Source: Streptomyces ferrugineus
GTDB taxonomy: Bacteria > Actinomycetota > Actinomycetes > Streptomycetales > Streptomycetaceae
DNA: 64,000 nt
Assembly: GCF_015160855.1 (NCBI RefSeq)
Contig: NZ_CP063373.1
Span: 2,232,001 to 2,296,000, forward strand
Reading direction: 5' to 3'
Shown here: positions 1 through 64,000 of the stretch, one piece after another
Position numbering within the stretch: position 1 is the stretch's first letter
How the letters are laid out: the number at the start of each line of letters is the position of its first letter
Notes under the pieces: generated by a model
Told to the model about the DNA's origin: nothing
The model's database searches: none
Seen by the model: the letters and a program-made list of their open reading frames with translations, nothing else
Translations under genes and position numbers: made by a program

Positions 1-196
1 GGCGTACGCGGGCCGCACGGTCCTCCTCGTCACCCACGTCACCCCGATCAAGACGTTCGTACGCCTCGCCCTGGGCGCCCCGCCCGAGTCCCTGTTCCGC
101 ATGGAACTCTCGGCGGCCTCCCTCTCGGCGGTGGCGTACTACGCCGACGGCAACGCGAGCGTACGGCTCCTCAACGACACGTCACACCTGCGCTGA
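1..196 (+). CDS. Histidine phosphatase domain protein, C-terminal fragment
   Basis: The window opens inside this gene; the frame starts at base 2 and ends with TGA at 194-196. The visible 64 residues include LLVTHVTPIK and SAASLSAVAYY, typical of the last part of the phosphoglycerate-mutase/histidine-phosphatase fold, where the second catalytic His sits in a VTH motif. In actinomycetes a protein with this ending is often a bifunctional RNase H/acid phosphatase, which is my best guess, but the diagnostic N-terminal RNase H domain is outside the window. It converges on eda and overlaps it by 26 bp. Confidence 0.6.
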   Translation, partial: AYAGRTVLLVTHVTPIKTFVRLALGAPPESLFRMELSAASLSAVAYYADGNASVRLLNDTSHLR

Positions 197-803
197 GCCC
201 GGCCGCCTCGCGGGCCAGCGTCTCGACGCGCGCCCAGTCGCGGGCGGTGATCGCGTCCTGGGGGAGCATCCAACTGCCGCCCACGCAGCCGACGTTGGGC
301 AGGGCGAGGTAGTCCGGTGCGGTGGCCGGACCGATGCCGCCCGTCGGGCAGAACCGGGCCTGCGGCAACGGCCCGTACAGCGACCTGAGATACGCCGTGC
401 CGCCCGCCGCCTCGGCAGGGAAGAACTTCATCTCCCGCACCCCGCGCTCCAGCAGCGCCACCACCTCGGACGTGGTGGACACCCCCGGCAGACACGGCAC
501 CCCGGACGCCCGCATGGCATCCAGCAGTACGTCCGTCCAGCCCGGGCTGACGAGAAACCGCGCCCCCGCCGCGACCGCCTCCGTCACCTGCTCCGGCGTG
601 ATCACCGTCCCCGCCCCGACCACCGCGTCCGGCACCGCCGTCGCGATCGCCCCGATGGCTTCCAGCGCGGCCGGTGTCCGCAGCGTCACCTCGATGGCGG
701 GCAGGCCGCCGGAGACGAGGGCCCGGGCCAGCGGTACGGCGTCGGAGGGGTCGTCGACCACGACCACGGGGACGACGGGCGCGAGATCCAGGACTGAGGT
801 CAT
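171..803 (-). CDS. eda: 2-dehydro-3-deoxy-phosphogluconate (KDPG) aldolase
   Basis: Class I aldolase of the Entner-Doudoroff and uronate pathways, splitting KDPG into pyruvate and glyceraldehyde 3-phosphate in the cytoplasm. The 210-residue product has the usual length. Visible family landmarks are EVTLRT near residue 40 (catalytic Glu), GAGTV near 64, the Schiff-base lysine in MKFFPAE near residue 126, and the phosphate-binding stretch CPTGGI followed by GGSWM. The ATG at 803 is the only start that gives a full barrel. It is transcribed toward the window edge and overlaps the convergent phosphatase gene. A 13-bp inverted repeat lies 23 bp upstream and could be an operator or the terminator of yaaA. 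Confidence 0.9.
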   Translation of the reverse strand: MTSVLDLAPVVPVVVVDDPSDAVPLARALVSGGLPAIEVTLRTPAALEAIGAIATAVPDAVVGAGTVITPEQVTEAVAAGARFLVSPGWTDVLLDAMRASGVPCLPGVSTTSEVVALLERGVREMKFFPAEAAGGTAYLRSLYGPLPQARFCPTGGIGPATAPDYLALPNVGCVGGSWMLPQDAITARDWARVETLAREAAGLSAGVTCR

Positions 804-825
804 GGCCTCATCCTGCCCAGCGTGA

Positions 826-857
826 GCACCCTGCGCAAAGAGCGTTGCGCAGGGTGC
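826..857 (-). terminator. 13-bp perfect inverted repeat between yaaA and eda
   Basis: Bases 826-838 are the exact reverse complement of 845-857 (core CACCCTGCGCAA), separated by a 6-base loop. On the minus strand it begins 19 bases after the yaaA stop codon, where an intrinsic terminator would lie, but no T-tract follows. It also sits about 23 bp before the eda start, so a repressor operator for eda is an equal possibility. The symmetry is seen; the role is inferred. Confidence 0.5.
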
Positions 858-876
858 AATGAGCGACAGAATGCCG

Positions 877-1686
877 CTAGTGGATCTCCGTCACCAGCAC
901 ATCCAGCATCCACGCCTTCCCGGTCTTCCCGGCCTTCCCGACCGTCCCGGCCCCTCCTGGCGCGTCCACCTCCACCTCGTACCCGAGGTCCCGCAGCGCC
1001 TCCACCAGCTCCGCCGGCCCCTTCGGCACGGCCCCCGCCGTCAGCAGGCTCCGCACGATCCGCCCCTTCGTCGCCTTGTTGAAGTGGCTGACGACCTTCC
1101 GGGTCGGCGCGTGCAGCACCCGTACCGTCGCCGTCCGCCCGGCCACCTCGCCCTTCGGCTTCCACGCCGCCGCATACGCCGACGACCGCAAGTCCAGCAC
1201 CAGCCCGTCCCCGGCCACCTCCGGCAACACCTCCGCCATCGGCGCCCGCCAGTGCGCGCCGAGCGCCCCGAGGCCGGGCAGCTTCACACCCATCGAGCAG
1301 CGGTAGGAGGGGATGCGGTCGTTGACCCGCACGGCCCCCCACAACCCCGAGAACACCAGCAGCGAACGCGCCGCCCGCCGCTTCGCCGCGGCGTCCAGCG
1401 AGGCCAGGTCGAGCGCGTCGTACAGCACCCCGGTGTAGATCTCCCCGGCCGGCCGCGCCCCCGCGGTCCGCAGCCCGGCGTTCTTCGCGACCTCGCCGCG
1501 CAGCCCCTCGCTGAGCCCGAGCACGTTACGCGCCTTGTCCTCGTCGGCGGCGCACAGCTCGACGAGTTCGTTCAGCACGGCCTCACGCGCCTCGCTCAGC
1601 CCCGGCAGGGACAGCGCGTCCGGCTTCAGCGGCGCACCCCGTCCGGACGAGGCCTTGCCTTCGGACGGCGGCAGCAGGACAAGCAC
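877..1686 (-). CDS. yaaA: Peroxide stress protein YaaA family (DUF328)
   Basis: The product has 269 residues, close to the E. coli YaaA length. It begins MLVLLPPSEGK, the hallmark N-terminus of the family, and contains LLVFSGLWGAV and YRCSMGVKLP, which are conserved in it. In E. coli YaaA limits intracellular iron and so protects against hydroxyl-radical damage during peroxide stress; that role is carried over from the family, not shown here. The ATG at 1686 gives the exact family N-terminus. The gene is divergent from the RNB exonuclease, sharing an 82-bp intergenic region. Confidence 0.88.
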   Translation of the reverse strand: MLVLLPPSEGKASSGRGAPLKPDALSLPGLSEAREAVLNELVELCAADEDKARNVLGLSEGLRGEVAKNAGLRTAGARPAGEIYTGVLYDALDLASLDAAAKRRAARSLLVFSGLWGAVRVNDRIPSYRCSMGVKLPGLGALGAHWRAPMAEVLPEVAGDGLVLDLRSSAYAAAWKPKGEVAGRTATVRVLHAPTRKVVSHFNKATKGRIVRSLLTAGAVPKGPAELVEALRDLGYEVEVDAPGGAGTVGKAGKTGKAWMLDVLVTEIH

Positions 1687-1768
1687 ACGTACTCCTCAGC
1701 TTCCTTGGATCGCACCCCGCCACAGGGTACGGCGTGCCACCCGGCGCCCCTCGCCCTACGCTCGACTC

Positions 1769-3196
1769 ATGCCCCGCCGCCACATCCGGGTGACCGGCGC
1801 CCCCGAGGCCCCCCTCCGGGCCGCCCTCACCGCGCTGCGTACCGAACTCGGCGTCGCCGCGAGCTTCCCGCCCGAGGCGCTGGCGGAGGCCGAGCGGGCC
1901 CCACGCTTCCCCTCGCATGACGCCACCGACATCCCTTTCTTCACCCTCGACCCTCCCACCTCCACCGACCTCGACCAGGCGATGCACCTCTCCCGGCAGG
2001 GCACCGGATACCGCGTCCGGTACGCCATCGCCGACGTCGCCGCCTTCGTCGTACCGTCGGGCCCGCTCGACCGGGAGGCCCACCGGCGGGTGACCACCCT
2101 CTACTTCCCGGACCTGCGGATCCCGCTGCACCCGGCGCTGCTGAGCGAGGGCGCGGCGAGTCTGCTCCCGGACCGGGACCGACCCGCCGTCCTGTGGACG
2201 ATCGACCTCGACGAGGACGGCCGTACGCTCGCCGTCGACGTCCGCCGGGCCCTGGTCCGCAGCCGGGCCAAGCTGGACTACGCGGGCGTGCAGAGGGAGA
2301 TCGACGCGGGAACCGCGGAGGAGCCGCTGGCGCTGCTGAAGGAGATCGGGGAGCTGCGGGAACGGCTGGAGGTGGCGCGGGGCGGGATCTCGCTGAGCGT
2401 GCCCGAGCAGGAGATCATCGAGCGCGACCACACGTACGAACTCGCCTACCGCGCTCCGCACCCCGCCGACGGCTGGAACGCCCAGATCTCCCTGCTGACC
2501 GGAATGGCCGCGGCCGACCTGATGCTGGCCGGCGGCACCGGCATCCTGCGCACCCTCCCCACCGCCCCCGACGGCGCGGTCGGCCGCCTGCGCCGTACCG
2601 CACAGGCCCTCCACATCGACTGGCCGCACCACGTCTCGTACGCCGAACTCGTCCGCTCGCTCGACCCGCACCGCCCGCACCACGCGGCGTTCCTGCAGGA
2701 GTGCACGACGCTGCTCAGAGGCGCCGGCTACACGGTCTTCCGCGACGGCGCCCTGCCGCCCCTCACCACCCACTCCGCCGTAGCCGCCCCCTACGCCCAC
2801 TGCACGGCCCCACTGCGCCGCCTCGCCGACCGGTACGCCTCCGAGATCTGCCTCGCGGCCGGCACCGGCCGGCCGGTGCCCGAGTGGGTGACGGCCGCCC
2901 TCGACACACTGCCCGCCCGGATGGCCGAGGGCACCCGGCGCGCGGGCACGGTCGAGCGGGAGTGCGTCGACCTCGTGGAGGCGGCGCTGCTGAAGGACCG
3001 GGTGGGGGAGGAGTTCGACGGCTGGGTGGTGGACGTGGAGGAGCGTCGACCCGCCGTCGGGACCGTGCAGTTGGAGTCCCCGGCGATCATCGGCCGGATC
3101 GAGGGCACGGAGCGCCTTCCACTCGGAGAGCGGCTCAGGGTCCGCCTCACACAGGCAGATCCGGGAGCGGCGAAGGTGCGTTTCATGCCTGCTTGA
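1769..3196 (+). CDS. RNB domain-containing 3'-5' exoribonuclease
   Basis: A 475-residue RNase II/R-type protein that consists largely of the RNB catalytic domain. The metal-binding stretch TLDPPTSTDLDQAMHL lies near residues 60-76, with the spaced aspartates that hold the catalytic magnesium, and HCTAPLRRLADRYASE near residue 352 matches the conserved RNB C-terminal block. The usual flanking cold-shock and S1 RNA-binding domains are absent or much reduced, so this is the short actinobacterial form rather than RNase R. ATG 1769 was chosen over in-frame upstream starts because those run antisense into yaaA. Its last 14 bases overlap the convergent membrane-protein gene. Confidence 0.85.
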   Translation: MPRRHIRVTGAPEAPLRAALTALRTELGVAASFPPEALAEAERAPRFPSHDATDIPFFTLDPPTSTDLDQAMHLSRQGTGYRVRYAIADVAAFVVPSGPLDREAHRRVTTLYFPDLRIPLHPALLSEGAASLLPDRDRPAVLWTIDLDEDGRTLAVDVRRALVRSRAKLDYAGVQREIDAGTAEEPLALLKEIGELRERLEVARGGISLSVPEQEIIERDHTYELAYRAPHPADGWNAQISLLTGMAAADLMLAGGTGILRTLPTAPDGAVGRLRRTAQALHIDWPHHVSYAELVRSLDPHRPHHAAFLQECTTLLRGAGYTVFRDGALPPLTTHSAVAAPYAHCTAPLRRLADRYASEICLAAGTGRPVPEWVTAALDTLPARMAEGTRRAGTVERECVDLVEAALLKDRVGEEFDGWVVDVEERRPAVGTVQLESPAIIGRIEGTERLPLGERLRVRLTQADPGAAKVRFMPA

Positions 3197-3806
3197 GTCC
3201 CTGGATCCGTTGCTGAATTTGTTGCTGGATCTGTTGCTGGATCTGTTGCTGGATTTCTTGTACGAGGCCGTCGGCGTCGTCGGCGTGAAGGCGGACGAGA
3301 CGGATGTGGCGTCGACGGCCCAGGATGGTGAAGTGGGCGACGGGCTCGGTGAGTTCGAGCGTGACGGAGGTCTGGGCGCCGACGGCCAGGTTCAGTTCGC
3401 CGTCGGCCCGCTCATGGGTGGTGCGCAGCTCGCGCCGCACACGGGCGATCTTCTCCAGCGGTATGCGCAGATCGACCTGCGCGGCCCGCCGCACGCGCAG
3501 GGAGTCGCCGTCCAGCACGTGCGGCCGTACGACGGAGGCCGCGTGCATCCCGGCGACGAGCACGAGGGTGTACACGTCCAGCATGAGCACCACGCGGTGC
3601 ACGGCGGGGTGGTTCCGCAGCAGCACGGCCATCATGACCGCCTCGATCACGCACACGAACCCGAACCCGAACATCATCGCGCCCTGCCCGCGGGCGTACC
3701 CGAAGGCGGTGCCGGTGCCGGTCCCGTGCCGTCGCCGGGCGATCCACAGCCCGAGACTGACGAGCAGCCGCAGCTCGTGCCGGGCGAGGACGAGCACGGT
3801 GCGCAT
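3183..3806 (-). CDS. Predicted membrane protein with C-terminal IQQQ repeats
   Basis: A 207-residue protein of unrecognised family. Two hydrophobic stretches, GAMMFGFGFVCVIEAVMMAV and the segment around VLMLDVYTLVLVAGM, look like membrane spans and are followed by a soluble beta-rich half. The very C-terminus is a run of IQQQ units (EIQQQIQQQIQQQIQQRIQ) encoded by a 12-bp tandem repeat. The start ATG overlaps the stop of the upstream merR gene (TGATG), so the two are translationally coupled and the regulator probably controls this protein; GTG 3809 is an alternative start. No function is assigned. Confidence 0.7.
   Translation of the reverse strand: MRTVLVLARHELRLLVSLGLWIARRRHGTGTGTAFGYARGQGAMMFGFGFVCVIEAVMMAVLLRNHPAVHRVVLMLDVYTLVLVAGMHAASVVRPHVLDGDSLRVRRAAQVDLRIPLEKIARVRRELRTTHERADGELNLAVGAQTSVTLELTEPVAHFTILGRRRHIRLVRLHADDADGLVQEIQQQIQQQIQQQIQQRIQGLKQA
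3210..3257. repeat. 12-bp tandem repeat, four units
   Basis: Four head-to-tail copies of TTGCTGGATCTG with a few differences in the outer units. On the minus strand they encode the (IQQQ)n end of the membrane protein. The unit length is a multiple of three, so slippage would add or remove four residues without a frameshift. Confidence 0.85.
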
Positions 3807-4576
3807 CACGGCCCGTCCCCATTCGACTCGGTGAGGATGTGCAGGGTGCGACGGATGGCCTCCGCCTGGGCCGGGGCGAAGTCGGCGTAGAAGGCACGCA
3901 GAAAGCTGTCGTCGTGGTCGATGTCCCCCCACGCCTCCGGGAGCAGCTCGCGCGGCAGGCAGTCGGCGAGGGCACGGGCGGCCTCGTCGACGCGCGGGTC
4001 GTCGGGGGCGGCGTCGACGAGGTCGTCGAGGAGGGCGTAGGCGGCCAGGGCGCGCTCCACACCGCCGGGCGCGGCCAGCGCGCCACCCATGATCCCGATG
4101 AGCCGTTCCCGGTCCTCCGGCGAGCCCGTGGTCTCGATCAGGGCGAGCACCTCGCGGTCCTTGGCAGCCATGGGAGAGTCGGAGACGACATGCGCCATGT
4201 CCCGGAAGAGCGCGGCCAGCTGAGGCGACACCGGCCCCTCCGCCGGCAGCCCGCCCTCCGTCTCCAGCAACGCCCGCAGCCGCGCCCGCCGCTCCCGGAG
4301 CGCGGCCTCCTGCCGGGCGAGATCCTCGTCGAGCTCGCCCAGCACCTCGACGAGATCCTTCCCGGCATCCTCGGCGAGCACGTCCCGCACCTCCGCGAGC
4401 CCCAGCCCCAGCTCCGTCAGCCGCCGGATCCGCGCGAGCACGACGGCATGCCGCAAGGTGTAGTCCCGATACCCGTTCGGCCGCCGCTCCGGCTCGGGCA
4501 GCAGCCCCTGATGGTGGTAGTGCCGCACGGTCCGTGTGGTGACACCGACGACGGCGGCGAGTTCTCCGATCCGCAT
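3806..4576 (-). CDS. MerR family transcriptional regulator
   Basis: A 256-residue protein starting MRIGELAAVVGVTTRTVRHY, the standard winged-helix N-terminus of MerR regulators with the HTH in residues 1-20 and the wing PNGYRDYT near 34-41. A helical dimerisation region follows (EDLARQEAALRERRARL). The long C-terminal half resembles the all-helical effector region of larger MerR members; its ligand cannot be told from sequence. A dyad typical of MerR operators lies just upstream, suggesting autoregulation. The gene is coupled to the downstream membrane-protein gene. Confidence 0.88.
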   Translation of the reverse strand: MRIGELAAVVGVTTRTVRHYHHQGLLPEPERRPNGYRDYTLRHAVVLARIRRLTELGLGLAEVRDVLAEDAGKDLVEVLGELDEDLARQEAALRERRARLRALLETEGGLPAEGPVSPQLAALFRDMAHVVSDSPMAAKDREVLALIETTGSPEDRERLIGIMGGALAAPGGVERALAAYALLDDLVDAAPDDPRVDEAARALADCLPRELLPEAWGDIDHDDSFLRAFYADFAPAQAEAIRRTLHILTESNGDGP

Positions 4577-4584
4577 GGGACCAG

Positions 4585-4613
4585 TAGATACGTTGACGTT
4601 GCGGCAGGGTCAA
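4585..4613 (-). promoter_or_regulatory. Promoter and MerR-type operator of the merR gene
   Basis: On the minus strand a -35-like TTGACC (4608-4613) and a -10-like TATCTA (4585-4590) are 17 bp apart, and the -10 ends only 8 bp before the ATG, implying a very short or absent leader. The dyad TTGAC-N11-GTCAA (4593-4613) overlaps the spacer, the position where MerR proteins bind. Sequence features are seen; the binding is inferred. Confidence 0.6.
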
Positions 4614-4739
4614 GCAAGCGGCTCGCCGCCTGACGGCGGCCATGACCGTGTGCCACGATCGTGGGAACGGATCCCGATCTCATGGACAGGTGATCTTCCG
4701 ATGTCCCAGTCTGGCGACCGACCGAAGGAGGGGCGTGAC

Positions 4740-5318
4740 ATGACTGCTGTGGCGCATGAGCCCACCACGCTGGCTGAGGGACTGCTGGACATCTTCCTGT
4801 CCCTCGACACCCCGGAGGGCTTCCGGGCCGAACTGATCGAGGGGGAGATCGTTGTGACGCCGCCGCCGGACGGGGACCACGAGAAGTACATCAGCCGGAT
4901 CGTGCGGCAAGTGGTCAGGCGCTCCCACACCGACATGGATTTCTCCGGGAACAAGGGGCTGAGGCTGAGGAGCGGCGAGTCCTGCCCGAAGAACCACGTG
5001 ATCCCGGACGTCACCTTCGCGCCCGTCGAGTTCGACGTTTTCGGGGGCGCGGACTCCTGGATGCCCTGCGACGGCGTCGCCATGGTCCTCGAGGTGACGT
5101 CCACCAAGCCCAGGGCCGACCGCGAGGCCAAGCGCCGCTGCTACGCCCGGGGCGGCATCCCCCTCTACCTGCTGATCGACCGCGAGGCCTCCTCGGTCAC
5201 GCTGTTCAGCGACCCGGAGAAGGACGACTACCGGCAGCTCTGCACCCTCCCCTTCGGCAAACCGATCGCCCTGCCGGAGCCGTTCGCCTTCGACCTGGAC
5301 ACGACGGACTTTCTCTGA
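4740..5318 (+). CDS. Uma2 family endonuclease-like protein (DUF820)
   Basis: A 192-residue protein of the Uma2/DUF820 family, which has a PD-(D/E)XK nuclease fold. Landmarks are ELIEGEIVVTPPP near residue 30, VIPDVTFAP near 90 (catalytic Asp), and MVLEVTSTKPRADREAKR near 115 (Glu and following Lys), then GIPLYLLIDRE. Streptomyces genomes carry many such genes and their biological role is unsettled. ATG 4740 follows a strong ribosome-binding site (GAAGGAGGGG). It is a stand-alone gene between merR and an AraC regulator. Confidence 0.85.
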   Translation: MTAVAHEPTTLAEGLLDIFLSLDTPEGFRAELIEGEIVVTPPPDGDHEKYISRIVRQVVRRSHTDMDFSGNKGLRLRSGESCPKNHVIPDVTFAPVEFDVFGGADSWMPCDGVAMVLEVTSTKPRADREAKRRCYARGGIPLYLLIDREASSVTLFSDPEKDDYRQLCTLPFGKPIALPEPFAFDLDTTDFL

Positions 5319-5359
5319 GCCACTCGGCGTTGCACCCCCTGAACCACAGGGGGTGTGAG

Positions 5360-6190
5360 ATGAACGCACAGGAGCAGTCCAGCTGGACCAGGGCACGGCT
5401 CGGCCGCTGCGGCCCGCCCCTCGACCTGCTCACCGCCCGCTTCGCCCGGCACGTGTACGCCCCGCACGCACACGAGGAACTCACCGTCGGCGTCTGCGTC
5501 GCCGGTCTGGAGGTCATCGCCTACCGGGGCGGCCACATCATCGCGGGCCCCGGCTCGATCGTCGTCCTCGAACCCGGCGAGATGCACACGGGCGGCCCGG
5601 CGGCCCCCGACGGCTACGCCTACCGAGCCCTGTACGCCGCCCCCGCTCTCCTGACCGACGGCACGACCGGCTCCACCCTCCCCCACTTCCGCGAACCGGT
5701 CCTCGACGACCCGGAACTGGCTGCCGCCCTGCGTCGCGCGCACACGGAACTGGCCACCTGCCCGGACCCTCTGGAGGCCGAGTCCCGTATCCCATGGCTG
5801 CTCACGGCCCTGGCCCACCGCCACTCCACAGCGCGCGTGGCACACGACCCGGTGCCCGGCGCCCACCGCATCGCCCACGCGGTACGAGACCGCCTGGCGG
5901 ACGAACTCTCCTCCCCACCCACCCTCGCATCCCTCGCCACTGATCTCGGCCTCTCCCGCTACCAGCTCCTGCGAGCGTTCCGCACGACGATGGGGATACC
6001 GCCGTACGCCTGGCTGGCCCAGCACCGGGTGACCCGGGCCCGCAGCCTGCTGGAGACCGGTCTGCGCCCGGCCGAGGTCGCGGGCCTGGTGGGCTTCGCG
6101 GACCAGGCGCACCTCACCCGCTGGTTCCGCCGCGTGCTGGGCGTGACGCCGGCGGCGTACCGCAACAGCGTTCAAGACAGCGGAGCGTGA
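5360..6190 (+). CDS. AraC family transcriptional regulator
   Basis: A 276-residue regulator with an N-terminal cupin-type sensor (HAHEELTVGVCVAG and VLEPGEMHTGG in the first 80 residues) and a C-terminal double HTH from about residue 175. The latter includes LATDLGLSRYQLLRAFR and GFADQAHLTRWFRRVLGVTP, the AraC signature. The start was set at ATG 5360 because the upstream in-frame codons lack a ribosome-binding site. The EamA transporter gene follows after 19 bp in the same direction, a common regulator-exporter pair, so the transporter is its likely target. Confidence 0.88.
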   Translation: MNAQEQSSWTRARLGRCGPPLDLLTARFARHVYAPHAHEELTVGVCVAGLEVIAYRGGHIIAGPGSIVVLEPGEMHTGGPAAPDGYAYRALYAAPALLTDGTTGSTLPHFREPVLDDPELAAALRRAHTELATCPDPLEAESRIPWLLTALAHRHSTARVAHDPVPGAHRIAHAVRDRLADELSSPPTLASLATDLGLSRYQLLRAFRTTMGIPPYAWLAQHRVTRARSLLETGLRPAEVAGLVGFADQAHLTRWFRRVLGVTPAAYRNSVQDSGA

Positions 6191-6209
6191 CCCGGCCGAA
6201 ACTGCCCGC

Positions 6210-7127
6210 ATGACTGCACGAGGCTGGTTTCTCTTCGCCCTGATGGGCGTGGTCTGGGGCATCCCGTACCTGATGATCAAGGTGGCGGTGGCGGAGGTCT
6301 CCCCGTCCATGGTGGTGTTCACGCGCTGCGCGCTGGGCGCCGTGCTGCTGCTCCCCTTCGCGATACGCCAGGGAGCCCTGCTCCGGACGGCCCGCCGGCA
6401 CTGGCGCCCGATGCTGGCCTTCGCGTGCATAGAGATCATCGGCCCCTGGTGGACCCTGGCGGACGCCGAACGCCACCTGTCCAGCTCCACGGCGGGCCTG
6501 CTGATCGCCGGCGTACCGATCGTCGGCATCGCCCTGTCCCGCTTCTTCGGCGCCACGGAACACCTCGGCATCCGCCGACTGACCGGCCTGGCCCTGGGCC
6601 TGGCGGGCGTCGCGACCCTCACCGTCCCGCACCTCACGGGCGGCGACGCCCGCTCCCTGGCCGAGGTGCTGCTGACGGTACTGGGCTACGCCACGGCCCC
6701 GCTGATCGCGGCGAGATGGCTCAGGGACGTCCCGTCCCTCCAGCTCACGGCACTGTGCCTGACCCTGGCGGCCCTGGTCTACGCACCCGCCGCGGCACTG
6801 ACCCGACCGACGTCCCTCCCCTCACCCGAGGCCCTCACGGCCCTGGCCGTCCTGGGCGTGATCTGCACGGCGGTCGCCTTCGTGGCGTTCCTGGAGCTGA
6901 TCAAGGAGGCGGGCCCGACGCGGGCGACGGTGTTCACGTACGTCAACCCGGCGGTGGCGGTGGCGGCGGGGGCGGTGTTCCTGGACGAGCGCCTCACCGC
7001 CGGCGTCGCGGCGGCGTTCGCGTTGATCCTCGCGGGCTCGGTACTGGCGACGACCGCGCCCCGCGGCCCGGTACCATGGTCGACACGGCAGACGAGCCGG
7101 GCGGACGGCCGCGTGGAGTCCCCCTAG
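6210..7127 (+). CDS. EamA (drug/metabolite transporter) family permease
   Basis: A 305-residue inner-membrane protein with about ten hydrophobic segments arranged as two EamA repeats. The first repeat starts at WFLFALMGVVWGIPYLMIKV, and the second ends with the conserved VNPAVAVAAGAVFLDERLT followed by a last helix. Members export small metabolites or amino acids; the substrate is not predictable. The reading frame overlaps the first 37 bases of rnpB and stops at the TAG at 7125-7127 inside the RNase P RNA sequence, so the C-terminal residues DGRVESP are specified by RNA-gene sequence. Confidence 0.87.
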   Translation: MTARGWFLFALMGVVWGIPYLMIKVAVAEVSPSMVVFTRCALGAVLLLPFAIRQGALLRTARRHWRPMLAFACIEIIGPWWTLADAERHLSSSTAGLLIAGVPIVGIALSRFFGATEHLGIRRLTGLALGLAGVATLTVPHLTGGDARSLAEVLLTVLGYATAPLIAARWLRDVPSLQLTALCLTLAALVYAPAAALTRPTSLPSPEALTALAVLGVICTAVAFVAFLELIKEAGPTRATVFTYVNPAVAVAAGAVFLDERLTAGVAAAFALILAGSVLATTAPRGPVPWSTRQTSRADGRVESP

Positions 7128-7498
7128 GGGGCTTCCCGAGGAACGTCCGGGCTCCACAGGGCAGGGTGGTGGCTAACGGCCACCCGGGGTGACCCGCGGG
7201 ACAGTGCCACAGAAAGCAAACCGCCCGGCGCTCAGGCGCTGGGTAAGGGTGAAACGGTGGTGTAAGAGACCACCAGTGCCCAGGGCGACCTGGGCAGCTA
7301 GGTAAACCCCACCCGGAGCAAGGTCAAGAAGGAGACACCCCGGTGTCTCTGCGCGGACGCTCGAGGGCTGCCCGCCCGAGTCCGCGGGTAGACCGCAGGA
7401 GGCCGGCGGCAACGCCGGTCGTAGATGGATGGCCGTCGCCTCAGGGGCCGCGAGGACCTTGAGGAACAGAACCCGGCGTACAGCCCGACTCGTCTGCC
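7091..7498 (+). ncRNA. rnpB: RNase P RNA (M1 RNA), bacterial type A
   Basis: Catalytic RNA of RNase P, which matures tRNA 5' ends. Seen directly: the universally conserved core GAGGAACGTCCGGGCTCC (CR-I region) near 7137, ACAGTGCCACAGAAA near 7200, GGTAAACCCCACCCGG near 7301, and the 3' conserved AGATGGATGGCCGTC near 7423. P1 is formed by 7091-7102 pairing with 7483-7494 (11 of 12 positions). The length of about 408 nt fits Streptomyces. Its last 27 bases coincide with the left copy of the island attachment repeat, so the natural downstream region now lies 30 kb away. Confidence 0.96.
7472..7498 (+). repeat. Left attachment repeat (attL) inside rnpB
   Basis: 27 bases starting CCCGGCGTACAGCCCGAC and ending CTCGTCTGCC. 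It is identical to 37744-37770 and forms the 3' strand of the rnpB P1 helix. The flanking base differs on each side, so the match is exactly 27 bp. Confidence 0.85.
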
Positions 7499-7638
7499 GA
7501 CTGGGGCTTCTGATCAGCGAAAGTACTGGTCAGGGGCCCTGATTGGTAGATCGGGGGGCAGAGCCATCCCGTTCCGCACCGGTCCAAACCGGACTGCACG
7601 GCTACGAAAGTAGCGACGAAAATCGGAGGGCCGCTGCT

Positions 7639-7911
7639 GTGGCACGCCCAGGAATTGAGGCGGCGGCCGGAGAGCTCGGCGTCCTGCTGCGCACCCGCGA
7701 CCATGCGGCCGTGCCGGTGATCCTTGACCGACTCGACGCACTTGCTGCTGGCGTGGTCCGCTCGGAAGCGGACCGGACGGTGGCGCTGGGCATCCTCCAC
7801 GGCAAGATCGACTCCGCCACCGACAAGGGGGAGAGTCCGCGCCTCACCGAACGCGACCTTCCACGCGTCTCGAGCGTGTCGACGCGGCGGACGGGACACT
7901 GGCGCACGTGA
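7639..7911 (+). CDS. Hypothetical protein, 90 residues
   Basis: A short unrecognised reading frame just inside the left end of the island. GTG 7639 is preceded by CGGAGGG at a suitable distance. The product is mostly helical in appearance (GIEAAAGELGVLLRTRDHAA, then VILDRLDALAAG) with a basic tail, and no catalytic motif is visible. Upstream (7499-7638) is a non-coding stretch containing the 13-bp palindrome TCAGGGGCCCTGA at 7530-7542. The 207 bp that follow, up to the helicase stop, hold no supported gene. It could be a remnant of a longer gene or of the element's integration module. Confidence 0.35.
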   Translation: MARPGIEAAAGELGVLLRTRDHAAVPVILDRLDALAAGVVRSEADRTVALGILHGKIDSATDKGESPRLTERDLPRVSSVSTRRTGHWRT

Positions 7912-8118
7912 GGAAACGCGATGAGGCGCCCGAGAGGAGCAGTTTGCCGTCGCGCGACAGCGGATCTAGATCACGGCCGAGCACCTGCGCACGGTGGTGG
8001 GCAGAGCGGTGGACTCGTTGGGGAGCGTCGGCCACGGCAGAGGCTCTTCTTGCCGAGGCAAGGTGCGCCTGTGCCCGGTGGGCGTCGTGCGTGCACTGAG
8101 CGCTGCCACGTGTACCGT

Positions 8119-11100
8119 TTACTGCACGCCGTCAAGGATCCGCCAGACCGTCCGGTAGGCCGTTCCTTTGGCCCCGAGGACCGACTGCCACGCGGCATCT
8201 GGAAGCGCGGCCAGCCGGGCACGGGCGTCGACGGGCCGGGTGCGGGCCTGGTCGCCGACGACGGCCAGGGCGAGGCGGCCGGCTGCCGACCGTGGCACTC
8301 CCGCTAGCCGCATCGCGATCGCGTCCTCGGAGCGCACGCCGTAGAAGGCGTACGACGGGATGTTCCGCAGCTCGCGCTGGGTCTCGACGGGTAGCGTCGC
8401 GAACTCCTGCCCGAGCGTCAGCGACTGCAGCGCCGACAGCCCCCAGGACACCGTCGGTGCCATGTCACCGAAGAGCCGCTGGCAGCACTTGGTGATCGCC
8501 TTGAGGCTGTCGGACTCGCCTGGCTTCTTGAAATGGTCGGCGGCCAGCTGCCGTACGGACGCGCCGTTCACCCAGTCCTGGATGACGCGGGCGATGTAGT
8601 CGCCACTGCGTCCCTCGTGTTCGTCCGTGATCTCGTAGAGGCTCTCCCTGAGCTCGGGCACCTCGAGCATCACCCCGACCAACTGGGCCAACGGCCTGCG
8701 GTCGCCCTCGAACAGAGAGGTGTACCAGACCTCACGGTCGATGCGCGCATCGCTCAGCCGCTTCAGCGTGCCCGCAACGCTCTCCCACGAGAAGCCCGTG
8801 CTGTCCACGAGTCCCAGCGCCTTGCCCGAGAGACGTTCCGCGTACTCCCGTACGCTGCGGGTCAGTTCGGCCGCCCAGCCGCTGTTCACCCGGCGAAGGC
8901 TCTGGAAGCCGAGGGTGCCGCGCAGGACCTGCTCGATCTCGTCGGCGAATTCCTCGTGGTCCCCGATCTGCCGGTACGTGTGGGCCAGGTACTGCACGAA
9001 GGCGGACCACTCGGGAAGGGCCGCCAGCGTGTGCAGATCGAGATGGCCGTACGAGGTCATGGCCCTGTCCACCATGTCGATGAGCGTGGAGTTCAGCTCT
9101 GCGACTTGGCGGCCCACGAAGTCCCGGAGTTTCCGGGCCCGTTCCTCGTCGGTCGCGGCCAGCGCGATCAAGCCCACCTCGCCCTGCTCGACGCGGCCCG
9201 CCCGCCCCGCCAGGTTCCAGAAGTCCGAGGCTGGGATATCGGTCCCGTACGGGAACTGGTGTGAGGCCAGAACGACGTTCGCCACGGGGAAGTTGACGCC
9301 CTGGGCGATGGTCGTCGTGGACACCAGGTGCGCCAGGTCCCCTGTCTCCATCAGGTATTCCGTCAGGACGCGGATGTCATCCGGCAGGCCGCGGTGGTGG
9401 ATGCCGACACCCTTGGCGAGCAGCCTCCTGAGCGGGAAGTCCGCGCCGAACTCCTCTTCGACCACGTCCTGCACCGCCCGCAGGTCCTCGCCGACCGGGG
9501 GCATGTCGGCTCGGTCGCCCGCGATCTGCTGGGCGATCGACCAGGCGAAGTCCGGCCGCTGGGCCAGCGTGATGGTCTGCCCGCGGTCGGCGAGGACCGA
9601 GGCCGTCGCCGCGGCCAGTTTGCCGGGACTGCCTGCCTGGGACCATGACAGGCCGAGCGGCCGGTACCTGTCCAGGGGCAGATCGTCGGGCACGCTGAGC
9701 GTTCTCCGGCTGGTGACGAGGGTCTCCAGGTTGACTCGGAATCCTCCCTTGCCCGTGGTCCGTTCGCGGTGGGCGAGTGCCACGATGCGGTCGTTCGGTG
9801 TCCAGTCCACCGACAGCCCGACCGACTGCCGGCTGCCGCTGTCCAGCCACTCGGCGATGGCGTCGCCGTTGTCAATGAAGGGAGTGAGGAGCAGGAAGCC
9901 CGCGTCCTGGGCCTCCCGATTGACCGTGGCCAGCAACAGCTCGAGCTTGATCCCGCGCTTGTCCACGCCGAGGTGGTGTGCCTCGTCGGCCACCACCAGA
10001 CACAGCGGACGCCCGATCCTCTCCTGCCAGCCGGCCCGGAGCAGCAGGTCGAGCTTCTCCGGTGTGGACACCAGCACCCGGAACTGCCGCTCGCTGCGGT
10101 CCGTGAGCATGTCCTCTTCCAACCCGTCGAACTCCAGGGCGGGACTGACCCGTTCCACCCCGATCCCGAGGTCGGCGAAGTCGCGGCGCAGGCGACGCGT
10201 CACCTGGTTCACGAGCGCCCGGTTCGGGGCGACGTAGGCCACCCAGCCTTGCTGCTTGTCGTAGGCGTTGAGGGCCTGGATGATCCGGAACTGGGCGATC
10301 AGGGTCTTGCCCGCGCTGGTGGGCAGGCTGACCACCACACTGCGGTGCGCCGTGCGGATCAGGCCTTGTTCGGCGAGAGCGACACGCTGTGGCGGCAGCA
10401 CCTCGAAGATCGGGCGTGGTCGTCCCCGGTTGACCAGGGAGGCGACGAATGCGTTCACCTCCGGGCTGACCGCGCGTGCCACCGTCCACAGGCTGTTGTC
10501 GATGATCTGGTCCGCCGTGGCGGTCAACAACCGTACAAGGACTTCCAGATCGGGGTCCGAGGAGGCCATGGCCGCTTCCAGCGCACGATCGCAGTGCGAC
10601 TGCACGCGCTCGCGCACGCCGAAGTGACGGCTGGGGCGCTTCTCGCGCATGAGATGACCGGTGGATAGGTATTCGGCCAGCAGCTCCGCCGTCTTGAGCA
10701 GGTGGTAATGGGCGGCCAGCGACCAGGCGGCCGGCCGGGCATCGTCCCCCGTCGCCGTGAGATACGCCTCCTCCCGTTCGATCTGCTCGCTCCTCAGCCG
10801 GGCGATGAGGTGATCCAGGGCGTCCAGGTCGTCCCAGCCTCGCTTGCGCAGCAACAGCAGCCACGCGTCGGCGGTTCCGCGCCGCACCCGGGTCTCCCAG
10901 TCCTCCTCGAGGTCCGCGGCGGAGGGCAGTCGGACGTCCGCGAGCAGCCGGGCCGCGAGCGGGGTCTCGTCCGCGATCCAGCCCAGACAGGCCGTGCGCA
11001 GCAGTTCGAGACGCGCCTCGGCGGAATCGCCCCGGGGCAGCCGGGCCCGCGCCAGGACGAACATCTGCTCGCACAACCGGCGCGTGGACTCCGCCTTCGG

Positions 11101-11304
11101 ATCCTCCGCGATCGCATCCCAGGCCAGTAGGTCCAGGGCGTCCACCGCGAAGTCGACAGCCTCCCCGCTGTCCGGGGAGCCTTCGGGAACCTCCCCGTCG
11201 ACCGCCCGCAGGGCGGAACGGATCAGCACACGCTGCGCCCTCTCACCGGCATCCTCCACGAGGTCCGGGTCCAGGGCGCCTTCGAGCCAGCCGAGGTCAG
11301 CCAA
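8119..11304 (-). CDS. Ski2-like DEAH helicase, HamB-like (Hachiman-type defence)
   Basis: A 1061-residue superfamily 2 helicase. Motif I is SLPTSAGKTLIAQ near residue 335, motif II ADEAHHLG near 440, motif V LVSTTTIAQGVNFPVANVV near 660 and motif VI NLAGRAGRVEQGEVG near 700. The AGRAGR form and the wide spacing are typical of Ski2-like enzymes. The first 300 residues are helical without a known domain, and the last 350 are a further helical region. It is coupled to an upstream nuclease-like gene (8-bp overlap). This nuclease-helicase pairing matches Hachiman, where HamB is an ATP-dependent helicase controlling HamA; DISARM or BREX helicases fit less well because their partner genes are absent or already present elsewhere. 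Confidence 0.7.
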   Translation of the reverse strand: MADLGWLEGALDPDLVEDAGERAQRVLIRSALRAVDGEVPEGSPDSGEAVDFAVDALDLLAWDAIAEDPKAESTRRLCEQMFVLARARLPRGDSAEARLELLRTACLGWIADETPLAARLLADVRLPSAADLEEDWETRVRRGTADAWLLLLRKRGWDDLDALDHLIARLRSEQIEREEAYLTATGDDARPAAWSLAAHYHLLKTAELLAEYLSTGHLMREKRPSRHFGVRERVQSHCDRALEAAMASSDPDLEVLVRLLTATADQIIDNSLWTVARAVSPEVNAFVASLVNRGRPRPIFEVLPPQRVALAEQGLIRTAHRSVVVSLPTSAGKTLIAQFRIIQALNAYDKQQGWVAYVAPNRALVNQVTRRLRRDFADLGIGVERVSPALEFDGLEEDMLTDRSERQFRVLVSTPEKLDLLLRAGWQERIGRPLCLVVADEAHHLGVDKRGIKLELLLATVNREAQDAGFLLLTPFIDNGDAIAEWLDSGSRQSVGLSVDWTPNDRIVALAHRERTTGKGGFRVNLETLVTSRRTLSVPDDLPLDRYRPLGLSWSQAGSPGKLAAATASVLADRGQTITLAQRPDFAWSIAQQIAGDRADMPPVGEDLRAVQDVVEEEFGADFPLRRLLAKGVGIHHRGLPDDIRVLTEYLMETGDLAHLVSTTTIAQGVNFPVANVVLASHQFPYGTDIPASDFWNLAGRAGRVEQGEVGLIALAATDEERARKLRDFVGRQVAELNSTLIDMVDRAMTSYGHLDLHTLAALPEWSAFVQYLAHTYRQIGDHEEFADEIEQVLRGTLGFQSLRRVNSGWAAELTRSVREYAERLSGKALGLVDSTGFSWESVAGTLKRLSDARIDREVWYTSLFEGDRRPLAQLVGVMLEVPELRESLYEITDEHEGRSGDYIARVIQDWVNGASVRQLAADHFKKPGESDSLKAITKCCQRLFGDMAPTVSWGLSALQSLTLGQEFATLPVETQRELRNIPSYAFYGVRSEDAIAMRLAGVPRSAAGRLALAVVGDQARTRPVDARARLAALPDAAWQSVLGAKGTAYRTVWRILDGVQ

Positions 11305-12118
11305 GGTCGCGCACCCCCACGTGCTGGGGCCACGTGGTCATGGCCACCGGAAGGTACCAGGCCGTCAGCAGGGCGTGCATCGGTTCGACGACCGTCTTCG
11401 CCAGATGGGCGGCGCGGTCGCCGAGATCCTTTTCCTGCGGTGTCGTGTCACGCACCAGACAGCCGACGAGCTGGATGTCCTTGCCCTGCGACTTCACCCA
11501 GCGGTTCACGGCAGTACGGTAGGCCGCCTTGTGCTCCGGCGTCCGGCAGCGGAAGTTCAGCCACTTCATGAGCGTGAGGTGGTCGTCCTTGCACGACAGC
11601 CGCTTCAGCTGCTCGATCATGCCCTTCGAGCCGACCATCACGCTCGGCGGGCAGTCCTCCTGGGAGGACGACTTGACCTCGCCGAACAGCAGCCGTGCCG
11701 AACCGTCCGCCACACATAAACCGACCAGATCGGCACCCGGCAGGCTCGCCTTGCGGGTACGCCGGTCCCGGGCGCCGTCCCACACCCACAGCGCACCGTG
11801 CCAGTGTTCCAGCAGCACCTCGGCGAGCGCCTCGCCGACCTGCCACGGCAGGGGCTCGGGCTCGGCCTCCAGAAGGGTGCTGATGAACTCGGTCTCCATG
11901 TCCGTGGCGGCCAGGGAACGCAGCCCGGTGAGGAACTCCCGGGTGGCCTCCAGATCGCCCACCCGCTCGGCCCACGGCCCGGCCGCCAACTCCCGCATCA
12001 CATTGGTCGTCAGCTCGACGCCGCTCCATGACACGGCCCCGTCCGAACCGCCGTACACCTCGATCCCGCGCGAGACGCGCGGCACGGCGCCGCCGACGGC
12101 GCTGCTTTCCCCCACCAC
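11297..12118 (-). CDS. PD-(D/E)XK nuclease-like protein, HamA-like (DUF1837)
   Basis: A 273-residue protein with a nuclease core: GADLVGLCV near residue 130 supplies the Asp, and LLFGEVKSSSQ near residue 148 supplies the Glu-x-Lys. Homologous HamA proteins (DUF1837) are DNA-cleaving effectors kept in check by their HamB helicase. The gene immediately precedes and overlaps the helicase gene, which supports this assignment; without a profile search the family call remains moderate. I chose GTG 12118, preceded by GGAAGGA at 7 bp, over the ATG near 12266, because the extra residues from that start are low-complexity Arg/Gly/Pro sequence. Confidence 0.55.
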   Translation of the reverse strand: MVGESSAVGGAVPRVSRGIEVYGGSDGAVSWSGVELTTNVMRELAAGPWAERVGDLEATREFLTGLRSLAATDMETEFISTLLEAEPEPLPWQVGEALAEVLLEHWHGALWVWDGARDRRTRKASLPGADLVGLCVADGSARLLFGEVKSSSQEDCPPSVMVGSKGMIEQLKRLSCKDDHLTLMKWLNFRCRTPEHKAAYRTAVNRWVKSQGKDIQLVGCLVRDTTPQEKDLGDRAAHLAKTVVEPMHALLTAWYLPVAMTTWPQHVGVRDLG

Positions 12119-12326
12119 CCGTACATCCTTCCCCCACAAGGCGCCGGTGCGCCGTCCCCGTGCGACCGTCCCGTGACCTGGCCGGCCCGGGTACGGGCGG
12201 GAGCCGGGGCGAGTGGTGATCGCGACCACTCCTGGGACCGACGGTGTGATCAGAATTCTCTCCATCTCCCCGCCGACTTGTCCACGCCGTGTGTCCGCCT
12301 GTGGACGGACTGTGCCGCATTCGCAG

Positions 12327-12773
12327 TCAGAGGAGTGGGAGGCATGCCCAGACGGTCTTGCCGGAAGGCGGGTACGGAGCGGTGCCCCAGCGCGTGGCGA
12401 GTGCGTCGACGAGCAGCAGGCCGCGGCCGGACTCGGCGGTGGGATCCGCGGGGTCGGTACGGGAGCGTGGCAGGCGGTCGCCTCGTGAATCGGCCACTTC
12501 GACACGGAGTGTGTCCGGGGCGTCCAGGGCGAGCGTGACACGGAAGCACCGGCCTCTCACCCGGCCGTGGGTCACCGCGTTCGCGGCCAGCTCTGCGACG
12601 ACCAGGGCGGCGGACTCGCTGACCGGGCAGGCGGGCGGCCAGCCCCATTCGGTGAGCTGTTGCACCGTGAGAAGCCGGGCGAGGCGGGCGCCGCGAGGGG
12701 TGGCGCTGAGGAGTTGGGTGAAGTGCCGGGTGGGGTGGGTGGTGGGTTCAGGGGTGGAGATTTGTGACTTCAT
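12327..12773 (-). CDS. ATP-binding protein (HATPase_c, anti-sigma-factor kinase-like)
   Basis: A 148-residue single-domain GHKL ATPase of the RsbW/SpoIIAB-like type abundant in Streptomyces. The N box ESAALVVAELAANAVTHG lies near residues 55-72 and the G boxes VADSRGDRLP and SGRGLLLVDALATRWG lie near 98-130. These proteins are usually paired with a divergently encoded XRE regulator and a DUF397 protein, exactly as here. The ATG at 12773 lies 122 bp from the proposed XRE start. Between its end and the nuclease gene (12119-12326) I see no gene; its end is about 200 bp from the HamA-like start, so co-transcription on the minus strand is possible. Confidence 0.82.
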   Translation of the reverse strand: MKSQISTPEPTTHPTRHFTQLLSATPRGARLARLLTVQQLTEWGWPPACPVSESAALVVAELAANAVTHGRVRGRCFRVTLALDAPDTLRVEVADSRGDRLPRSRTDPADPTAESGRGLLLVDALATRWGTAPYPPSGKTVWACLPLL

Positions 12774-12895
12774 GTCACAGAGCGTGGTCGGGTCGCTCTA
12801 CCCTGACCAGGGAGTTCCTCGGTACGGAGGGTGCGTGTACCGGTACGGACAGTATCCCGTACGAGGTGTCGGCCGTGACCTTATGGGGTGTTGGT

Positions 12896-13747
12896 GTGTC
12901 GGAGACGGCGGAGACGTACGACGAGGGTGACCAGGGCAGCGACCTGAACAGGGCCGTCGGCAAGCAGGTCAAGGTGCTGCGGGAGCGGGCGGGATTCACC
13001 CAGCGGGAGTTGGGGGACCGGCTCGGGTACGGCGAGGATCTCATCTCCTCGCTGGAGAGGGGGAGGCGGACGCCGCAGGCGGAGTTTCTGGTGGCGGCCG
13101 ATGAACTGCTGGATGCGGGGGGCTTGTTGAAGGCCACGATCGAGGATGTGGAGAAGGCCAAGGCGAGGGCTCGGGTGAGGCACCCTGCGTGGTTCAGGGA
13201 TTATGCGCGGTTGGAGCGGGAGGCTGTTGAGATCAACTTCTTCAGCATGGTTACGGTCCCGGGCCTGTTGCAGACCGAGGACTATGCTCGGGTCACGTTC
13301 ACTGTGCGGCAACCGTTGTGGGCAGAGGGGACCATTGAGCAACGGGTGGCAGCGAGGATGGCTCGTCAGGAGATCTTGACTCGTTGGCCGCCGCCGATCG
13401 TCACTGCGGTGATCGACGAGGCCGTGCTGCGACGTGAAATCGGGGGGAGGAAGATCCAGCAGGAGCAGCTGCGGCACCTGCTGAAGGTTGGCCGACTGCG
13501 CAGTACGACGCTGCAAGTCCTGCCTCTAAGGTGTGACGAGAACCCTGGTGTGGATGGACCGTTCGTCCTGTTGACTCCCAGGGGGAAGCGGCAGGTGGCC
13601 TACCTGGAGGTGCAGGGCGCCAGCCACTTGATCACGAACCCGGACGAGGTGCGTAACATGGCCGCACGCTATGGAGCTATCCGTGGGCAGGCCCTCACGC
13701 CGCGCGAGTCCCTTGCCCTGATCGAGAACTTGCTGGGGGAGCAATGA
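12896..13747 (+). CDS. XRE family helix-turn-helix regulator with DUF5753 domain
   Basis: A 283-residue regulator. The HTH lies near residues 22-75 (VLRERAGFTQRELGDRLG, EDLISSLERGRRTPQAEFL), followed by the Streptomyces DUF5753 domain with FSMVTVPGLLQTEDYAR and a C-terminal LLTPRGKRQVAYLE block. I set the start at GTG 12896 (VSETAETYDEG) because GGGG lies just upstream; longer in-frame versions would include a rare TTA leucine codon at 12881. Its stop overlaps the start of the DUF397 gene (ATGA). Such pairs act as developmental or toxin-antitoxin-like switches in Streptomyces, but the target here is unknown. Confidence 0.88.
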   Translation: MSETAETYDEGDQGSDLNRAVGKQVKVLRERAGFTQRELGDRLGYGEDLISSLERGRRTPQAEFLVAADELLDAGGLLKATIEDVEKAKARARVRHPAWFRDYARLEREAVEINFFSMVTVPGLLQTEDYARVTFTVRQPLWAEGTIEQRVAARMARQEILTRWPPPIVTAVIDEAVLRREIGGRKIQQEQLRHLLKVGRLRSTTLQVLPLRCDENPGVDGPFVLLTPRGKRQVAYLEVQGASHLITNPDEVRNMAARYGAIRGQALTPRESLALIENLLGEQ

Positions 13748-13944
13748 GTACTGCGGAACCTGCCCGCCTCGTCTGGGTCAAGAGCAGCTACAGCGGAGGC
13801 GAAGGCGGTGAGTGCCTGGAGGCTGCAGCCGCACCCGGCGCCATCCACATCCGCGACTCCAAGGCCCCCGCCGAAGCCCACCTCACCTTCCCCGCCCCTC
13901 AGTGGTCCGCGTTCGTCCGGTACGCGGTCCGCTACGTCAAGTAA
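13744..13944 (+). CDS. DUF397 domain-containing small protein
   Basis: 66 residues with the family signature LVWVKSSYSGGEGGECLEAA, then IHIRDSK and a C-terminal WSAFVRYA. DUF397 proteins are encoded next to XRE/DUF5753 regulators and are thought to be their small partners. Translation is coupled to the regulator through an ATGA overlap. The pglW gene follows 94 bp later on the same strand, so read-through from this module into the BREX operon is possible. Confidence 0.9.
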   Translation: MSTAEPARLVWVKSSYSGGEGGECLEAAAAPGAIHIRDSKAPAEAHLTFPAPQWSAFVRYAVRYVK

Positions 13945-14038
13945 TGACATCTCGCCGGTGCGTGCGTGAGGGATACGATGGCCCGCGGTCACCGGCGTGA
14001 TCGCACCGTTGACGGGGTGGCGAAGTTAGCGAGGAGCG

Positions 14039-17000
14039 ATGGAGAAGGACCGGTGGACGACCGTCACCGAGTCTGAATACGGGCACGAGAAGCGGGGCCT
14101 GGAGTCGATCCGCAAGCAGCTCCCCGGCGGCAAGCCGTGGCGAGCCTGGTCGAACTTCACCTTCACTGCCAATTCGGGCCATCCTCGCGAATGCGACCTC
14201 CTCATTGTCGCTCCCGGCGGTGTATGGCTGGTCGAGCTTAAGGACTGGGTCGGCCGCCTCTCGGCTCCGTACGGCACCTGGGTGCAGACGAAGGGGAACG
14301 ACGAAGAGATCGACCACGGCAACCCGCTGCACCTCCTGAACAGGAAGGCCGCGCAGCTGTCAGGCCTGCTGGAACGGGCGGCCGGGCCCAAGGACCCCAA
14401 GGTGTGGATCCGGGAAGCCGTCTGCATCACCAATCCCAAGCTGCGCGTGGAGTTGCCGCCGCATGAGCGGCAGAACGTGTTCACCATCGCCGAGCTGGTC
14501 AAGGAGCTGGGCCGGCCGCCACGCGACGAACGATCCAAGATCAATGAGGGTCGTTCGGCCAACATCGCCAAGTGGCTCAAGAAGGCCGGCATCCGTCCGA
14601 GCGAGGCCGAGAAGTGGGTCGGCGCCTACCGCCTGGACAAGGAGATCGCCTCTGGCCCGACCTGGGTGGACTACGTCGGTCACCATAAGGAGCTGCACGA
14701 GACCGTCCGCGTGCGCGTCTACCTGCGCGAGCGGGGCTCGACCGACGAGGCGCGCGAGTCCGTGGAGCGGGCGGCGCGCCGCGAGGCAGCCGTGCTCAGC
14801 CGCTTCAAGCACCCGGGGGCCGCGAAGTACAAGACCTTCGAACCGGCGGGCCACCCCGCCGGGCCCGCCCTGCTCTTCGAGCACGACATGCGGGCGATGC
14901 GCCTGGACGAGTACATCCGCCGCCATGGGGACGGGCTTACCATCCAGGCCCGCCTGGGACTGCTACGGCAGCTCGCCGAGACGATCCGCTCGGCGCACGC
15001 CGGCCTGCTCCACCACCGGGCCCTCGCCGCCCGCTCGATCGACGTGATTCCGGGCCCGCGCAAGCCCGGCGAGGAAGAGGCGTGGCTCCGTCCGCGTCTG
15101 GAGATCGCCGACTGGCAGGTGGCCAGCGCCCGCAGCTTCGGTTCGAGCAGCGGGGCGCGCGCCGCCGCTGCCCTCGCCCCGACAGCGCTGTCCGCCACGC
15201 ACGTGGCCGAGGGAGCCGGGCCGTACCTGGCGCCGGAACTGACCGCCACCCGGCCCGACCCGGTGCTCCTGGACGTGTACGGCCTGGGCACGCTCGCCTA
15301 TCTGCTGGTCACCGGCCGCCCTCCGGCATCCAGCCAGGCCGAGGTCCTGGCGATGCTGCGCGACGGCGACGGCCTGACGCCGTCGGCCGTCGTCGACGGC
15401 CTGACGGACGACGTGGACCTGCTGGTGCACGCTGCCACGGCCTACAACCCCTACCACCGGATGTCCTCCGTCGACGAGTTCCTCGAACTCCTCGCCGACG
15501 CCGAGGAGTCGGTGGGCATCCGGCATGCGCAACCCGCCGAGCCCGCGGCTCCCGCCGCCGCAGCCGGACCTGCCGAGGCCCAGGCCGAGCCCGAGCCGCA
15601 GGAAGAGCCCGATCCGCTGGAGGCCGAGCCCGGCGACGTACTGGGCGGCGGTCGCTGGCAGGTCCGTCGGCGCCTCGGCACGGGCTCCACCTCGCGAGCC
15701 TTCCTCGTCCGGGACCTGCGCGCGGAGGAGTTCCGGACCCGGCCGCTCGCCGTCCTCAAGGTGGCCGTCACGGACCGCAGCGCCTCCATCCTGGACGGCG
15801 AGGCGCAGGTGATGCGCCGGATGCGCGCCGACTCCCGGGTGATCAACCTGGTCGTGGACGAGCCGCTGCGGATGGGCGAGAAGACCGTGCTCGCCGTCGA
15901 GTACGTCGGCGACGAGAAGGCGGAACTCGCCGACGACGACGGCGCGAGCGGCAAGATCCGCGCCCGCGAGGAGACCCTCGCCCGCTGGCTCCGCGAGCTC
16001 GGCGCCATGGGCACGGAGTCTCTGGAGAAGTACGGCGACCAGCTCTTCGGCGCCGTCGACTTCCTCCAGGGCGAGGGTGTGTGGCACCGGGACATCAAGC
16101 CCGACAACATCGCCATCCGCAAGCGCCCCAACGGCACCCGCGAACTGGTCCTGATCGACTTCTCCCTCGCCTCCTACCCGGCCAGGGAGACCGCGGTCGG
16201 CACTCGGGGGTACATGGACCCCTTCATCGGCGGCCCGGTGAACAGGCGGGCGGTCTACGACGACCAGGCCGAGCGGTACGCCCTCGCGGTCACCCTGCAC
16301 CAGATGGCCTCCGGCGAGCTGCCCCGCTGGGGAGACGGCTCGGTCACGCCCGAGATGACCGACCCCGAGGAGATGCCGCACCCGGAGATCGCCAAGGACG
16401 CGTTCGACGACCCGGTGCGCAAGGGGCTGCGGCGGTTCTTCTGCCAGGCACTGCACAGGGATGCCGGTAAGCGGTACGCCACGCTCAAGGACATGCACGA
16501 CGCGTGGAAGAAGGTCTTCCTCGACGCGTCCCAGCAGGCCGTGCCCTCGTCGCACGGGAAGGGACACGGCCTCGACGAGGCGGTTGACTCCGAGGCGGTG
16601 CGCGACGAGCGGGCCGCCGCCGCCCAGCTCGACACCCACCTGTCCCTGTCGGGCCTGACCGCCGCCGCCGAGTCCTTCCTGTACGGCCTGGGGATCACCG
16701 AGGTCGGACAGCTGCTGGACCGCAGCGAGCGCGATCTGATCAACAAGCCGGGCCTGGGCGCCAAGACCCTCGCCGACATCCAGCGCCGTGTCCGGGAATG
16801 GCGGCGCCGTCTGCGCGCCGCGGACCTCAACCCGCTCACCGGGGAGGGCCGCAAGGCCGCCAAGGCCGAACTGGACGCGGCCAAGGCCGAGTCGGGCCTG
16901 GAGCGCAAGGTCAGCGACCACCTGGGCCTTGCTTCGGGCGACCGTTCCGCCCTGCGGCGGGTCTCCCTCGACGCGCTCGCCACCCGTCTGGTGCCCGAGC

Positions 17001-18745
17001 TGGTGCCTGGCCAGCGGGGCCCGGTGGGCAGCAACGAGACCCGTGTCGCTGTCGCCCGCGCGCTGCTGCGCCTTCCCCGCGACGACGGGCGGCTGCCGCA
17101 ACTACCCGGTTGGCCCACGCAGACGGACGTGGCCAAGCTGCTCGACATGACCCAGGGCGGGGTCAACCCGCACATCCTGGGCCTGCGGGAGAAGTGGCGT
17201 GAGGAACAGGTCCTCCGGGAGCTGCGCGTCGAGGTCCTGGAGATCCTGGAGCAGTCCGGTCGCCTCGCCTCGGCCAGCGAGATCGCCGACGCGTTGATCC
17301 TGCGCCGCGGCACCGACCTGCCCGAGCTGTACCAGCGCCGCGCCCTCGCCCTGGCCGCCGTACGAGCCGTCGTGGAGATGGAGGAACGCGCCGCCACCCC
17401 CGCCTTCCTGCACCGCATGAGCCGCCAGGCCACCGACGACGCCCTGCGCCCCGGGCTGCTCGCCCTGCACGCCCGGGAGGGCGTCGACAGCCCTGACACC
17501 CCCTCGGCACCCGGACTCCTCGACTACGCGATCAGGCTGGGCCGCCGCGCGGACCGGCTCGTCCAGGCCGAGACCCTGCCGACGGCCGCCGCTGTACTGG
17601 CCGACCTGACCCGGGTGGAGCCGCCCGAGGGCACCCTGGACTGGGACGAGCGGCGGACGGTCGACATCGCCGCGGCGGCCTCACAGGACGCGGCGGTCTC
17701 CTCCCGTCTGGAGCTGTACCCGCGCGGGCTCGGCCTGGTGCGGGCACTGCGCCTCACGCAGGCCGGCATCGTCAAGATCATCCCCGGCATGCCGGACGAC
17801 GAGCAGCCGGGCCTGACCGTGGCCGCCGTACACGAGCGGGTCCGCTCCCGCTTCCCCGAGCTGCGGACGGGGGAAGGCGAGGACGGACACGGACTCCCGA
17901 CGGACGCTCCCCTCACCGATGCCCTGCGCGAGGCCGGCTTCCCGCTGGTCCTGCGCACGCACAAGGACGGGCGGCACCAGCGCTACCTCCCGGAGGGCCT
18001 GGAGAACGCCAGCCACTTCCGCTCCGGGCTGGACGGCACGTCCACCGGAACCGTCTCCGCCGCCGCGTGGTCGGAGGACGCCGACCTGGCCGCGAGAGCC
18101 CGCGCGGAGGACCGTCTGCTGGCCGCGGGGCGGGGCGACGGCTATCGGGTGCTGACAGTCCGCAGTGGCCTGGCCGAGCGGGCGGTGCGTCACCTGGCGG
18201 ACGCGCGGTTCGGCGGCGGAGCGGTGGCGGTCTCGGCGACCGCGCTGTTCCTGCGGCACCTTCACGACGAGCAGCAGATCAAGGCGGCCGCGAACCCCAA
18301 GGGGCTGCCGCGCTGGGAGACGCTTCTCAAGGCCGATGCGGCGGAGGCCGGATCCACGGCGGCCGTGAACTTCGCCCGTTTCACCCGGAACGCGTGCGAC
18401 CGCATGCGTGAGGAGATCAGCCTGCTGTTGTGCGAAGGCGAGGATCCGCGCCCGCTGCTGCTGACGGACGCTGCTGTCTTCGCCCGCTACGACTACGCCG
18501 GCGGGTTGGACGAACTCGCTCGGCAGGCACGGGAGGGCGAGGCCAAGCGGCCCTTGTGGCTGCTGGTTCCGCAGGCCGATCCTGGCAGGGCGCCGGTCCT
18601 GGGCAGGGCTGTGGGGCCCGACGGCGTACGGGACGTGTACGCCGCCTACCAGGAGCCGCTGGGGGAGTGGATCCCGTTGCCCGAGTCGTGGGTCCGGCAA
18701 CCGCACCGCGCACAGACCGAAAGCATTGAGGAGAACGCCGGATGA
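14039..18745 (+). CDS. pglW: BREX-2 (Pgl) system serine/threonine kinase PglW
   Basis: A 1568-residue protein with the PglW layout. A NERD nuclease-related domain covers about residues 15-130 (ECDLLIVAPGGVWLVELKDW). A first kinase-like domain follows at about 215-490, whose catalytic loop reads HHRALAARSID instead of HRD and whose DFG position reads ADW, so it looks inactive. The second kinase domain starts near 535 (glycine-rich RRLGTGSTSRAFLV) with an intact catalytic loop WHRDIKPDNIA near 681. A helix-hairpin-helix segment near 880-925 (NKPGLGAKTLADIQRRV) precedes a long helical C-terminus. PglW is the kinase component of BREX type 2 phage resistance. ATG 14039 follows GAGGAG. Its stop overlaps pglX (ATGA). 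Confidence 0.92.
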   Translation: MEKDRWTTVTESEYGHEKRGLESIRKQLPGGKPWRAWSNFTFTANSGHPRECDLLIVAPGGVWLVELKDWVGRLSAPYGTWVQTKGNDEEIDHGNPLHLLNRKAAQLSGLLERAAGPKDPKVWIREAVCITNPKLRVELPPHERQNVFTIAELVKELGRPPRDERSKINEGRSANIAKWLKKAGIRPSEAEKWVGAYRLDKEIASGPTWVDYVGHHKELHETVRVRVYLRERGSTDEARESVERAARREAAVLSRFKHPGAAKYKTFEPAGHPAGPALLFEHDMRAMRLDEYIRRHGDGLTIQARLGLLRQLAETIRSAHAGLLHHRALAARSIDVIPGPRKPGEEEAWLRPRLEIADWQVASARSFGSSSGARAAAALAPTALSATHVAEGAGPYLAPELTATRPDPVLLDVYGLGTLAYLLVTGRPPASSQAEVLAMLRDGDGLTPSAVVDGLTDDVDLLVHAATAYNPYHRMSSVDEFLELLADAEESVGIRHAQPAEPAAPAAAAGPAEAQAEPEPQEEPDPLEAEPGDVLGGGRWQVRRRLGTGSTSRAFLVRDLRAEEFRTRPLAVLKVAVTDRSASILDGEAQVMRRMRADSRVINLVVDEPLRMGEKTVLAVEYVGDEKAELADDDGASGKIRAREETLARWLRELGAMGTESLEKYGDQLFGAVDFLQGEGVWHRDIKPDNIAIRKRPNGTRELVLIDFSLASYPARETAVGTRGYMDPFIGGPVNRRAVYDDQAERYALAVTLHQMASGELPRWGDGSVTPEMTDPEEMPHPEIAKDAFDDPVRKGLRRFFCQALHRDAGKRYATLKDMHDAWKKVFLDASQQAVPSSHGKGHGLDEAVDSEAVRDERAAAAQLDTHLSLSGLTAAAESFLYGLGITEVGQLLDRSERDLINKPGLGAKTLADIQRRVREWRRRLRAADLNPLTGEGRKAAKAELDAAKAESGLERKVSDHLGLASGDRSALRRVSLDALATRLVPELVPGQRGPVGSNETRVAVARALLRLPRDDGRLPQLPGWPTQTDVAKLLDMTQGGVNPHILGLREKWREEQVLRELRVEVLEILEQSGRLASASEIADALILRRGTDLPELYQRRALALAAVRAVVEMEERAATPAFLHRMSRQATDDALRPGLLALHAREGVDSPDTPSAPGLLDYAIRLGRRADRLVQAETLPTAAAVLADLTRVEPPEGTLDWDERRTVDIAAAASQDAAVSSRLELYPRGLGLVRALRLTQAGIVKIIPGMPDDEQPGLTVAAVHERVRSRFPELRTGEGEDGHGLPTDAPLTDALREAGFPLVLRTHKDGRHQRYLPEGLENASHFRSGLDGTSTGTVSAAAWSEDADLAARARAEDRLLAAGRGDGYRVLTVRSGLAERAVRHLADARFGGGAVAVSATALFLRHLHDEQQIKAAANPKGLPRWETLLKADAAEAGSTAAVNFARFTRNACDRMREEISLLLCEGEDPRPLLLTDAAVFARYDYAGGLDELARQAREGEAKRPLWLLVPQADPGRAPVLGRAVGPDGVRDVYAAYQEPLGEWIPLPESWVRQPHRAQTESIEENAG

Positions 18746-21700
18746 TCGACCGCAAGGCCCTACTGGACGACCTCAAGCCGCAGGTCGCCGCAGCCAAGAA
18801 GGACCTTGAGCGGCAGGTCGACGAGCGTCCCGAGGTGGGTGAACGGTACGCGATCGAGTACCAGCAGGCCCGTGAGCTCGGCCGTACGGCGGCGACGCGG
18901 AAGGCCTGGCTCGACGAGCAGCTCACGCAGGTGGCGGTCGCGTGGGTGCTGGCCACTGTCTTCGTGCGGTTCTGTGAGGACAACGAGCTGATTGCCGAGC
19001 CGTACCTGACGTCGCCGGACATCGACCGGCGGGAGCTGGCGCAGGCGCGGTACGACGAGTACAAGTCGACGGCGGACGATCCCACTTGGCGTGGCTGGCT
19101 CCTCAAGGCGTTCGACGAGATCGGGGCCGGGCAGGCGGGGCACCTCCTCTTCGATGAGCAGCACAATCCGCTGTACCAGGTGCCGCTGTCGCACGAGGGG
19201 GCGGGCGCGCTGGTCGCCTTCTGGGGGCGGCGTGGGGAAGACGGCACGCTCGTTCACGACTTCACGGATCCGTTGGAGGAGGACGACGAGGACGGGACTC
19301 AGGGGTGGGACACGCGCTTCCTCGGTGACCTGTATCAGGACCTGAGTGAGGACGCCCAGAAGCGGTACGCGCTGCTGCAGACGCCGGAGTTCGTGGAGGA
19401 GTTCATCCTTGAGCGGACGATGACGCCCGCGCTGCGCGAATACGGCTTCAAGGGCCTGAAGATGATCGACCCTACGTGCGGGTCGGGGCACTTCGTCCTG
19501 GGCGCGTTCAAGCGGCTGGTAATGGAGTGGGCCGACAAAGCCCCGACGGTGGACGTTCACGAGCGGGTGCGGGCGGCGCTCGATTCGGTGCACGGTGTGG
19601 ACATCAACCCGTTCGCGGTGGCTATCGCACGGTTCCGTCTGCTGGTTGCGGCCATGGCTGCCGCGAATGTGCGAACGATGAGCAAGGCAGCGCGGTACGA
19701 GTGGCCGGTCCATCTGGCGGTGGGTGATTCGCTCATCAAGTCCCGTCAGCTGGAGCTCACGCTGGACGGGGAAGCGGCGGAGGATCCGCTGGCCTCGTTC
19801 GCGTATCGCACGGAGGACTGGCTGGAACACCCGGACATTCTGAACCCGGGGCGGTATCACGTTGTTGTGGGTAATCCGCCGTACATCACTGTGAAGGACA
19901 AGGAGCTCAACCAGCGGTATCGGGAGATGTACAAGAGCTGTGCTGGAAAGTACGCCCTGACCGTCCCGTTCGCGGAGCGCTTCTTCGAGCTCGCGAAGCA
20001 CGGGGACCCGGATACAGGGCTCGGCTACGGGATGGTTGGCCAGATCACCTCGAACTCCTTTATTAAGCGTGAGTTCGGGGTGAAGCTGATCGAAGAGTAC
20101 TTCGCCGAGCAGGTTGAGCTCACTGAGGTGATCGATACCTCTGGTGCCTACATCCCAGGCCACGGAACTCCCACCGTGATCCTCGTCGGACGGCGACGCA
20201 GCGGTCGGTATCGGACTCAGACAGTGCGTACGGTGCGTTCGGTGCAGGGAGAGCCGGGGGCGCCCGATGATCCGGCCTTGGGGCATGTGTGGTCCGCGAT
20301 CAATGGCCAAATCGACGACCCGGGCAGCATTAGCAAGTGGGTATCCGTCGATGACCTTGATCGGAAGCAGCACTTCGCGCAACATCCATGGGTGCTGGCG
20401 TCGGGTGGCCAAGAAATGTTGGAGCGACTTAACTCCAGAAGCCCGGGTGCCTTGACTAAAAGTGTCGGGCGACTCGGAGTGTTCGGTATGACCAACGCTG
20501 ACGACGTCATGCTGAGTGACGCTTCCGCGTGGGTTCGCCGCTGTGGCAATGAACAACTCGCGCGCACGCTCGTGCTTGGCGACGAGCTGCGCGATTGGCT
20601 CCACTCGGAGCGAACCTACACCTTTTTCCCATACGAAGAGACCGCGGAGAGGTTCAAACTGCTGGCCCTGCCCGAGGACTCCGGCGCGTACAAGTGGATG
20701 TGGCCCAGCCGCACGGTGCTGGGCCACCGCGCGACCTTCTCCAAGGGGACATATTTCTCCGATGGGAGGCCGTGGTACGAATGGCATCAGGTGACTCCGC
20801 GCCCAGGGTGTCATCCGTGGACTATTGCCTTTTCAGAAGTGGCGACGCATAACCACTTTGTGCTTGATCGGATCGGGAAAGCGTTCAAGCAGACTGCGCC
20901 GGTGATCAAGCTGCGGGAGGAAGCTTCGGAGGAAGAGCACCTGCGGCTGCTCGGTGTGCTCAATAGCTCAGCGGCTGGGTTCTGGCTTAGGATGGTGTGC
21001 CATAACAAGGGCAGCGGGGCGGATTCCCAACGAGCACGACAGTCGACCATTCCTTTCGAGGACTTCTACCAGTTCAACACCACGAACGTCGCTGACTTCC
21101 CCCTGCCTCCTGCCTACCCCACCACTCTTGCCATCGAACTTGACACCCTCGCCCAAAAGATGGCTGCTACTACCCCAACCGCAGTAGCCTCCAAATCTCC
21201 CCCAACCGCTCCCGCCCTTCGCGAAGCCCACACCCAGTACGCCCACCTCCGCGCCCGCATGATCGCCCTCCAAGAAGAACTCGACTGGCAGGTCTACGCC
21301 CTCTACGGCCTCCTCGACGACGACCTCCGCCCCGCCCCCCGCAACGGCGACGACTTCGCCGACGTCCCCGAACTCGCCCTCGGCCAGCGCGCCTTCGAGA
21401 TCGTGCTGGCGCGCAAGGTCGAGGCAGGTGAGGCGTCCGACGAGTGGTTCCGGCGTCACGGTTCCATGCCTATCACCGAGATCCCGGCCGAGTGGCCCGC
21501 CCCCTACCGGGAGATCGTCCAGAAGCGCATCGACGCGATCGAGTCGAACCGCCAGATCGGCATGGTGGAGCGACCCGAGTACAAGCGGCGCTGGGCCACT
21601 GAGGGGTGGGACGCGCTCCAGGAGAAGGCCCTGCGCTCATGGCTGCTCAACCACATGGAGGACCAGGCCCTCTGGTTCGACGCGGAGGGCGGCCCGCTGA

Positions 21701-22437
21701 TCCGCACCCTCAACCAGCTGGTCCACGACCTCGAACAGGACGAGGACTTCGTCGCGGTCGCCGAACTCTTCGCACCGGGACAGGAGTTCCCGAAGACCGT
21801 CGCCGCCCTCCTCTCCACCGAGCATGTACCGGCCGTCGCTGCCCTCCGCTACAAGCCCTCCGGTCTGGACAAGCGCACCGACTGGGAGCGGACGTGGGAG
21901 GAGCAACGCAAGGAGGACGCCGAGCAGGACTTCCTCGCCAAGAAGAAGATCCGCGACGCGATCCCGGTCCCGCGGCCCTACACCAGCGCCGACTTCCTCC
22001 GTAGCTCCTACTGGAGCCTGCGCGGCAAGCTCGACGTACCGAAGGAGCGCTTCATCTCCTACGGCACGGAGAACGTCCAGTCCCCGCCCCTCTACGGCTG
22101 GGCCGGCTGGGACCACCTCCAGCAGGCCGAGGCGCTGATCGGCCACCTCCACGCCCATGGACACGAGCTGTCCGACGAGGAGTGGCCGCCACTGCTCGCC
22201 GCCCTCCTCGAACTGCAACTGTGGTTGGACCAGTGGCACGGCGAGATCGACCCGACGTACGGCACCTCGCCCGCCGCCGACGCCCTTGCACAGCGCCGCT
22301 CCCTCCAGGGTGACCGTCACCTCACCGACGAGGACCTGAAGGCCTGGCGTCCGTCCCCCGCTCGTCGCGGACGTGGGGCGAGCACGATGACAACCAAGAG
22401 CACCAAGAGCACGACGAAGACGACGAAGGAGTCCTGA
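18742..22437 (+). CDS. pglX: BREX-2 adenine-specific DNA methyltransferase PglX
   Basis: A 1231-residue type IIG-like N6-adenine methyltransferase. The AdoMet-binding motif I is DPTCGSGHFVLGAF near residue 242 and the catalytic motif IV is VVGNPPYIT near residue 374. In BREX it marks host DNA at a non-palindromic site so that unmodified phage DNA is blocked. Residues after about 374 to 790 form the specificity region and use noticeably more AT-ending codons than the two ends, suggesting exchange of this segment. No long homopolymeric G tract is visible, so phase variation by tract slippage, known for S. coelicolor pgl, is not evident here. A lysine/threonine-rich tail ends the protein. Confidence 0.94.
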   Translation: MIDRKALLDDLKPQVAAAKKDLERQVDERPEVGERYAIEYQQARELGRTAATRKAWLDEQLTQVAVAWVLATVFVRFCEDNELIAEPYLTSPDIDRRELAQARYDEYKSTADDPTWRGWLLKAFDEIGAGQAGHLLFDEQHNPLYQVPLSHEGAGALVAFWGRRGEDGTLVHDFTDPLEEDDEDGTQGWDTRFLGDLYQDLSEDAQKRYALLQTPEFVEEFILERTMTPALREYGFKGLKMIDPTCGSGHFVLGAFKRLVMEWADKAPTVDVHERVRAALDSVHGVDINPFAVAIARFRLLVAAMAAANVRTMSKAARYEWPVHLAVGDSLIKSRQLELTLDGEAAEDPLASFAYRTEDWLEHPDILNPGRYHVVVGNPPYITVKDKELNQRYREMYKSCAGKYALTVPFAERFFELAKHGDPDTGLGYGMVGQITSNSFIKREFGVKLIEEYFAEQVELTEVIDTSGAYIPGHGTPTVILVGRRRSGRYRTQTVRTVRSVQGEPGAPDDPALGHVWSAINGQIDDPGSISKWVSVDDLDRKQHFAQHPWVLASGGQEMLERLNSRSPGALTKSVGRLGVFGMTNADDVMLSDASAWVRRCGNEQLARTLVLGDELRDWLHSERTYTFFPYEETAERFKLLALPEDSGAYKWMWPSRTVLGHRATFSKGTYFSDGRPWYEWHQVTPRPGCHPWTIAFSEVATHNHFVLDRIGKAFKQTAPVIKLREEASEEEHLRLLGVLNSSAAGFWLRMVCHNKGSGADSQRARQSTIPFEDFYQFNTTNVADFPLPPAYPTTLAIELDTLAQKMAATTPTAVASKSPPTAPALREAHTQYAHLRARMIALQEELDWQVYALYGLLDDDLRPAPRNGDDFADVPELALGQRAFEIVLARKVEAGEASDEWFRRHGSMPITEIPAEWPAPYREIVQKRIDAIESNRQIGMVERPEYKRRWATEGWDALQEKALRSWLLNHMEDQALWFDAEGGPLIRTLNQLVHDLEQDEDFVAVAELFAPGQEFPKTVAALLSTEHVPAVAALRYKPSGLDKRTDWERTWEEQRKEDAEQDFLAKKKIRDAIPVPRPYTSADFLRSSYWSLRGKLDVPKERFISYGTENVQSPPLYGWAGWDHLQQAEALIGHLHAHGHELSDEEWPPLLAALLELQLWLDQWHGEIDPTYGTSPAADALAQRRSLQGDRHLTDEDLKAWRPSPARRGRGASTMTTKSTKSTTKTTKES

Positions 22438-22442
22438 CACCG

Positions 22443-25400
22443 ATGGCCGCCCCTGCGCCACAGAGCACGGCACCGCTGCTCAAGGACCTGATGGACCTGC
22501 CGGTGTCCGTCTCCACGTCTTCCTACGTGCTCAAGCTGTCGGAGGCGGTCACCGAGGAGGGGGCCCGCAAGGCCCTGGACGATTACGTCGTCACCGGGGA
22601 GCTGCTGCGGAACTTCCGCGACGCCCTCAACATGATCTCGACCGCGCTGGAGACGCAGAGCTCCAAGGCGGCGTATCTCCACGGCTCGTTCGGTGCCGGT
22701 AAGTCGCACTTCATGGCCGTACTGCATGCGCTGCTGTCCAACAGCCAAGCGGCCCGGGCCCGGCAGGAGTTCGACCCGCTGTACCAGGAGTTCGACTGGC
22801 TACTTTCGGGCGGCAGGAACTTCCTGCTTGTCCCGTACCACATGCTGAACGCCGAGAGCCTGGAGCACCGGGTGCTCGGTGGCTACGTCGAGTGGGTGGC
22901 CAAGGTCCGGCCCGGATCCTCCACCCCCCGCGTCTACCGCACCGACGCTCTGTTCGACCAACTGCGCGATCTGAAGCGGGACTTTGGGGACGAGCAGTTC
23001 CTCGCCCAGCTCAACGCGGGCGCCTCGGAGGAGGTCGACGAGTGGGGCAACCCCGCCGCCTTCTGGACCTCCGAGCGGCTCGAAACCGCGCTGAACGCTG
23101 CCGAGATCCACGACAAGAACGTGCGGCTCGACGTGCAGAACCCCACTACCCCGGCGGAGCTACGCGCGCGCCTCACCGAGGACGCGTTGAAGACCGTGGC
23201 CCGCGGGTACGCCAGGATCGCGGCGCAGGCGGACGGGTTCATCCCGCTCGACGAGGGCCTGTCCGTGATCGCCGAGCACGCCAAGTCCCTTGGCTATGAC
23301 GGGCTGGTGCTGTTCCTCGACGAGCTGATGCTGTGGCTCACGATGATGATGCAGGAGGAGAAGCAGGTCCTGCGCGAGTCCGCGAAGTTCACCAACTTCG
23401 TGGAGGGCGGCGACAGCCGGCGCGCCATCCCGGTCATCTCCTTCATCGCCCGCCAGCGCGACCTGCGGGAGATCACCGGTGAGGAGATGCACGGCACCGG
23501 TGAGGCGGCCATGCAGCAGAACCTCAACTACGCTTCCGGCCGCTTCGACTCCATCAAGCTGGAGGATCGCAACCTGCCGGAGATCGCCCACGAGAGGCTG
23601 CTCAGGCCGCGCTCGGACGACGCTCGGCAGGAGATCCAGGCGGGGCTCGACCGGCTGCTGGCCGCCAACCCCGGCGCGGTGCGCGACACCTGGCTCGGAG
23701 ACGACAAGGCCCTGGTGGGTGCGGGCGAGGAGCCGCTGCGCAAGGCGTACCCGTTCACGCCCGCGTTCATGGACGCGCTGGTCAAGATCTCCTCGGCGCT
23801 GCAGCGCAACCGTACCGGTATGAAACTGATGGGCGAGATCCTCGCCGACCAGCGCAACCGGCTGCGCCTGGGCGACCTGGTGTGCCTTGGTGACCTCTAC
23901 CCCTATCTGGGCAAGGGCGGCAACAAGCCCTTCCAGGACGCGACCCGGGTGGTGTTCGACTCGGCCGAGCGGCTCTACAACACCAAACTTCGGCCGTACC
24001 TGATGACCACCCATGACGTCAGCGAGGAGGAGATCGACGCCTACGCGAGCGACCCCGACTCCGTGCCTGTCGAAAGGCGGCCGTCGCTGGAGGTGTTCAT
24101 CGGTGACGACCGGATCATGCGCACCCTCCTGCTGTCCGCGCTGGCTCCCGGGGCGGTGTCGTTGCAGAACCTCACCGTGGAGCGGCTCCTCGCCCTGAAC
24201 CACGGCTCGATCAAGAGCCGGTTCAAGGGAGGCGCGGTCCAGGCCCTGGACGGCAAGCTCCAGCAGTGGGCGGGCAAGTTCGCCGAGATCAAGGTCAGCG
24301 GTTCCGGAGCCCAGGCCTCCGTACTGCTCGAACTGACCGACATCGACCTCGACTCGATCCTCGCCAACGCCAACACCTACACCCAGACCCGCTTCCAGCG
24401 TGACCTCGCCGAAAAGATCCTCCGCCGCCTGCTCGGCACCACGCAGCGCACGGGCTACGACGAGCTCGCCCTCGTATGGAAGGGATCGCCTCGGACGCTC
24501 GAAGTGAACTTCGCGAACGTCCGCGACAAGGACCGGGTCGGCGACCAGCAGCTCAAGCCCGCCACCGACGGGCTGTGGCGGATCGTCGTCGACTACCCGT
24601 TCGACGACGGCAACTACACGCCGCGCGAGGACGCCATGCGCATCCAGGGCCTGCGGGCGCAAGCCGGCCCCGACGGTCCCGCCCTCACCCTCGCCTGGCT
24701 GCCCACCCACCTGTCCCAGCAGGCGCGGGACAGCTTCCGGAGGCTCACCGTCATCGACAGCGTCCTCTCCGACGAGGACCGCTTCCACGGAACCTTCGCC
24801 AAGCACCTCAGCCAGGACAAGCGGGTACGCGCCTGGCAGCTGCTCGAAGCCCAGCGCGACACTCTGACGCGGGAGGCGGAGAAGGCGTTCAAGCAGGCGT
24901 ACGGACTGGCCGACAAGAAGGAGACCGAGGTCCAGCTGGGCTTCGAGGACCACCTCGACCCCGTGCATCCGGTGCCCGGCCTGTCCCTTCCGATCGGCGC
25001 CTCCTTCGAGAAGGCCGTCCGGCTCATCGCCGCCCGCCTCCTGGAATGCCAGTTCCCGGCCCACCCGCAGCTCGACCCGGAGAACACCGGCAGGGCGATC
25101 ACCACGTCCGATGCGAAGAAGGCGTACGAACTGGTGCGCCGGGCCGCGCTCGCCCGCGACCGGCGGGTCGAGGTGCCCTCCGGTGAGCGCAAACTGATGA
25201 CGCGGCTTGCGCAGCCCCTGCTGCTGGGCACCATGGGTGAGGCGTACTTCGAACTGTCCTCGCACTGGACGGACTTTTTCGACGACCAGGTCCGCGCCGA
25301 CGGACTGCCCACGGGCGACGACCTGACGTACGTACGCCTGACGGACTGGCTCGACCGGCCCGAGCCGCGCGGTCTGCACGAGACGGCCCGGCAGTTCGTG

Positions 25401-26348
25401 ATCGCCGGGTTCGCCGAGATCGCCGACCGGGTGTGGGTGCGGGGCGGTGCCGTCCAGGACGTGTCGCTCGCCTTCGCCGCCCGTCCCGGCGATGCCCTGC
25501 GCACCCAGCCCCGGCCTTCGGAGGCCGACTGGGAGGAGGCACTCGACCGCTACGAGTCCCTCTTTGGGGAGAAGCCCAAGGCCCGGCTCTACCGCGGGCA
25601 GATCATCAACCAGTTCGCCACAGCGGTGCGCGACCAGGCCCGCGCGTGCGACGAGGCCGCCGGTGAGCTGGTGCGCCGTCTGGAGGATGCTCAGGGGAAG
25701 CTGGGCCTCGACGAGTCGGACCCGGCCGGGCGGCTGGCTGTCGCCCGCCGGTCCCTGGCTCTCGTCAAGCAGCTCATCGACACCGCCGAGGCCGGCTCGG
25801 CCGCAGCCCGCCGCACGGTCGAGACCCTCGCCGGCTTCGACCTGCGGGGCGTCTCCCCTCTGCGCTACGGCACCTCGCTCGCGCAGGCCCGCAAGGTCGC
25901 CTCCGCGCTCGCCGAGGCCATCGCCGACTGGGACACTCTGGAGCTCGCCGAGGGCCTCGGCCCGGAAGGGCACTCCGTCCTGGAGCGGTTGAAGGCCGCA
26001 GCCCGCAGCGACCAGCAGACCGCCGACCTCGCGGGGGCCCTGGAGAGGGCCCGGCGCGACGTGATCGCCCTGCTGAAGGCCCGCCAGACGCCGCCGACCC
26101 CGCCTGAGCCGCAGCAGCCCACCGGTCCCTCCGGCCCCGACGACATCTCCCTGAAGGGGGACGACGCCGAGCCGTCCGTGCCGTCCACCCACACGGCCAC
26201 CCCGGCTTCCGGCGGAGTGCGGCGGGCAGGCGGCGGGCGTACCAAGGCCCGGGCCGCTGCGGCCGAGTTCGCCGCCGAGATCCAGGCGCTCGCCGAGGCA
26301 CAGCCCGACGCCGAGATCGACATCACCTGGCGGGTGGTGGGCGAGTGA
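22443..26348 (+). CDS. pglY: BREX-2 ATPase PglY (BrxC/PglY family)
   Basis: A 1301-residue P-loop ATPase. Walker A is GSFGAGKSHF near residue 80 and a Walker B-like LVLFLDELMLWL lies near 287, followed by a conserved ISFIARQRDLREI block. The long C-terminal half is helical and ends in a proline/glutamine-rich linker before a final helix. PglY/BrxC proteins are the large ATPases essential in all BREX types and are thought to act on DNA with PglX and PglZ. It starts 5 bp after the pglX stop, and its own stop overlaps the GTG start of pglZ (GTGA), so the operon is tightly coupled. Confidence 0.93.
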   Translation: MAAPAPQSTAPLLKDLMDLPVSVSTSSYVLKLSEAVTEEGARKALDDYVVTGELLRNFRDALNMISTALETQSSKAAYLHGSFGAGKSHFMAVLHALLSNSQAARARQEFDPLYQEFDWLLSGGRNFLLVPYHMLNAESLEHRVLGGYVEWVAKVRPGSSTPRVYRTDALFDQLRDLKRDFGDEQFLAQLNAGASEEVDEWGNPAAFWTSERLETALNAAEIHDKNVRLDVQNPTTPAELRARLTEDALKTVARGYARIAAQADGFIPLDEGLSVIAEHAKSLGYDGLVLFLDELMLWLTMMMQEEKQVLRESAKFTNFVEGGDSRRAIPVISFIARQRDLREITGEEMHGTGEAAMQQNLNYASGRFDSIKLEDRNLPEIAHERLLRPRSDDARQEIQAGLDRLLAANPGAVRDTWLGDDKALVGAGEEPLRKAYPFTPAFMDALVKISSALQRNRTGMKLMGEILADQRNRLRLGDLVCLGDLYPYLGKGGNKPFQDATRVVFDSAERLYNTKLRPYLMTTHDVSEEEIDAYASDPDSVPVERRPSLEVFIGDDRIMRTLLLSALAPGAVSLQNLTVERLLALNHGSIKSRFKGGAVQALDGKLQQWAGKFAEIKVSGSGAQASVLLELTDIDLDSILANANTYTQTRFQRDLAEKILRRLLGTTQRTGYDELALVWKGSPRTLEVNFANVRDKDRVGDQQLKPATDGLWRIVVDYPFDDGNYTPREDAMRIQGLRAQAGPDGPALTLAWLPTHLSQQARDSFRRLTVIDSVLSDEDRFHGTFAKHLSQDKRVRAWQLLEAQRDTLTREAEKAFKQAYGLADKKETEVQLGFEDHLDPVHPVPGLSLPIGASFEKAVRLIAARLLECQFPAHPQLDPENTGRAITTSDAKKAYELVRRAALARDRRVEVPSGERKLMTRLAQPLLLGTMGEAYFELSSHWTDFFDDQVRADGLPTGDDLTYVRLTDWLDRPEPRGLHETARQFVIAGFAEIADRVWVRGGAVQDVSLAFAARPGDALRTQPRPSEADWEEALDRYESLFGEKPKARLYRGQIINQFATAVRDQARACDEAAGELVRRLEDAQGKLGLDESDPAGRLAVARRSLALVKQLIDTAEAGSAAARRTVETLAGFDLRGVSPLRYGTSLAQARKVASALAEAIADWDTLELAEGLGPEGHSVLERLKAAARSDQQTADLAGALERARRDVIALLKARQTPPTPPEPQQPTGPSGPDDISLKGDDAEPSVPSTHTATPASGGVRRAGGGRTKARAAAAEFAAEIQALAEAQPDAEIDITWRVVGE

Positions 26349-29206
26349 CCACCGCGACCACGACTGCCGGCCTGGCCCGGCTCACCCCCTCGTTGCTCGT
26401 CCAGTACCTGTCCGCCCGGCCCGGACTGGACGGGCGGACCCGCGCTGTCGTCCTGCTCCGCGCCCAGCCGGAGTGGGACGGACCCGATGCGCTCACCTAC
26501 GGCGGCGGGCAGCGGGCCGCCGTCGCGGCCGCTCCTTCGCCGCTCGCCGTGCACGAGCAGATCCTCGGCCATCTCCACAGTGCCGGGGACGGGTCCGGCC
26601 CGCGTGTCCTGGTCGTGCTCACCGACTGCGAGGAGGCCACGCTCGACCCCGGTCTTCTCGCTCGTGTATGGCACAACGGCGTCCGCAGCGTGGACAATTG
26701 GGAAGTCGTACGCACCTCCTTCGGAGCCGGTGCCGTCGACCACCGGCTGCAGGTCTCTGACGGAGGCTGGGCTGCCGAGGCCCTGCTGGAGGCCGCGCCG
26801 CTCGACCGCTGGCCGAAGATCGCGGGCGGCACGCTCACCCGGGACCACGCCCTCGCCCAGCTCGTCCAGCGGCGCCTCGGCCTCGGCCGGTACGCGGACC
26901 CGGCGGACGAGACACAGGACATCGCCGACGACCGCATCGGCCTCACCGCTCTGCTGCGGTGGGCCGTGCGGCCCGGAGCCGCCGAACGGTTCCTCGCCCT
27001 GCGCGACGCCGAGCGCGACGGCCTGGCCGCCTTCCTCTGCGAGAAGGGCCAGGCCGGACCGGCCGCCACGGTCCTCTTCGGCCTCATCGGCGAGGGGCAC
27101 GGTACCGACGCACTCGCGTACGGCCTGGTCGCCGCCGGGCTGTGGAGCCACACCGCTTCTCCCGGTCCCGAGGTATACCGGGCCCGCGGGCGGGCCGAGT
27201 TGTGGGCGGGCGGCCAGGGCGAACTCACGCCCGAGGAGTCCGACGCGCGCTTCGCCCAGTACGGCACGGTGGCCGAAGCGGCTGTGGACACGCTCGTCGC
27301 CCGAGACGACAGGCGTGTGCTCACCTCGCTGCTGCAACGCGCCGACGTTCTCGCCTGCCAGTTCGGCGCCGAACAGGCAGCGGCCGTAAGCCTCTTCCTC
27401 CCCCTCGGCTTCGAGACTCGCGCGGCCGAGGCCGGCGCCGCCCTGGCCACCGGCGATCCGCACGGCATTGCCCAAGCCGTACGGGCGTGGGGCGAACACC
27501 GGCATGCGGTGCGCCCGGAGGGCCGCGCCCGCGTCGAGCGTGCCCGCATGGCACGCCGACTCGCCGCCTGGCTCACCGATGCGACAGAGCAGCCTCAGTC
27601 GGTGGAGGACTGGTTGAGGCTGCAGATCACCGACACCGCCTGGGCCGACTTCGCCCTCGACCGCATAGAGGCGGGAGGGGAGGACGCCTCCGCCCTGCGG
27701 GACGCCTACGACCGGCTGGGGGAGCAGGTCCGCGAACGCAGGCGCGAGATGGACCGGGCCTTCGCTCAGCGGCTCGCCGTTTGGACGGAGAGCGGTGGCG
27801 CACCCGGCTCCCTGCTCACGGTGGAGGACTTCCTCGACCGTGTCGCCGCACCGGCGGCCAGGGGTAAGGACCGGCGGCGCCTGCTGATCGTCGTCGTCGA
27901 CGGCATGACCTCCGCCATCGCCGCCGAGCTCGGGCAGGAGCTGCGCGAGCGCTTCAGCGAGTACGACCCGTTTCCGGAGGCGGAAGGACGCCCCCGGCGC
28001 AGGGCTGTTGCCGCCGCGCTGCCCAGCGTCACCGCCGTCAGCCGCACCAGTCTGTTCGCCGGGCGGCTGCTGCGCGGTGCGCAGGCCGACGAGAAGCGGC
28101 TGTTCCCGCAGCACCCGTTCGCCGGTCCCGGGCGCGCGGCTGCCGTCTTCCACAAGGACGACCTGCGTGCCGAGCGCACTGGCAGCCCCTTCAGCGCACC
28201 GCTGGAGTCCGCATTGCACGACGGGCGCACCCATGTCGCGGTCGTCCTGAACACCATCGACGACCGGCTCGCAAAGGAACAGCGCCTGGGCGCGACCCGA
28301 TGGTCCGTCGACGAGATTGGCTTTCTCGGCGAGCTCCTCGACACCGCCGCCGCTGAGGGCATGGCCGTCCTGCTCCTGTCTGACCACGGCCACGTCGTCG
28401 ACCGGCGTGACCGCCGTGTCTCCGTGCCCGAAGCGGCGGACCGCTACCGCCCGCACGCCGAGGGGGAACTGGACGAGCGGGAGATCCGGCTGCGCGGACC
28501 GCGTGTGGTGGCCCCCGAGCCCGGCGGGACCGTCATCGCTCTATGGGACGCCGACTCCCGCTACACCGGGCGCAAAGCCGGTTACCACGGCGGCGCGTCT
28601 CTCGCCGAGATCGCCATTCCGCTCCAGGCATACCTGCCGTTCGGCGCCACGCCGCCCGAAGGATGGCGGGAGCTCGGCGATCCCGCTCCCCCGTGGTGGT
28701 CGCCCGACCGTGTGGCCGAAGTGCCCGCAACCCCGGCTCCAGCCCCGGCCGTGGCTGCGGCGCCTGCTCCGGCACGTCGCCGCCCCCCGAAGTCGAAGCA
28801 GGTCACCCAGGAGGAGAGCCTGTTCGCCGAGCCCGCAGGTCAGGCCGTCCCGGCCCCTGCCGTGCCCGTCCGGCAGACCGAACCCGCTGTGCCGTCCGAT
28901 CCCCATACCGCGCTCGTGGACGCGCTGATGTCCTCGGAGATTTTCGAGGCGCAGCTGAAGCTCGTGGGCCGCACAGTGGACCTGGGCAAGGTGCGCGCCG
29001 CCGTGCAGGAACTGCTCACATCGAGGACGTTGCCGCTCACGGCGCTGGCGCAGCGTGCCGGGGAGCGGCCCGTGCGCGCTGCCGGGTTCGCCGCGGTACT
29101 GCGGCAGCTCCTCAACCACGACGGCGAGCAGGTGGTGGAAATCCTGCCGGACAACCGCACACTCCGGCTCAACGAGCCGCTGCTGAAAGCCCAGTTCGGC
29201 CTGTGA
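26345..29206 (+). CDS. pglZ: BREX-2 phosphatase-like protein PglZ
   Basis: A 953-residue protein whose central part is a PglZ domain of the alkaline-phosphatase superfamily: LLIVVVDGMTS near residue 513 gives the first metal-binding Asp, VTAVSRTSLFAGRL near 563 the nucleophile region, and LLLSDHGHVVD near 677 the DxH metal ligands. The N-terminal 480 residues are helical and specific to the BREX-2 form. An Ala/Pro-rich linker near 795-860 leads to a small C-terminal winged-helix-like part. PglZ is the defining gene of BREX systems. It starts with GTG overlapping the pglY stop and is followed by a 69-bp gap. Confidence 0.93.
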   Translation: MTTATTTAGLARLTPSLLVQYLSARPGLDGRTRAVVLLRAQPEWDGPDALTYGGGQRAAVAAAPSPLAVHEQILGHLHSAGDGSGPRVLVVLTDCEEATLDPGLLARVWHNGVRSVDNWEVVRTSFGAGAVDHRLQVSDGGWAAEALLEAAPLDRWPKIAGGTLTRDHALAQLVQRRLGLGRYADPADETQDIADDRIGLTALLRWAVRPGAAERFLALRDAERDGLAAFLCEKGQAGPAATVLFGLIGEGHGTDALAYGLVAAGLWSHTASPGPEVYRARGRAELWAGGQGELTPEESDARFAQYGTVAEAAVDTLVARDDRRVLTSLLQRADVLACQFGAEQAAAVSLFLPLGFETRAAEAGAALATGDPHGIAQAVRAWGEHRHAVRPEGRARVERARMARRLAAWLTDATEQPQSVEDWLRLQITDTAWADFALDRIEAGGEDASALRDAYDRLGEQVRERRREMDRAFAQRLAVWTESGGAPGSLLTVEDFLDRVAAPAARGKDRRRLLIVVVDGMTSAIAAELGQELRERFSEYDPFPEAEGRPRRRAVAAALPSVTAVSRTSLFAGRLLRGAQADEKRLFPQHPFAGPGRAAAVFHKDDLRAERTGSPFSAPLESALHDGRTHVAVVLNTIDDRLAKEQRLGATRWSVDEIGFLGELLDTAAAEGMAVLLLSDHGHVVDRRDRRVSVPEAADRYRPHAEGELDEREIRLRGPRVVAPEPGGTVIALWDADSRYTGRKAGYHGGASLAEIAIPLQAYLPFGATPPEGWRELGDPAPPWWSPDRVAEVPATPAPAPAVAAAPAPARRRPPKSKQVTQEESLFAEPAGQAVPAPAVPVRQTEPAVPSDPHTALVDALMSSEIFEAQLKLVGRTVDLGKVRAAVQELLTSRTLPLTALAQRAGERPVRAAGFAAVLRQLLNHDGEQVVEILPDNRTLRLNEPLLKAQFGL

Positions 29207-29275
29207 GAGGGGCGGTCGCATCGTCCCGCCCGGAAGCGGAGCCGAGCGGGACGGTGACCGTGGGAAACTGGCAGG

Positions 29276-30637
29276 GTGAGTGAACAGCCCTCCTCCGCAT
29301 CCTCCGCCTCCGGCGTCACCGTGTCGCCCGCGCGGCGGCGGGCCGTCGTCGACGCGCTGCGGCGCGGAGCCGTCCCCGACAGCGGTCTCGATCTCCTCGC
29401 CACGGGACTCGACCGGTTCGAGGCGGCCGTGGACGGCGAGCTTGACGCAGTCGCCGCCGGCGGCTCGGCCTTCAAGGCCGTGCGTGGCGAGTACGGCAGC
29501 GGCAAGACCTTCTTCGCCCGCTGGCTCGGCGAACGCGCCAAGCGCCGCGGCTTCGCTGTCGCCGAGGTGCAGGTGTCGGAGACCGAGACGCCCCTGCACC
29601 GGCTTGAGACCGTCTACCGCCGGGCCACCGAGCGCCTGACCACCGCGAGCTTTCAGCCGTCGGCCCTCCGGCCCGTCGTCGACGCGTGGTTCTACGCCCT
29701 CGAAGAGGACGCCCTTGCCGCTGGCGCCGACGACTCCCGTCTGGAGCAGGCCGTCTCGAAGCTCCTCGACGACCGCCTTTCGGAGGTCTCCCGTGGCGCC
29801 CCCGGGTTCGCCGCCGCACTGCGCGGCTACCACGCCGCGCTCGGCGCGGAGGACGAGGCCACCGCTGCGGCCGTTCTCGCGTGGCTCGGAGGTGAGCCGC
29901 ACGTGGCGGCCGCCGCCAAGCGCGCTGCGGGGGTTCGCGGCGACCTCGACCACTTCGGAGCCCTCGGTTTCCTTCAAGGGCTGCTCGCCGTTCTGAGTGA
30001 CAGCGGACATCCCGGGCTCCTCCTCGTCCTCGACGAGGTGGAAACCCTGCAGCGGGTGCGCTCCGACGCCCGGGACAAGGCGCTCAACGCCCTTCGACAG
30101 CTGATCGACGAGGTCCACTCCGGCCGGTTCCCCGGCCTCTACCTGGTGATCACTGGTACCCCTGCGTTCTACGACGGTCCGCAGGGCGTACAGCGTCTCG
30201 CGCCGCTCGCCCAGCGCCTGGCCACCGACTTCTCCACGGACCCACGCTTCGACAACCCCAGAGCGGTTCAACTCCGCCTTCCCGGCTTCCAGTTGGAGAC
30301 GCTGACCGAACTCGGCCGCAAGATCCGCGACCTGTATGCGACAGGCAGCACCAACCCGGAGCGGGTGCGCTCCGTCGCCGACGACGCGTATGTGGCCGAC
30401 CTGGCACAAGCCGTCGGCGGAGCTCTGGGCGGCAAGGTCGGCGTCGCCCCCCGCCTCTATCTGAAGAAGCTCGTCGGCGACGTCCTCGACCGCATCGACC
30501 AGTTCCCCGACTTCGATCCTCGCGTCTACTACCGCCTCACTGTCGACCGCACCGAACTCACCGACGCCGAGCGCCACGCCGCCACGCTTCCGGTTGCTCC
30601 CGCTGCCTCGGCCGACGAGGTGGAGCTCGACCTGTGA
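29276..30637 (+). CDS. brxD: BREX system ATP-binding protein BrxD
   Basis: A 453-residue AAA/STAND-like ATPase (DUF2791 type). Walker A is GEYGSGKTFFARW near residue 70, Walker B LLLVLDEVETLQ near 247, and ITGTPAFYDGPQG near 295 resembles a sensor region. BrxD occurs in BREX types 2 and 3 next to the helicase and is presumed to assist PglX/PglZ; its activity is unproved. The GTG start at 29276 is preceded by a short GGCAGG ribosome-binding site. Its stop overlaps the GTG of brxHI (GTGA). Confidence 0.9.
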   Translation: MSEQPSSASSASGVTVSPARRRAVVDALRRGAVPDSGLDLLATGLDRFEAAVDGELDAVAAGGSAFKAVRGEYGSGKTFFARWLGERAKRRGFAVAEVQVSETETPLHRLETVYRRATERLTTASFQPSALRPVVDAWFYALEEDALAAGADDSRLEQAVSKLLDDRLSEVSRGAPGFAAALRGYHAALGAEDEATAAAVLAWLGGEPHVAAAAKRAAGVRGDLDHFGALGFLQGLLAVLSDSGHPGLLLVLDEVETLQRVRSDARDKALNALRQLIDEVHSGRFPGLYLVITGTPAFYDGPQGVQRLAPLAQRLATDFSTDPRFDNPRAVQLRLPGFQLETLTELGRKIRDLYATGSTNPERVRSVADDAYVADLAQAVGGALGGKVGVAPRLYLKKLVGDVLDRIDQFPDFDPRVYYRLTVDRTELTDAERHAATLPVAPAASADEVELDL

Positions 30638-32796
30638 CCACGAGCGCAACAGCGGACGCCGACCCCGTCGACCGGCTCGATCCGGTTCTCCTCCACCACA
30701 TCGTCAACACCCTCGGCTGGCCCGGCCTCAGGCCCCTGCAATCCTCGGCGATCGGACCGCTCCTCGACGGCGAGGACGCGGTACTGCTGGCGCCGACAGC
30801 AGGCGGCAAGACCGAGGCCGCCGCATTCCCCCTCCTCACTGCCATGGCCCGGAACGGCTGGTCCGGCACCTCGGTTCTCTACCTCACTCCTCTGCGCGCC
30901 CTGCTCAATAACCTCCAGCCACGCCTGCACGCCTACGCCCAGTGGCTGGGGCGCACGGCGGCGCTCTGGCACGGGGACACGGCCGAGGCTGAACGGCGGC
31001 GCCTGCGCTGCGAGCCGCCGGACATCCTCCTCACCACACCGGAATCCCTCGAAGCACAGCTCATCAGCGTCAAGACCGACCACGCCCTGCTGCTCGGCGG
31101 GGTGCAGGCGGTCGTCGTGGACGAGGTGCACGCCTTCGCCGGGGACGACCGCGGATGGCACCTACTGGCGGTCCTGGAGCGGCTCCAGCGGCTGACCGGC
31201 CGGCGGCTGCAACGCATCGGCCTGTCCGCCACGGTCGGCAACCCGAACGAACTCCTCGCCTGGCTTCAAGGCTCCGCCCGCGGTCGAACGCCCGGTCAGG
31301 TCATTGCCCCCGGCGTCGACACCGGCCCCGCGGCCACCACAGCGGAACGCCAGCCGCACACCGCTGAACCCCCGCTCGGGGACATCGAGTTGGACTACGT
31401 CGGCTCGCTTCCGAACGCGGCCACCGTCATCTCCGCCCTCCACCGGGGCGAGAAGCGCCTCGTCTTCTGCGAGTCCCGCCGGCAGGTCGAAGAGCTCGGG
31501 CAGGCGCTCCGAGCACGCGGCGTGACCGTGTTCCTCTCGCACTCGTCCCTCTCGGCGGCCGAGCGTCTGCGCTCCGAGGAAGCCTTCGGGCAGGCGCGCG
31601 ACTGCGTGATCGTCGCCACCTCCACGCTCGAACTCGGCATCGACGTCGGTGACCTCGACCGGGTGATCCAGATCGACTCTCCCGCGACCGTCGCTTCCTT
31701 CCTGCAACGTCTGGGCCGTACCGGACGTCGGCCCGACAGCACGCGCAACTGTCTCTTCCTCGCCACCTCCCACGAGAGCCTCCTCCAAGCGGCCGGACTG
31801 CTGACCCTGTGGGGCAGACACTGGGTGGAGCCTGTCACCGCACCGCCGGGGCCGCAGCACCTCGTCGCCCAGCAGCTGCTGGCCGTCGCCCTCCAGCGCC
31901 ACAAACTGCCCGCCGCGGACTGGCACGAGGAGTGGAACGGCCTTGCTCCCTTCGACGCGTCCGCCCGACCTGTTCTGGAGCACCTCCTCACCCAAGGATT
32001 CCTGGAACAGGACAGCGGCATCTACTTCATCGGCGAACAGGCCGAGAAGCGCTTCGGTAGACGGCACTTCATGGACCTCACCGCGTCGTTCACCGCACCG
32101 CCCCAGTTCACAGTCCTGCACGGGCGTGCGGAGATCGGGCACACGGACCCGGCTCTGCTGGTCGAGGAACACGAGGGACCCCTGCGGCTGCTGCTCGCCG
32201 GACGCAGCTGGCACGTGACGTATGTGGACTGGCGTCGGCATCGGGTCTTTGCCGAGGCCGCCGAGTCGGGCGGCGTCGCCAAGTGGCAGACCGGCACCGT
32301 CCGCGGGCTGTCGTACCGGCTCGCCCAGGCGATGCGGGAGGTGCTGCTCGGTGCCGACCCCGCGGTCGGTTTCACTCGACGCGCACAGGCCGGTCTCGTG
32401 GAACTACGGGAAACGGAAGGCCGGTTCGCTCACCCAGAGGCGACTCTGATCACCCGCAGCGGACGCGACGTACGGTGGTGGACCTGGGCCGGCTTCCGCG
32501 CCAACGCGACCCTCACGGCGTGGCTGGCCGACGCGGTCGATCCGCTGCAGCGGCCCGCAGACTTTTACGTCCGGCTCCGCCACGACCTGACCCGAGAAGA
32601 CTGGGACCAGGCACGAAACACGCCACGGAAGGACGAGCTCCCACAGGTCACTGCGGCCGCCGTTCGCGGACTCAAGTTCTCTGCCGCCCTCCCCGATGAC
32701 CTTGCCACCAGCGTGCTGGCCGCTCGGCTCGCCGACAAGGACGGGGCCGATGCTGTGCTGTCCCGACGTGCGCGCTGGGAGATCGAACCGGTCTGA
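30634..32796 (+). CDS. brxHI: BREX system DEAD/DEAH-box helicase BrxHI
   Basis: A 720-residue Lhr-like superfamily 2 helicase. Motif I is LLAPTAGGKTEAAAFPLL near residue 54, motif II VVVDEVHAFAGDDRG (DEVH) near 159, motif III GLSATVG near 195, motif V VATSTLELGIDVGDLDRVIQ near 330 and motif VI QRLGRTGRRPDS near 358. The C-terminal 330 residues match the extended region of BrxHI. It completes the six-gene BREX type 2 set. A hairpin with the core TGCGCCC-TTTCG-GGGCGCA lies about 45 bp after the stop, so the BREX operon probably ends here. Confidence 0.92.
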   Translation: MTTSATADADPVDRLDPVLLHHIVNTLGWPGLRPLQSSAIGPLLDGEDAVLLAPTAGGKTEAAAFPLLTAMARNGWSGTSVLYLTPLRALLNNLQPRLHAYAQWLGRTAALWHGDTAEAERRRLRCEPPDILLTTPESLEAQLISVKTDHALLLGGVQAVVVDEVHAFAGDDRGWHLLAVLERLQRLTGRRLQRIGLSATVGNPNELLAWLQGSARGRTPGQVIAPGVDTGPAATTAERQPHTAEPPLGDIELDYVGSLPNAATVISALHRGEKRLVFCESRRQVEELGQALRARGVTVFLSHSSLSAAERLRSEEAFGQARDCVIVATSTLELGIDVGDLDRVIQIDSPATVASFLQRLGRTGRRPDSTRNCLFLATSHESLLQAAGLLTLWGRHWVEPVTAPPGPQHLVAQQLLAVALQRHKLPAADWHEEWNGLAPFDASARPVLEHLLTQGFLEQDSGIYFIGEQAEKRFGRRHFMDLTASFTAPPQFTVLHGRAEIGHTDPALLVEEHEGPLRLLLAGRSWHVTYVDWRRHRVFAEAAESGGVAKWQTGTVRGLSYRLAQAMREVLLGADPAVGFTRRAQAGLVELRETEGRFAHPEATLITRSGRDVRWWTWAGFRANATLTAWLADAVDPLQRPADFYVRLRHDLTREDWDQARNTPRKDELPQVTAAAVRGLKFSAALPDDLATSVLAARLADKDGADAVLSRRARWEIEPV

Positions 32797-32839
32797 CAAC
32801 GGCGCCGGACCGGGCTGGCAGGGTACCGCCTGACCGGAT

Positions 32840-32878
32840 TGCGCCCTTTCGGGGCGCATCACACCAGCTCAAGCTGGT
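32840..32878 (+). terminator. Two adjacent hairpins after the BREX operon
   Basis: 32840-32858 folds as TGCGCCC/GGGCGCA with a 5-base loop, and 32863-32878 folds as ACCAGCT/AGCTGGT with a 2-base loop. There is no long T-run, as is usual in Streptomyces terminators. The pair separates the BREX operon from the next gene, which begins 36 bp downstream with its own strong ribosome-binding site. Confidence 0.5.
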
Positions 32879-32914
32879 TCCACACCGTCGCGGGGCAGTG
32901 TGGAGGGGGCCGCC

Positions 32915-33964
32915 ATGTCCGGACCGCTGTACGTTCCTGTCCTACCGATCCGCGCCCACGCGGTGGCCGCGGTCAAGGACCTCGCCCCGTGGGTCCGAGA
33001 CCGGACGTCCCCTCTCTGGACACTGCCGGTCATGACCGCTGAGGACGCCGATCAACTCAAAGTGGCGGTGGACAAGGAACTCCGACGCGTCGCGGCCGCG
33101 CAGAAATACACTGCGGCATGGCTGGACGCCCCGTACGCAGACCTCACCGCCGCCGCCTACGGGGACCTGCTCCACTCGTACTGGTCCCACACGGCGCTCC
33201 GCCCCGTCACGGGCCCTGATCTCCCAGCAGCGCACCAGACTGCGGCAGCGGACAGCGCCCTCCAGGGTGGCAGCAGCCTCGGCATACGCGTCCGGCTCCC
33301 CGACACCTGGACCGACGAACTCGCCGAACGCACGGCTGCTCTGCTCGCCCAGACGGATCCCGAGGTCCGGGTGGATCTCCTCCTCGACCTCCAGACAGTG
33401 TTTCCGGGCCGTCCCGACGCGGGCAAGGAAGCACTCCGCGCACTCGACGCACTGACCCAACTCACCTCGTGGCGCGTGATCGCCATGCTGTCCGGCGGCT
33501 TCCCGGACGACGTCGAGGGGCTCCTGGATCGAGACCGGGGCGACGCGGACCGCGCGGACTGGGACACGTGGCACGAGATAGGCGCGAGCGAGCGGTCGTA
33601 CGCGAAGCTCGTCCGCTACGGCGACTACGGCACACTACCCGCCCGCAACATCGGCAGGGCAGTGGACGACGGCGACCGGTCGCCATACGGACTGCTGCGG
33701 TACACGACGGAACGCACCTTCCTGCTCGCAAGGTTCTGGGCCGAGAAACGGGGCGAGACGGGAGCCACCCGCGAGGCGGCTCGTTGGATCACCGGATTCC
33801 CCGACTTCCGTGGCTCGGGTGCGAGTACGGGCGACCGCTGGTACGAGCAGTGCGCCCGAACCACGGGCGCCAAGGGCACGGGCAACGCTGGGACGTGGAA
33901 CACCGTGGGGAACATCCAGCACATGACTTATGTGGTCCGCTGCTTGTCCCGGGTGGCTGACTAA
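32915..33964 (+). CDS. T4 beta-protein family protein
   Basis: A 349-residue protein beginning LYVPVLPIRAHAVAAVKDL, which matches the opening of the Pfam Beta_protein family named after a phage T4 protein. Further shared features are the repeated FP-x-R-DA and W-R-V-I-A-M-L-S-G blocks, the RYGDYGT stretch near residue 235 and the C-terminal YEQCARTTGAKGTGNAG with a final WNTVGNIQHMTYV. The fold is a TIM-barrel-like shape in my reading; no enzyme activity is established. ATG 32915 follows GGAGGGGG. It lies directly downstream of brxHI in the same direction, so it may be a BREX accessory or an independent defence gene. Confidence 0.7.
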   Translation: MSGPLYVPVLPIRAHAVAAVKDLAPWVRDRTSPLWTLPVMTAEDADQLKVAVDKELRRVAAAQKYTAAWLDAPYADLTAAAYGDLLHSYWSHTALRPVTGPDLPAAHQTAAADSALQGGSSLGIRVRLPDTWTDELAERTAALLAQTDPEVRVDLLLDLQTVFPGRPDAGKEALRALDALTQLTSWRVIAMLSGGFPDDVEGLLDRDRGDADRADWDTWHEIGASERSYAKLVRYGDYGTLPARNIGRAVDDGDRSPYGLLRYTTERTFLLARFWAEKRGETGATREAARWITGFPDFRGSGASTGDRWYEQCARTTGAKGTGNAGTWNTVGNIQHMTYVVRCLSRVAD

Positions 33965-34608
33965 CCGCGCCCCGTGGTGGGCGGCGCTCTCTGAGACCGC
34001 TCAGCTCCTCCAGGCGACGCCCTTTCTCCTCGCTCGCGGTGGCGATTGCCTGCTTGAGGAGTGCTTGGGGTCTGTCACCGACTTGGCCCTGGCCGGCTTC
34101 GGGAGGTTGAGTGCCGCCTCGCCGTTGGGGTTTCCCGCCGCCGGATACGGCAGCGGATCGCGTCACGTCGCGTTCGCGCCGTCCATTGTCTGCTGCCCAC
34201 GGTCTTGCTGGAGTTGGTCTCGGAGGTTTTGATCTCCTCGTCGATGATCGGCCCGTGTCCACCCCGGCGACCGCGAGTTCGATCGGGGCAGGAAGGGGGT
34301 GCGGGCGCTGGTCGTGTGGGCGTGGGGCGCCCACGGAAGCGTCGTTCCCGACCCCACGCCACGTTCGGCTCGGCGGCACGTTCCGTGCTCTCCCGTCCTG
34401 TGTCTGATTTGCGTCGCCTCGCCGACCGTTGGCTCTAGTTGTATGAAAATCTGACTGCAATGTGGCATGGTCATGGCCTCAGTCGATCGTCGGGATCGGC
34501 GCAGAGGCAGGCGGTCACGGAGGAAGGCACTTGTCGAGGCACGAGGACAGCCGCAAGGACGACGTTCCTACCCCCCTCCACCGTCCGCCGCGGACAGCGT
34601 CCTTCGTG
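33965..34608. other. 644 bp without a supported gene
   Basis: Several open frames cross this stretch on both strands, but none has a convincing ribosome-binding site, codon bias or recognisable motif. The minus strand near 34030-34090 encodes a helix-like peptide (ALLKQAIATASEEKG) inside a frame otherwise rich in Arg/Pro, which may be a relic. Around 34441-34470 there is an unusually AT-rich patch (TATGAAAATCTG) that could hold the promoter of the DUF3883 gene downstream. Confidence 0.5.
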
Positions 34609-35547
34609 ATGGTCCACGTCGGTCAATCGCCCGAAACCCAGCGCAATCTGCAGTACGGGATCGAAACCCGGTCGTGGGGGTTCCCTCTGTGGAGGCCCGA
34701 GTATCGGTCCGCGCGCCCACGCTTCGCCCTGCTGGCCACGGGAGTGGGTCCGCGCGTACAACTCGACGTATGGAGTACCAAGAAGATCACTCTGTACCTG
34801 TTCGAAGTACGTGAGAACTTCTACGAGGCAGAGGCTCCTCACTGGCCGGACGAGGAAGCCGAGAACGCCATCAAGTACCCGGTGCGCTTCGGTATCGAGC
34901 CCTTGGCTGTACTCCACGACGCCCGTCTTGATGAGGACGGGCCGCTTGGTATGGCCGCCAGTGACGCCATACGTGTTTCGGGGACTCAGCGAGGCATAGG
35001 CATGCTCGTCGACATGGATCCGCAGCCGTTGCTCGATGCGGCAGGGATCCCGGCGAACTGGTCCGAACAGCAGACGGTGCCCCTGAACCACACGCCCGGC
35101 TTCACCGCGGAGCAGGTGAAGCCGCCCAAGCCGAGGAAGCGGCCTTCCGGTGGAGCGGGCTTCGTCTCCGACCCCAAGAAGCGCAAGGCCATCGAACTGC
35201 ACGCGGAGGACACGGCAGTCGCCCACTACGAGGGGGAGGGATGGACAGTCGAACGCCTTGGCAAGCCGTACGACCTCCACTGCACTCGTGGCGGGGAAGA
35301 GCGCCGCGTAGAGGTGAAGGGGACAACGGGAGCGGCCACGAGCGTCGATCTGACGATCAACGAGGTCGAGCATGCCCGAGACCCGCAGAACACCGTGGAC
35401 CTGTTTGTGGTCAGTGACATCAACGTGGACATGCGGACCGACAACTGCAAAGCGACTGGCGGCAGGGTGTTGCACCTTCATGACTGGGCGCCGGCTGATG
35501 AGGACCTGAGGCCGCGGAGCTTCGAGTACCGACTGCCACTCGCCTGA
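34609..35547 (+). CDS. DUF3883 (NO VEIN-type) nuclease-like protein with possible EVE/PUA-like N-terminus
   Basis: A 312-residue protein. The C-terminal 100 residues look like DUF3883: AIELHAEDTAVAHYEGEGW, then KPYDLHCTRGGEERRVEVKG near 220-236, where Asp and Glu-x-Lys form a PD-(D/E)XK-like site. The N-terminal 125 residues (NLQYGIETRSWGF, a central beta-rich part, then HWPDEEAENAIKYPVRFGIE) resemble EVE/PUA-like domains that recognise modified bases; this is a weaker call. A Pro/Lys linker joins the halves. I chose ATG 34609 because the upstream in-frame sequence is Arg/His-rich filler. A modification sensor joined to a nuclease would suit a type IV-like restriction role beside BREX. Confidence 0.65.
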   Translation: MVHVGQSPETQRNLQYGIETRSWGFPLWRPEYRSARPRFALLATGVGPRVQLDVWSTKKITLYLFEVRENFYEAEAPHWPDEEAENAIKYPVRFGIEPLAVLHDARLDEDGPLGMAASDAIRVSGTQRGIGMLVDMDPQPLLDAAGIPANWSEQQTVPLNHTPGFTAEQVKPPKPRKRPSGGAGFVSDPKKRKAIELHAEDTAVAHYEGEGWTVERLGKPYDLHCTRGGEERRVEVKGTTGAATSVDLTINEVEHARDPQNTVDLFVVSDINVDMRTDNCKATGGRVLHLHDWAPADEDLRPRSFEYRLPLA

Positions 35548-35628
35548 CTGCCCGGATGCACCTTCAGGGGGTTCCAGGAGCCTCGGGCCCCCTTGCCTTC
35601 GAGCCCACCGGCCTTATGGAGATCGTCC

Positions 35629-37503
35629 GTGCCTCTTCTTCGCATGTCCGCACGTGCGCTGTTCGATCGGTCCAGTGACGGAGCCCTCTTCGAGCGGCTC
35701 GCGCAGAAGTACCGTTCCGTGCTCTTCCAGAACCCGTCGCCCAGTGAACGCCGCTCGTGGGAGAACAGCCTTCCGGCCCTGGCAGAGGTTCTGTGCGACG
35801 CGGGGCTTGACGACATCGATGTGTTGATCGAGTACCGATTGCCCCTTACCAGCCTGCGCGCAGACGTTGTCCTTGCCGGCTCCCACCCCGCGACGGGCAG
35901 ACCTTCTTATGTCATCGTCGAGCTCAAGCAGTGGAGTGAAGCGCGCCTCGTTCCTGGCACTGACAACCTCTGCTTGGTAGCGGGCATGGGCAATCGGCCG
36001 GCTCTACATCCCGTGGCCCAAGTACGCCGTTACTGCGACTACCTGCAGGATTTCACCAATGTGCTGAGTGATCAGGAGGACGCCGTCGCGGGCGTGGCCT
36101 ATCTGCACTACGCAGTCGATCGAGATGTCAGTGAACTATTGAGATTGCCTGACGCGAGTGCACAACTTTTCACGGATACATCCCGCGGCGAGCTCATTAA
36201 GTACCTGCGGACCCGTCTTTCTGCCTTGGACGGTTCGCCAGAGGGAGATTCTCTCCTGGATAGCCCCCATGCTCCCGGTCGTCAACTAATGCGTGCCGCC
36301 GCGGCCGAGCTGATCGACGGCGGCGAGTTCCTCTTGATGGATGAGCAAGAGGTAGCGGCTCGTTTGGTGAAGCGGGCAGCAAACCTGTCGCGTCAGTCGG
36401 ACCAAAAGGAAGTCATAGTGATATCCGGGGGTCCTGGTTCGGGTAAGAGCATTATTGCGCTGCACCTCATGGGACACCTCGGGAGGAACGGTCGAAGTGT
36501 TGTCCACGCCACCGGCTCCAAGTCCTTCACCACCACTCTCCGGCACGTCGTCGGCACTAAGAACGGCCGCATTCCAAAGCTCTTTCGTTATTTCTTCGAC
36601 TTCACAAGTGCTGAACGAAACGGGCTGGACGTCTTGATCTGTGACGAAGCCCACCGCATTCGCCAGTGGTCGGCGAGGCAGGACACGAATGCCGGACATC
36701 GGAGCAGTCGAAGGCAAGTGGAGGAACTTATCGACGCAGCCAGGGTCCCCGTTTTCCTGCTCGACGAGCATCAGGTCGTGAGGCCGGGGGAGATGGGAAG
36801 TGTCGAGACCATCGACGAGGCTGCTCACGCGCGCGGGTGCATTGTTCGCCATGTCGATCTCAACAGCCAGTTCCGGTGCGGTGGCAGCCGCGCCTACGAA
36901 CACTGGGTCCTCCGTCTCCTTGGCCTTGAGCCCGGTGGTCCGATTCAGTGGCAGCCCGAGGAAAATTTCGAGTTGCTCGTCGCCGAATCGCCCCAAAAGA
37001 TGGAGAGCTACCTCCGCGGCCGGCAAGAATCCGGTTACACGTCTCGCATGACGGCGGGATTCTGCTGGCCGTGGAGTGATCCACGGACCGACGGCAGCCT
37101 GGTCGACGACGTGGTAATTGGGGAATGGCGCAGGCCCTGGAACCTCAGAGGTGAACATCCTTCAGGTGGGGCGCCCGTATCCTCCCTGTGGGCCACCGAC
37201 CCGTCGGGCTTCGGGCAGATCGGGTGCATTTATACGGCCCAAGGATTCGAGTACGCCTGGAATGGAGTGATATTCGGTCCCGACCTGGTGTGGCGCGGAA
37301 ACGGGTGGCGGGCTGTTCCTGGAGAGAGTAAGGACTACTCCGTGAAAAAGGCGACGCCAGAATCTTTCGGCCGTCTTATATGCAATACATGCAAAGTGCT
37401 GCTCACGCGAGGACTGGCCGGTACCGTACTTTACTCAACGGATCCCGAGACTCGGGCCATGCTGGCTGGTCTGGTTCCGACTGGGATAAAGCAGAGTCCG
37501 TGA
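35629..37503 (+). CDS. DUF2075-type helicase with N-terminal nuclease-like domain
   Basis: A 624-residue protein. The first 190 residues contain LRADVVLAGSH and YVIVELKQWSEARL (Asp near 80, Glu-x-Lys near 99), a PD-(D/E)XK-like pattern. The helicase part is DUF2075/superfamily 1-like: Walker A ISGGPGSGKSIIALHL near 265-280, Walker B LDVLICDEAHRI near 334, FLLDEHQVVRPGE near 377, and a C-terminal CIYTAQGFEYAWNGVIFGPD near 540 equivalent to the UvrD-type motif V/VI region. Many AT-ending codons set it apart from the BREX genes, suggesting a separate origin. GTG 35629 follows GGAG; ATG 35644 is an alternative. It is the last intact gene before attR and has no obvious partner other than the DUF3883 gene. 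Confidence 0.72.
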   Translation: MPLLRMSARALFDRSSDGALFERLAQKYRSVLFQNPSPSERRSWENSLPALAEVLCDAGLDDIDVLIEYRLPLTSLRADVVLAGSHPATGRPSYVIVELKQWSEARLVPGTDNLCLVAGMGNRPALHPVAQVRRYCDYLQDFTNVLSDQEDAVAGVAYLHYAVDRDVSELLRLPDASAQLFTDTSRGELIKYLRTRLSALDGSPEGDSLLDSPHAPGRQLMRAAAAELIDGGEFLLMDEQEVAARLVKRAANLSRQSDQKEVIVISGGPGSGKSIIALHLMGHLGRNGRSVVHATGSKSFTTTLRHVVGTKNGRIPKLFRYFFDFTSAERNGLDVLICDEAHRIRQWSARQDTNAGHRSSRRQVEELIDAARVPVFLLDEHQVVRPGEMGSVETIDEAAHARGCIVRHVDLNSQFRCGGSRAYEHWVLRLLGLEPGGPIQWQPEENFELLVAESPQKMESYLRGRQESGYTSRMTAGFCWPWSDPRTDGSLVDDVVIGEWRRPWNLRGEHPSGGAPVSSLWATDPSGFGQIGCIYTAQGFEYAWNGVIFGPDLVWRGNGWRAVPGESKDYSVKKATPESFGRLICNTCKVLLTRGLAGTVLYSTDPETRAMLAGLVPTGIKQSP

Positions 37504-37743
37504 GTGGGTGCCCCTTCGCCAACCACTTGGTTTGCCGGTGCATGGCGATTCCCACGTCGACCTGCAGATCGCCGAACTGCTGATCTCTGCAACGGGCAAG
37601 CGGACGGGCGGAGTCGTGGTGCCGGACCGGCGGCGGGGGTTGTCGGCAGCGGAGCTGTTCCAGGTCGCCGAGCCGGTGCCCAAGCCCGGACCGCCGCGTC
37701 CGGTGCAGCAGTGGTTCCAGGGTCGTCCCAAGCAGCAGCTGTG
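37504..37743. other. Right-end spacer of the island, no supported gene
   Basis: The 240 bp between the DUF2075 stop and the right attachment repeat hold open frames on both strands but no start with a convincing ribosome-binding site and no recognisable protein motif. This is where an integrase gene or its remnant might be expected for an element with this layout; nothing identifiable is left. Confidence 0.5.
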
Positions 37744-37770
37744 CCCGGCGTACAGCCCGACTCGTCTGCC
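37744..37770 (+). repeat. Right attachment repeat (attR), rnpB 3'-end duplicate
   Basis: An exact second copy of the last 27 bases of rnpB, in the same orientation, without the remaining 380 nt of that RNA. It is followed by CCCTTCGGGCTCCCGGGGCG, which can fold as GCCC-TTC-GGGC and probably represents the original rnpB downstream hairpin. The convergent Mce-associated gene ends 27 bp further on. Confidence 0.85.
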
Positions 37771-37797
37771 CTTCGGGCTCCCGGGGCGCACCGGACG

Positions 37798-38520
37798 TCA
37801 GAGCGCATCCACCGCACTCACCTTCCACCCGTCATCCGTCCCGGACATCGTCACCCGCACCCGGTTCAGATCCACCCGCTGCCCCGAAACCTGTGTGCTC
37901 TCGGTCACCTGATTGACGAAGAGCAGGACCACGACCTCGTCCGGGGAAGCCGAGACCACGGAGGCGGCCGGGGCTCCGCCGGCGGCGGGGGCGGCGATCG
38001 TTGCCTTCACCACGCCCCGGTATTTCCGGGCCGTCGGACCCACCACGGTCTTCGTCGTCTTGGCGTACTCGTCGCGGAAGTCGCCGGTCAGGTAGGCGCG
38101 GGCCTTCGCGAAGTCCTTGTCCAGGTGGCGGTAGTCGTAGGACAGGACGACCGGTGCCGCCTTCTGGGCTGCCGCGAGGGCCTCGGTGCGGGCCGTCTCC
38201 GTTCGGTGGGCATCCCAGGACCGCCACCCCAGTACGGCGGCTGCGGCCAGGGCCGCCACGAGCAGGGTGCCGAGCAGCACCGTGAGCAGCCTTCGGCGGC
38301 GGCCGGGGGTGGGCCGCGCCTCTGGTGCCTCGTCCTCCTCGAATGCCTCCGGTGACGGCTCAGGCGGGTCCTGCCAGCCGTTCTTCGGGGCGTCGATGAG
38401 TACGGTGCGTCCGGCGACGGTGGGCTCCGGCGTCGTCTCGCGGTGGCCGCGCTCCGCGCGCTTGGCCGCCGCGCGGGCCGCCGCCGTCATCGTGCGCCGA
38501 GTGGCGGTCGTCTTCGGCAT
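37798..38520 (-). CDS. Mce-associated membrane protein (Mas-type), distal gene
   Basis: A 240-residue protein: a basic/acidic cytoplasmic N-terminus of about 90 residues, one membrane span (LLTVLLGTLLVAALAAAAVLGW near 97-118), then an extracytoplasmic domain with VLSYDYRHLDKDFAKARAYLTGDFRDEYAK, the SYDYR...TGDF pattern of Mce-associated proteins. ATG 38520 has GAGGAG upstream, favouring it over the M two codons earlier in ORF terms. It ends the mce cluster and its stop lies 27 bp from the island's attR, so the insertion did not interrupt it. Confidence 0.82.
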   Translation of the reverse strand: MPKTTATRRTMTAAARAAAKRAERGHRETTPEPTVAGRTVLIDAPKNGWQDPPEPSPEAFEEDEAPEARPTPGRRRRLLTVLLGTLLVAALAAAAVLGWRSWDAHRTETARTEALAAAQKAAPVVLSYDYRHLDKDFAKARAYLTGDFRDEYAKTTKTVVGPTARKYRGVVKATIAAPAAGGAPAASVVSASPDEVVVLLFVNQVTESTQVSGQRVDLNRVRVTMSGTDDGWKVSAVDAL

Positions 38521-38544
38521 GGTCGTACTCCTCAATCGTGCTTG

Positions 38545-39045
38545 TCAGCCGACGAACTCGACGTCCGACGTCAGCCAGCGGCCGCCCTTGTGGACCAGGT
38601 CCAGTTGGAGGCGGTACGTGCGCGCCTCGCCCTTGGGCACGGCCGTGTTCGTCACCTTGCTGTCAGCCACCACCAGGACGCGGGCCGAGTTCTCGGAGGA
38701 GCGGACGATGCCCGCCTCCAGGACCTGGCCCTCGGAGACCGACTTGTTCTGGGCGACCAGTTCCGTCAACTGCTTCGTCTGCGCCTCGAACTGCTTCTTG
38801 AAGTCGCCGGTCGCGCCCGACAGGACGTTCGCGCTGTCGCGGTCGTAGTGGCGGTAGTCGAGGGACGTGAAATTGAGTGCTGACTGGCGGGCCGCGGACA
38901 GTATGTCCTGGCGGCGCTGGTCTGCCTCGCGCTGTTCCAGGACGACGACGGCCAGCCAGATCGCCAGCGCGGTGGTGACGACCGTCGCCATCGCCAACCC
39001 CACCGACAGAACTCTTCTCATGCCATCGGGCCAACGAGTAGCCAT
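38545..39045 (-). CDS. Mce-associated membrane protein (Mas-type), proximal gene
   Basis: A 166-residue protein with a short N-terminus, one membrane span (VLSVGLAMATVVTTALAIWL near 11-32), and an external domain containing FTSLDYRHYDRDSANVLSGATGDFKKQF, parallel to its neighbour. Such proteins accompany Mce transporters and may stabilise the complex. ATG 39045 is preceded by AAAGGAGT at good spacing, and the gene begins 28 bp inside the end of the last mce gene. Confidence 0.85.
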   Translation of the reverse strand: MATRWPDGMRRVLSVGLAMATVVTTALAIWLAVVVLEQREADQRRQDILSAARQSALNFTSLDYRHYDRDSANVLSGATGDFKKQFEAQTKQLTELVAQNKSVSEGQVLEAGIVRSSENSARVLVVADSKVTNTAVPKGEARTYRLQLDLVHKGGRWLTSDVEFVG

Positions 39046-40295
39046 TGCCACGACTCCTTTCCGAATACGGTTCGCTGGCCGCCCGTCGAGCCGATCCGGA
39101 CGGTCGTTCCCTCCGGGCCGGTGGTGGTGCCGGTCTCCGGGTCGTACGGGGCGACATGGGCCGTACGGTCTGCGCCGCCGTGCGCCGCCGAGGCGCCCGG
39201 CGCGTTCTGCGCACCCCGCACCGACGACTCGCTCCCGCGCGGCAGCGTGCAGCGGGCCCGCGTGTTCGCCTCGCGGGTGCTCGTGTCCGACGGGTCGCGG
39301 CGGGGCGTGCCGTAGCCCTGTGTGCACGCCGGTGGGTCGTCGGCGTTCACCACCAGGCCGAAGTGGGTCGTGCCGTCGCCGGGGACGACCGTGTAGCTGC
39401 CCGCCACCATCACCGGGAAGGTGACCAGCGCCTGTGCCACGCCGGGCAGGCGCGCCAGCGTCACCTGGCCGCCGCTGATCAGGTTCGCCAGCAGGACCGA
39501 CAGCTCCGGCGACACCGACTTCAGGAGGGAGTTCACCTCCTGCGCCGCCGGCCTGGCATTGCCGATCAGCTTGCGCAGGTCCCCGTCGCTCGCCTTCAAC
39601 TGGGCGGTGAGGGCCGCCAGATCGTCCGCGAACGACTTGATCGACGAACCCTGGTCCGCCTGTGTCTTCAACACCTTCCTCGAGTCCTCGATCAGCGCGA
39701 TCGTCTCCGGCAGCGCGTCGGACGCCGACTCGACCAGGTCGTTTCCCGAGTCCACCAGGCGGCTCAGGTTCGGGCCGGTTCCGGCGAAGGCCTCGCCCAG
39801 CTCGTCGATCGTCACCTTGAGGTCCTTCTTGCCGACCGAGTTCACCAGGCGGTCCAGGCTGAGGACCATGTCCGTCGTCGGCAGCGGCACGCGGGTGTTC
39901 CGGCGCGGGATGCCGCTGCCGTCCAGCAGGTAGGGGCCGTCAGCCGTGCGTGGCTGCAGGTCCACGTACTGCTCGCCCACCGCCGAGCGGTTCGCCACTA
40001 CGGCGAGGGTGTCCGCGGGGATGCTCGGTGCCCCGTCCTCGATGTCGAGGGCGATCGACACGCCGCCCTGGCCCGTCAGGTGCAGCGCGCCCACCTTTCC
40101 CACCGGCACCCCGCGATACGTCACCTCGGCGCCGGGGAAGACGCCTCCGGAGTCGGGGAAGTCCGCGCGGACCGTGTAGCCGCGGTCCAGGACGGTGTCC
40201 ACCAGCCCCGTGTACTCGGCGCCCACGTACGACACCCCCACCGCCGTGATCGTGGCGAAGGCCAGCAGCTGGAACTTGACCGTACGGGTGATCAC
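39018..40295 (-). CDS. Mce family protein, sixth of the cluster (MceF-like)
   Basis: A 425-residue protein with an N-terminal membrane anchor (FQLLAFATITAVGVSYVGAE), an MlaD domain at about 37-115 (EVTYRGVPVGKVGALHL, ANRSAVGEQYVDLQPR) and a long helical region, then a 100-residue polar tail unique to this member (TREANTRARCTLPRG, TGGQRTVFG). The GTG start overlaps the stop of the lipoprotein gene (GTGA). In Mce complexes the six subunits build a hollow hetero-oligomer that carries lipids across the envelope; placement as MceF rests on gene order. Confidence 0.87.
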   Translation of the reverse strand: MITRTVKFQLLAFATITAVGVSYVGAEYTGLVDTVLDRGYTVRADFPDSGGVFPGAEVTYRGVPVGKVGALHLTGQGGVSIALDIEDGAPSIPADTLAVVANRSAVGEQYVDLQPRTADGPYLLDGSGIPRRNTRVPLPTTDMVLSLDRLVNSVGKKDLKVTIDELGEAFAGTGPNLSRLVDSGNDLVESASDALPETIALIEDSRKVLKTQADQGSSIKSFADDLAALTAQLKASDGDLRKLIGNARPAAQEVNSLLKSVSPELSVLLANLISGGQVTLARLPGVAQALVTFPVMVAGSYTVVPGDGTTHFGLVVNADDPPACTQGYGTPRRDPSDTSTREANTRARCTLPRGSESSVRGAQNAPGASAAHGGADRTAHVAPYDPETGTTTGPEGTTVRIGSTGGQRTVFGKESWQWLLVGPMA

Positions 40296-41620
40296 GGCTG
40301 GACCCCCTTCAGCATCAGCTCGGCGAGTTCGAGGTTGATCCCCTCGGAGTCGATCGCGTCGGAGTCGATCCCCTCGGGCCAGTCGGCCCCAGCCGCGTAG
40401 GCGGCCGTGCACACCGGTGGGCACAGCAGGTCATCGCCGCCCCCGGACGGAGGCGAAGGCGACGCCGGCGCGCTCGGGCCGCCCGGCAGCCCCGTCGGCG
40501 TCGGCACACCCGGTACCTCGGGCAGGTCGTCCGGGAGGTCCGGTACGTCCGGCAGGCCGGGGGCCGAGGGAAGCTCCGGCCGCCCGTCCGGGTCCCCGTC
40601 CTCGCCGCCCGGCTTCTCCGTCAAGTTGCCGTAGATCCCCGCCAGATCCAGGTCCGCGGTGATGTGGAGGTTCACGTAGTCGCCCTTGATCGCGTCCACC
40701 GCGTTGCGCGGGAAGGGGTAGGTCGTCAGCAGCTCGAGGGAGTTGGGCAGGTCGTCGCCCGCCTTGTCGAGCTGTCGCAGGATGGGGCGGAGCTGCTTCA
40801 GGTTCGCGACCGTGTCGTCGTGCGAGGCGTTGACGACCTTCGTGCCCGTCCTGCCGAGCTTCGACAGGGCGGTGAGCATGCGCGTCAGGTCGCGGCGCTG
40901 GTCGGCCAGGACCTTGAGCGCCGGTGGCATCTCCTGCACCGCCTCGGCGATGGTCTTCTTCTCCTTGCCGAGGCGCTTGGCCAGGCGGTCCACGGCCTTC
41001 AGCGCCCGGACGATGTCCTGCTTCTGTGCGTCCAGGCCGCCCAGGAAGACATCCAGCTCCTTCAGCAGTGACCTGACCCGGTTCTCCCGGCCCTCCAGCG
41101 CCTTGTTCAGCTCCACGGTGATCGTCTTGAGCTGGGCCACCCCGCCGCCGTTGAGCAGGGCCGACAGCGCGGACAGGACTTCCTCGACCTCCGGGTTGCG
41201 GCCGCTGCGGGACAGCGGGATCACATCGCCGTCGCCCAGTCGGCCGACCGGCTCCGTGCCCGTCGGCTTCGCCAGCGCCACGTACTTCTCGCCGAGCATG
41301 CTGGTCTGCCGCAACTCGGCGATCGCGTTGGCCGGCAGCTTCACCGAGTCGGCGACCCGCAGCCGTACGCGTGCGTGCCAGCCGTCCAGCTCGACCTTCT
41401 CGACCGCGCCGACGGTGACGTTGTTGACCTTCACCGACGACTGCGGCACCAGGTCCAGTACGTCCCGGAACTCGACGGTGACGTGGTACGCGTTGCCGTC
41501 CGCCGCCGCGCCGCCCGGCAACGGGACGTCGTACCAGCCGTTGAACTCGCAGCCGGACAGCAGCAGCGAACCGACTGCCGCCCATGCGACCGTCCCGCCC
41601 TTGCGCAGTACCCCCCTCAT
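40292..41620 (-). CDS. Mce family lipoprotein, fifth of the cluster (MceE-like)
   Basis: A 442-residue protein with a lipoprotein signal: VAWAAVGSLLLSGC places the lipidated cysteine near residue 23, replacing the usual membrane helix. The MlaD domain (SSVKVNNVTVGAVEKVEL, LRQTSMLGEKYVAL) covers about 45-125, followed by a helical stalk rich in Leu/Lys and a Pro/Gly/Asp-rich C-terminal extension near 350-400. A lipid-anchored fifth subunit is the general pattern of actinobacterial mce operons. ATG 41620 overlaps the preceding stop (ATGA). Confidence 0.9.
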   Translation of the reverse strand: MRGVLRKGGTVAWAAVGSLLLSGCEFNGWYDVPLPGGAAADGNAYHVTVEFRDVLDLVPQSSVKVNNVTVGAVEKVELDGWHARVRLRVADSVKLPANAIAELRQTSMLGEKYVALAKPTGTEPVGRLGDGDVIPLSRSGRNPEVEEVLSALSALLNGGGVAQLKTITVELNKALEGRENRVRSLLKELDVFLGGLDAQKQDIVRALKAVDRLAKRLGKEKKTIAEAVQEMPPALKVLADQRRDLTRMLTALSKLGRTGTKVVNASHDDTVANLKQLRPILRQLDKAGDDLPNSLELLTTYPFPRNAVDAIKGDYVNLHITADLDLAGIYGNLTEKPGGEDGDPDGRPELPSAPGLPDVPDLPDDLPEVPGVPTPTGLPGGPSAPASPSPPSGGGDDLLCPPVCTAAYAAGADWPEGIDSDAIDSEGINLELAELMLKGVQP

Positions 41621-42747
41621 GCGCTCGCCCCCAGAATGCCGCCGAGCGTGCGGTCGACCGTGCCCGTGACCGCCGTGCCGCCCTGCGGGACCTCGGGCAG
41701 GGAGTCGAAGAGCTCCTTCAGGTCCCGGCAGTCGGTCTTCCCGGTCTCGTCCCCGGTCGTCCGCAGGATCGAGCACAGCAGCGACGCCGGATCCTGCGCC
41801 TGATCGGCGTTGTTGCGGGTGTCGAGCGTGCCGGCCGACGGGTTGTAGGCGTTGTTGAGGTTCGACATGCCGGTCGGAGCGACCTCCAACAGCTCCTCCA
41901 GCGCCGCGCGTTGGGTGACGAGCACCTTGGTCACCTTGCTGAGGCCCTCCACGTTCGAGGTCAGCGACTTCTTGTTGTTCTTCACGAACGCCGACACATC
42001 GCCCAGCGCCGTGCCCAGGTTCTTCAGCGCCGCCGCCAGGTCCTTGCGCTCGGCGGCGAGTTGACCGGCCACCTTCGCCAGGCTGCTGTTGAACGACCGC
42101 ACGCTCTTGTCGTCCGCCGCCAGCGCCGCCGTGAACACCTGGAGGTTGCGGACCGTGCCGAACAGGTCCGTGCGGCCGTCGGACAGGGTCGTCACCGCCG
42201 CCGACAGGTCCTCGATCGTCCGGTGCAGGTTCCCGCCCTGGCCGTCCAGGTTGTCCGCGCTCACTCCGAGCAGCCGGGACAGCGCGCCGTCCTTGTTGGC
42301 GCCGTCCGGGCCGAGCGCCTCGGCCGTGGTGTGGAGGCTGTCGAAGACCCGGTCCAGCTCGACGGGTACGGCCGTGCGCGACTCGGGGATCTCGTCGCCG
42401 GTCCGCAGCACCGGGCCGCTGCCGCGGTACACCGGCAGCAGCTGCACATAACGGTCGCTGACCACCGAGGAGTTGATGATCGCCGCCTGCGCGTCCGCCG
42501 GGATCATGCGGTCCGCGTCGTACTCCAGCTCCACCCGCACCCGGCCGCCCTCGGGCGTGATCTCCTTGACCTCGCCGATCCGGACGCCCAGCACGCGGAC
42601 GTCCGAGCCGGGATAGATGCCGACCGTGCGCGGGAAGTACGCCGTGACACGGACCGGCTCGGGGCGCGGCCACAGGACGTACGTGAGCGTCGCGACCAGG
42701 GTCAGAGCGGTCAGCAGGGCCGCGCGCTTCTTCCAACGGCTGTTCAC
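41617..42747 (-). CDS. Mce family protein, fourth of the cluster (MceD-like)
   Basis: A 376-residue protein: anchor helix ALLTALTLVATLTYVLW at about 9-25, MlaD domain at about 30-115 (DVRVLGVRIGEVKEIT, INSSVVSDRYVQLLP), then a long helical segment with a PTGMSNLNNAYNP block. The C-terminus carries two cysteine-containing stretches (ASLLCSILR, KTDCRDL) that could form an extracytoplasmic disulfide. GTG 42747 overlaps the stop of the third mce gene. Confidence 0.88.
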   Translation of the reverse strand: MNSRWKKRAALLTALTLVATLTYVLWPRPEPVRVTAYFPRTVGIYPGSDVRVLGVRIGEVKEITPEGGRVRVELEYDADRMIPADAQAAIINSSVVSDRYVQLLPVYRGSGPVLRTGDEIPESRTAVPVELDRVFDSLHTTAEALGPDGANKDGALSRLLGVSADNLDGQGGNLHRTIEDLSAAVTTLSDGRTDLFGTVRNLQVFTAALAADDKSVRSFNSSLAKVAGQLAAERKDLAAALKNLGTALGDVSAFVKNNKKSLTSNVEGLSKVTKVLVTQRAALEELLEVAPTGMSNLNNAYNPSAGTLDTRNNADQAQDPASLLCSILRTTGDETGKTDCRDLKELFDSLPEVPQGGTAVTGTVDRTLGGILGASA

Positions 42748-43817
42748 CGCGCACCTCCCGACTGCGCCCGCGGCACCACCGGAGCCGCGACCAGGTTCTG
42801 GACGTAGGAGTCGAACCAGCGGCCGTTGCCAAGGGTGTTGGTGAACAGCCGGACGTAGGGGGCCATGAGCTCGATGCTCCGGTCCAGGCTGGATTGGTTG
42901 CGTTCGAGCATCTCCACCACGCGGTCGAGGCCCTTGAGCGCGGGGCCGATCTCCTTTTCGTTGTCCTGGACCAGGCCGGAGAGCTGGATGCCGAGCGCGG
43001 CGGAGCTCTTCAGCAGTTTGTGGATCGCCTCGCGCCGCGCGCTGATCTCCCTGAACAGCTTGTCGCCGTCCTTGACCAGGGCCGTGAAGTCCGACGAGCG
43101 GTCCGCCAGGACGCCCGTGACGCCGTTCGCGTGGTCGAGCAGCTCGCGCAGCGCCTTGTCGCGGGAGGCCACCGTCCGGGAGATCCGCGACAGGCCCTTG
43201 ATGGACTCCCGTACCTCCGAGGGGGAGTCCTCGAAGGTGGCGGAGATCGTGTCCAGGGCCTTGGCCACGCGGTCGGTGTCGACCTTCTCCGTCGTGGTGG
43301 TCAGGTCGCTGAAGGCCTGGACGACGTCGTACGCCGGGGTGGTGCGCCCAAGAGGGATCTCGCTGCCCGGTGCCAGGTGGCCCCGGCCCTTCGGGTGCAG
43401 GGCCATGTACTTCGCCCCCAGGATCGTCTTGACCCGGATCGACGCGCCGGTCTCGGGACCGAAGGCCGGCTCACCCTTGATCTTGAAGGTGACCTTCACA
43501 TGGTCGCCGTCCAGGTCGACCTCCTCCACCTTGCCGACCTTGACCCCGGCGATCCGCACCTCGTCGCCGGGCCTGAGACCGCCCGCCTCCGCGAAGGCCG
43601 CGCTGTACGTCTCGCCGTCGCCGATGACCGGCAGCCGGTCGGCGTTGAAGGCGGCCACCGTCAGCAGCGCGAGGACGGTGAGGCCGACGGCGCCGATGAC
43701 GACGGCGTTGCGCTCCCGGAAGGGGCTCAGGCGCGGGCGGCGGAGCCGCAGCCTGAAGATCTTCGGCGGCTCCACGCGCACCTTGAACAGCGGCGCCGGG
43801 CGCGTCTTACGGCTCAT
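42744..43817 (-). CDS. Mce family protein, third of the cluster (MceC-like)
   Basis: A 357-residue protein. A 30-residue basic cytoplasmic N-terminus precedes the anchor helix (NAVVIGAVGLTVLALLTVAAF at about 36-56); the MlaD domain spans about 72-150 (EVRIAGVKVGKVEEVDL, VKTILGAKYMALHPKG) and a helical stalk leads to the terminal FDSYVQNLVAAPV. ATG 43817 overlaps the previous stop (ATGA), which is why I prefer it to the slightly longer frame beginning MRG. Confidence 0.88.
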   Translation of the reverse strand: MSRKTRPAPLFKVRVEPPKIFRLRLRRPRLSPFRERNAVVIGAVGLTVLALLTVAAFNADRLPVIGDGETYSAAFAEAGGLRPGDEVRIAGVKVGKVEEVDLDGDHVKVTFKIKGEPAFGPETGASIRVKTILGAKYMALHPKGRGHLAPGSEIPLGRTTPAYDVVQAFSDLTTTTEKVDTDRVAKALDTISATFEDSPSEVRESIKGLSRISRTVASRDKALRELLDHANGVTGVLADRSSDFTALVKDGDKLFREISARREAIHKLLKSSAALGIQLSGLVQDNEKEIGPALKGLDRVVEMLERNQSSLDRSIELMAPYVRLFTNTLGNGRWFDSYVQNLVAAPVVPRAQSGGAR

Positions 43818-44854
43818 GCCCCGCACCTCGCCCTCGCCACGTGCAGGTCCGGCGTCAGCACCTGCTTCGTCTTCGGCAGCACGATCCGGCCGTCGAAGTC
43901 ACAGAGGTAGAAGTTGAACCACGAGCCGTAGGACGCCGTTCCCGTCAGCTCGCCCAGCTTGTTCGGCAGCCGCTTCAGCACGCCCTCCACGGTCTTCTCG
44001 TTGTCGTTCAGCGTTCCGGTGAGGTCGGTCAGCTCGGCGATGTCGTCCTTGAGCGGTGGGCGCGCGTCCTTCAGCAGACCCGAGGTCGCCTCCGTCAGGT
44101 CGCCGATGCTCACCAGCGACCGGCCGATCGGCTTGCGGTCGGCGGCGAGGCCCGAGATGACCCGGCGCAACTGCTTGAGCAGGGCGGAGAAGCGGGCTCC
44201 GCGCTCGTCCAGCGTGCCCAGCACGGTGTTGAGGTTGTCGATGACCGAGCCGATCAGCTTGTCGCGGCCGGCCAGCGTCGAGGTGAGCGAGGCCGTGTGC
44301 ACGAGGAGGCTGTTGACCGTGCCGCCCTCGCCCTGGAGGGTCTTGATGATCTCCGTGGCGAGCTGGTTGACGTCCTTCGGGCTGAGCGCGGCGAACAGCG
44401 GCTTGAAGCCGTTCAGCAGGGCGTTGAGGTCCAGCGCCGGTTGCGTGCGCGACAGCGGGATCGTCGCGCCGGGGCGCAGCCGGGTGCCGTCGCCCGCGCC
44501 CTCGGTGAGCGCGACGTAGCGCTGGCCGACCAGGTTGCGGTACCGGATGACCGCGCCCGTGCCGGTGAGCAGCGGCCGGTCCCGGATGACCGTGAAGGTG
44601 ACCTCGGCCAGCGTCCGGTCCTTGATCCGGATGCCCTCGACCTCGCCGACCCGCACCCCGGCGACCCGGATGTCGTCGCCCTCCTCCAGGCCGGTGACGT
44701 CGCTGAAGACGGCGCGGTAGGTGTCCTTCGGGGTGAAGGAGATGTTCACGATGGTGGCCGCGAGCAGGGCTGTCGCCAGCACGGTCACCACCGCGAAGAG
44801 GCAGAACTTGATGAGCGGTGCGGCGGTCTGCCGGGCTCCTCCCGTCGTCCTCAT
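43814..44854 (-). CDS. Mce family protein, second of the cluster (MceB-like)
   Basis: A 346-residue protein with an anchor helix (KFCLFAVVTVLATALLAATI at about 16-36) and an MlaD domain at about 40-118 (DIRVAGVRVGEVEGIRI, IRYRNLVGQRYVAL). The end YGSWFNFYLCDFDGRI, followed by a last cysteine (ARARCGA), is a conserved feature of the B-type subunit. ATG 44854 overlaps the stop of the first mce gene (ATGA). Confidence 0.9.
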   Translation of the reverse strand: MRTTGGARQTAAPLIKFCLFAVVTVLATALLAATIVNISFTPKDTYRAVFSDVTGLEEGDDIRVAGVRVGEVEGIRIKDRTLAEVTFTVIRDRPLLTGTGAVIRYRNLVGQRYVALTEGAGDGTRLRPGATIPLSRTQPALDLNALLNGFKPLFAALSPKDVNQLATEIIKTLQGEGGTVNSLLVHTASLTSTLAGRDKLIGSVIDNLNTVLGTLDERGARFSALLKQLRRVISGLAADRKPIGRSLVSIGDLTEATSGLLKDARPPLKDDIAELTDLTGTLNDNEKTVEGVLKRLPNKLGELTGTASYGSWFNFYLCDFDGRIVLPKTKQVLTPDLHVARARCGA

Positions 44855-46113
44855 GCCACACTCACCGCCGTTCCGCGCGCCAGCGGCCCGAACAGCAGGG
44901 TCGTGACCGGCGGCACCTCGTCGGCCGGCACCCCGAGGACCGGGGCCACGAGCGAGCCGACCGCCCGCTGCTCGTCCCGGGTCGCGGAGACGCCGAGCGG
45001 ACCGCCGCCCGAGGACGAAGCCGGCTTCTTGGAACCGTCGTCGAGGTGGGCGCCCGGCGCCGGCACCTGAGGATGCGGCAGGCCGTGGCAGTTCGGCCCG
45101 GACCGCTCGCCGTAACGCGGCTCCTCGCCCGGCTCGTACGCCCCCTGCGGCCGTACGACCTCCAGCGTGATGTGCATCTTTCCGCCCCGGAACGCCTCCT
45201 CCGAGGCCTTCTCCTGCCGGACCAGACCGGCCAGCAGACAGGGGTACTGGGGGGAGTAGCGGGCGAACAGCTCCAGTGTCGGGCGGGAGACCTGGCCGAG
45301 GGTGATGAGCCGGTCGCCGTTGGCGTCGAGGAAGTCCTCGGCCGTGCCGGCCACGGTCGCCGTGGTCGTCAGCGCCGCCGCCAGCCGGTCCTTCTGCTCG
45401 ACGAGCGTGCGGCTGGTGGTGATCGTGTTGCGCAGGATGTCCATCAGGTCGGGCGCCGCGTCGCCGTAGATCTCGGCGACCTCGGCGAAGCGGGCGATGT
45501 CCTCGGTGAGGGACGGCAGGTGGGGGTTGAGGCGGCGCAGGTAGGACTCCAGGCGGGTGAGGTTGTCGCCGATGCGGTCGCCGCGGCCGTCGAGGGCGGT
45601 GGCGAACGCCGAGAGGGTGGCGTTGAGCTTGCCGGGCTGGACGGTGCGCAGCAGGGGCATCAGGTCGTTCAGCAGTTGCTGCACCTCGATGCCGACGCGG
45701 GTGCGGTCCTGGGTGATGACGTCCCCGGCGCGGATCGGGCGCGCGGACGAGGAGCCGGTGCCGGCGGGCGGCACCAGGTCGACGTACTTCTCGCCGAACA
45801 GCGTCTTGGGCAGCAGGCGCGCGTGCACGTCCGACGGGATGTACGCGACGTGCTCCGGCTTGAGCGCGATGTCGAGGCGCGCCTTCGTCCCGTCGGCGTG
45901 CACCTCGCGCACCTCGCCGACCAGCAGTCCGCGCAGCTTGACGTCGGCGCGCGGGTCGAGCTGGTTGCCGAGGCTGTCGGCCTCCAGGGTGATCCGCACG
46001 ACCGGTGTGAACGCCTGCTGGTAGACGGCCACGGACAACGACAGCAGCAGCGCGAGCACCGCCAGGAACACGACGCCGTACAACCGCAGTCTCACTACCC
46101 TCGGTGCCCTCAT
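44851..46113 (-). CDS. Mce family protein, first of the cluster (MceA-like)
   Basis: A 420-residue protein with an anchor helix (RLYGVVFLAVLALLLSLSVAV at about 9-29), an MlaD domain at about 36-115 (DVKLRGLLVGEVREVHA, LLPKTLFGEKYVDLVPP) and a helical region ending with YPCLLAGL, PRYGERSGPNCHGLP and a final VTTLLFGPLARG, the typical A-subunit end. I chose ATG 46113; a GTG at 46125 would overlap the permease stop as GTGA and is equally possible. First of six mce genes. Confidence 0.88.
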   Translation of the reverse strand: MRAPRVVRLRLYGVVFLAVLALLLSLSVAVYQQAFTPVVRITLEADSLGNQLDPRADVKLRGLLVGEVREVHADGTKARLDIALKPEHVAYIPSDVHARLLPKTLFGEKYVDLVPPAGTGSSSARPIRAGDVITQDRTRVGIEVQQLLNDLMPLLRTVQPGKLNATLSAFATALDGRGDRIGDNLTRLESYLRRLNPHLPSLTEDIARFAEVAEIYGDAAPDLMDILRNTITTSRTLVEQKDRLAAALTTTATVAGTAEDFLDANGDRLITLGQVSRPTLELFARYSPQYPCLLAGLVRQEKASEEAFRGGKMHITLEVVRPQGAYEPGEEPRYGERSGPNCHGLPHPQVPAPGAHLDDGSKKPASSSGGGPLGVSATRDEQRAVGSLVAPVLGVPADEVPPVTTLLFGPLARGTAVSVA

Positions 46114-46121
46114 CGGGCGGC

Positions 46122-46925
46122 TCACCCCGCTATCCGTACGGTCGTGTTGGCGCCCCAGATCGCCAACGACAGGAAGAAGTCCAGGACGTTGATCGCCACG
46201 ATCGAGGTCCGCACCGCCCGGCCCACCGCCACGCCGACGCCCGCCGGGCCGCCGCTCGCGTAGTAGCCGTAGAAGCAGTGGACCAGGATGATCAGTACGG
46301 CGAAGACGAGCACCTTGCCGAAGGACCACAGCACGTCGACCGGGGGCAGGTACTGCTGGAAGTAGTGGTCGTAGGTGCCCGCGGACTGGCCGTAGTAGAC
46401 GGTGGTGATGGTGCGGGCGGCCAGGTACGAGGACAGCAGGCCGATCACGTACAGCGGGATGACGGCCACGAAGCCGGCGATCATCCGCGTCGTCACCAGG
46501 AACGGCAGCGAGGGCACGCCCATGACCTCCAGCGCGTCGGTCTCCTCGCTGATCCGCATCGCGCCGAGCTGGGCCGTGAAACCGGCGCCGACGGTCGCGG
46601 AGAGGGCGAGTCCGGCCACCAGCGGGGCGATCTCGCGGGTGTTGAAGTACGCCGAGAGGAAGGCGACGAAGTTGGAGGTGCCGAGCTGGTTGAGGGCCGC
46701 GTAGCCCTGGAGGCCGACCTCGGTGCCGGTGAAGAAGGACAGGAAGGCGATCACGCCGACCGTGCCGCCCACCACCGCGAGCGCGCCGCGCCCGAAGCTC
46801 ACCTCGGCGAGCAGCCGCAGGATCTCCTTCTTGTAGCGCCGCAGGGTGCGGCCCGTCCACGCCAACGAGCGGCCGTAGAAGGAGAGTTGGGCGCCCAGAT
46901 TTTCCAGGCGATTCAGGAGAGCCAT
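46122..46925 (-). CDS. MlaE/YrbE family ABC transporter permease, second
   Basis: A 267-residue integral membrane protein with about five hydrophobic segments and the MlaE signature loop AMRISEETDALEVMGV near residue 125, flanked by VATVGAGFTAQLG-like and PLYVIGLLSSYLA helices. It forms the transmembrane channel of the Mce importer with its partner, driven by the ATPase encoded two genes upstream. It starts 3 bp after the first permease gene. Confidence 0.93.
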   Translation of the reverse strand: MALLNRLENLGAQLSFYGRSLAWTGRTLRRYKKEILRLLAEVSFGRGALAVVGGTVGVIAFLSFFTGTEVGLQGYAALNQLGTSNFVAFLSAYFNTREIAPLVAGLALSATVGAGFTAQLGAMRISEETDALEVMGVPSLPFLVTTRMIAGFVAVIPLYVIGLLSSYLAARTITTVYYGQSAGTYDHYFQQYLPPVDVLWSFGKVLVFAVLIILVHCFYGYYASGGPAGVGVAVGRAVRTSIVAINVLDFFLSLAIWGANTTVRIAG

Positions 46926-46928
46926 GCC

Positions 46929-47699
46929 TCAGCCCCTCTGTGGGACGACCTGGAAGTACACCGCGGTCATCACGAAGTTGGTCACGAACAGCAACATGAA
47001 GGTGATCACCACCGACTGGTTCACCGCGTCGCCCACACCCTTCGGGCCGCCTTTCGCCGTAAGTCCCTTGTACGAGGCGACGATCCCGGCGATCGCGCCG
47101 AACACGAGCGCCTTGACCTCGGCCGCCCACAGGTCGGAGAGCTGGGCGAGGGTGGTGAAGGAGGCGAGGTAGGCGCCCGGGGTGCCGTTCTGCAGGACGA
47201 CGTTGAAGAAGTAGCCGCCCGCCACGCCGACCACCGACACCAGGCCGTTGAGCAGCACCGCCACCACCATCGACGCCAGCACGCGCGGCACGACCAGCCG
47301 GTGGATGGGGTCGATGCCCAGTACCTGCATCGCGTCGATCTCGTCGCGGATCTTCCGCGCCCCGAGATCGGCGCAGATCGCCGTGCCGCCCGCGCCCGCG
47401 ATCAGCAGCGCGGTGACGATCGGCGAGGCCTCCCGCAGCACGGCCAGCACGGAGGCGGCGCCGGAGAAGGACTGGGCGCCGAGCTGCCGGGTCAGGCTGC
47501 CGATCTGCAGCGCGATGACCGCGCCGAAGGGGATGGAGACCAGGGCCGTCGGCAGGATCGTCACGCTCGCGACGAACCACGCCTGCTGGATGAACTCCCT
47601 CGCCTGGAAGGGCCGTCGGGGGATGGTCCGGACGACGTCCAGCGCCATCGCGAAGAGGTTCCCCGACTGCCGCAGCGCCCCGATCGGTGACAGGCTCAT
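46929..47699 (-). CDS. MlaE/YrbE family ABC transporter permease, first
   Basis: A 256-residue permease with the loop LGARKIRDEIDAMQVLGIDP near residue 133 that docks on the ATPase, preceded by LLIAGAGGTAICADLG and followed by hydrophobic helices ending VTFMLLFVTNFVMTAVYF. Its ATG at 47699 overlaps the stop of the ATPase gene (ATGA), so the two are produced together. Confidence 0.93.
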   Translation of the reverse strand: MSLSPIGALRQSGNLFAMALDVVRTIPRRPFQAREFIQQAWFVASVTILPTALVSIPFGAVIALQIGSLTRQLGAQSFSGAASVLAVLREASPIVTALLIAGAGGTAICADLGARKIRDEIDAMQVLGIDPIHRLVVPRVLASMVVAVLLNGLVSVVGVAGGYFFNVVLQNGTPGAYLASFTTLAQLSDLWAAEVKALVFGAIAGIVASYKGLTAKGGPKGVGDAVNQSVVITFMLLFVTNFVMTAVYFQVVPQRG

Positions 47700-48646
47700 G
47701 CGCCGGCCACCGCCTTCTGGTGCAGCGCGGCCTCGCGCCGGGCGATGGCCTCCCAGCGCGGTGGCCGGGGGATGCCGGGGCCCGGCAGCAGGCGGGGAGT
47801 CATGGCCTGGCTGCCGGGAGACCGTGTGCCCTCGCCGTCGCTGTCGCCGAGGGCGGCCAGCTCCTGCTCGACCTGGGCGGCGTCCTTCTCCTCCGCCATG
47901 CCGATCGGGCCCTGCATCCGGCCGTTCAGGAACTGCCGTACGACGGGCTCGTCGCTGGTCAGCAGCTTCTCGCGGGGCCCGAACATCACCAGCTCGCGGC
48001 GGAACAGCAGCCCGATGTTGTCCGGCACCTGGCGGGCCGAGGCGATGTCGTGGGTGACGATCAGGAAGGTCGCGTCGATCTGGGCGTTGAGGTCGACGAT
48101 GAGCTGGTTGAGATAGGCGACGCGGACCGGGTCCAGGCCCGAGTCCGGTTCGTCGAACAGGATGATCTCCGGGTCGAGGACGAGCGCCCGGGCCAGCCCG
48201 GCCCGCTTGCGCATCCCGCCGGAGATCTCGCCGGGCAGCTTCCCCTCCGCGCCGATCAGCCCGACCATGTCCATCTTCTCCAGCACGATGCGCCGGATCT
48301 CGCTCTCGGACTTGCGGGTGTGCTCGCGCAGCGGGAAGGCGATGTTGTCGTACAGGTTCATCGAGCCGAACAGCGCGCCGTCCTGGAACAGCACACCGAA
48401 GAGCTTGCGCACCTCGTACAGGTCGTGCTCACGCAGCTTGGTGATGTCCCGGCCCTGGATCGTGATCGACCCGCGCTCCGGCTTCAGCAGTCCGACGAGC
48501 GTCTTGAGGAACACCGACTTGCCCGTGCCGGAGGGGCCGAGCATGACCGAGACCTCCCCGGCGGGCAGCGTCAGCGAGACGTCCTGCCAGATGACCTGGT
48601 GACCGAAGGACTTGGTCAGCCCTTCCACACAGATCTCGACACCCAT
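47696..48646 (-). CDS. ABC transporter ATP-binding protein of the Mce importer (MlaF/Mkl-like)
   Basis: A 316-residue ATPase. Walker A MLGPSGTGKSVFLKTL lies near residue 39, the signature ISGGMRKRAGLARAL near 143, Walker B EIILFDEPDSGLDP near 164, and the switch His in LIVTHDI near 200. A C-terminal extension of about 70 residues (EEKDAAQVEQELAALGDS) is typical of Mce-linked ATPases. ATG 48646 fits the AAGGG ribosome-binding site at 8 bp better than the GTG three codons earlier. It is the first gene of the mce operon and has an ECF-like promoter motif about 45 bp upstream. Confidence 0.93.
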   Translation of the reverse strand: MGVEICVEGLTKSFGHQVIWQDVSLTLPAGEVSVMLGPSGTGKSVFLKTLVGLLKPERGSITIQGRDITKLREHDLYEVRKLFGVLFQDGALFGSMNLYDNIAFPLREHTRKSESEIRRIVLEKMDMVGLIGAEGKLPGEISGGMRKRAGLARALVLDPEIILFDEPDSGLDPVRVAYLNQLIVDLNAQIDATFLIVTHDIASARQVPDNIGLLFRRELVMFGPREKLLTSDEPVVRQFLNGRMQGPIGMAEEKDAAQVEQELAALGDSDGEGTRSPGSQAMTPRLLPGPGIPRPPRWEAIARREAALHQKAVAGA

Positions 48647-48682
48647 CCGGTTCACCCTTCGGCCCGTGGAGCAGCTCTGACA

Positions 48683-48715
48683 TCTGCTCTACGGGGAGGG
48701 GCGGGGCGTCCGTCG
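48683..48715 (-). promoter_or_regulatory. ECF-type promoter motif upstream of the mce operon
   Basis: Read on the minus strand: CGACGGAC (48708-48715), 14 bp, then CGTAGAGCAGA (48683-48693). The same two blocks with the same 14-bp spacing occur at 51052-51084 upstream of the lytic transglycosylase gene. GGAC followed by CGTA resembles ECF sigma -35/-10 elements. The start codon lies about 36 bp downstream. The match is seen; recognition by the neighbouring sigma factor is inferred. Confidence 0.6.
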
Positions 48716-48789
48716 CCGAGGTGGCGGATTTTTTTCGAGCGGGGTGGCGGGTGGGGGATTCGAGGGGTTTTGCGGCTGCTTGGCCGGGG

Positions 48790-49887
48790 CTACGGCAGGG
48801 TGCTCGCCGTCGGCGCGGGCAGCGAGGGGGACGGTACGGCGGTGGTGGGGTCGTCCGGGACCGTCGCCGTGTCCGTCGGATCGACCGAGGGCTCCACGGG
48901 CAGCTCGGGGACCTCGGGCAGTTCCGGCACGGTCGGCACCTCGGGGACCGGCGGGACCTGCGGTGCGGAGAGCACCGGCAGCGGGGTCACCGAGACCGGC
49001 GGGACGTCCGGCACCTTCGGCAGTGACGGGACGGACAGCGGGAGGAACGATTCACCCGACGGGGACCCGGTCGCTCGCCGTTCGGCCGTCGTCGCCGTGG
49101 GCCGGTTCCCCTGCAGCCCGCGACCCTCACCGTCCTCCGGCCGCAGCGCCTCCGCGCCGCCCGGCGTGGCGACGGCGGGCCGGGGCGTGGTGCCGTCCGC
49201 GTCCCCGCCCCCGTCGAGGGCGTGCGGCAGGACGAACCCCGCCACCGCCAGGGTCGCCGCCGTCGAGGCCACCGCCACGGCCTGCACCTTGCCGCCGCCG
49301 CGCGGCCGCCCCCACCCGATGAGGAACAGCGCGAACCCGAGCGTCGCGGCCAGCGACTGCCGCAGCGTCCGCCGGGCCCGGGCCAGCAGCGACTCCACGG
49401 TCCGGTAACTGAGCCCCATCCGCACGGCGACCTGGCCGACGTCGAGGTCCTCCGACTTCAGCCGCAGCGCCTCGGCCTGCCGCGCGGGCAGTTCACCACT
49501 GCGCACCGCCAGCCACTTCGCCTCGGCCCGGTCGCACACCGCCTCCTCGACGGGGACCGGACCGGGGGCGATGAGGGTCGGGCTCGTGCGCACCTGGGCC
49601 TCGCGGTTGACCTGCCGGTAGCGGTCGACGCACAGCCGCATCGTGACCGTCGTCAGCCAGGCCGCGAGCCGCTCGTCGTCCAGGTCGGGGCGCTCGGCGG
49701 CGCGCAGCATCGCCTCGTGCACCGCGTCCTCGGCGTCCTCCGCGCTCATCGACCTGCGCCGGGCCACCTTGAGCAACTGCTCGCGGTGGTTCCACATGCG
49801 TTGCCACCGTTCGTCGGCGGCGTCCATCTCCGCAGGTGTCACTGCGGGCATGTCCGCATGCTTGTCGGCAGGCATGTCCGTCGCCAT
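48790..49887 (-). CDS. ECF-type RNA polymerase sigma factor with membrane span and Pro-rich tail
   Basis: A 365-residue protein. Region 2 lies at about residues 30-100 (HREQLLKVARRRSMSAEDAEDAVHE, LAAWLTTVTMRLCVDRYR) and region 4 at about 130-185 (ELPARQAEALRLKSEDLDVG, VRMGLSYRTVESLLARARR). A hydrophobic stretch follows (SLAATLGFALFLIGWG, then VASTAATLAVAGFVLP), and a 150-residue Pro/Val/Ser-rich extension probably lies outside the membrane. Fusing the sigma factor to a membrane anchor suggests membrane-tethered or self-controlled activity without a separate anti-sigma factor. It lies between the mce operon and the transglycosylase gene. Confidence 0.88.
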   Translation of the reverse strand: MATDMPADKHADMPAVTPAEMDAADERWQRMWNHREQLLKVARRRSMSAEDAEDAVHEAMLRAAERPDLDDERLAAWLTTVTMRLCVDRYRQVNREAQVRTSPTLIAPGPVPVEEAVCDRAEAKWLAVRSGELPARQAEALRLKSEDLDVGQVAVRMGLSYRTVESLLARARRTLRQSLAATLGFALFLIGWGRPRGGGKVQAVAVASTAATLAVAGFVLPHALDGGGDADGTTPRPAVATPGGAEALRPEDGEGRGLQGNRPTATTAERRATGSPSGESFLPLSVPSLPKVPDVPPVSVTPLPVLSAPQVPPVPEVPTVPELPEVPELPVEPSVDPTDTATVPDDPTTAVPSPSLPAPTASTLP

Positions 49888-49945
49888 GAGGGCCCCTTCG
49901 CGCTCACCCGCCGGTCTCGTGCTGTCTGTCCGGCGGGGCGCGACA

Positions 49946-51016
49946 TTACCGTCGAGTATCGGCCGTTGTGGAGGGGGCGGCGGGCATCGAGTCCGCGCTG
50001 TTACTGGTCAGTGGAGCGCCAGCGGCGGGCAGGTCGTCGCCGGGGAGCCCGATGTCCGGGGTGGGGAGGGGGAGTTGGGGGTTCTCGGACTCCTCGGGGT
50101 CGGGGGCCGGACGGGACGGGGCCGGGGCCGGTGAGGCGGGCGCCGGCGGTGTGCGGGACGGGGCCGGGTCCGGACGGGCGGAGGGGCGGGGCGGTGCGGC
50201 CTCCCTCGGCTTCGCGGGTGACGGCTCGGGGCGTTTCGTGGAGCCGGCGGAGCTGTCCGGGACCACCCGGTGGCCGTCCAGGAAGTACGCGTACCAGGCT
50301 CTGACCGTGCGCAGATACGCCGCCGAGTGGTTGTAGCCGAGGACCGCCCGGTCGAGGTCGGCCGGGTCCGACAGGTCCCGCCCGCCCGCGCAGAGATAGC
50401 GCCCGGCGGCGAGGGCCGCGTCGAAGACGTTGTTCGGGTCCGTGCGCCCGTCACCGTTGCCGTCCGCGCCCCAGCGGGCCCAGGTCGACGGGATGAACTG
50501 CATCGGCCCGACCGCGCGGTCGTACTCCCCGTCCCCGTCATGGGCGCCGCCGTCGGTGTCCCGGATCAGCGCGAACGCCACGCCGTCCAGCCGTGGGCCG
50601 AGGATCGGCGTCACGGTCGTACCGTCCGGCGTCACCCGCCCGCCCCGGGCCTGTCCGGACTCCACCTGCCCGATCGCGGCCAGCAACTGCCACCGCAGCC
50701 GGCAGCCGGGCGCCTCGCGCGAGAGCCGCTCCGCCGCTTGCCGGTACGCGGCGAACACGCTCGCGGGCAGTGCGGCGTCCGTCTCCGCCGGGGCCTGGCC
50801 GCCGTCGGCTTTCCCGGTCCGCAGCGGCGGCAGCTCGGTGCGGTACGGGGTGTCGCCGGAGACGCTCGGTCCCGGCTCGGCGGGTGGTGTCTGTCTCGGT
50901 GCCGGCGTCGCGGTGCGCGCCGGGATCGCCGCCGGCGACTGCGAGGCGGTGAGCGCCACCATCGCCGCCAACGCGGCCGCCGCACCTCTGGCGGCTCTGC
51001 CTCCGTGCCCTGCCAC
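49946..51016 (-). CDS. Secreted lytic transglycosylase (SLT domain)
   Basis: A 356-residue exported murein hydrolase. The N-terminus (RAARGAAAALAAMVALTASQSPA) is a signal peptide. The transglycosylase domain spans about 110-265: the catalytic Glu is in LLAAIGQVESGQ, followed by AVGPMQFIPSTWARWG and the Asp-rich GNGDGRTDPNNVFDAALAA, then LGYNHSAAYLRTVRAWYAYF. A proline-rich linker forms the C-terminus. I chose GTG 51016, preceded by GGAGGGGA, over the longer frame, which lacks a signal sequence at its start. An ECF-like promoter motif lies about 36 bp upstream of this start. Confidence 0.88.
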   Translation of the reverse strand: MAGHGGRAARGAAAALAAMVALTASQSPAAIPARTATPAPRQTPPAEPGPSVSGDTPYRTELPPLRTGKADGGQAPAETDAALPASVFAAYRQAAERLSREAPGCRLRWQLLAAIGQVESGQARGGRVTPDGTTVTPILGPRLDGVAFALIRDTDGGAHDGDGEYDRAVGPMQFIPSTWARWGADGNGDGRTDPNNVFDAALAAGRYLCAGGRDLSDPADLDRAVLGYNHSAAYLRTVRAWYAYFLDGHRVVPDSSAGSTKRPEPSPAKPREAAPPRPSARPDPAPSRTPPAPASPAPAPSRPAPDPEESENPQLPLPTPDIGLPGDDLPAAGAPLTSNSADSMPAAPSTTADTRR

Positions 51017-51051
51017 GGTCTGTTCCCCTCCCTGCGGACAGCTGTCTGTCG

Positions 51052-51084
51052 TCTGCTCTACGGGGGAGGGCGGCGGGTCCGTCG
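51052..51084 (-). promoter_or_regulatory. ECF-type promoter motif upstream of the transglycosylase gene
   Basis: Minus-strand CGACGGAC (51077-51084), 14 bp, then CGTAGAGCAGA (51052-51062), identical in both blocks and in spacing to the site before the mce operon, while the 14-bp spacers differ. The distance to the start codon (about 36 bp) is also the same. Confidence 0.6.
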
Positions 51085-51188
51085 CACGGGGCGCATCACC
51101 GTTCCGGGCTAGTCCCGGAGGCCGGAGTTCCGGGGTTCCGCTAGTCAGGAGACAGCAGCAGGGACCTCGATGCCGCTGGAGGCAGGGC

Positions 51189-52697
51189 GTGGACGACAAC
51201 CGCAGACTTCCCCTCGTCTACGTCCGGGGCTTCGCCGGCGGGACCCGGGGGATCGACAAGGCCGTCGACGACCCCTTCTACGGATTCAACGAGGGCTCCA
51301 CGCACGTCCGCGTCGGCGCGCACAACCAGCCGCTCTTCCACCAGTTCGAGAGCCCGCTGCTGCGCCTGCTGCGGGAGGAGGGCTACGAACTCCTCGTGCA
51401 CGGCAACCAGGCCGCCTACCTCGCCGAGCACGACGACATCCCCGCCCACACCGTCTGGATCCACCGCTTCTACGACCGCTCGGCCACCACCTGGGGCGGC
51501 AGCCCCCAGGAGTACCGCCTGGAGAACGCCGCCGCCGACCTGCTCGACCTGATCGACCGGATCCGCGACAAGACCGGCGCGCCCGCCGTCTACCTCGTCG
51601 CCCACTCCATGGGCGGGCTCATCTGCCGGTGCCTGCTGCAGAAGGTGCTGCCCGACCGGGGGCGCACCGCCGACTGCGTCGCGAAGCTCTTCACCTACGG
51701 CACCCCGCACGGCGGCATCACCTTCGAGCTCGGCGGCGGGCTGCTGGAGCGGGTCCGGGACATGACCGGCGTCCAGGGCGCGGACATCTTCGGGCCCCGG
51801 CGGATGTACGCGTACCTCACCCCGCAGGCCCGGACCGACCCCGACGGCCCGCCCGAGGGCTGGGACGCCCGCGAGATGCCCCAGGAGCCCGGGGCCCTCC
51901 CGGTCGAGCGGGTCTTCTGCCTGGTCGGCACCGACCCGACCGACTACGACGTGGCCCTCGGCCTGTCCGCCGCCGCCGTCGGACCGCACAGCGACGGGCT
52001 CGTCCAGATCGAGCGGGCCTACGTGCCCGGCGCCCACCGGGCCTATGTGCACCGCAGCCACAGCGGGCGCTACGGCATCGTCAACTCCGAGGAGGGCTAC
52101 CAGAACCTGCGGCGGTTCCTGTTCGGGGACACCCGGGTCCAGGCCTCGCTGGTCGACTACCGGCTGTCCGGCGACGACGACGTCGTGTGGCAGGCCGAGG
52201 CCAGGCTGTCGGTGCGGGGGCTGCCCGTCGTGCTGCACGAACGGCTCGCCGCCCACTGGTGCCCGTTCCAGCTCGACGCGCGCCGCGCGGGTCAGGACGC
52301 GTCGGTGCCGCTGGCCACCACCTTCCTCAACAGCGACCTGCGGACGGAGACGGACGAACCGATGCGGTTCATCCTCCAGCTGCGGCTCATCTCCCTGCGC
52401 GAGAAGGACGGCGTCTTCGGGCTCTTCGACCACCTGGAGCAGACCGCCGACTTCGCCGACACCCTCGTCATCGACGTGGGCCCCCGCGATGCCGACCCCG
52501 GTGTCCGGGGGATCCGGGCCGCCTGGAACTCGGACATCGTGGGCGCCATCCGCGACCACCGCGTCGTCGGAGCCCCGCGCGCCGACGAGGACCCCACCTC
52601 CGACCGCTGGGTCGCCCACATCGAGCTGCCCGCCACCGCCGCCCCGCTCGTCGGCGCCGACGCGAGGATCCGTCTCGTCGCCACGCCCTGGGGGTGA
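51189..52697 (+). CDS. Alpha/beta hydrolase (lipase/PGAP1-like)
   Basis: A 502-residue protein. Residues 1-300 form an alpha/beta-hydrolase core: LPLVYVRGFAGG at the start (oxyanion region), the nucleophile elbow VAHSMGGLICR near residue 140, and GPHSDGLVQI near 260 with HRSHSGRYGI near 285 for the remaining triad positions. The C-terminal 180 residues are beta-rich with no known fold. No signal peptide is seen, so it is cytoplasmic. GTG 51189 follows GGAGGCAGGG. It is divergent from the transglycosylase gene. Confidence 0.8.
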   Translation: MDDNRRLPLVYVRGFAGGTRGIDKAVDDPFYGFNEGSTHVRVGAHNQPLFHQFESPLLRLLREEGYELLVHGNQAAYLAEHDDIPAHTVWIHRFYDRSATTWGGSPQEYRLENAAADLLDLIDRIRDKTGAPAVYLVAHSMGGLICRCLLQKVLPDRGRTADCVAKLFTYGTPHGGITFELGGGLLERVRDMTGVQGADIFGPRRMYAYLTPQARTDPDGPPEGWDAREMPQEPGALPVERVFCLVGTDPTDYDVALGLSAAAVGPHSDGLVQIERAYVPGAHRAYVHRSHSGRYGIVNSEEGYQNLRRFLFGDTRVQASLVDYRLSGDDDVVWQAEARLSVRGLPVVLHERLAAHWCPFQLDARRAGQDASVPLATTFLNSDLRTETDEPMRFILQLRLISLREKDGVFGLFDHLEQTADFADTLVIDVGPRDADPGVRGIRAAWNSDIVGAIRDHRVVGAPRADEDPTSDRWVAHIELPATAAPLVGADARIRLVATPWG

Positions 52698-52739
52698 GGC
52701 GCGCCGGTGTGACCTCGGCGGGGCCCGAACCGGCGTTGC

Positions 52740-52766
52740 TTGCCTCAGGCAACCCGCAGGTAGGGT
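52740..52766 (+). promoter_or_regulatory. Candidate leaderless promoter of the OmpR-type regulator gene
   Basis: TTGCCT (52740-52745), then TAGGGT (52761-52766) 15 bp later, with the ATG only 6 bp beyond, which would give an almost leaderless mRNA. The -35 side lies in the perfect 13-bp palindrome TTGCCTCAGGCAA (52740-52752), a possible operator. Function is inferred. Confidence 0.4.
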
Positions 52767-52772
52767 GGCCGC

Positions 52773-53477
52773 ATGCCGAAGCCGCCGTCGACCGACGCGG
52801 AACCGGATGTCCTGCTCGTCGTCGGTGAGCCCCGCACGTCCGAGCCGCTCGCCGCGCTGCTGGAACTCGCCGGCTACCGGACCGTCGCGGTGGACCGCGC
52901 CACCGAGGCCACCGCCCGGCTCACCGAGCGCCGGTTCGATCTGGTCATCCTCGATGTGACCCTGCCGGACACCGAAGCGCTCCGGCACAGCCGCCGGCTC
53001 CTCGCCCCCGACCGCCCGGCCGTGCTGCTGCTCACCGGCACCGGAGAGTTCCTCGGCAGCCTCCCCGGAGGCGCCCCCGGCACGGACGGCCAGGCCGGCG
53101 GGGCCCACGGCCGGGTCGCCGAAGTCCTCGCGCGGGCACGCCAGTTGGTGCGCAGCAAGGAGCCCACCGGATGGGACGGTGCGCTGCGCCACGGCGATCT
53201 GGTGCTGGACGACGCCACCCGGCGGGCCCGGCGCGGCGAGCGCACCATCGAGCTCACGCCCGCGGAGTACCGGCTGCTGCGCTGCCTCCTGGTGAACGCC
53301 GGGCGCGTGCTGTCCAAGGAGCAGATCGGCCGGCACGTCTGGGACGACCCGCCGACCGACGGCGCCGTCGAACGGCTGGTGTCCCGGCTGCGCCGCAAGG
53401 TGAACGGCGAGCAGACCGCGCTGATCCACACCCGGCGGGGCTTCGGCTACTGGCTGGGGCGGTCCGGACGGCCCTAG
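52773..53477 (+). CDS. OmpR-type response regulator (orphan, receiver degenerate)
   Basis: A 234-residue protein. The receiver domain (residues about 12-125) has the phosphoacceptor Asp in FDLVILDVTLPD near 57, but the acidic pair after the first strand is VVGEPRTSEP rather than DD/DE and the switch-lysine position is not evident after LLLTGTGE, so phosphorylation may not operate. The C-terminal winged helix (ELTPAEYRLLRCLLVNAGRV, then VERLVSRLRRKV and THTRRGFGYWL-like end) is a normal DNA-binding domain. No histidine kinase gene adjoins it. Confidence 0.85.
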   Translation: MPKPPSTDAEPDVLLVVGEPRTSEPLAALLELAGYRTVAVDRATEATARLTERRFDLVILDVTLPDTEALRHSRRLLAPDRPAVLLLTGTGEFLGSLPGGAPGTDGQAGGAHGRVAEVLARARQLVRSKEPTGWDGALRHGDLVLDDATRRARRGERTIELTPAEYRLLRCLLVNAGRVLSKEQIGRHVWDDPPTDGAVERLVSRLRRKVNGEQTALIHTRRGFGYWLGRSGRP

Positions 53478-53511
53478 GGGGTGTTGTCCGGGATATGTCC
53501 GGGAGCTGTCA

Positions 53512-54147
53512 GGCCGCCGGGTCGCCACCCCCGAGCCCTCGCCGGAGGGCTCCCTGCTGCACTTCGCGCACGGCATCGCGGCCGACGGCGAACTGCTGTA
53601 CCTCACCTCGCAGTTCGGGCAGGTCCAGACCTACGACCCCGGGACCGGGGCCACGCGGGAGCGGGCCGGGGGACTGCACCGGCCGCTCGGCATCTCGGTC
53701 GCGCCGGACGGCTCGCTGGTGGTCGCCGAGTCGGACGCGGGGCGGGTCGTGGCCGTCGACGAGCACGACACCGTCAGCGACGAGCGGCGGGGTGCGGTGC
53801 TGCGGGTCGAGGTGGGCGCGGATGTTCCGCCGGCGGTTGTCCTGGATGGCCTTGATGCGCCGCAGGGGGTTGTGGTTTCGGGGGACGAGTTGTTCACGGT
53901 GGAGACCGGGGAGGCGCGTCGGCTGTGGGTCGTTTCGCTGACCACGGGGGAGAGCCGCGTCGACGCGGAGGACCTGCCGGTCGGGGTGCCGCCCGGGGTG
54001 GTTCCGCGTGCGGAACCCGCTCTCTTTGCCCACGGGATGCCGGGGATGGCTCGTCGGTTTGCGGGGTTGGCGGTGGGGACGGATGGGGCGTTGTTGTTGT
54101 CGGGGAATGGGGAGGGGACGGTGTTGCGGTTGATGCGCCGGGTGTGA
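53512..54147 (+). pseudogene. 5'-truncated beta-propeller (SMP-30/NHL-like) gene
   Basis: An open frame of about 210 codons with repeated blade motifs: HGIAADGELLYLTSQFGQVQ, RPLGISVAPDGSLVVAESDAG, APQGVVVSGDELFTVET and FAGLAVGTDGALLLSGNG. These are three to four blades of a propeller that normally has six. No start codon with a ribosome-binding site precedes the first blade: the frame simply continues back to the regulator's stop codon. I read it as a gene that lost its 5' part. A shorter protein from a later in-frame start (for example GTG 53716) is possible but would be a broken propeller. Confidence 0.6.
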
Positions 54148-54188
54148 GTGCCGCGATGGGGGGTTGGGCGTGTGCGGATCCGTTGTGG

Positions 54189-54245
54189 CTGGTCGCGCCC
54201 ACGCGGCGGAGCCGCATATCGATACAGCCCCGCGCCCCTTGGGCG
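54189..54245. repeat. Streptomyces-type dispersed intergenic sequence
   Basis: The stretch CTGGTCGCGCCCACGCGGCG and the following GCCGCATATCGATACAGCCC, ending CGCGCCCCTT, resembles a sequence found repeatedly between genes in Streptomyces genomes. It contains the small hairpin GCGGC-GGA-GCCGC and sits between two convergent genes. Recognition is from memory; only one copy lies in this window. Confidence 0.4.
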
Positions 54246-54263
54246 GCACTGCCGAGCCGTCGA

Positions 54264-54839
54264 CTACTCGCCGAACAACGACTCCTGCCCCTCGAACCCC
54301 GCCGCGTCCTCCTCCTTCTCCGGCTTGTCCAGCCTGCGGTTTCGCGCGCCCACCACCAGCGCCGTCACCGCGGCGGTCGTCGCCAGGGCCGTCGGCACCA
54401 TCCAGCCGCGGTCGAAGACATGGCCGAGGGCGTGGTCGAGGGAGAGCCGGCCCGGGCCCGCGACGGCGAGGCCGGTCGCGGCGAGGCCGAGGGTCGCCGC
54501 GTACTCGTAGCCGCCGCTCTGGTTGAAGAATCCGTTGGGGGCGTGCACCGTGGCCGCCCCCGCCATGCCGCCGGCCGCCGCCGCACCGGCCGCGGGCGTC
54601 GCGAGACCCAGCGCCAGCAGCGTGCCGCCACCGGCCTCCGCGAGGCCCGCCGCGGTGGCGCTCGCCTTGCCGGGCCGGTAGCCGACCGACTCCATGAACT
54701 GGCCGGTCCCCGTGAGGCCGTGCCCGCCGAACCAGCCGAACAGCTTCTGCGTGCCGTGCGCGGCCAGCACGCCGCCGGCACCCAGCCGGAGCAGCAGCAG
54801 GCCCAGATCACGTCGGTCGAAAGCACTCGCAGCACTCAC
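54264..54839 (-). CDS. DoxX family membrane protein
   Basis: A 191-residue protein with four predicted membrane helices. The family signature is GLLLLRLGAGGVLAAHGTQK followed by LFGWFGGHGLTGT near residue 38, with the later GGGTLLALGLATPAAGA and ATVHAPNGFFNQSGGYEY blocks. DoxX proteins are linked to redox or thiol-stress complexes in actinobacteria, but no partner gene adjoins. GTG 54839 gives the full family N-terminus. A charged cytoplasmic tail (KPEKEEDAAGFEG) ends it. Confidence 0.9.
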   Translation of the reverse strand: MSAASAFDRRDLGLLLLRLGAGGVLAAHGTQKLFGWFGGHGLTGTGQFMESVGYRPGKASATAAGLAEAGGGTLLALGLATPAAGAAAAGGMAGAATVHAPNGFFNQSGGYEYAATLGLAATGLAVAGPGRLSLDHALGHVFDRGWMVPTALATTAAVTALVVGARNRRLDKPEKEEDAAGFEGQESLFGE

Positions 54840-54998
54840 AGCGACTCCCGGAACAGTCAGCAGGGACAGCCGGCAGGGACCGCCGGCAGGGACAGCTCCC
54901 CTCCCGTGTATCCACCGTCGCACCCACGACACCCGCCCGGCCTCCTCTCGCCGCCGTTCGGGTGGCGGACCGCCGGGGCCGGTGTGACGCTGACCGGT

Positions 54999-55325
54999 AT
55001 GACGATTCAGACGTCCAAACTGAGCGACCCCGCCGTCCGCGCGTTCGTCACCGCCGTCAACGCCCATGACCGCGAGGGGTTCCTGAACATCCTGGCGCCG
55101 GGCGCGACCATGGCCGACGACGGTACCGACCGCGACCTCGCCGAGTGGATCGAGCGGGAGATCTTCGCCTCCCACGGCCACATGGAGGTCGACAACGAGT
55201 CCAACCACGGCCGCGACCTCCTCGCCAGCTACCGCAACGACACCTGGGGCGAGATGCGCACCCGGTGGCACTTCGAGGTCGAGGACGACGGCCGGATCTC
55301 CCGTTTCGAGACCGGTCAGGCGTAA
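54999..55325 (+). CDS. SnoaL-like/NTF2-fold small protein
   Basis: A 108-residue protein with the NTF2-like pattern: VRAFVTAVNAHDREGFLNIL as the first helices of the cone fold, then a central MADDGTDRDLAEWIE part and beta strands (MRTRWHFEVEDDGRISRFET). Such proteins bind or isomerise small ligands; no catalytic residue can be assigned. The larger open frame upstream is non-coding filler, and ATG 54999 starts exactly at the domain. Confidence 0.8.
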   Translation: MTIQTSKLSDPAVRAFVTAVNAHDREGFLNILAPGATMADDGTDRDLAEWIEREIFASHGHMEVDNESNHGRDLLASYRNDTWGEMRTRWHFEVEDDGRISRFETGQA

Positions 55326-55391
55326 TCGCTTTCAGGGAGTTCGCCCAGGGACTTGCCTTCGCGTGCGCTCCAACTCCTAACTTGCCTCCTC

Positions 55392-56378
55392 ATGGAGACC
55401 ACGAGGACTTTGGGACGGACCGGCATCCGGGTAAGCGCTCTCGGCTTCGGCTGCTGGGCCATCGGCGGTGAGTGGCAGTCCCCCGACGGGCGGCCGCTCG
55501 GCTGGGGCAAGGTCGACGACGAGGAGTCGGTACGGGCGATCCGGCGCGCCCTGGACCTGGGGGTGACCTTCTTCGACACCGCGGACACCTACGGCGCCGG
55601 CCACAGTGAGCGGGTCCTCGGCCGCGCCCTCGGCAAGCGCCGCGCCGATGTCGTCGTCGCCACCAAGTGGGGCAACCTCTTCGACGAGGGGAGCCGCACC
55701 CTCACCGGCGCGGACGACAGCCCCGAGTACGCCCGCCGCGCGCTCACCGCCTCGCTGCGGCGCCTGGACACCGACCACATCGACCTCTACCAGCTGCACC
55801 TGTCCGACGCCGACCCGGAGCGCGCCGCCGAACTGCGCGACACCTGCGAGGAGTTCGTGCGCGAGGGGCTGATCCGCGCCTACGCGTGGAGCACCGACGA
55901 CCCGGCCCGCGCCGCCGTCTTCGCGCAGGGCGAGCACTGTGCGGCCGTACAGCACATGGCCAATGTGTTCCAGGACGCGCCGCGGATGTTCGAGCTGTGC
56001 GCGGAGCTGGGCCTGGCGAGCATCAACCGCAGCCCGCTGGCGATGGGCCTGCTGACCGGCGGGCGCAGGAGCGGGCAGGCGCTGGAGGCCGGGGACATCC
56101 GCAGCCGGCCGCCCGAGTGGCTGAAGGGCTTCGAGCAGGGATCCGGCGCCGCCCCGGACTGGGTCGCCCGCGTGGACGCGCTCAAGGAGGTCCTCACCAG
56201 CGAGGGCCGCACCCTCGGCCAGGGCGCCCTCGCCTGGCTGTGGGCCCGCAGCCCGCAGGCCGTGCCGATCCCGGGGTTCCGTTCCGTGGCGCAGGCCGAG
56301 CAGAACGCCGGGGCGATCGGGAAGGGGCCGCTCACCGCGCGGCAACTGACCGAGGTCGACCGGATCCTCGGTCGCTGA
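55392..56378 (+). CDS. Aldo/keto reductase
   Basis: A 328-residue NADPH-dependent oxidoreductase with a TIM barrel. The catalytic tetrad is visible as FFDTADTYGAGHSE (Asp and Tyr near 58-63), VVVATKWG (Lys near 90) and LYQLHLSD (His near 133). The cofactor-binding end includes PIPGFRSVAQAEQNAGA. The substrate is unknown; the sequence groups with the YajO/general stress type. ATG 55392 lacks a good ribosome-binding site but begins the conserved METTRTLGRTGIRVS. Confidence 0.9.
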   Translation: METTRTLGRTGIRVSALGFGCWAIGGEWQSPDGRPLGWGKVDDEESVRAIRRALDLGVTFFDTADTYGAGHSERVLGRALGKRRADVVVATKWGNLFDEGSRTLTGADDSPEYARRALTASLRRLDTDHIDLYQLHLSDADPERAAELRDTCEEFVREGLIRAYAWSTDDPARAAVFAQGEHCAAVQHMANVFQDAPRMFELCAELGLASINRSPLAMGLLTGGRRSGQALEAGDIRSRPPEWLKGFEQGSGAAPDWVARVDALKEVLTSEGRTLGQGALAWLWARSPQAVPIPGFRSVAQAEQNAGAIGKGPLTARQLTEVDRILGR

Positions 56379-56400
56379 GCACCGCCGTACGCGACTGCCC

Positions 56401-56481
56401 GGCAGCCGTTCCACGCACCGGTGCGTACCTCGCGGTCCCACGCGAGGTCCACCCCCAACCCGGTGTCGTGGAACGGCTGCC
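56401..56481. terminator. Nested inverted repeats between convergent genes
   Basis: 56401-56415 (GGCAGCCGTTCCACG) is the exact reverse complement of 56467-56481. Between them lies a second hairpin ACCTCGCG/CGCGAGGT with a 6-base loop. The structure begins 23 bp after the aldo/keto reductase stop and faces the convergent dehydrogenase gene, so it can act as a bidirectional terminator. Confidence 0.6.
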
Positions 56482-56636
56482 GTTCCCCCCTCGGTTTGGC
56501 TTGCGGAATCCTCCTGCTCCATATGTGAAGCTCTGGTGCAGGCGAAGTTGAGCATAAGTCGCCTACCGGCTCTGACGCAGCGGAATGTCATATTCCGGTT
56601 GTGCACATTGTGGAGGCCGTGACGGACCGTCGGCTC

Positions 56637-57401
56637 TCAGCCGCGCCCCACGTACGGCATCGCCGTCGCCAGCACCGTCGCGAACTGCACGTTCGCCTCC
56701 AGCGGCAGCTCCGCCATGTGCCGCACCGTCCGCGCCACGTCGGCGACGTCCATCACGGGCTCGGGCACCACCGAACCGTCGGCCTGGAGGGCGCCCGTCC
56801 GCATCCGCGCGGTCATGTCGGTCGCCGCGTTGCCGATGTCGATCTGGCCGACGGCGATGTTGTAGGGCCGGCCGTCCAGCGACAGGGCCTTGGTCAGGCC
56901 GGTCAGCGCGTGCTTGGTCGCCGTGTAGGCCACCGAGCGCGGACGGGGTGTGTGCGCCGAGATCGAGCCGTTGTTGATGATGCGGCCGCCCTGCGGGTCC
57001 TGCTCCTTCATCCGCCGGTACGCCGCCTGCGCGCACAGGAACGCCCCGTTGAGGTTGGTGTCCACCACATGCCGCCAGGCGTCGTACGACAGCTCCTCGA
57101 CCGGCACCCCGCCAGGGCCGAACGTCCCCGCGTTGTTGAACAGCAGGTCGACCCGCCCGAACCGCTCCACGGTCGCGGCGAACAGGGCGGCCACGTCCTC
57201 CTGCCGTGACACGTCGGTCCGTACGGCGAGGGCGGCCGTGTCCGGCACCAGCGCCGCCGTCTCCTCCAGCGTCTCCTCGCGCCGCCCCGCGAGCGCCACC
57301 GACCAGCCCGTGCGCAGCAGTTCCACCGCGACCGCCCGCCCGATGCCGGAGCCGGCGCCGGTCACCACAGCGGTCCTCGTGTCCGTTCGCCTGTCGTTCA
57401 T
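56637..57401 (-). CDS. Short-chain dehydrogenase/reductase (SDR)
   Basis: A 254-residue classical SDR. The cofactor motif [15 protein letters not shown] lies near residue 14, NNAG near 90, and the active-site Ser-Tyr-Lys is in [20 protein letters not shown] near 143-160. Asp at the end of beta 3 is replaced by GRREE, which favours NADP(H). The start was moved to ATG 57401 because the motif then has the usual spacing. Substrate unknown. Confidence 0.9.
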
Positions 57402-57535
57402 GGGGCCGCAGGCTACGCGATGGTCCGCCATTCGGAACTCATCTGTCTGCCATCCGAGTGTTGTGTACGCGCCAAGCGAGTGTCGTCACCGGCCAGTCCA
57501 ATGCCTCATGCATCCATCGGCAAGGGGAGGACCGG

Positions 57536-59176
57536 ATGACCATCACCACAGACCCGCCCCAGCACAGCCCCGAACTGCGCGCGGCCGCCCGCCATATCGG
57601 CCGGCGTCGCTTCCTGACCGGCACCGGCGCGGCCGCCGCGCTGGCCTTCGCCGTGAATCTGCCGGCGGCCGGCACCGCGAGCGCCGCCCAGCTCGACCCC
57701 CGTGAGATCACCGACGACCCCTTCACCCTCGGCGTCGCCTCCGGTGACCCGCTGCCCGACTCCGTCCTGCTGTGGACCCGCCTCGCTCCGGCCCCGTACC
57801 AGCCCGACAGCGGACTGCCCGCCCAGCGGGTCACCGTGCACTGGGAACTGGCGCACGACGAGGCGTTCACCCGGATCGCCAGACGCGGCGCGGCCATCGC
57901 CTACCCCGAGTTCCACCACAGCGTCCACGTCGAGGCCGGCGGCCTCGACGCCGACCGCGTGTACCACTACCGCTTCCGCGCGGGCACCTGGATCAGCGAC
58001 GCGGGCCGCACCCGCACCGCCCCGGCGCCGGGCGCCGCCGCGAGCTCCCTCACCTTCGCCGCCGTGTCCTGCCAGTCCTACACCGACGGCTACTTCACGC
58101 CGTACCGCCATCTCGCGCAGGACGACGTGGACGTGGTCTTCCACCTCGGCGACTACCTGTACGAGTACGCCGTCAACTCCGTCGGCGGCTACCGCAACTA
58201 CACCGACCGCACCCTCCCCGGCCTGTTCAACCGCGAGACGGTGACTCTGGAGGACTACCGGCTGCGCTACGCCCTGTTCAAGTCCGACCCCGACCTCAGG
58301 GCCGCGCACGCCGCCCACCCCTTCGTCGTCACCTGGGACGACCACGAGACCGAGAACAACTACGCCGACGACACCCCCGAGAACAGCGTCCCGCCGGAGG
58401 AGTTCCTGCTGCGTCGGGCCGCCGCCTACCGCGCCTACTGGGAGAACCAGCCCCTGCGCCGCCCGCAACGCCCCGCAGGACCCGACATGCAGCTCTACCG
58501 GCGCCTCAAGTGGGGCAGCCTCGCCCAGTTCGACGTGCTGGACACCCGGCAGTACCGCTCCAACCAGGCCTACGGCGACGGCGCCCAGCTCCCCGGCCCG
58601 GAGATCGACGACCCGGCGCGCACGATGACCGGCGCCACGCAGGAGCGGTGGCTGCTGGGCGGCTGGCGCGAGTCGACGGCGCTGTGGAACGTCGTACCGC
58701 AGCAGGTCGTCTTCTCCCAGCGCCGGTTCGACCTCACCACGCCCTCACGGGTGTCCATGGACGCCTGGGACGGCTACCGCGCCTCCCGCCGCCGGGTGCT
58801 GGACGGCGCCAAGGCCGCCGGCATCGAGAACCTGATGGTGCTCACCGGCGACGTCCACGTCGGCTACGGCTTCGACATCAAGGACGACTTCGACGCCCCC
58901 GACTCCGCCACCCTCGGCACCGAGATCGTGGCCACCTCGATCGCCAGCGGCCGCGACGGCGCCGACCGGCCCGCCAACTGGGACACGTACCTGAAGGCCA
59001 ACCCGCACCTGCGCTTCTACAACGGACGGCGCGGCTACGTGACCGTCGCGCTGGGACAGGAGCTGGCGCGGGCCGACTTCAAGACGGTCCCGTACGTGAC
59101 CACACCCGGGGCGCCGGTCTCCACGGCCGCGTCCTTCGTGACACAGGTGGGGGAGCAGGGGCTCAAGCCGGCGTGA
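57536..59176 (+). CDS. phoD: Alkaline phosphatase D (PhoD), Tat-exported
   Basis: A 546-residue phosphodiesterase/phosphatase. A Tat signal (GRRRFLTGTGAAAALAFAV near 22-40, with AGTASA as cleavage region) shows export in folded form. Catalytic-domain landmarks are FTLGVASGDPLPDSVLLWTR, VFHLGDYLYEY near 200, VTWDDHETENNYADD near 265 and LTGDVHVGYGFD near 437, which hold the Fe/Ca metal centre of the PhoD family. In Streptomyces phoD is usually under PhoP control during phosphate starvation; no PHO box was searched for. ATG 57536 follows AGGGGAGG. It overlaps the convergent oxidoreductase by 14 bp. Confidence 0.93.
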   Translation: MTITTDPPQHSPELRAAARHIGRRRFLTGTGAAAALAFAVNLPAAGTASAAQLDPREITDDPFTLGVASGDPLPDSVLLWTRLAPAPYQPDSGLPAQRVTVHWELAHDEAFTRIARRGAAIAYPEFHHSVHVEAGGLDADRVYHYRFRAGTWISDAGRTRTAPAPGAAASSLTFAAVSCQSYTDGYFTPYRHLAQDDVDVVFHLGDYLYEYAVNSVGGYRNYTDRTLPGLFNRETVTLEDYRLRYALFKSDPDLRAAHAAHPFVVTWDDHETENNYADDTPENSVPPEEFLLRRAAAYRAYWENQPLRRPQRPAGPDMQLYRRLKWGSLAQFDVLDTRQYRSNQAYGDGAQLPGPEIDDPARTMTGATQERWLLGGWRESTALWNVVPQQVVFSQRRFDLTTPSRVSMDAWDGYRASRRRVLDGAKAAGIENLMVLTGDVHVGYGFDIKDDFDAPDSATLGTEIVATSIASGRDGADRPANWDTYLKANPHLRFYNGRRGYVTVALGQELARADFKTVPYVTTPGAPVSTAASFVTQVGEQGLKPA

Positions 59177-60194
59177 GTTCCGGCGCCTCGCCGACGGTGT
59201 CCTCGCCCGGGTAGCGCACGCCGACGCGGTCCCGGATCGCGTCCAGCGTCCGCATCACGGCCAGCGTGCCCGCCAGCGGGACCAGCGGGGACTCGGTCTC
59301 ACCGGCCCGCAGGGCCCGCATCACCTCGGCGGCCTCGTGCCGCAGGCTGTTACGGGGCCCGTCCGCCGGGTCGGCCGTGAACTCCTCGGGGTCACGGCCG
59401 TCCCGGTGCAGCACGAACCGGTCCGGGAAGAAGAACCCGGACGGCACGTCGATCCGGCCGCCCGAACCGGTGACCGACGCGGAGGTCGCCGTACCGCCGA
59501 CGATGGAGCAGTGCAGCGAGGCGAGCGCGCCGCCGTCCCACGAGAGCAACGCCCCCGTCTGCAGATCGACGCCCTCCGCCGACAGCGCCGCGCGCGCCGT
59601 CACGTCCGACGGCTCCCCGAGCAGGAGATGGGCGAAGGAGACCGGGTACACGCCGAGGTCCAGCAGCGCGCCGCCGCCCTGTGCCGGATCGCGCAGCCGG
59701 TGCGCGGGCGGGAAGGGACCGGCCAGCCCGAAGTCGGCCTGGACATGGCGCACCTCGCCGATCGCGCCGTCGTCGACCAGGGCCTTCAGACGCCGGACCA
59801 GCGGGTTGCAGTACATCCACATGGCCTCCATCAGGAAGCTGCCGCGCGCCCGGGCCAGCGTGACGAGTTCCTCGGCCTCGCGCGCGTTGATCGTGAACGC
59901 CTTCTCGCACAGCACGTTGCGCCCGGCCTCCAGGCACAGCCCGGCGGCCTCGCGATGCGCCGAGTGCGGGGTGGCGACGTACACGACATCGATGTCGCCG
60001 TCCTCGGCGAGCGCGCGCCAGTCGCCGTACGCGCGGGAGATCCCGAACCGTTCGGCGAACGCGTCGGCGGACTCCTGCTTGCGCGAGGCGACGGCCACCA
60101 CCTCGGCGTCGGGCAGGTCGACCAGATCCGCGGTGAACGCGGCGGCGATCCCGCCGGTAGCCAGAATCCCCCACCGCACGCGCTGCTCGCCCAT
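59163..60194 (-). CDS. Gfo/Idh/MocA family oxidoreductase
   Basis: A 343-residue NAD(P)-dependent dehydrogenase. The N-terminal Rossmann fold has WGILATGGIAAAF near residue 8 and VVAVASRKQESADAFAERF; VYVATPHSAHREAAGLCLEA and NVLCEKAFT near 95 carry the catalytic-lysine motif, read as EKA instead of the usual EKP. The C-terminal alpha/beta domain includes GGALLDLGVYPVSFA near 180. The substrate, probably a sugar or polyol, is unknown. Confidence 0.9.
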   Translation of the reverse strand: MGEQRVRWGILATGGIAAAFTADLVDLPDAEVVAVASRKQESADAFAERFGISRAYGDWRALAEDGDIDVVYVATPHSAHREAAGLCLEAGRNVLCEKAFTINAREAEELVTLARARGSFLMEAMWMYCNPLVRRLKALVDDGAIGEVRHVQADFGLAGPFPPAHRLRDPAQGGGALLDLGVYPVSFAHLLLGEPSDVTARAALSAEGVDLQTGALLSWDGGALASLHCSIVGGTATSASVTGSGGRIDVPSGFFFPDRFVLHRDGRDPEEFTADPADGPRNSLRHEAAEVMRALRAGETESPLVPLAGTLAVMRTLDAIRDRVGVRYPGEDTVGEAPELTPA

Positions 60195-60282
60195 CGCGGT
60201 CCCACCCCTCGTTCATGTGACCCTCGGCACTCTGTACGAGCTGAGAGCATAGGGGGCGGATCACTCGGAGAGGGAGGGGCAC

Positions 60283-61593
60283 ATGAGCGACCGCGGGGGG
60301 CCGATACAGGACGTGTCGCAGTCGGCGGCACCGACGGCGAATCAACCACCCACCCGCTCCCTCCGTACCACCGGCCTCCTGGTCACCTTCATCCTCGGCG
60401 GACTGACGGCCACGCCCCCGCTGGCGATGGACATGTACCTCCCGGCGCTCCCCGAGGTCACCGGCTCCCTGCACGCGCCCGCCGCGACCGTCCAGCTCAC
60501 CCTCACCGCCTGCCTGGCCGGCATGGCGCTGGGGCAGTTGGTGGTCGGCCCGATGAGCGACCGCTGGGGCCGCAGGCGACCACTCCTGGCGGGCCTCGCG
60601 GTGTACGTCGTGGCCACCGCGCTCTGCGCGCTGGCCCCCACGGTCCAGCTCCTGGTCGCCTTCCGGCTGGCGCAGGGGCTCGCGGGCGCGGCGGCGATCG
60701 TGATCGCGCGGGCGGTCGTACGCGATCTCCACGACGGCCTGGCGATGGCCCGCTTCTTCTCCACCCTGATGCTGATCTCCGGGGTCGCCCCGGTCGTGGC
60801 GCCGCTCATCGGCGGGCAGATCCTGCGGGTGACGGACTGGCGGGGCGTGTTCGTCGTGCTCACCGTGCTCGGGGTGCTGCTGGCGGGCCTCGTCTGGCGC
60901 AGGCTCCCGGAGACCCTGCCGCCCCAGGACCGGCACGCCGGCGGTGTCGGCGAGGCCCTGCGCGCCATGCGCGGCCTGCTCGCCGACGGCGCCTTCGCCG
61001 GGTACACCCTGGCCGGCGGGTTCGCGTTCGCCGCGCTCTTCGCGTACATCTCGGCGTCCCCCTTCGTGATCCAGGAGATCTACGGCGCCTCGCCGCAGAC
61101 CTTCAGCCTGCTGTTCGGTCTCAACTCGGTCGGCCTGGTGGCGGTCGGCCAGATCAACGGCAAGGTGCTGGTGGGACGGGTGAGCCTGGACCGCGTCCTG
61201 GGCGCCGGCCTGGCCGTCGTCATCCTGTCCGCGACGGCACTGCTGCTGATGTCCGTCGGCGTCTTCGGCGAGGTGGGCCTGGCACCGGTGGCCGCGGCTC
61301 TCTTCGTCCTGATGTCCGCGATGGGCATCACTCTCCCCAACACCCAGGCCCTCGCCCTCCAGCGCACCAAGCACGCCGCCGGGTCCGCCTCCGCGCTGCT
61401 CGGCACGTCCTCCTTCCTCATCGGCGCCGTCGCCTCGCCCCTCGTGGGCGTCGCCGGAGAGGACACGGCCGTCCCGATGGCCGTCGTCCAACTGGCCGCA
61501 GCACTGGTGGCGCTGGCCTGCTTCATGGGAATGTGCCGTCCTTGGAACAGACGTGCGGACAGACGTGCGGGTGCGGAGGGAGCGGACAGCTGA
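60283..61593 (+). CDS. Bcr/CflA-type MFS drug efflux transporter
   Basis: A 436-residue membrane transporter with twelve predicted helices. It shows the Bcr/CflA start TATPPLAMDMYLPALPEV, the MFS loop GPMSDRWGRRRPLL near residue 88, and FRLAQGLAGAAAIVIARAVV. Members export bicyclomycin, chloramphenicol or sulfonamide-like compounds by proton antiport. The serine hydrolase gene overlaps or abuts its end, which suggests co-transcription. Confidence 0.9.
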   Translation: MSDRGGPIQDVSQSAAPTANQPPTRSLRTTGLLVTFILGGLTATPPLAMDMYLPALPEVTGSLHAPAATVQLTLTACLAGMALGQLVVGPMSDRWGRRRPLLAGLAVYVVATALCALAPTVQLLVAFRLAQGLAGAAAIVIARAVVRDLHDGLAMARFFSTLMLISGVAPVVAPLIGGQILRVTDWRGVFVVLTVLGVLLAGLVWRRLPETLPPQDRHAGGVGEALRAMRGLLADGAFAGYTLAGGFAFAALFAYISASPFVIQEIYGASPQTFSLLFGLNSVGLVAVGQINGKVLVGRVSLDRVLGAGLAVVILSATALLLMSVGVFGEVGLAPVAAALFVLMSAMGITLPNTQALALQRTKHAAGSASALLGTSSFLIGAVASPLVGVAGEDTAVPMAVVQLAAALVALACFMGMCRPWNRRADRRAGAEGADS

Positions 61594-62714
61594 GCGCGCC
61601 GAGACTGCGCGGGGACACACCGGAGAAGGCCGGGCTCGACCCCGAGGAGATCCGACAACTCGTCCGCGAGGTCCACGACCTCACCACCGGCCCACGCCCC
61701 TGGGCGGCCGGAGCGGTGCTGATCGTGGGGCGGGGGCCGTACGTCGCCGTCGAGGAGGCGATGGGCTGGGCGGTGCGGTACGCCGCCTACGACGAGGAGA
61801 AGGACGAGGGCGTGGAACTCCCGCCGGACTCCCGCATCCCGATGACCACGTCGACCCCCTTCGACCTGGCCTCCCTCACCAAGCTGTTCACCTCCGTCGC
61901 CGCGGTGCAGCAGATCGAGCGCGGCACGCTGGGCATCGACGCGCGGGTCGGGGCGTATCTGCCGGACTTCCGGGCGGCGGCCCGGCACGGCGTCACCGTG
62001 CGCCAGCTGCTCACGCACACCTCCGGGCTGCGGCCGGAACTTCCCCTGTACGACTGCGCGGACGACGCGGAGCGCCTGGAGATGCTGCGCGCCGAACCCC
62101 CGATCGGCGTCCCCGGCACCTACTGCTACTCCGACCTCAACCTGCTCCTGCTCCAGCACGTCCTGGAACGCATCACGAGCCGCACCCTCGACGTCCTGAT
62201 CCACGACGGCATCACGCGTCCGCTGGGCATGACGGCGACCCACTTCGGCCCCTGCGCCGGCGCGGCGGCGACGGAGGACCAGCGCCGGCCCTGGGCCAAG
62301 GCGGACCGGGGGATGCTGCGCGGCACGGTCCACGACGAGAACGCCTGGGCGCTGGGCGGGGTGGCGGGCCACGCGGGCCTGTTCGCCACCGGCCACGACC
62401 TCGCGGTCTTCTGCCGCGCCCTGCTCTCCGGGGGCGCGTACGGCCCCGCCCGCATCCTGGGCCCCGACTTCGTGGAACTCCTGCTGACCCCGCCCGGTCT
62501 GGGCTTCGCGGTCGACCAGCCGTGGTTCATGGGAGAGCTGGCGGGCCGGGGGGCGGCCGGGCACACGGGCTTCACCGGGACGTCACTGGTACTGGATCCG
62601 GCCACGGACTCGTTCCTGGTACTGCTGGCGAACACGGTGCATCCGCGGAGGCGGGGGGCGGACAGCGGGCCGCGGGCGCGGGCGGGGTCGAGGGTGGCGC
62701 GGGCGATGCGGTAG
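61590..62714 (+). CDS. Serine hydrolase (beta-lactamase/DD-peptidase class C fold)
   Basis: About 374 residues. The SxxK nucleophile motif is SLTKLFTSVAAV near residue 95, the YxN motif is CYSDLNLLLLQH near 180, and HTGFTG near 330 replaces the KTG-like third motif. GGVAGHAGLFATGHDLA is typical of the family. The start is unclear: the strong ribosome-binding site GGAGGG at 61575-61580 points to CTG 61590, which overlaps the transporter stop as CTGA; GTG 61533 is a conventional but poorly placed alternative. No signal peptide is seen. Confidence 0.82.
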   Translation: MSAPRLRGDTPEKAGLDPEEIRQLVREVHDLTTGPRPWAAGAVLIVGRGPYVAVEEAMGWAVRYAAYDEEKDEGVELPPDSRIPMTTSTPFDLASLTKLFTSVAAVQQIERGTLGIDARVGAYLPDFRAAARHGVTVRQLLTHTSGLRPELPLYDCADDAERLEMLRAEPPIGVPGTYCYSDLNLLLLQHVLERITSRTLDVLIHDGITRPLGMTATHFGPCAGAAATEDQRRPWAKADRGMLRGTVHDENAWALGGVAGHAGLFATGHDLAVFCRALLSGGAYGPARILGPDFVELLLTPPGLGFAVDQPWFMGELAGRGAAGHTGFTGTSLVLDPATDSFLVLLANTVHPRRRGADSGPRARAGSRVARAMR

Positions 62715-62740
62715 CGGCGGGGAGAGTTTCTCCGCCCCCG

Positions 62741-62940
62741 CCGCCCCTACCCATTCCCGTCCCCCAGGGGCTCCGCCCCTTCGACCCCGCCAGGGGGCTC
62801 CGCCCCCTGGACCCCCGCTCCTCAAACGCCGGAGGGGCTGGATTTTCAGCCCGTCCGGCGTTTGAGGACGAGGCCCGTTCAGGGCCGAAGCGGGGGTCTG
62901 GGGGCGGCAGCCCCCAGGGGACGGGAATGGGTAGGGGCGG
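62741..62940. repeat. 200-bp nested palindrome (Streptomyces intergenic element)
   Basis: The outer arms 62741-62760 (CCGCCCCTACCCATTCCCGT) and 62921-62940 are perfect 20-bp inverted repeats. Inside them lie a second imperfect pair around GGGGGCTCCGCCCCC and a central hairpin CCTCAAACGCCGG/CCGGCGTTTGAGG. The central TCCGGCGTTTGAGGACGAGG is, from memory, a sequence dispersed in many Streptomyces chromosomes, so this looks like a MITE- or REP-like element. Confidence 0.75.
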
Positions 62941-62976
62941 TCGGCTCCGCGCCGGTCGCGCTCGTAGAATCGCCGG

Positions 62977-63975
62977 GTGAACGCCCCCGTCCCCCCGCCC
63001 GCCGAAACCCTGCGCAGCGCCCTCGCCGCCCTCCTCGACGGCCTCCCGCCCCACCGGGCCACCCAGGCGGTCGACCGGCTGATCGCCGCCTACCGCGGAG
63101 CGACCCCCACCCACACCCCCATCCTCCGCGACCACGCAGACGTGGCCGCCTACGCCGCCTACCGCATGCCCGCCACCTTCGAGGCCGTCCACGCGGCGCT
63201 GGAGGCGTTCGCACGGGCCGTACCGGACTGGACCCCCACCGGCCACATCGACGTCGGCGGCGGAACCGGCGCCGCCACCTGGGCCGTCACCGCCACCTGG
63301 CCCGGCGAGCGCAGCGTCACCGTGCTGGACTGGGCCGAGCCCGCCCTGGAGACCGGCCGGGAGATCGCCGCCGTCAACCCGGCGCTGAGGCAGGCCCGCT
63401 GGCAGCGCGCCCGCATCGGCCCGGAGCTCACCCTCGACCCCACCGACCTCGTCACCGTCTCCTACGTCCTCAACGAACTCACCGCCCCCGACCGCACCAC
63501 CCTCCTCGACACCGTCGCCTCCGCCGCGCAGGCGGTCGTGATCGTCGAACCCGGCACCCCCGACGGCTACACCCGCGTCATCGAGGCCCGCGACCGCCTC
63601 ATCGCCGCCGGCTTCCACGTCGCCGCCCCCTGCCCGCACAGCGCCGCCTGCCCCATCACGCCCGGCACGGACTGGTGCCACTTCGCGGCCCGCGTCAGCC
63701 GCTCCTCGCTGCACCGCCGGATCAAGGGCGGCTCCCTCGCCTACGAGGACGAGAAGTTCAGCTACGTCGCCGCCACCCGCCGCCCACCCACCCCGGCCCC
63801 CGCCCGGGTCGTACGCAAACCCCAGATCCGCAAGGGCCAGGTACTCCTCGACCTCTGCGAAACCGAACCGTCCCTACGCCGCACCACGATCACCAAACGC
63901 CACGGCGACCTCTACAAGTCGGCCCGAGACGCCGACTGGGGCGACGCCTGGACCCCGGAGGGCGACACCCCCTAG
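62977..63975 (+). CDS. Rsm22 family (mitochondrial small-subunit-like) methyltransferase
   Basis: A 332-residue AdoMet-dependent methyltransferase of the Rsm22 family. Motif I is HIDVGGGTGAATWAV near residue 90, followed by VTVSYVLNELTAPDR near 155 and VIVEPGTPDGY near 188. The CPHSAACPIT and DWCHFAARVSRSSLHRRIKGG blocks hold cysteines and histidine that in this family may bind a metal cluster. The family is linked to small-ribosomal-subunit assembly. It starts with GTG 62977, right after the palindromic element. Confidence 0.88.
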   Translation: MNAPVPPPAETLRSALAALLDGLPPHRATQAVDRLIAAYRGATPTHTPILRDHADVAAYAAYRMPATFEAVHAALEAFARAVPDWTPTGHIDVGGGTGAATWAVTATWPGERSVTVLDWAEPALETGREIAAVNPALRQARWQRARIGPELTLDPTDLVTVSYVLNELTAPDRTTLLDTVASAAQAVVIVEPGTPDGYTRVIEARDRLIAAGFHVAAPCPHSAACPITPGTDWCHFAARVSRSSLHRRIKGGSLAYEDEKFSYVAATRRPPTPAPARVVRKPQIRKGQVLLDLCETEPSLRRTTITKRHGDLYKSARDADWGDAWTPEGDTP

Positions 63976-64000
63976 GGGAGTGTTTTGAAAGTCCCGCACG

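Follow-up and report, generated by a model that had tools for sequence, protein, structure and literature searches.

The window, a stretch of 64,000 nucleotides from the genome of Streptomyces ferrugineus, carries a complete gene for the class A RNA of RNase P, rnpB, on the forward strand at 7093..7496 (RF00010, 287.4 bits, model positions 1-367 of 367). The 3′ end of this gene, at 7472..7498 (+), recurs as an exact 27-bp block in direct orientation at 37744..37770 (+), and beyond the block the two sites share no clear similarity. These two copies are referred to here as the attL and attR cores. According to the structure line of RF00010, the 3′ strand of helix P1 lies inside the block. When the whole genome (9,959,088 bp, one contig) was searched with up to 3 mismatches, only the two repeat copies were found, and the reversed 27-mer, taken as a control pattern, had no site in the same genome. 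The exact repeat described in the initial annotation is therefore borne out, as is its remark that the repeat preserves the P1 strand, since the block spans that strand and rnpB is intact; nor is the 27-mer scattered over the genome.

Directly behind rnpB, the left arm can be folded into a strong hairpin (7494..7549, +), with a folding energy of −44 kcal/mol (z −4.87) for the segment 7494-7570. This hairpin has no T-run, and a terminator scan found no canonical terminator in it. By eye, the left arm looks like the arms found 3′ of rnpB in other islands. A possible imprint of foreign att sequence on the pairing of P1 was also considered and dismissed: pair five of P1 is a C-A mismatch in 44 of 48 rnpB rows (not all of them from separate genomes), including L039, in which rnpB is directly followed by a sequence resembling a terminator, so that the mismatch is uninformative.

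The genes enclosed by the two cores begin on the reverse strand with PDC-M23B, a DEAD-box helicase related to Hachiman HamB (8119..11304; PDLC04531, 1355.8 bits; HamB, 182.3 bits), and the candidate defence protein PDC-M23A (11297..12541; PDLC04529, 298.8 bits). All further named genes lie on the forward strand: an XRE-type regulator with DUF5753 (12764..13747; PF19054, PF13560), a small DUF397 protein (13744..13944; PF04149), PglW with NERD and protein kinase domains (14039..18745; PDLC02512, 1352 bits; PF08378, PF00069), the methyltransferase PglX (18742..22437; PDLC02529, 1571.7 bits), the ATPase PglY/BrxC (22443..26348; PDLC02488, 1217.8 bits), PglZ (26345..29206; PDLC02565, 807.3 bits; PF08665), the ATPase BrxD (29276..30637; PDLC02494, 676 bits; PF10923), the helicase BrxHI (30634..32796; PDLC02503, 1033.4 bits), a Beta_protein resembling component C of PD-Lambda-2 (32900..33964; PF14350; PDLC03983, 67.7 bits), a protein with a NO VEIN C-terminal domain (34462..35547; PF13020) and a Schlafen group 3 helicase (35593..37503; PF09848, 276.1 bits), relatives of which are present in other islands at rnpB.

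As in known systems of BREX type 2 (Pgl), which was first described in Streptomyces coelicolor according to PMC12839542, all six genes from PglW to BrxHI stand in one block, so that the set is complete as judged from the genes alone. Unlike those systems, it sits next to rnpB, is flanked by att copies and shares the site with the PDC-M23, Beta_protein, NO VEIN and Schlafen proteins. No complete Hachiman system accompanies it, as the HamB-like helicase is scored best as PDC-M23B and its partner matches PDC-M23A models only, with no HamA; likewise, of the 14 proteins of the window on which PADLOC was run, the C-like protein is the only one resembling a PD-Lambda-2 component. At both ends of the island (about 7550-8118 and 37508-37741) no family match was obtained, and the ORF at 37508-37741 was discarded as a candidate mobility remnant, having neither a homologue at E 0.01 nor a Pfam family. 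For this reason, the initial view that only defence genes are enclosed holds for all genes that can be named and does not extend to the two end stretches.

On the left, the chromosomal neighbour is a gene for an EamA transporter (6210..7127, +; PF00892); in a tblastn comparison with 20 relatives (L023-L042), 16 had a homologue of it upstream of rnpB. On the right, attR is adjoined by a gene without a Pfam family (37798..38535, −) at the end of an mce operon, whose MlaE permeases and Mce4_CUP1/MlaD proteins are encoded upstream of it at 42744-47699. A homologue of the adjoining gene lies next to a tail copy (a further copy of the rnpB 3′ end) in G323 and next to a decayed core in G155. It had been proposed that collapsing the two repeats would restore a compact junction of rnpB and mce. 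This is supported in part: rnpB and mce are separated by only 0.3 kb in G155, a nearly empty site, and a decayed core retaining 19 of 27 positions adjoins mce in G155 and G064. However, mce lies elsewhere in much of the genus, and the idea that it generally adjoins rnpB on the right had to be abandoned, although it holds for part of the genus. Beside mce in G082, G222 and G119, the best cores agree in 16, 17 and 15 of 27 positions, which is background as judged by shuffles, while the tail copy of G323 lies about 60 bp from mce, yet some 5 Mb from rnpB.

The site is filled differently among relatives. The genome collections hold one genome per species, and all site comparisons are therefore between species. 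Across eleven other genomes, the distance from rnpB to mce ranges from 0.3 to 133 kb. At E 1e-10, none of the named cargo genes of the window was detected in G155, G082 and G119, and G064 has only a distant XRE match between rnpB and mce. G222 retains in this interval just a SLFN gene and a PglW fragment of about 100 residues, which indicates that islands at rnpB decay. Within about 7 kb downstream of rnpB, no ORF family is common to more than 4 of 20 genomes. Besides defence genes, the cargo at rnpB in other genomes comprises peptide-biosynthesis cassettes and a toxin-antitoxin pair. A toxin-antitoxin gene is not the rule beside attR, as the YoeB gene of L006 lies just outside the tail, and pairs inside islands are limited to Fic/VbhA in L004 and L020. 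The near-empty site and the different cargo expected in relatives are thus both found, and what follows rnpB is not conserved among them.

Additional copies of this 3′ tail of rnpB were counted in 55 genomes of the same genus, chosen for extra rnpB pieces. Of 58 such copies, 23 (in 22 of the 55 genomes) are found downstream at a distance of 3-116 kb, on the strand of rnpB itself, and within 150 kb of the gene none is on the opposite strand or upstream. The other 35 are remote from rnpB, a point against rnpB as the attachment site, under which they have a conjectural explanation at best. Two tails each, as in tandem islands, were found in L089, L057 and G123. Of 56 tail copies, 37 have an exact CAGGTCA no more than 60 nt ahead of the core (shuffles: mean 0.26, maximum 3). 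The word stands 30 nt from the core in 21 copies and 19 nt in 11, and the two spacings differ by 11 bp, roughly a turn of the helix. In the window, the word is missing from the right arm, which is thus atypical, and the left arm is without an exact GCWGGTCA. In mycobacteria, extra rnpB copies are mentioned in PMC9569102.

A candidate integrase that accompanies the rnpB site is recognisable in related Streptomyces genomes. In 20 of 24 named loci, the match to a tyrosine integrase (PF00589) ends 81-114 bp before an rnpB tail copy; the expected copy is missing in the other four. In a scan of 392 genomes, whose strains are partly shared with the named loci, relatives with at least 77% identity occur in 10 genomes and adjoin a tail in 9 of them, and the nearest listed tail in G387 is about 16.5 kb from the integrase. 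Relatives at 52-57% identity are mostly found at other locations. Matches to 338 phage and 16 plasmid records all remain below 60% identity, and its reading as a known phage or plasmid gene was dropped. Searches of the window with Pfam (main ORFs), tblastn and an HMM detected no integrase. The best homologue that the genome offers has 39% identity, and the 4.1 kb around it contain no rnpB tail.

BREX type 2 recurs at this site. Among 42 BrxD genes located on the contig of rnpB, 17 lie 2-72 kb downstream of it and none within 150 kb upstream. In G243, G083, G225 and G199, some 0.2 kb separate rnpB from the start of BREX, and in G365 BREX starts 118 bp after a second tail.

Considering the repeat, the site bias and the variable cargo together, four alternative accounts can be weighed. 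A repeat that arose by chance or by a duplication unrelated to integration has a practically negligible probability and was rejected: nothing was found in its favour, while the exactness of the repeat, its uniqueness in the genome within 3 mismatches, the 23:0:0 bias of side and strand near rnpB in relatives and the integrase adjoining tail copies all speak against it. BREX might instead be an old, vertically inherited resident at rnpB, the repeat being a left-over in a region prone to rearrangement. The rnpB-located BrxD genes are indeed clustered on their tree beyond chance (6 of 500 shuffles were as low), and a single group of 12 close relatives holds 8 of the 17, so that kinship explains part of the recurrence. 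However, 9 switches of location between rnpB and elsewhere are required on the tree, at least 3 of which are forced by starred branches, gene order and orientation of BREX differ among rnpB loci, and the tails carry arm words at fixed distance; vertical inheritance as the full account is very unlikely.

It is conceivable, though we would put it forward only tentatively, that the island arrived as a large, autonomous element encoding an rnpB integrase, and that a deletion at the right end took this gene together with the right arm. The missing arm word of the right arm, the C-terminal scrap of integrase left near a tail in G365 and the decay seen in G222 are consistent with such a loss. Against it stand 14 other end-to-end islands at rnpB (3-27 kb) that contain no tyrosine integrase, several of them with the 19-nt arm word; a word kept without an integrase is easier to explain if those islands never had one. 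An integrase-less island flanked by att sites is known as a cis-mobilisable element (CIME), and the chance comes close to even that the window island is a passive element of this kind, which has att flanks of its own and owes its movement to an rnpB integrase that other elements supplied in trans. The core and CAGGTCA are common to integrase-less and integrase-bearing islands, at 19 and 30 nt respectively, and both arm kinds stand in tandem in L089, L057 and L075. Like a CIME, the window island has attL and attR flanks and no recombinase was found in it. It differs in its right arm, which is atypical and not of the 19-nt kind, while its left arm resembles by eye those of other islands at rnpB. 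Against the passive account, the genome has no close integrase of the rnpB-site family, and movement in trans is a conjecture.

Islands at tRNA and tmRNA genes are inserted at an essential structural RNA gene, with a direct repeat at the far end, tandem arrangement and an integrase near one end. The islands at rnpB share these traits, but their target is the RNase P RNA gene, the identity block covers 27-36 nt over the 3′ strand of P1, and the integrase of the site is at the far (attR) end. With regard to the features of a site-specific island, direct repeats of the target's end are present at both borders, and a near-empty or differently filled site exists in relatives; an integrase of its own near att was not found in the window and is present in other islands at rnpB. 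Among islands described before, the vcr islands of Dehalococcoides sit at ssrA (tmRNA), as stated in PMC3146451. PMC4482086 describes an integrase family of prophages and islands with one conserved target, dusA, that serves tRNA maturation; the rnpB-site family resembles it in having one target in tRNA maturation, whereas dusA is protein-coding and struck at its 5′ end.

Taken together, the 3′ end of rnpB very probably serves as attB for integrative elements across Streptomyces, and the window segment is very probably such an island, as the initial annotation proposed; the tail bias, the integrase beside the tail and the variable cargo point in this direction. The repeats, the site bias, the integrase by the site, the variable cargo and the recurrence of BREX can be read directly from the sequences. 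In the proposed mechanism, a tyrosine integrase would act on the final 27-36 nt of rnpB, recombining the copy carried by the element with the gene itself, and CAGGTCA would be its putative binding site. After recombination, rnpB would retain the 3′ strand of P1 and the second tail copy would mark the far end, while the left arm of the element would supply a new hairpin behind rnpB, at which transcription of the gene may end. In the window, such an event would have separated rnpB from the mce operon by a 30.2-kb segment of BREX type 2 and accessory defence genes, the right arm of which has lost, or never had, CAGGTCA. Most likely, this island entered passively through an rnpB-specific integrase acting in trans, a mode suggested by the att arms, or lost its integrase later, and is now fixed. 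Given the missing integrase and the atypical right arm, it is probably immobile at present or was moved in trans.

A broader reading seems to us evenly balanced: rnpB would be the third class of essential structural RNA, after tRNA and tmRNA, to act as a standing att site with its own tyrosine integrase family, and a preferred parking place of BREX type 2 in Streptomyces, where many islands without an integrase would be moved in trans by that family and rnpB, a host gene for tRNA maturation, would acquire a fresh P1 strand and 3′ hairpin each time a defence island arrives. Among the papers listed by a full-text literature search that covered neither subscription papers nor island databases, none was recognised as describing an attachment site at rnpB, and rnpB does not occur in the BREX and actinobacterial defence texts consulted, PMC12839542 among them. 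If true, the RNase P RNA gene would join the short list of RNA genes that serve as attachment sites, with an integrase that accompanies it. It would also be a fixed genomic address for finding BREX type 2 systems and peptide-biosynthesis cassettes of Streptomyces. The att arms of integrase-less islands offer a direct way to test whether a defence island can be mobilised in trans, and the integrase, together with its 36-nt site, could become a tool for genome engineering.

The window holds a complete rnpB gene (7093-7496, + strand; RF00010, full model), whose final 25 nt, together with two further bases, recur exactly at 37744-37770. In a whole-genome search allowing up to 3 mismatches, this 27-mer was found at two sites only, the two repeat copies (7472-7498 and 37744-37770); the reversed 27-mer, searched in the same way as a control, gave no match. 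According to the RF00010 structure line, the repeat contains the 3' strand of helix P1. In the helix itself (7093-7102 with 7484-7493), the fifth pair is a C-A mismatch, common to 44 of 48 rnpB rows, some of them from one genome. The repeat copies enclose a complete BREX type 2 (Pgl) system (PglW, PglX, PglY/BrxC, PglZ, BrxD, and BrxHI), a PDC-M23A/B pair that includes a HamB-like helicase, a DUF5753 regulator and a DUF397 protein, a lone Beta_protein, a NO VEIN protein, and a Schlafen group 3 helicase.

Further copies of the rnpB tail were sought across the genus. rnpB is present in 391 of the 392 Streptomyces genomes scanned, many of which have a second match. Fifty-five genomes, chosen by eye (at least two rnpB matches, at most nine contigs), were re-searched, a tail copy being a match whose query start lies at rnpB base 340 or later, with pieces from other parts of rnpB excluded. 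This gave 58 additional copies of the rnpB 3' tail. Of these, 23 (in 22 genomes) follow rnpB on its own strand at a distance of 3.3 to 116 kb. Within 150 kb of rnpB, no copy occurs downstream on the opposite strand or anywhere upstream, a bias of side and strand that should not result from choosing genomes by match number. By BLAST bounds, the tail starts at rnpB base 374 in 21 of 58 copies and at base 380 in nine, the type to which the 27 bp of the window belong. The DNA downstream of rnpB is not conserved: in 20 relatives with a single rnpB match, no ORF family in the ~7 kb behind the gene is common to more than four. The EamA transporter gene lies upstream of rnpB in 16 of 20 such relatives.

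The other 35 of the 58 copies (in G081, G194, G132, G341, and other genomes; loci L056-L062) are remote from rnpB, mostly by 4-6 Mb. Of these, 21 are in the opposite orientation, and in four genomes they are paired, with 23-79 kb between pair members. They may represent either a second hotspot or islands displaced by large inversions. At locus L117 (G323:C1:1815000-1832000), a tail is separated from the mce end by ~60 bp, an arrangement resembling the window, but from rnpB by ~5 Mb; an inversion with a breakpoint within an rnpB island would give this picture. Two further rnpB-like sequences were encountered: a second full-length rnpB at L119 (G156:C2:8893000-8905000), 85% identical to that of the window (the other G156 copy, 91%), and 149 nt resembling the rnpB 3' part at L164 (NZ_CP108665.1 21331-23479), a locus close to the end of a linear plasmid of Streptomyces globisporus (1.05 Mb).

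At the right border of the window island, the mce operon follows 27 bp past the second repeat copy (attR), its last gene (37798..38535, - strand) being nearest. With the same orientation, this gene follows rnpB at 0.3 kb in G155, 2.7 in G192, 4.5 in G119, 6.9 in G222, 7.1 in G332, 8.8 in G082, 12.4 in G001, 21.2 in G055, 21.6 in G064, 25.5 in G267, and 133 in G334, and inverted, 13-52 kb from rnpB, in G139, G296, and G008. In G155, the rnpB-mce site is almost empty. A decayed core (19/27) adjoins mce in G155 and G064; beside mce in G082, G222, and G119, no core above background was found (shuffles reach 18). Between rnpB and mce, G222 retains a Schlafen gene together with roughly 100 N-terminal residues of PglW, which looks like the remains of an island of the kind seen in the window. 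The last mce gene has no DNA match at E 1e-20 in 315 of 392 genomes, and the mce permease none at E 1e-60 in 25 of 58.

In the islands of G181, G125, and G245 (97, 102, and 116 kb), the final gene before the far tail encodes a tyrosine recombinase of ~420 aa (PF00589). A search of named genomes with this integrase as query yielded 24 loci, in 20 of which a tail copy starts 81-114 bp past the end of the integrase match; none was found beside it in L081, L090, and L094, and in L093 the tail is on the opposite side and strand. Relatives at E 1e-130 occur in 32 of 392 genomes. Ten are at least 77% identical, two of them over part of their length only, and nine have a gene-adjacent tail (the exception is G387); this set overlaps with the 24 loci, some strains being identical. 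Relatives at 52-57% identity are as a rule located elsewhere; one in G213, seen at a contig break, has its end 117 bp away from the 3' end of rnpB, on the attL side. G084 has a distant recombinase-like gene ~260 bp behind rnpB. No phage or plasmid record is 60% or more identical to the rnpB integrase. Apparent frameshifts split it into two pieces in different frames in G081 (L057 9898-11152) and G193 (L163 1709-2960).

The window itself yielded no integrase by Pfam (main ORFs), by tblastn with the rnpB integrase as query, or by an HMM search of all ORFs of at least 60 codons, with a model built in this analysis from 11 tyrosine recombinases; serine recombinases were covered by Pfam among the main ORFs of the window and by a crude motif elsewhere. 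Since no integrase was found, the usual right arm is absent, and the genome contains no close relative of the rnpB integrase, the island looks immobile at present.

The arms flanking the core also carry recurrent words. Of 56 distinct tail copies, counting the window's, 37 have CAGGTCA in the 60 nt that precede the core (shuffled arms: mean 0.26, maximum 3). The spacing from this word to the core is 30 nt in 21 copies, many of them drawn from the integrase search and so not independent of the integrase, versus 19 nt in 11 copies, a difference of 11 bp. Exact GCWGGTCA or its complement lies within 70 nt in 13 of 55 arms behind rnpB (shuffles of these arms: mean 0.26) and 14 of 56 behind tail copies. 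By eye, the arms behind rnpB sort into a few kinds; the left arm of the window is similar to one of them, without the exact GCWGGTCA word or a T-run, and its right arm lacks any arm word. Folding z-scores of the island arm are -4.87 in the window, -4.60 in L049, and -1.87 in L004; L039, with a terminator-like sequence in its place, reaches -5.99.

Cargo is variable. Among 16 islands read end to end (3.3-30.2 kb, window included), a tyrosine recombinase is absent in 15 and present in G084. Their cargo includes ATP-grasp peptide cassettes (TIGR04186, 04187, 04188), the maturase being above cut-off in L006, L009, and L010 and partial in L008. Such maturase genes recur in rnpB islands (L006, L008, L009, L010, L051), some accompanied by the associated methyltransferase. 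In L004 (3405-4318) and, by similarity, L020 (6465-7381), Fic/VbhA toxin-antitoxin genes sit a few hundred bases from the tail on its island side; a YoeB gene (L006 2230-2490) is just outside the tail. Among the larger, integrase-bearing islands, L049 has lantibiotic dehydratases, L045 a radical SAM protein scoring below family cut-offs, L046 helicases, and L048 an MmeI-type methylase.

BREX type 2 recurs at rnpB. Its marker BrxD (PDLC02494) is present in 87 of 392 genomes, and 42 of 93 matches share a contig with rnpB: 17 lie 2.3-72 kb downstream, 25 are further off, and none is within 150 kb upstream, near pairs being favoured by draft assemblies. In genomes of at most 10 contigs (34 genomes, window included; hand count), 11 of 38 matches are downstream near rnpB, against ~0.6 expected for 150 kb out of a 9-Mb chromosome. 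BREX starts ~0.2 kb behind rnpB in G243, G083, G225, and G199 (with a tail 2.4 kb past BrxHI in G199), 7-21 kb behind it in G250, G204, G208, and G094, and 118 bp past a second tail in G365; in G094 and G365, the examined stretch stops inside the operon. Gene order and orientation vary among these systems. A quick tree of 44 BrxD rows, 17 located at rnpB and 27 at other sites, needs nine changes of place, at least three forced by starred branches. Eight rnpB-located rows are close kin and the place label clusters on the tree (a count this low arose in 6 of 500 shuffles), so the cases cannot all be taken as independent.

PMC4482086 describes integration at tRNA and tmRNA genes as classic. No description of rnpB as an attachment site was found by full-text searches of an open-access library; subscription papers or island databases may mention it. 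As read from the sequences, the site combines an intact rnpB, repeats, a strand and side bias, a site-adjacent integrase, tandem islands, and variable cargo. A tyrosine recombinase would exchange strands inside the 27-36-nt block, with CAGGTCA as a putative arm site; P1 would be restored and a new 3' hairpin supplied by the island. BREX islands may be carried passively, mobilized in trans.
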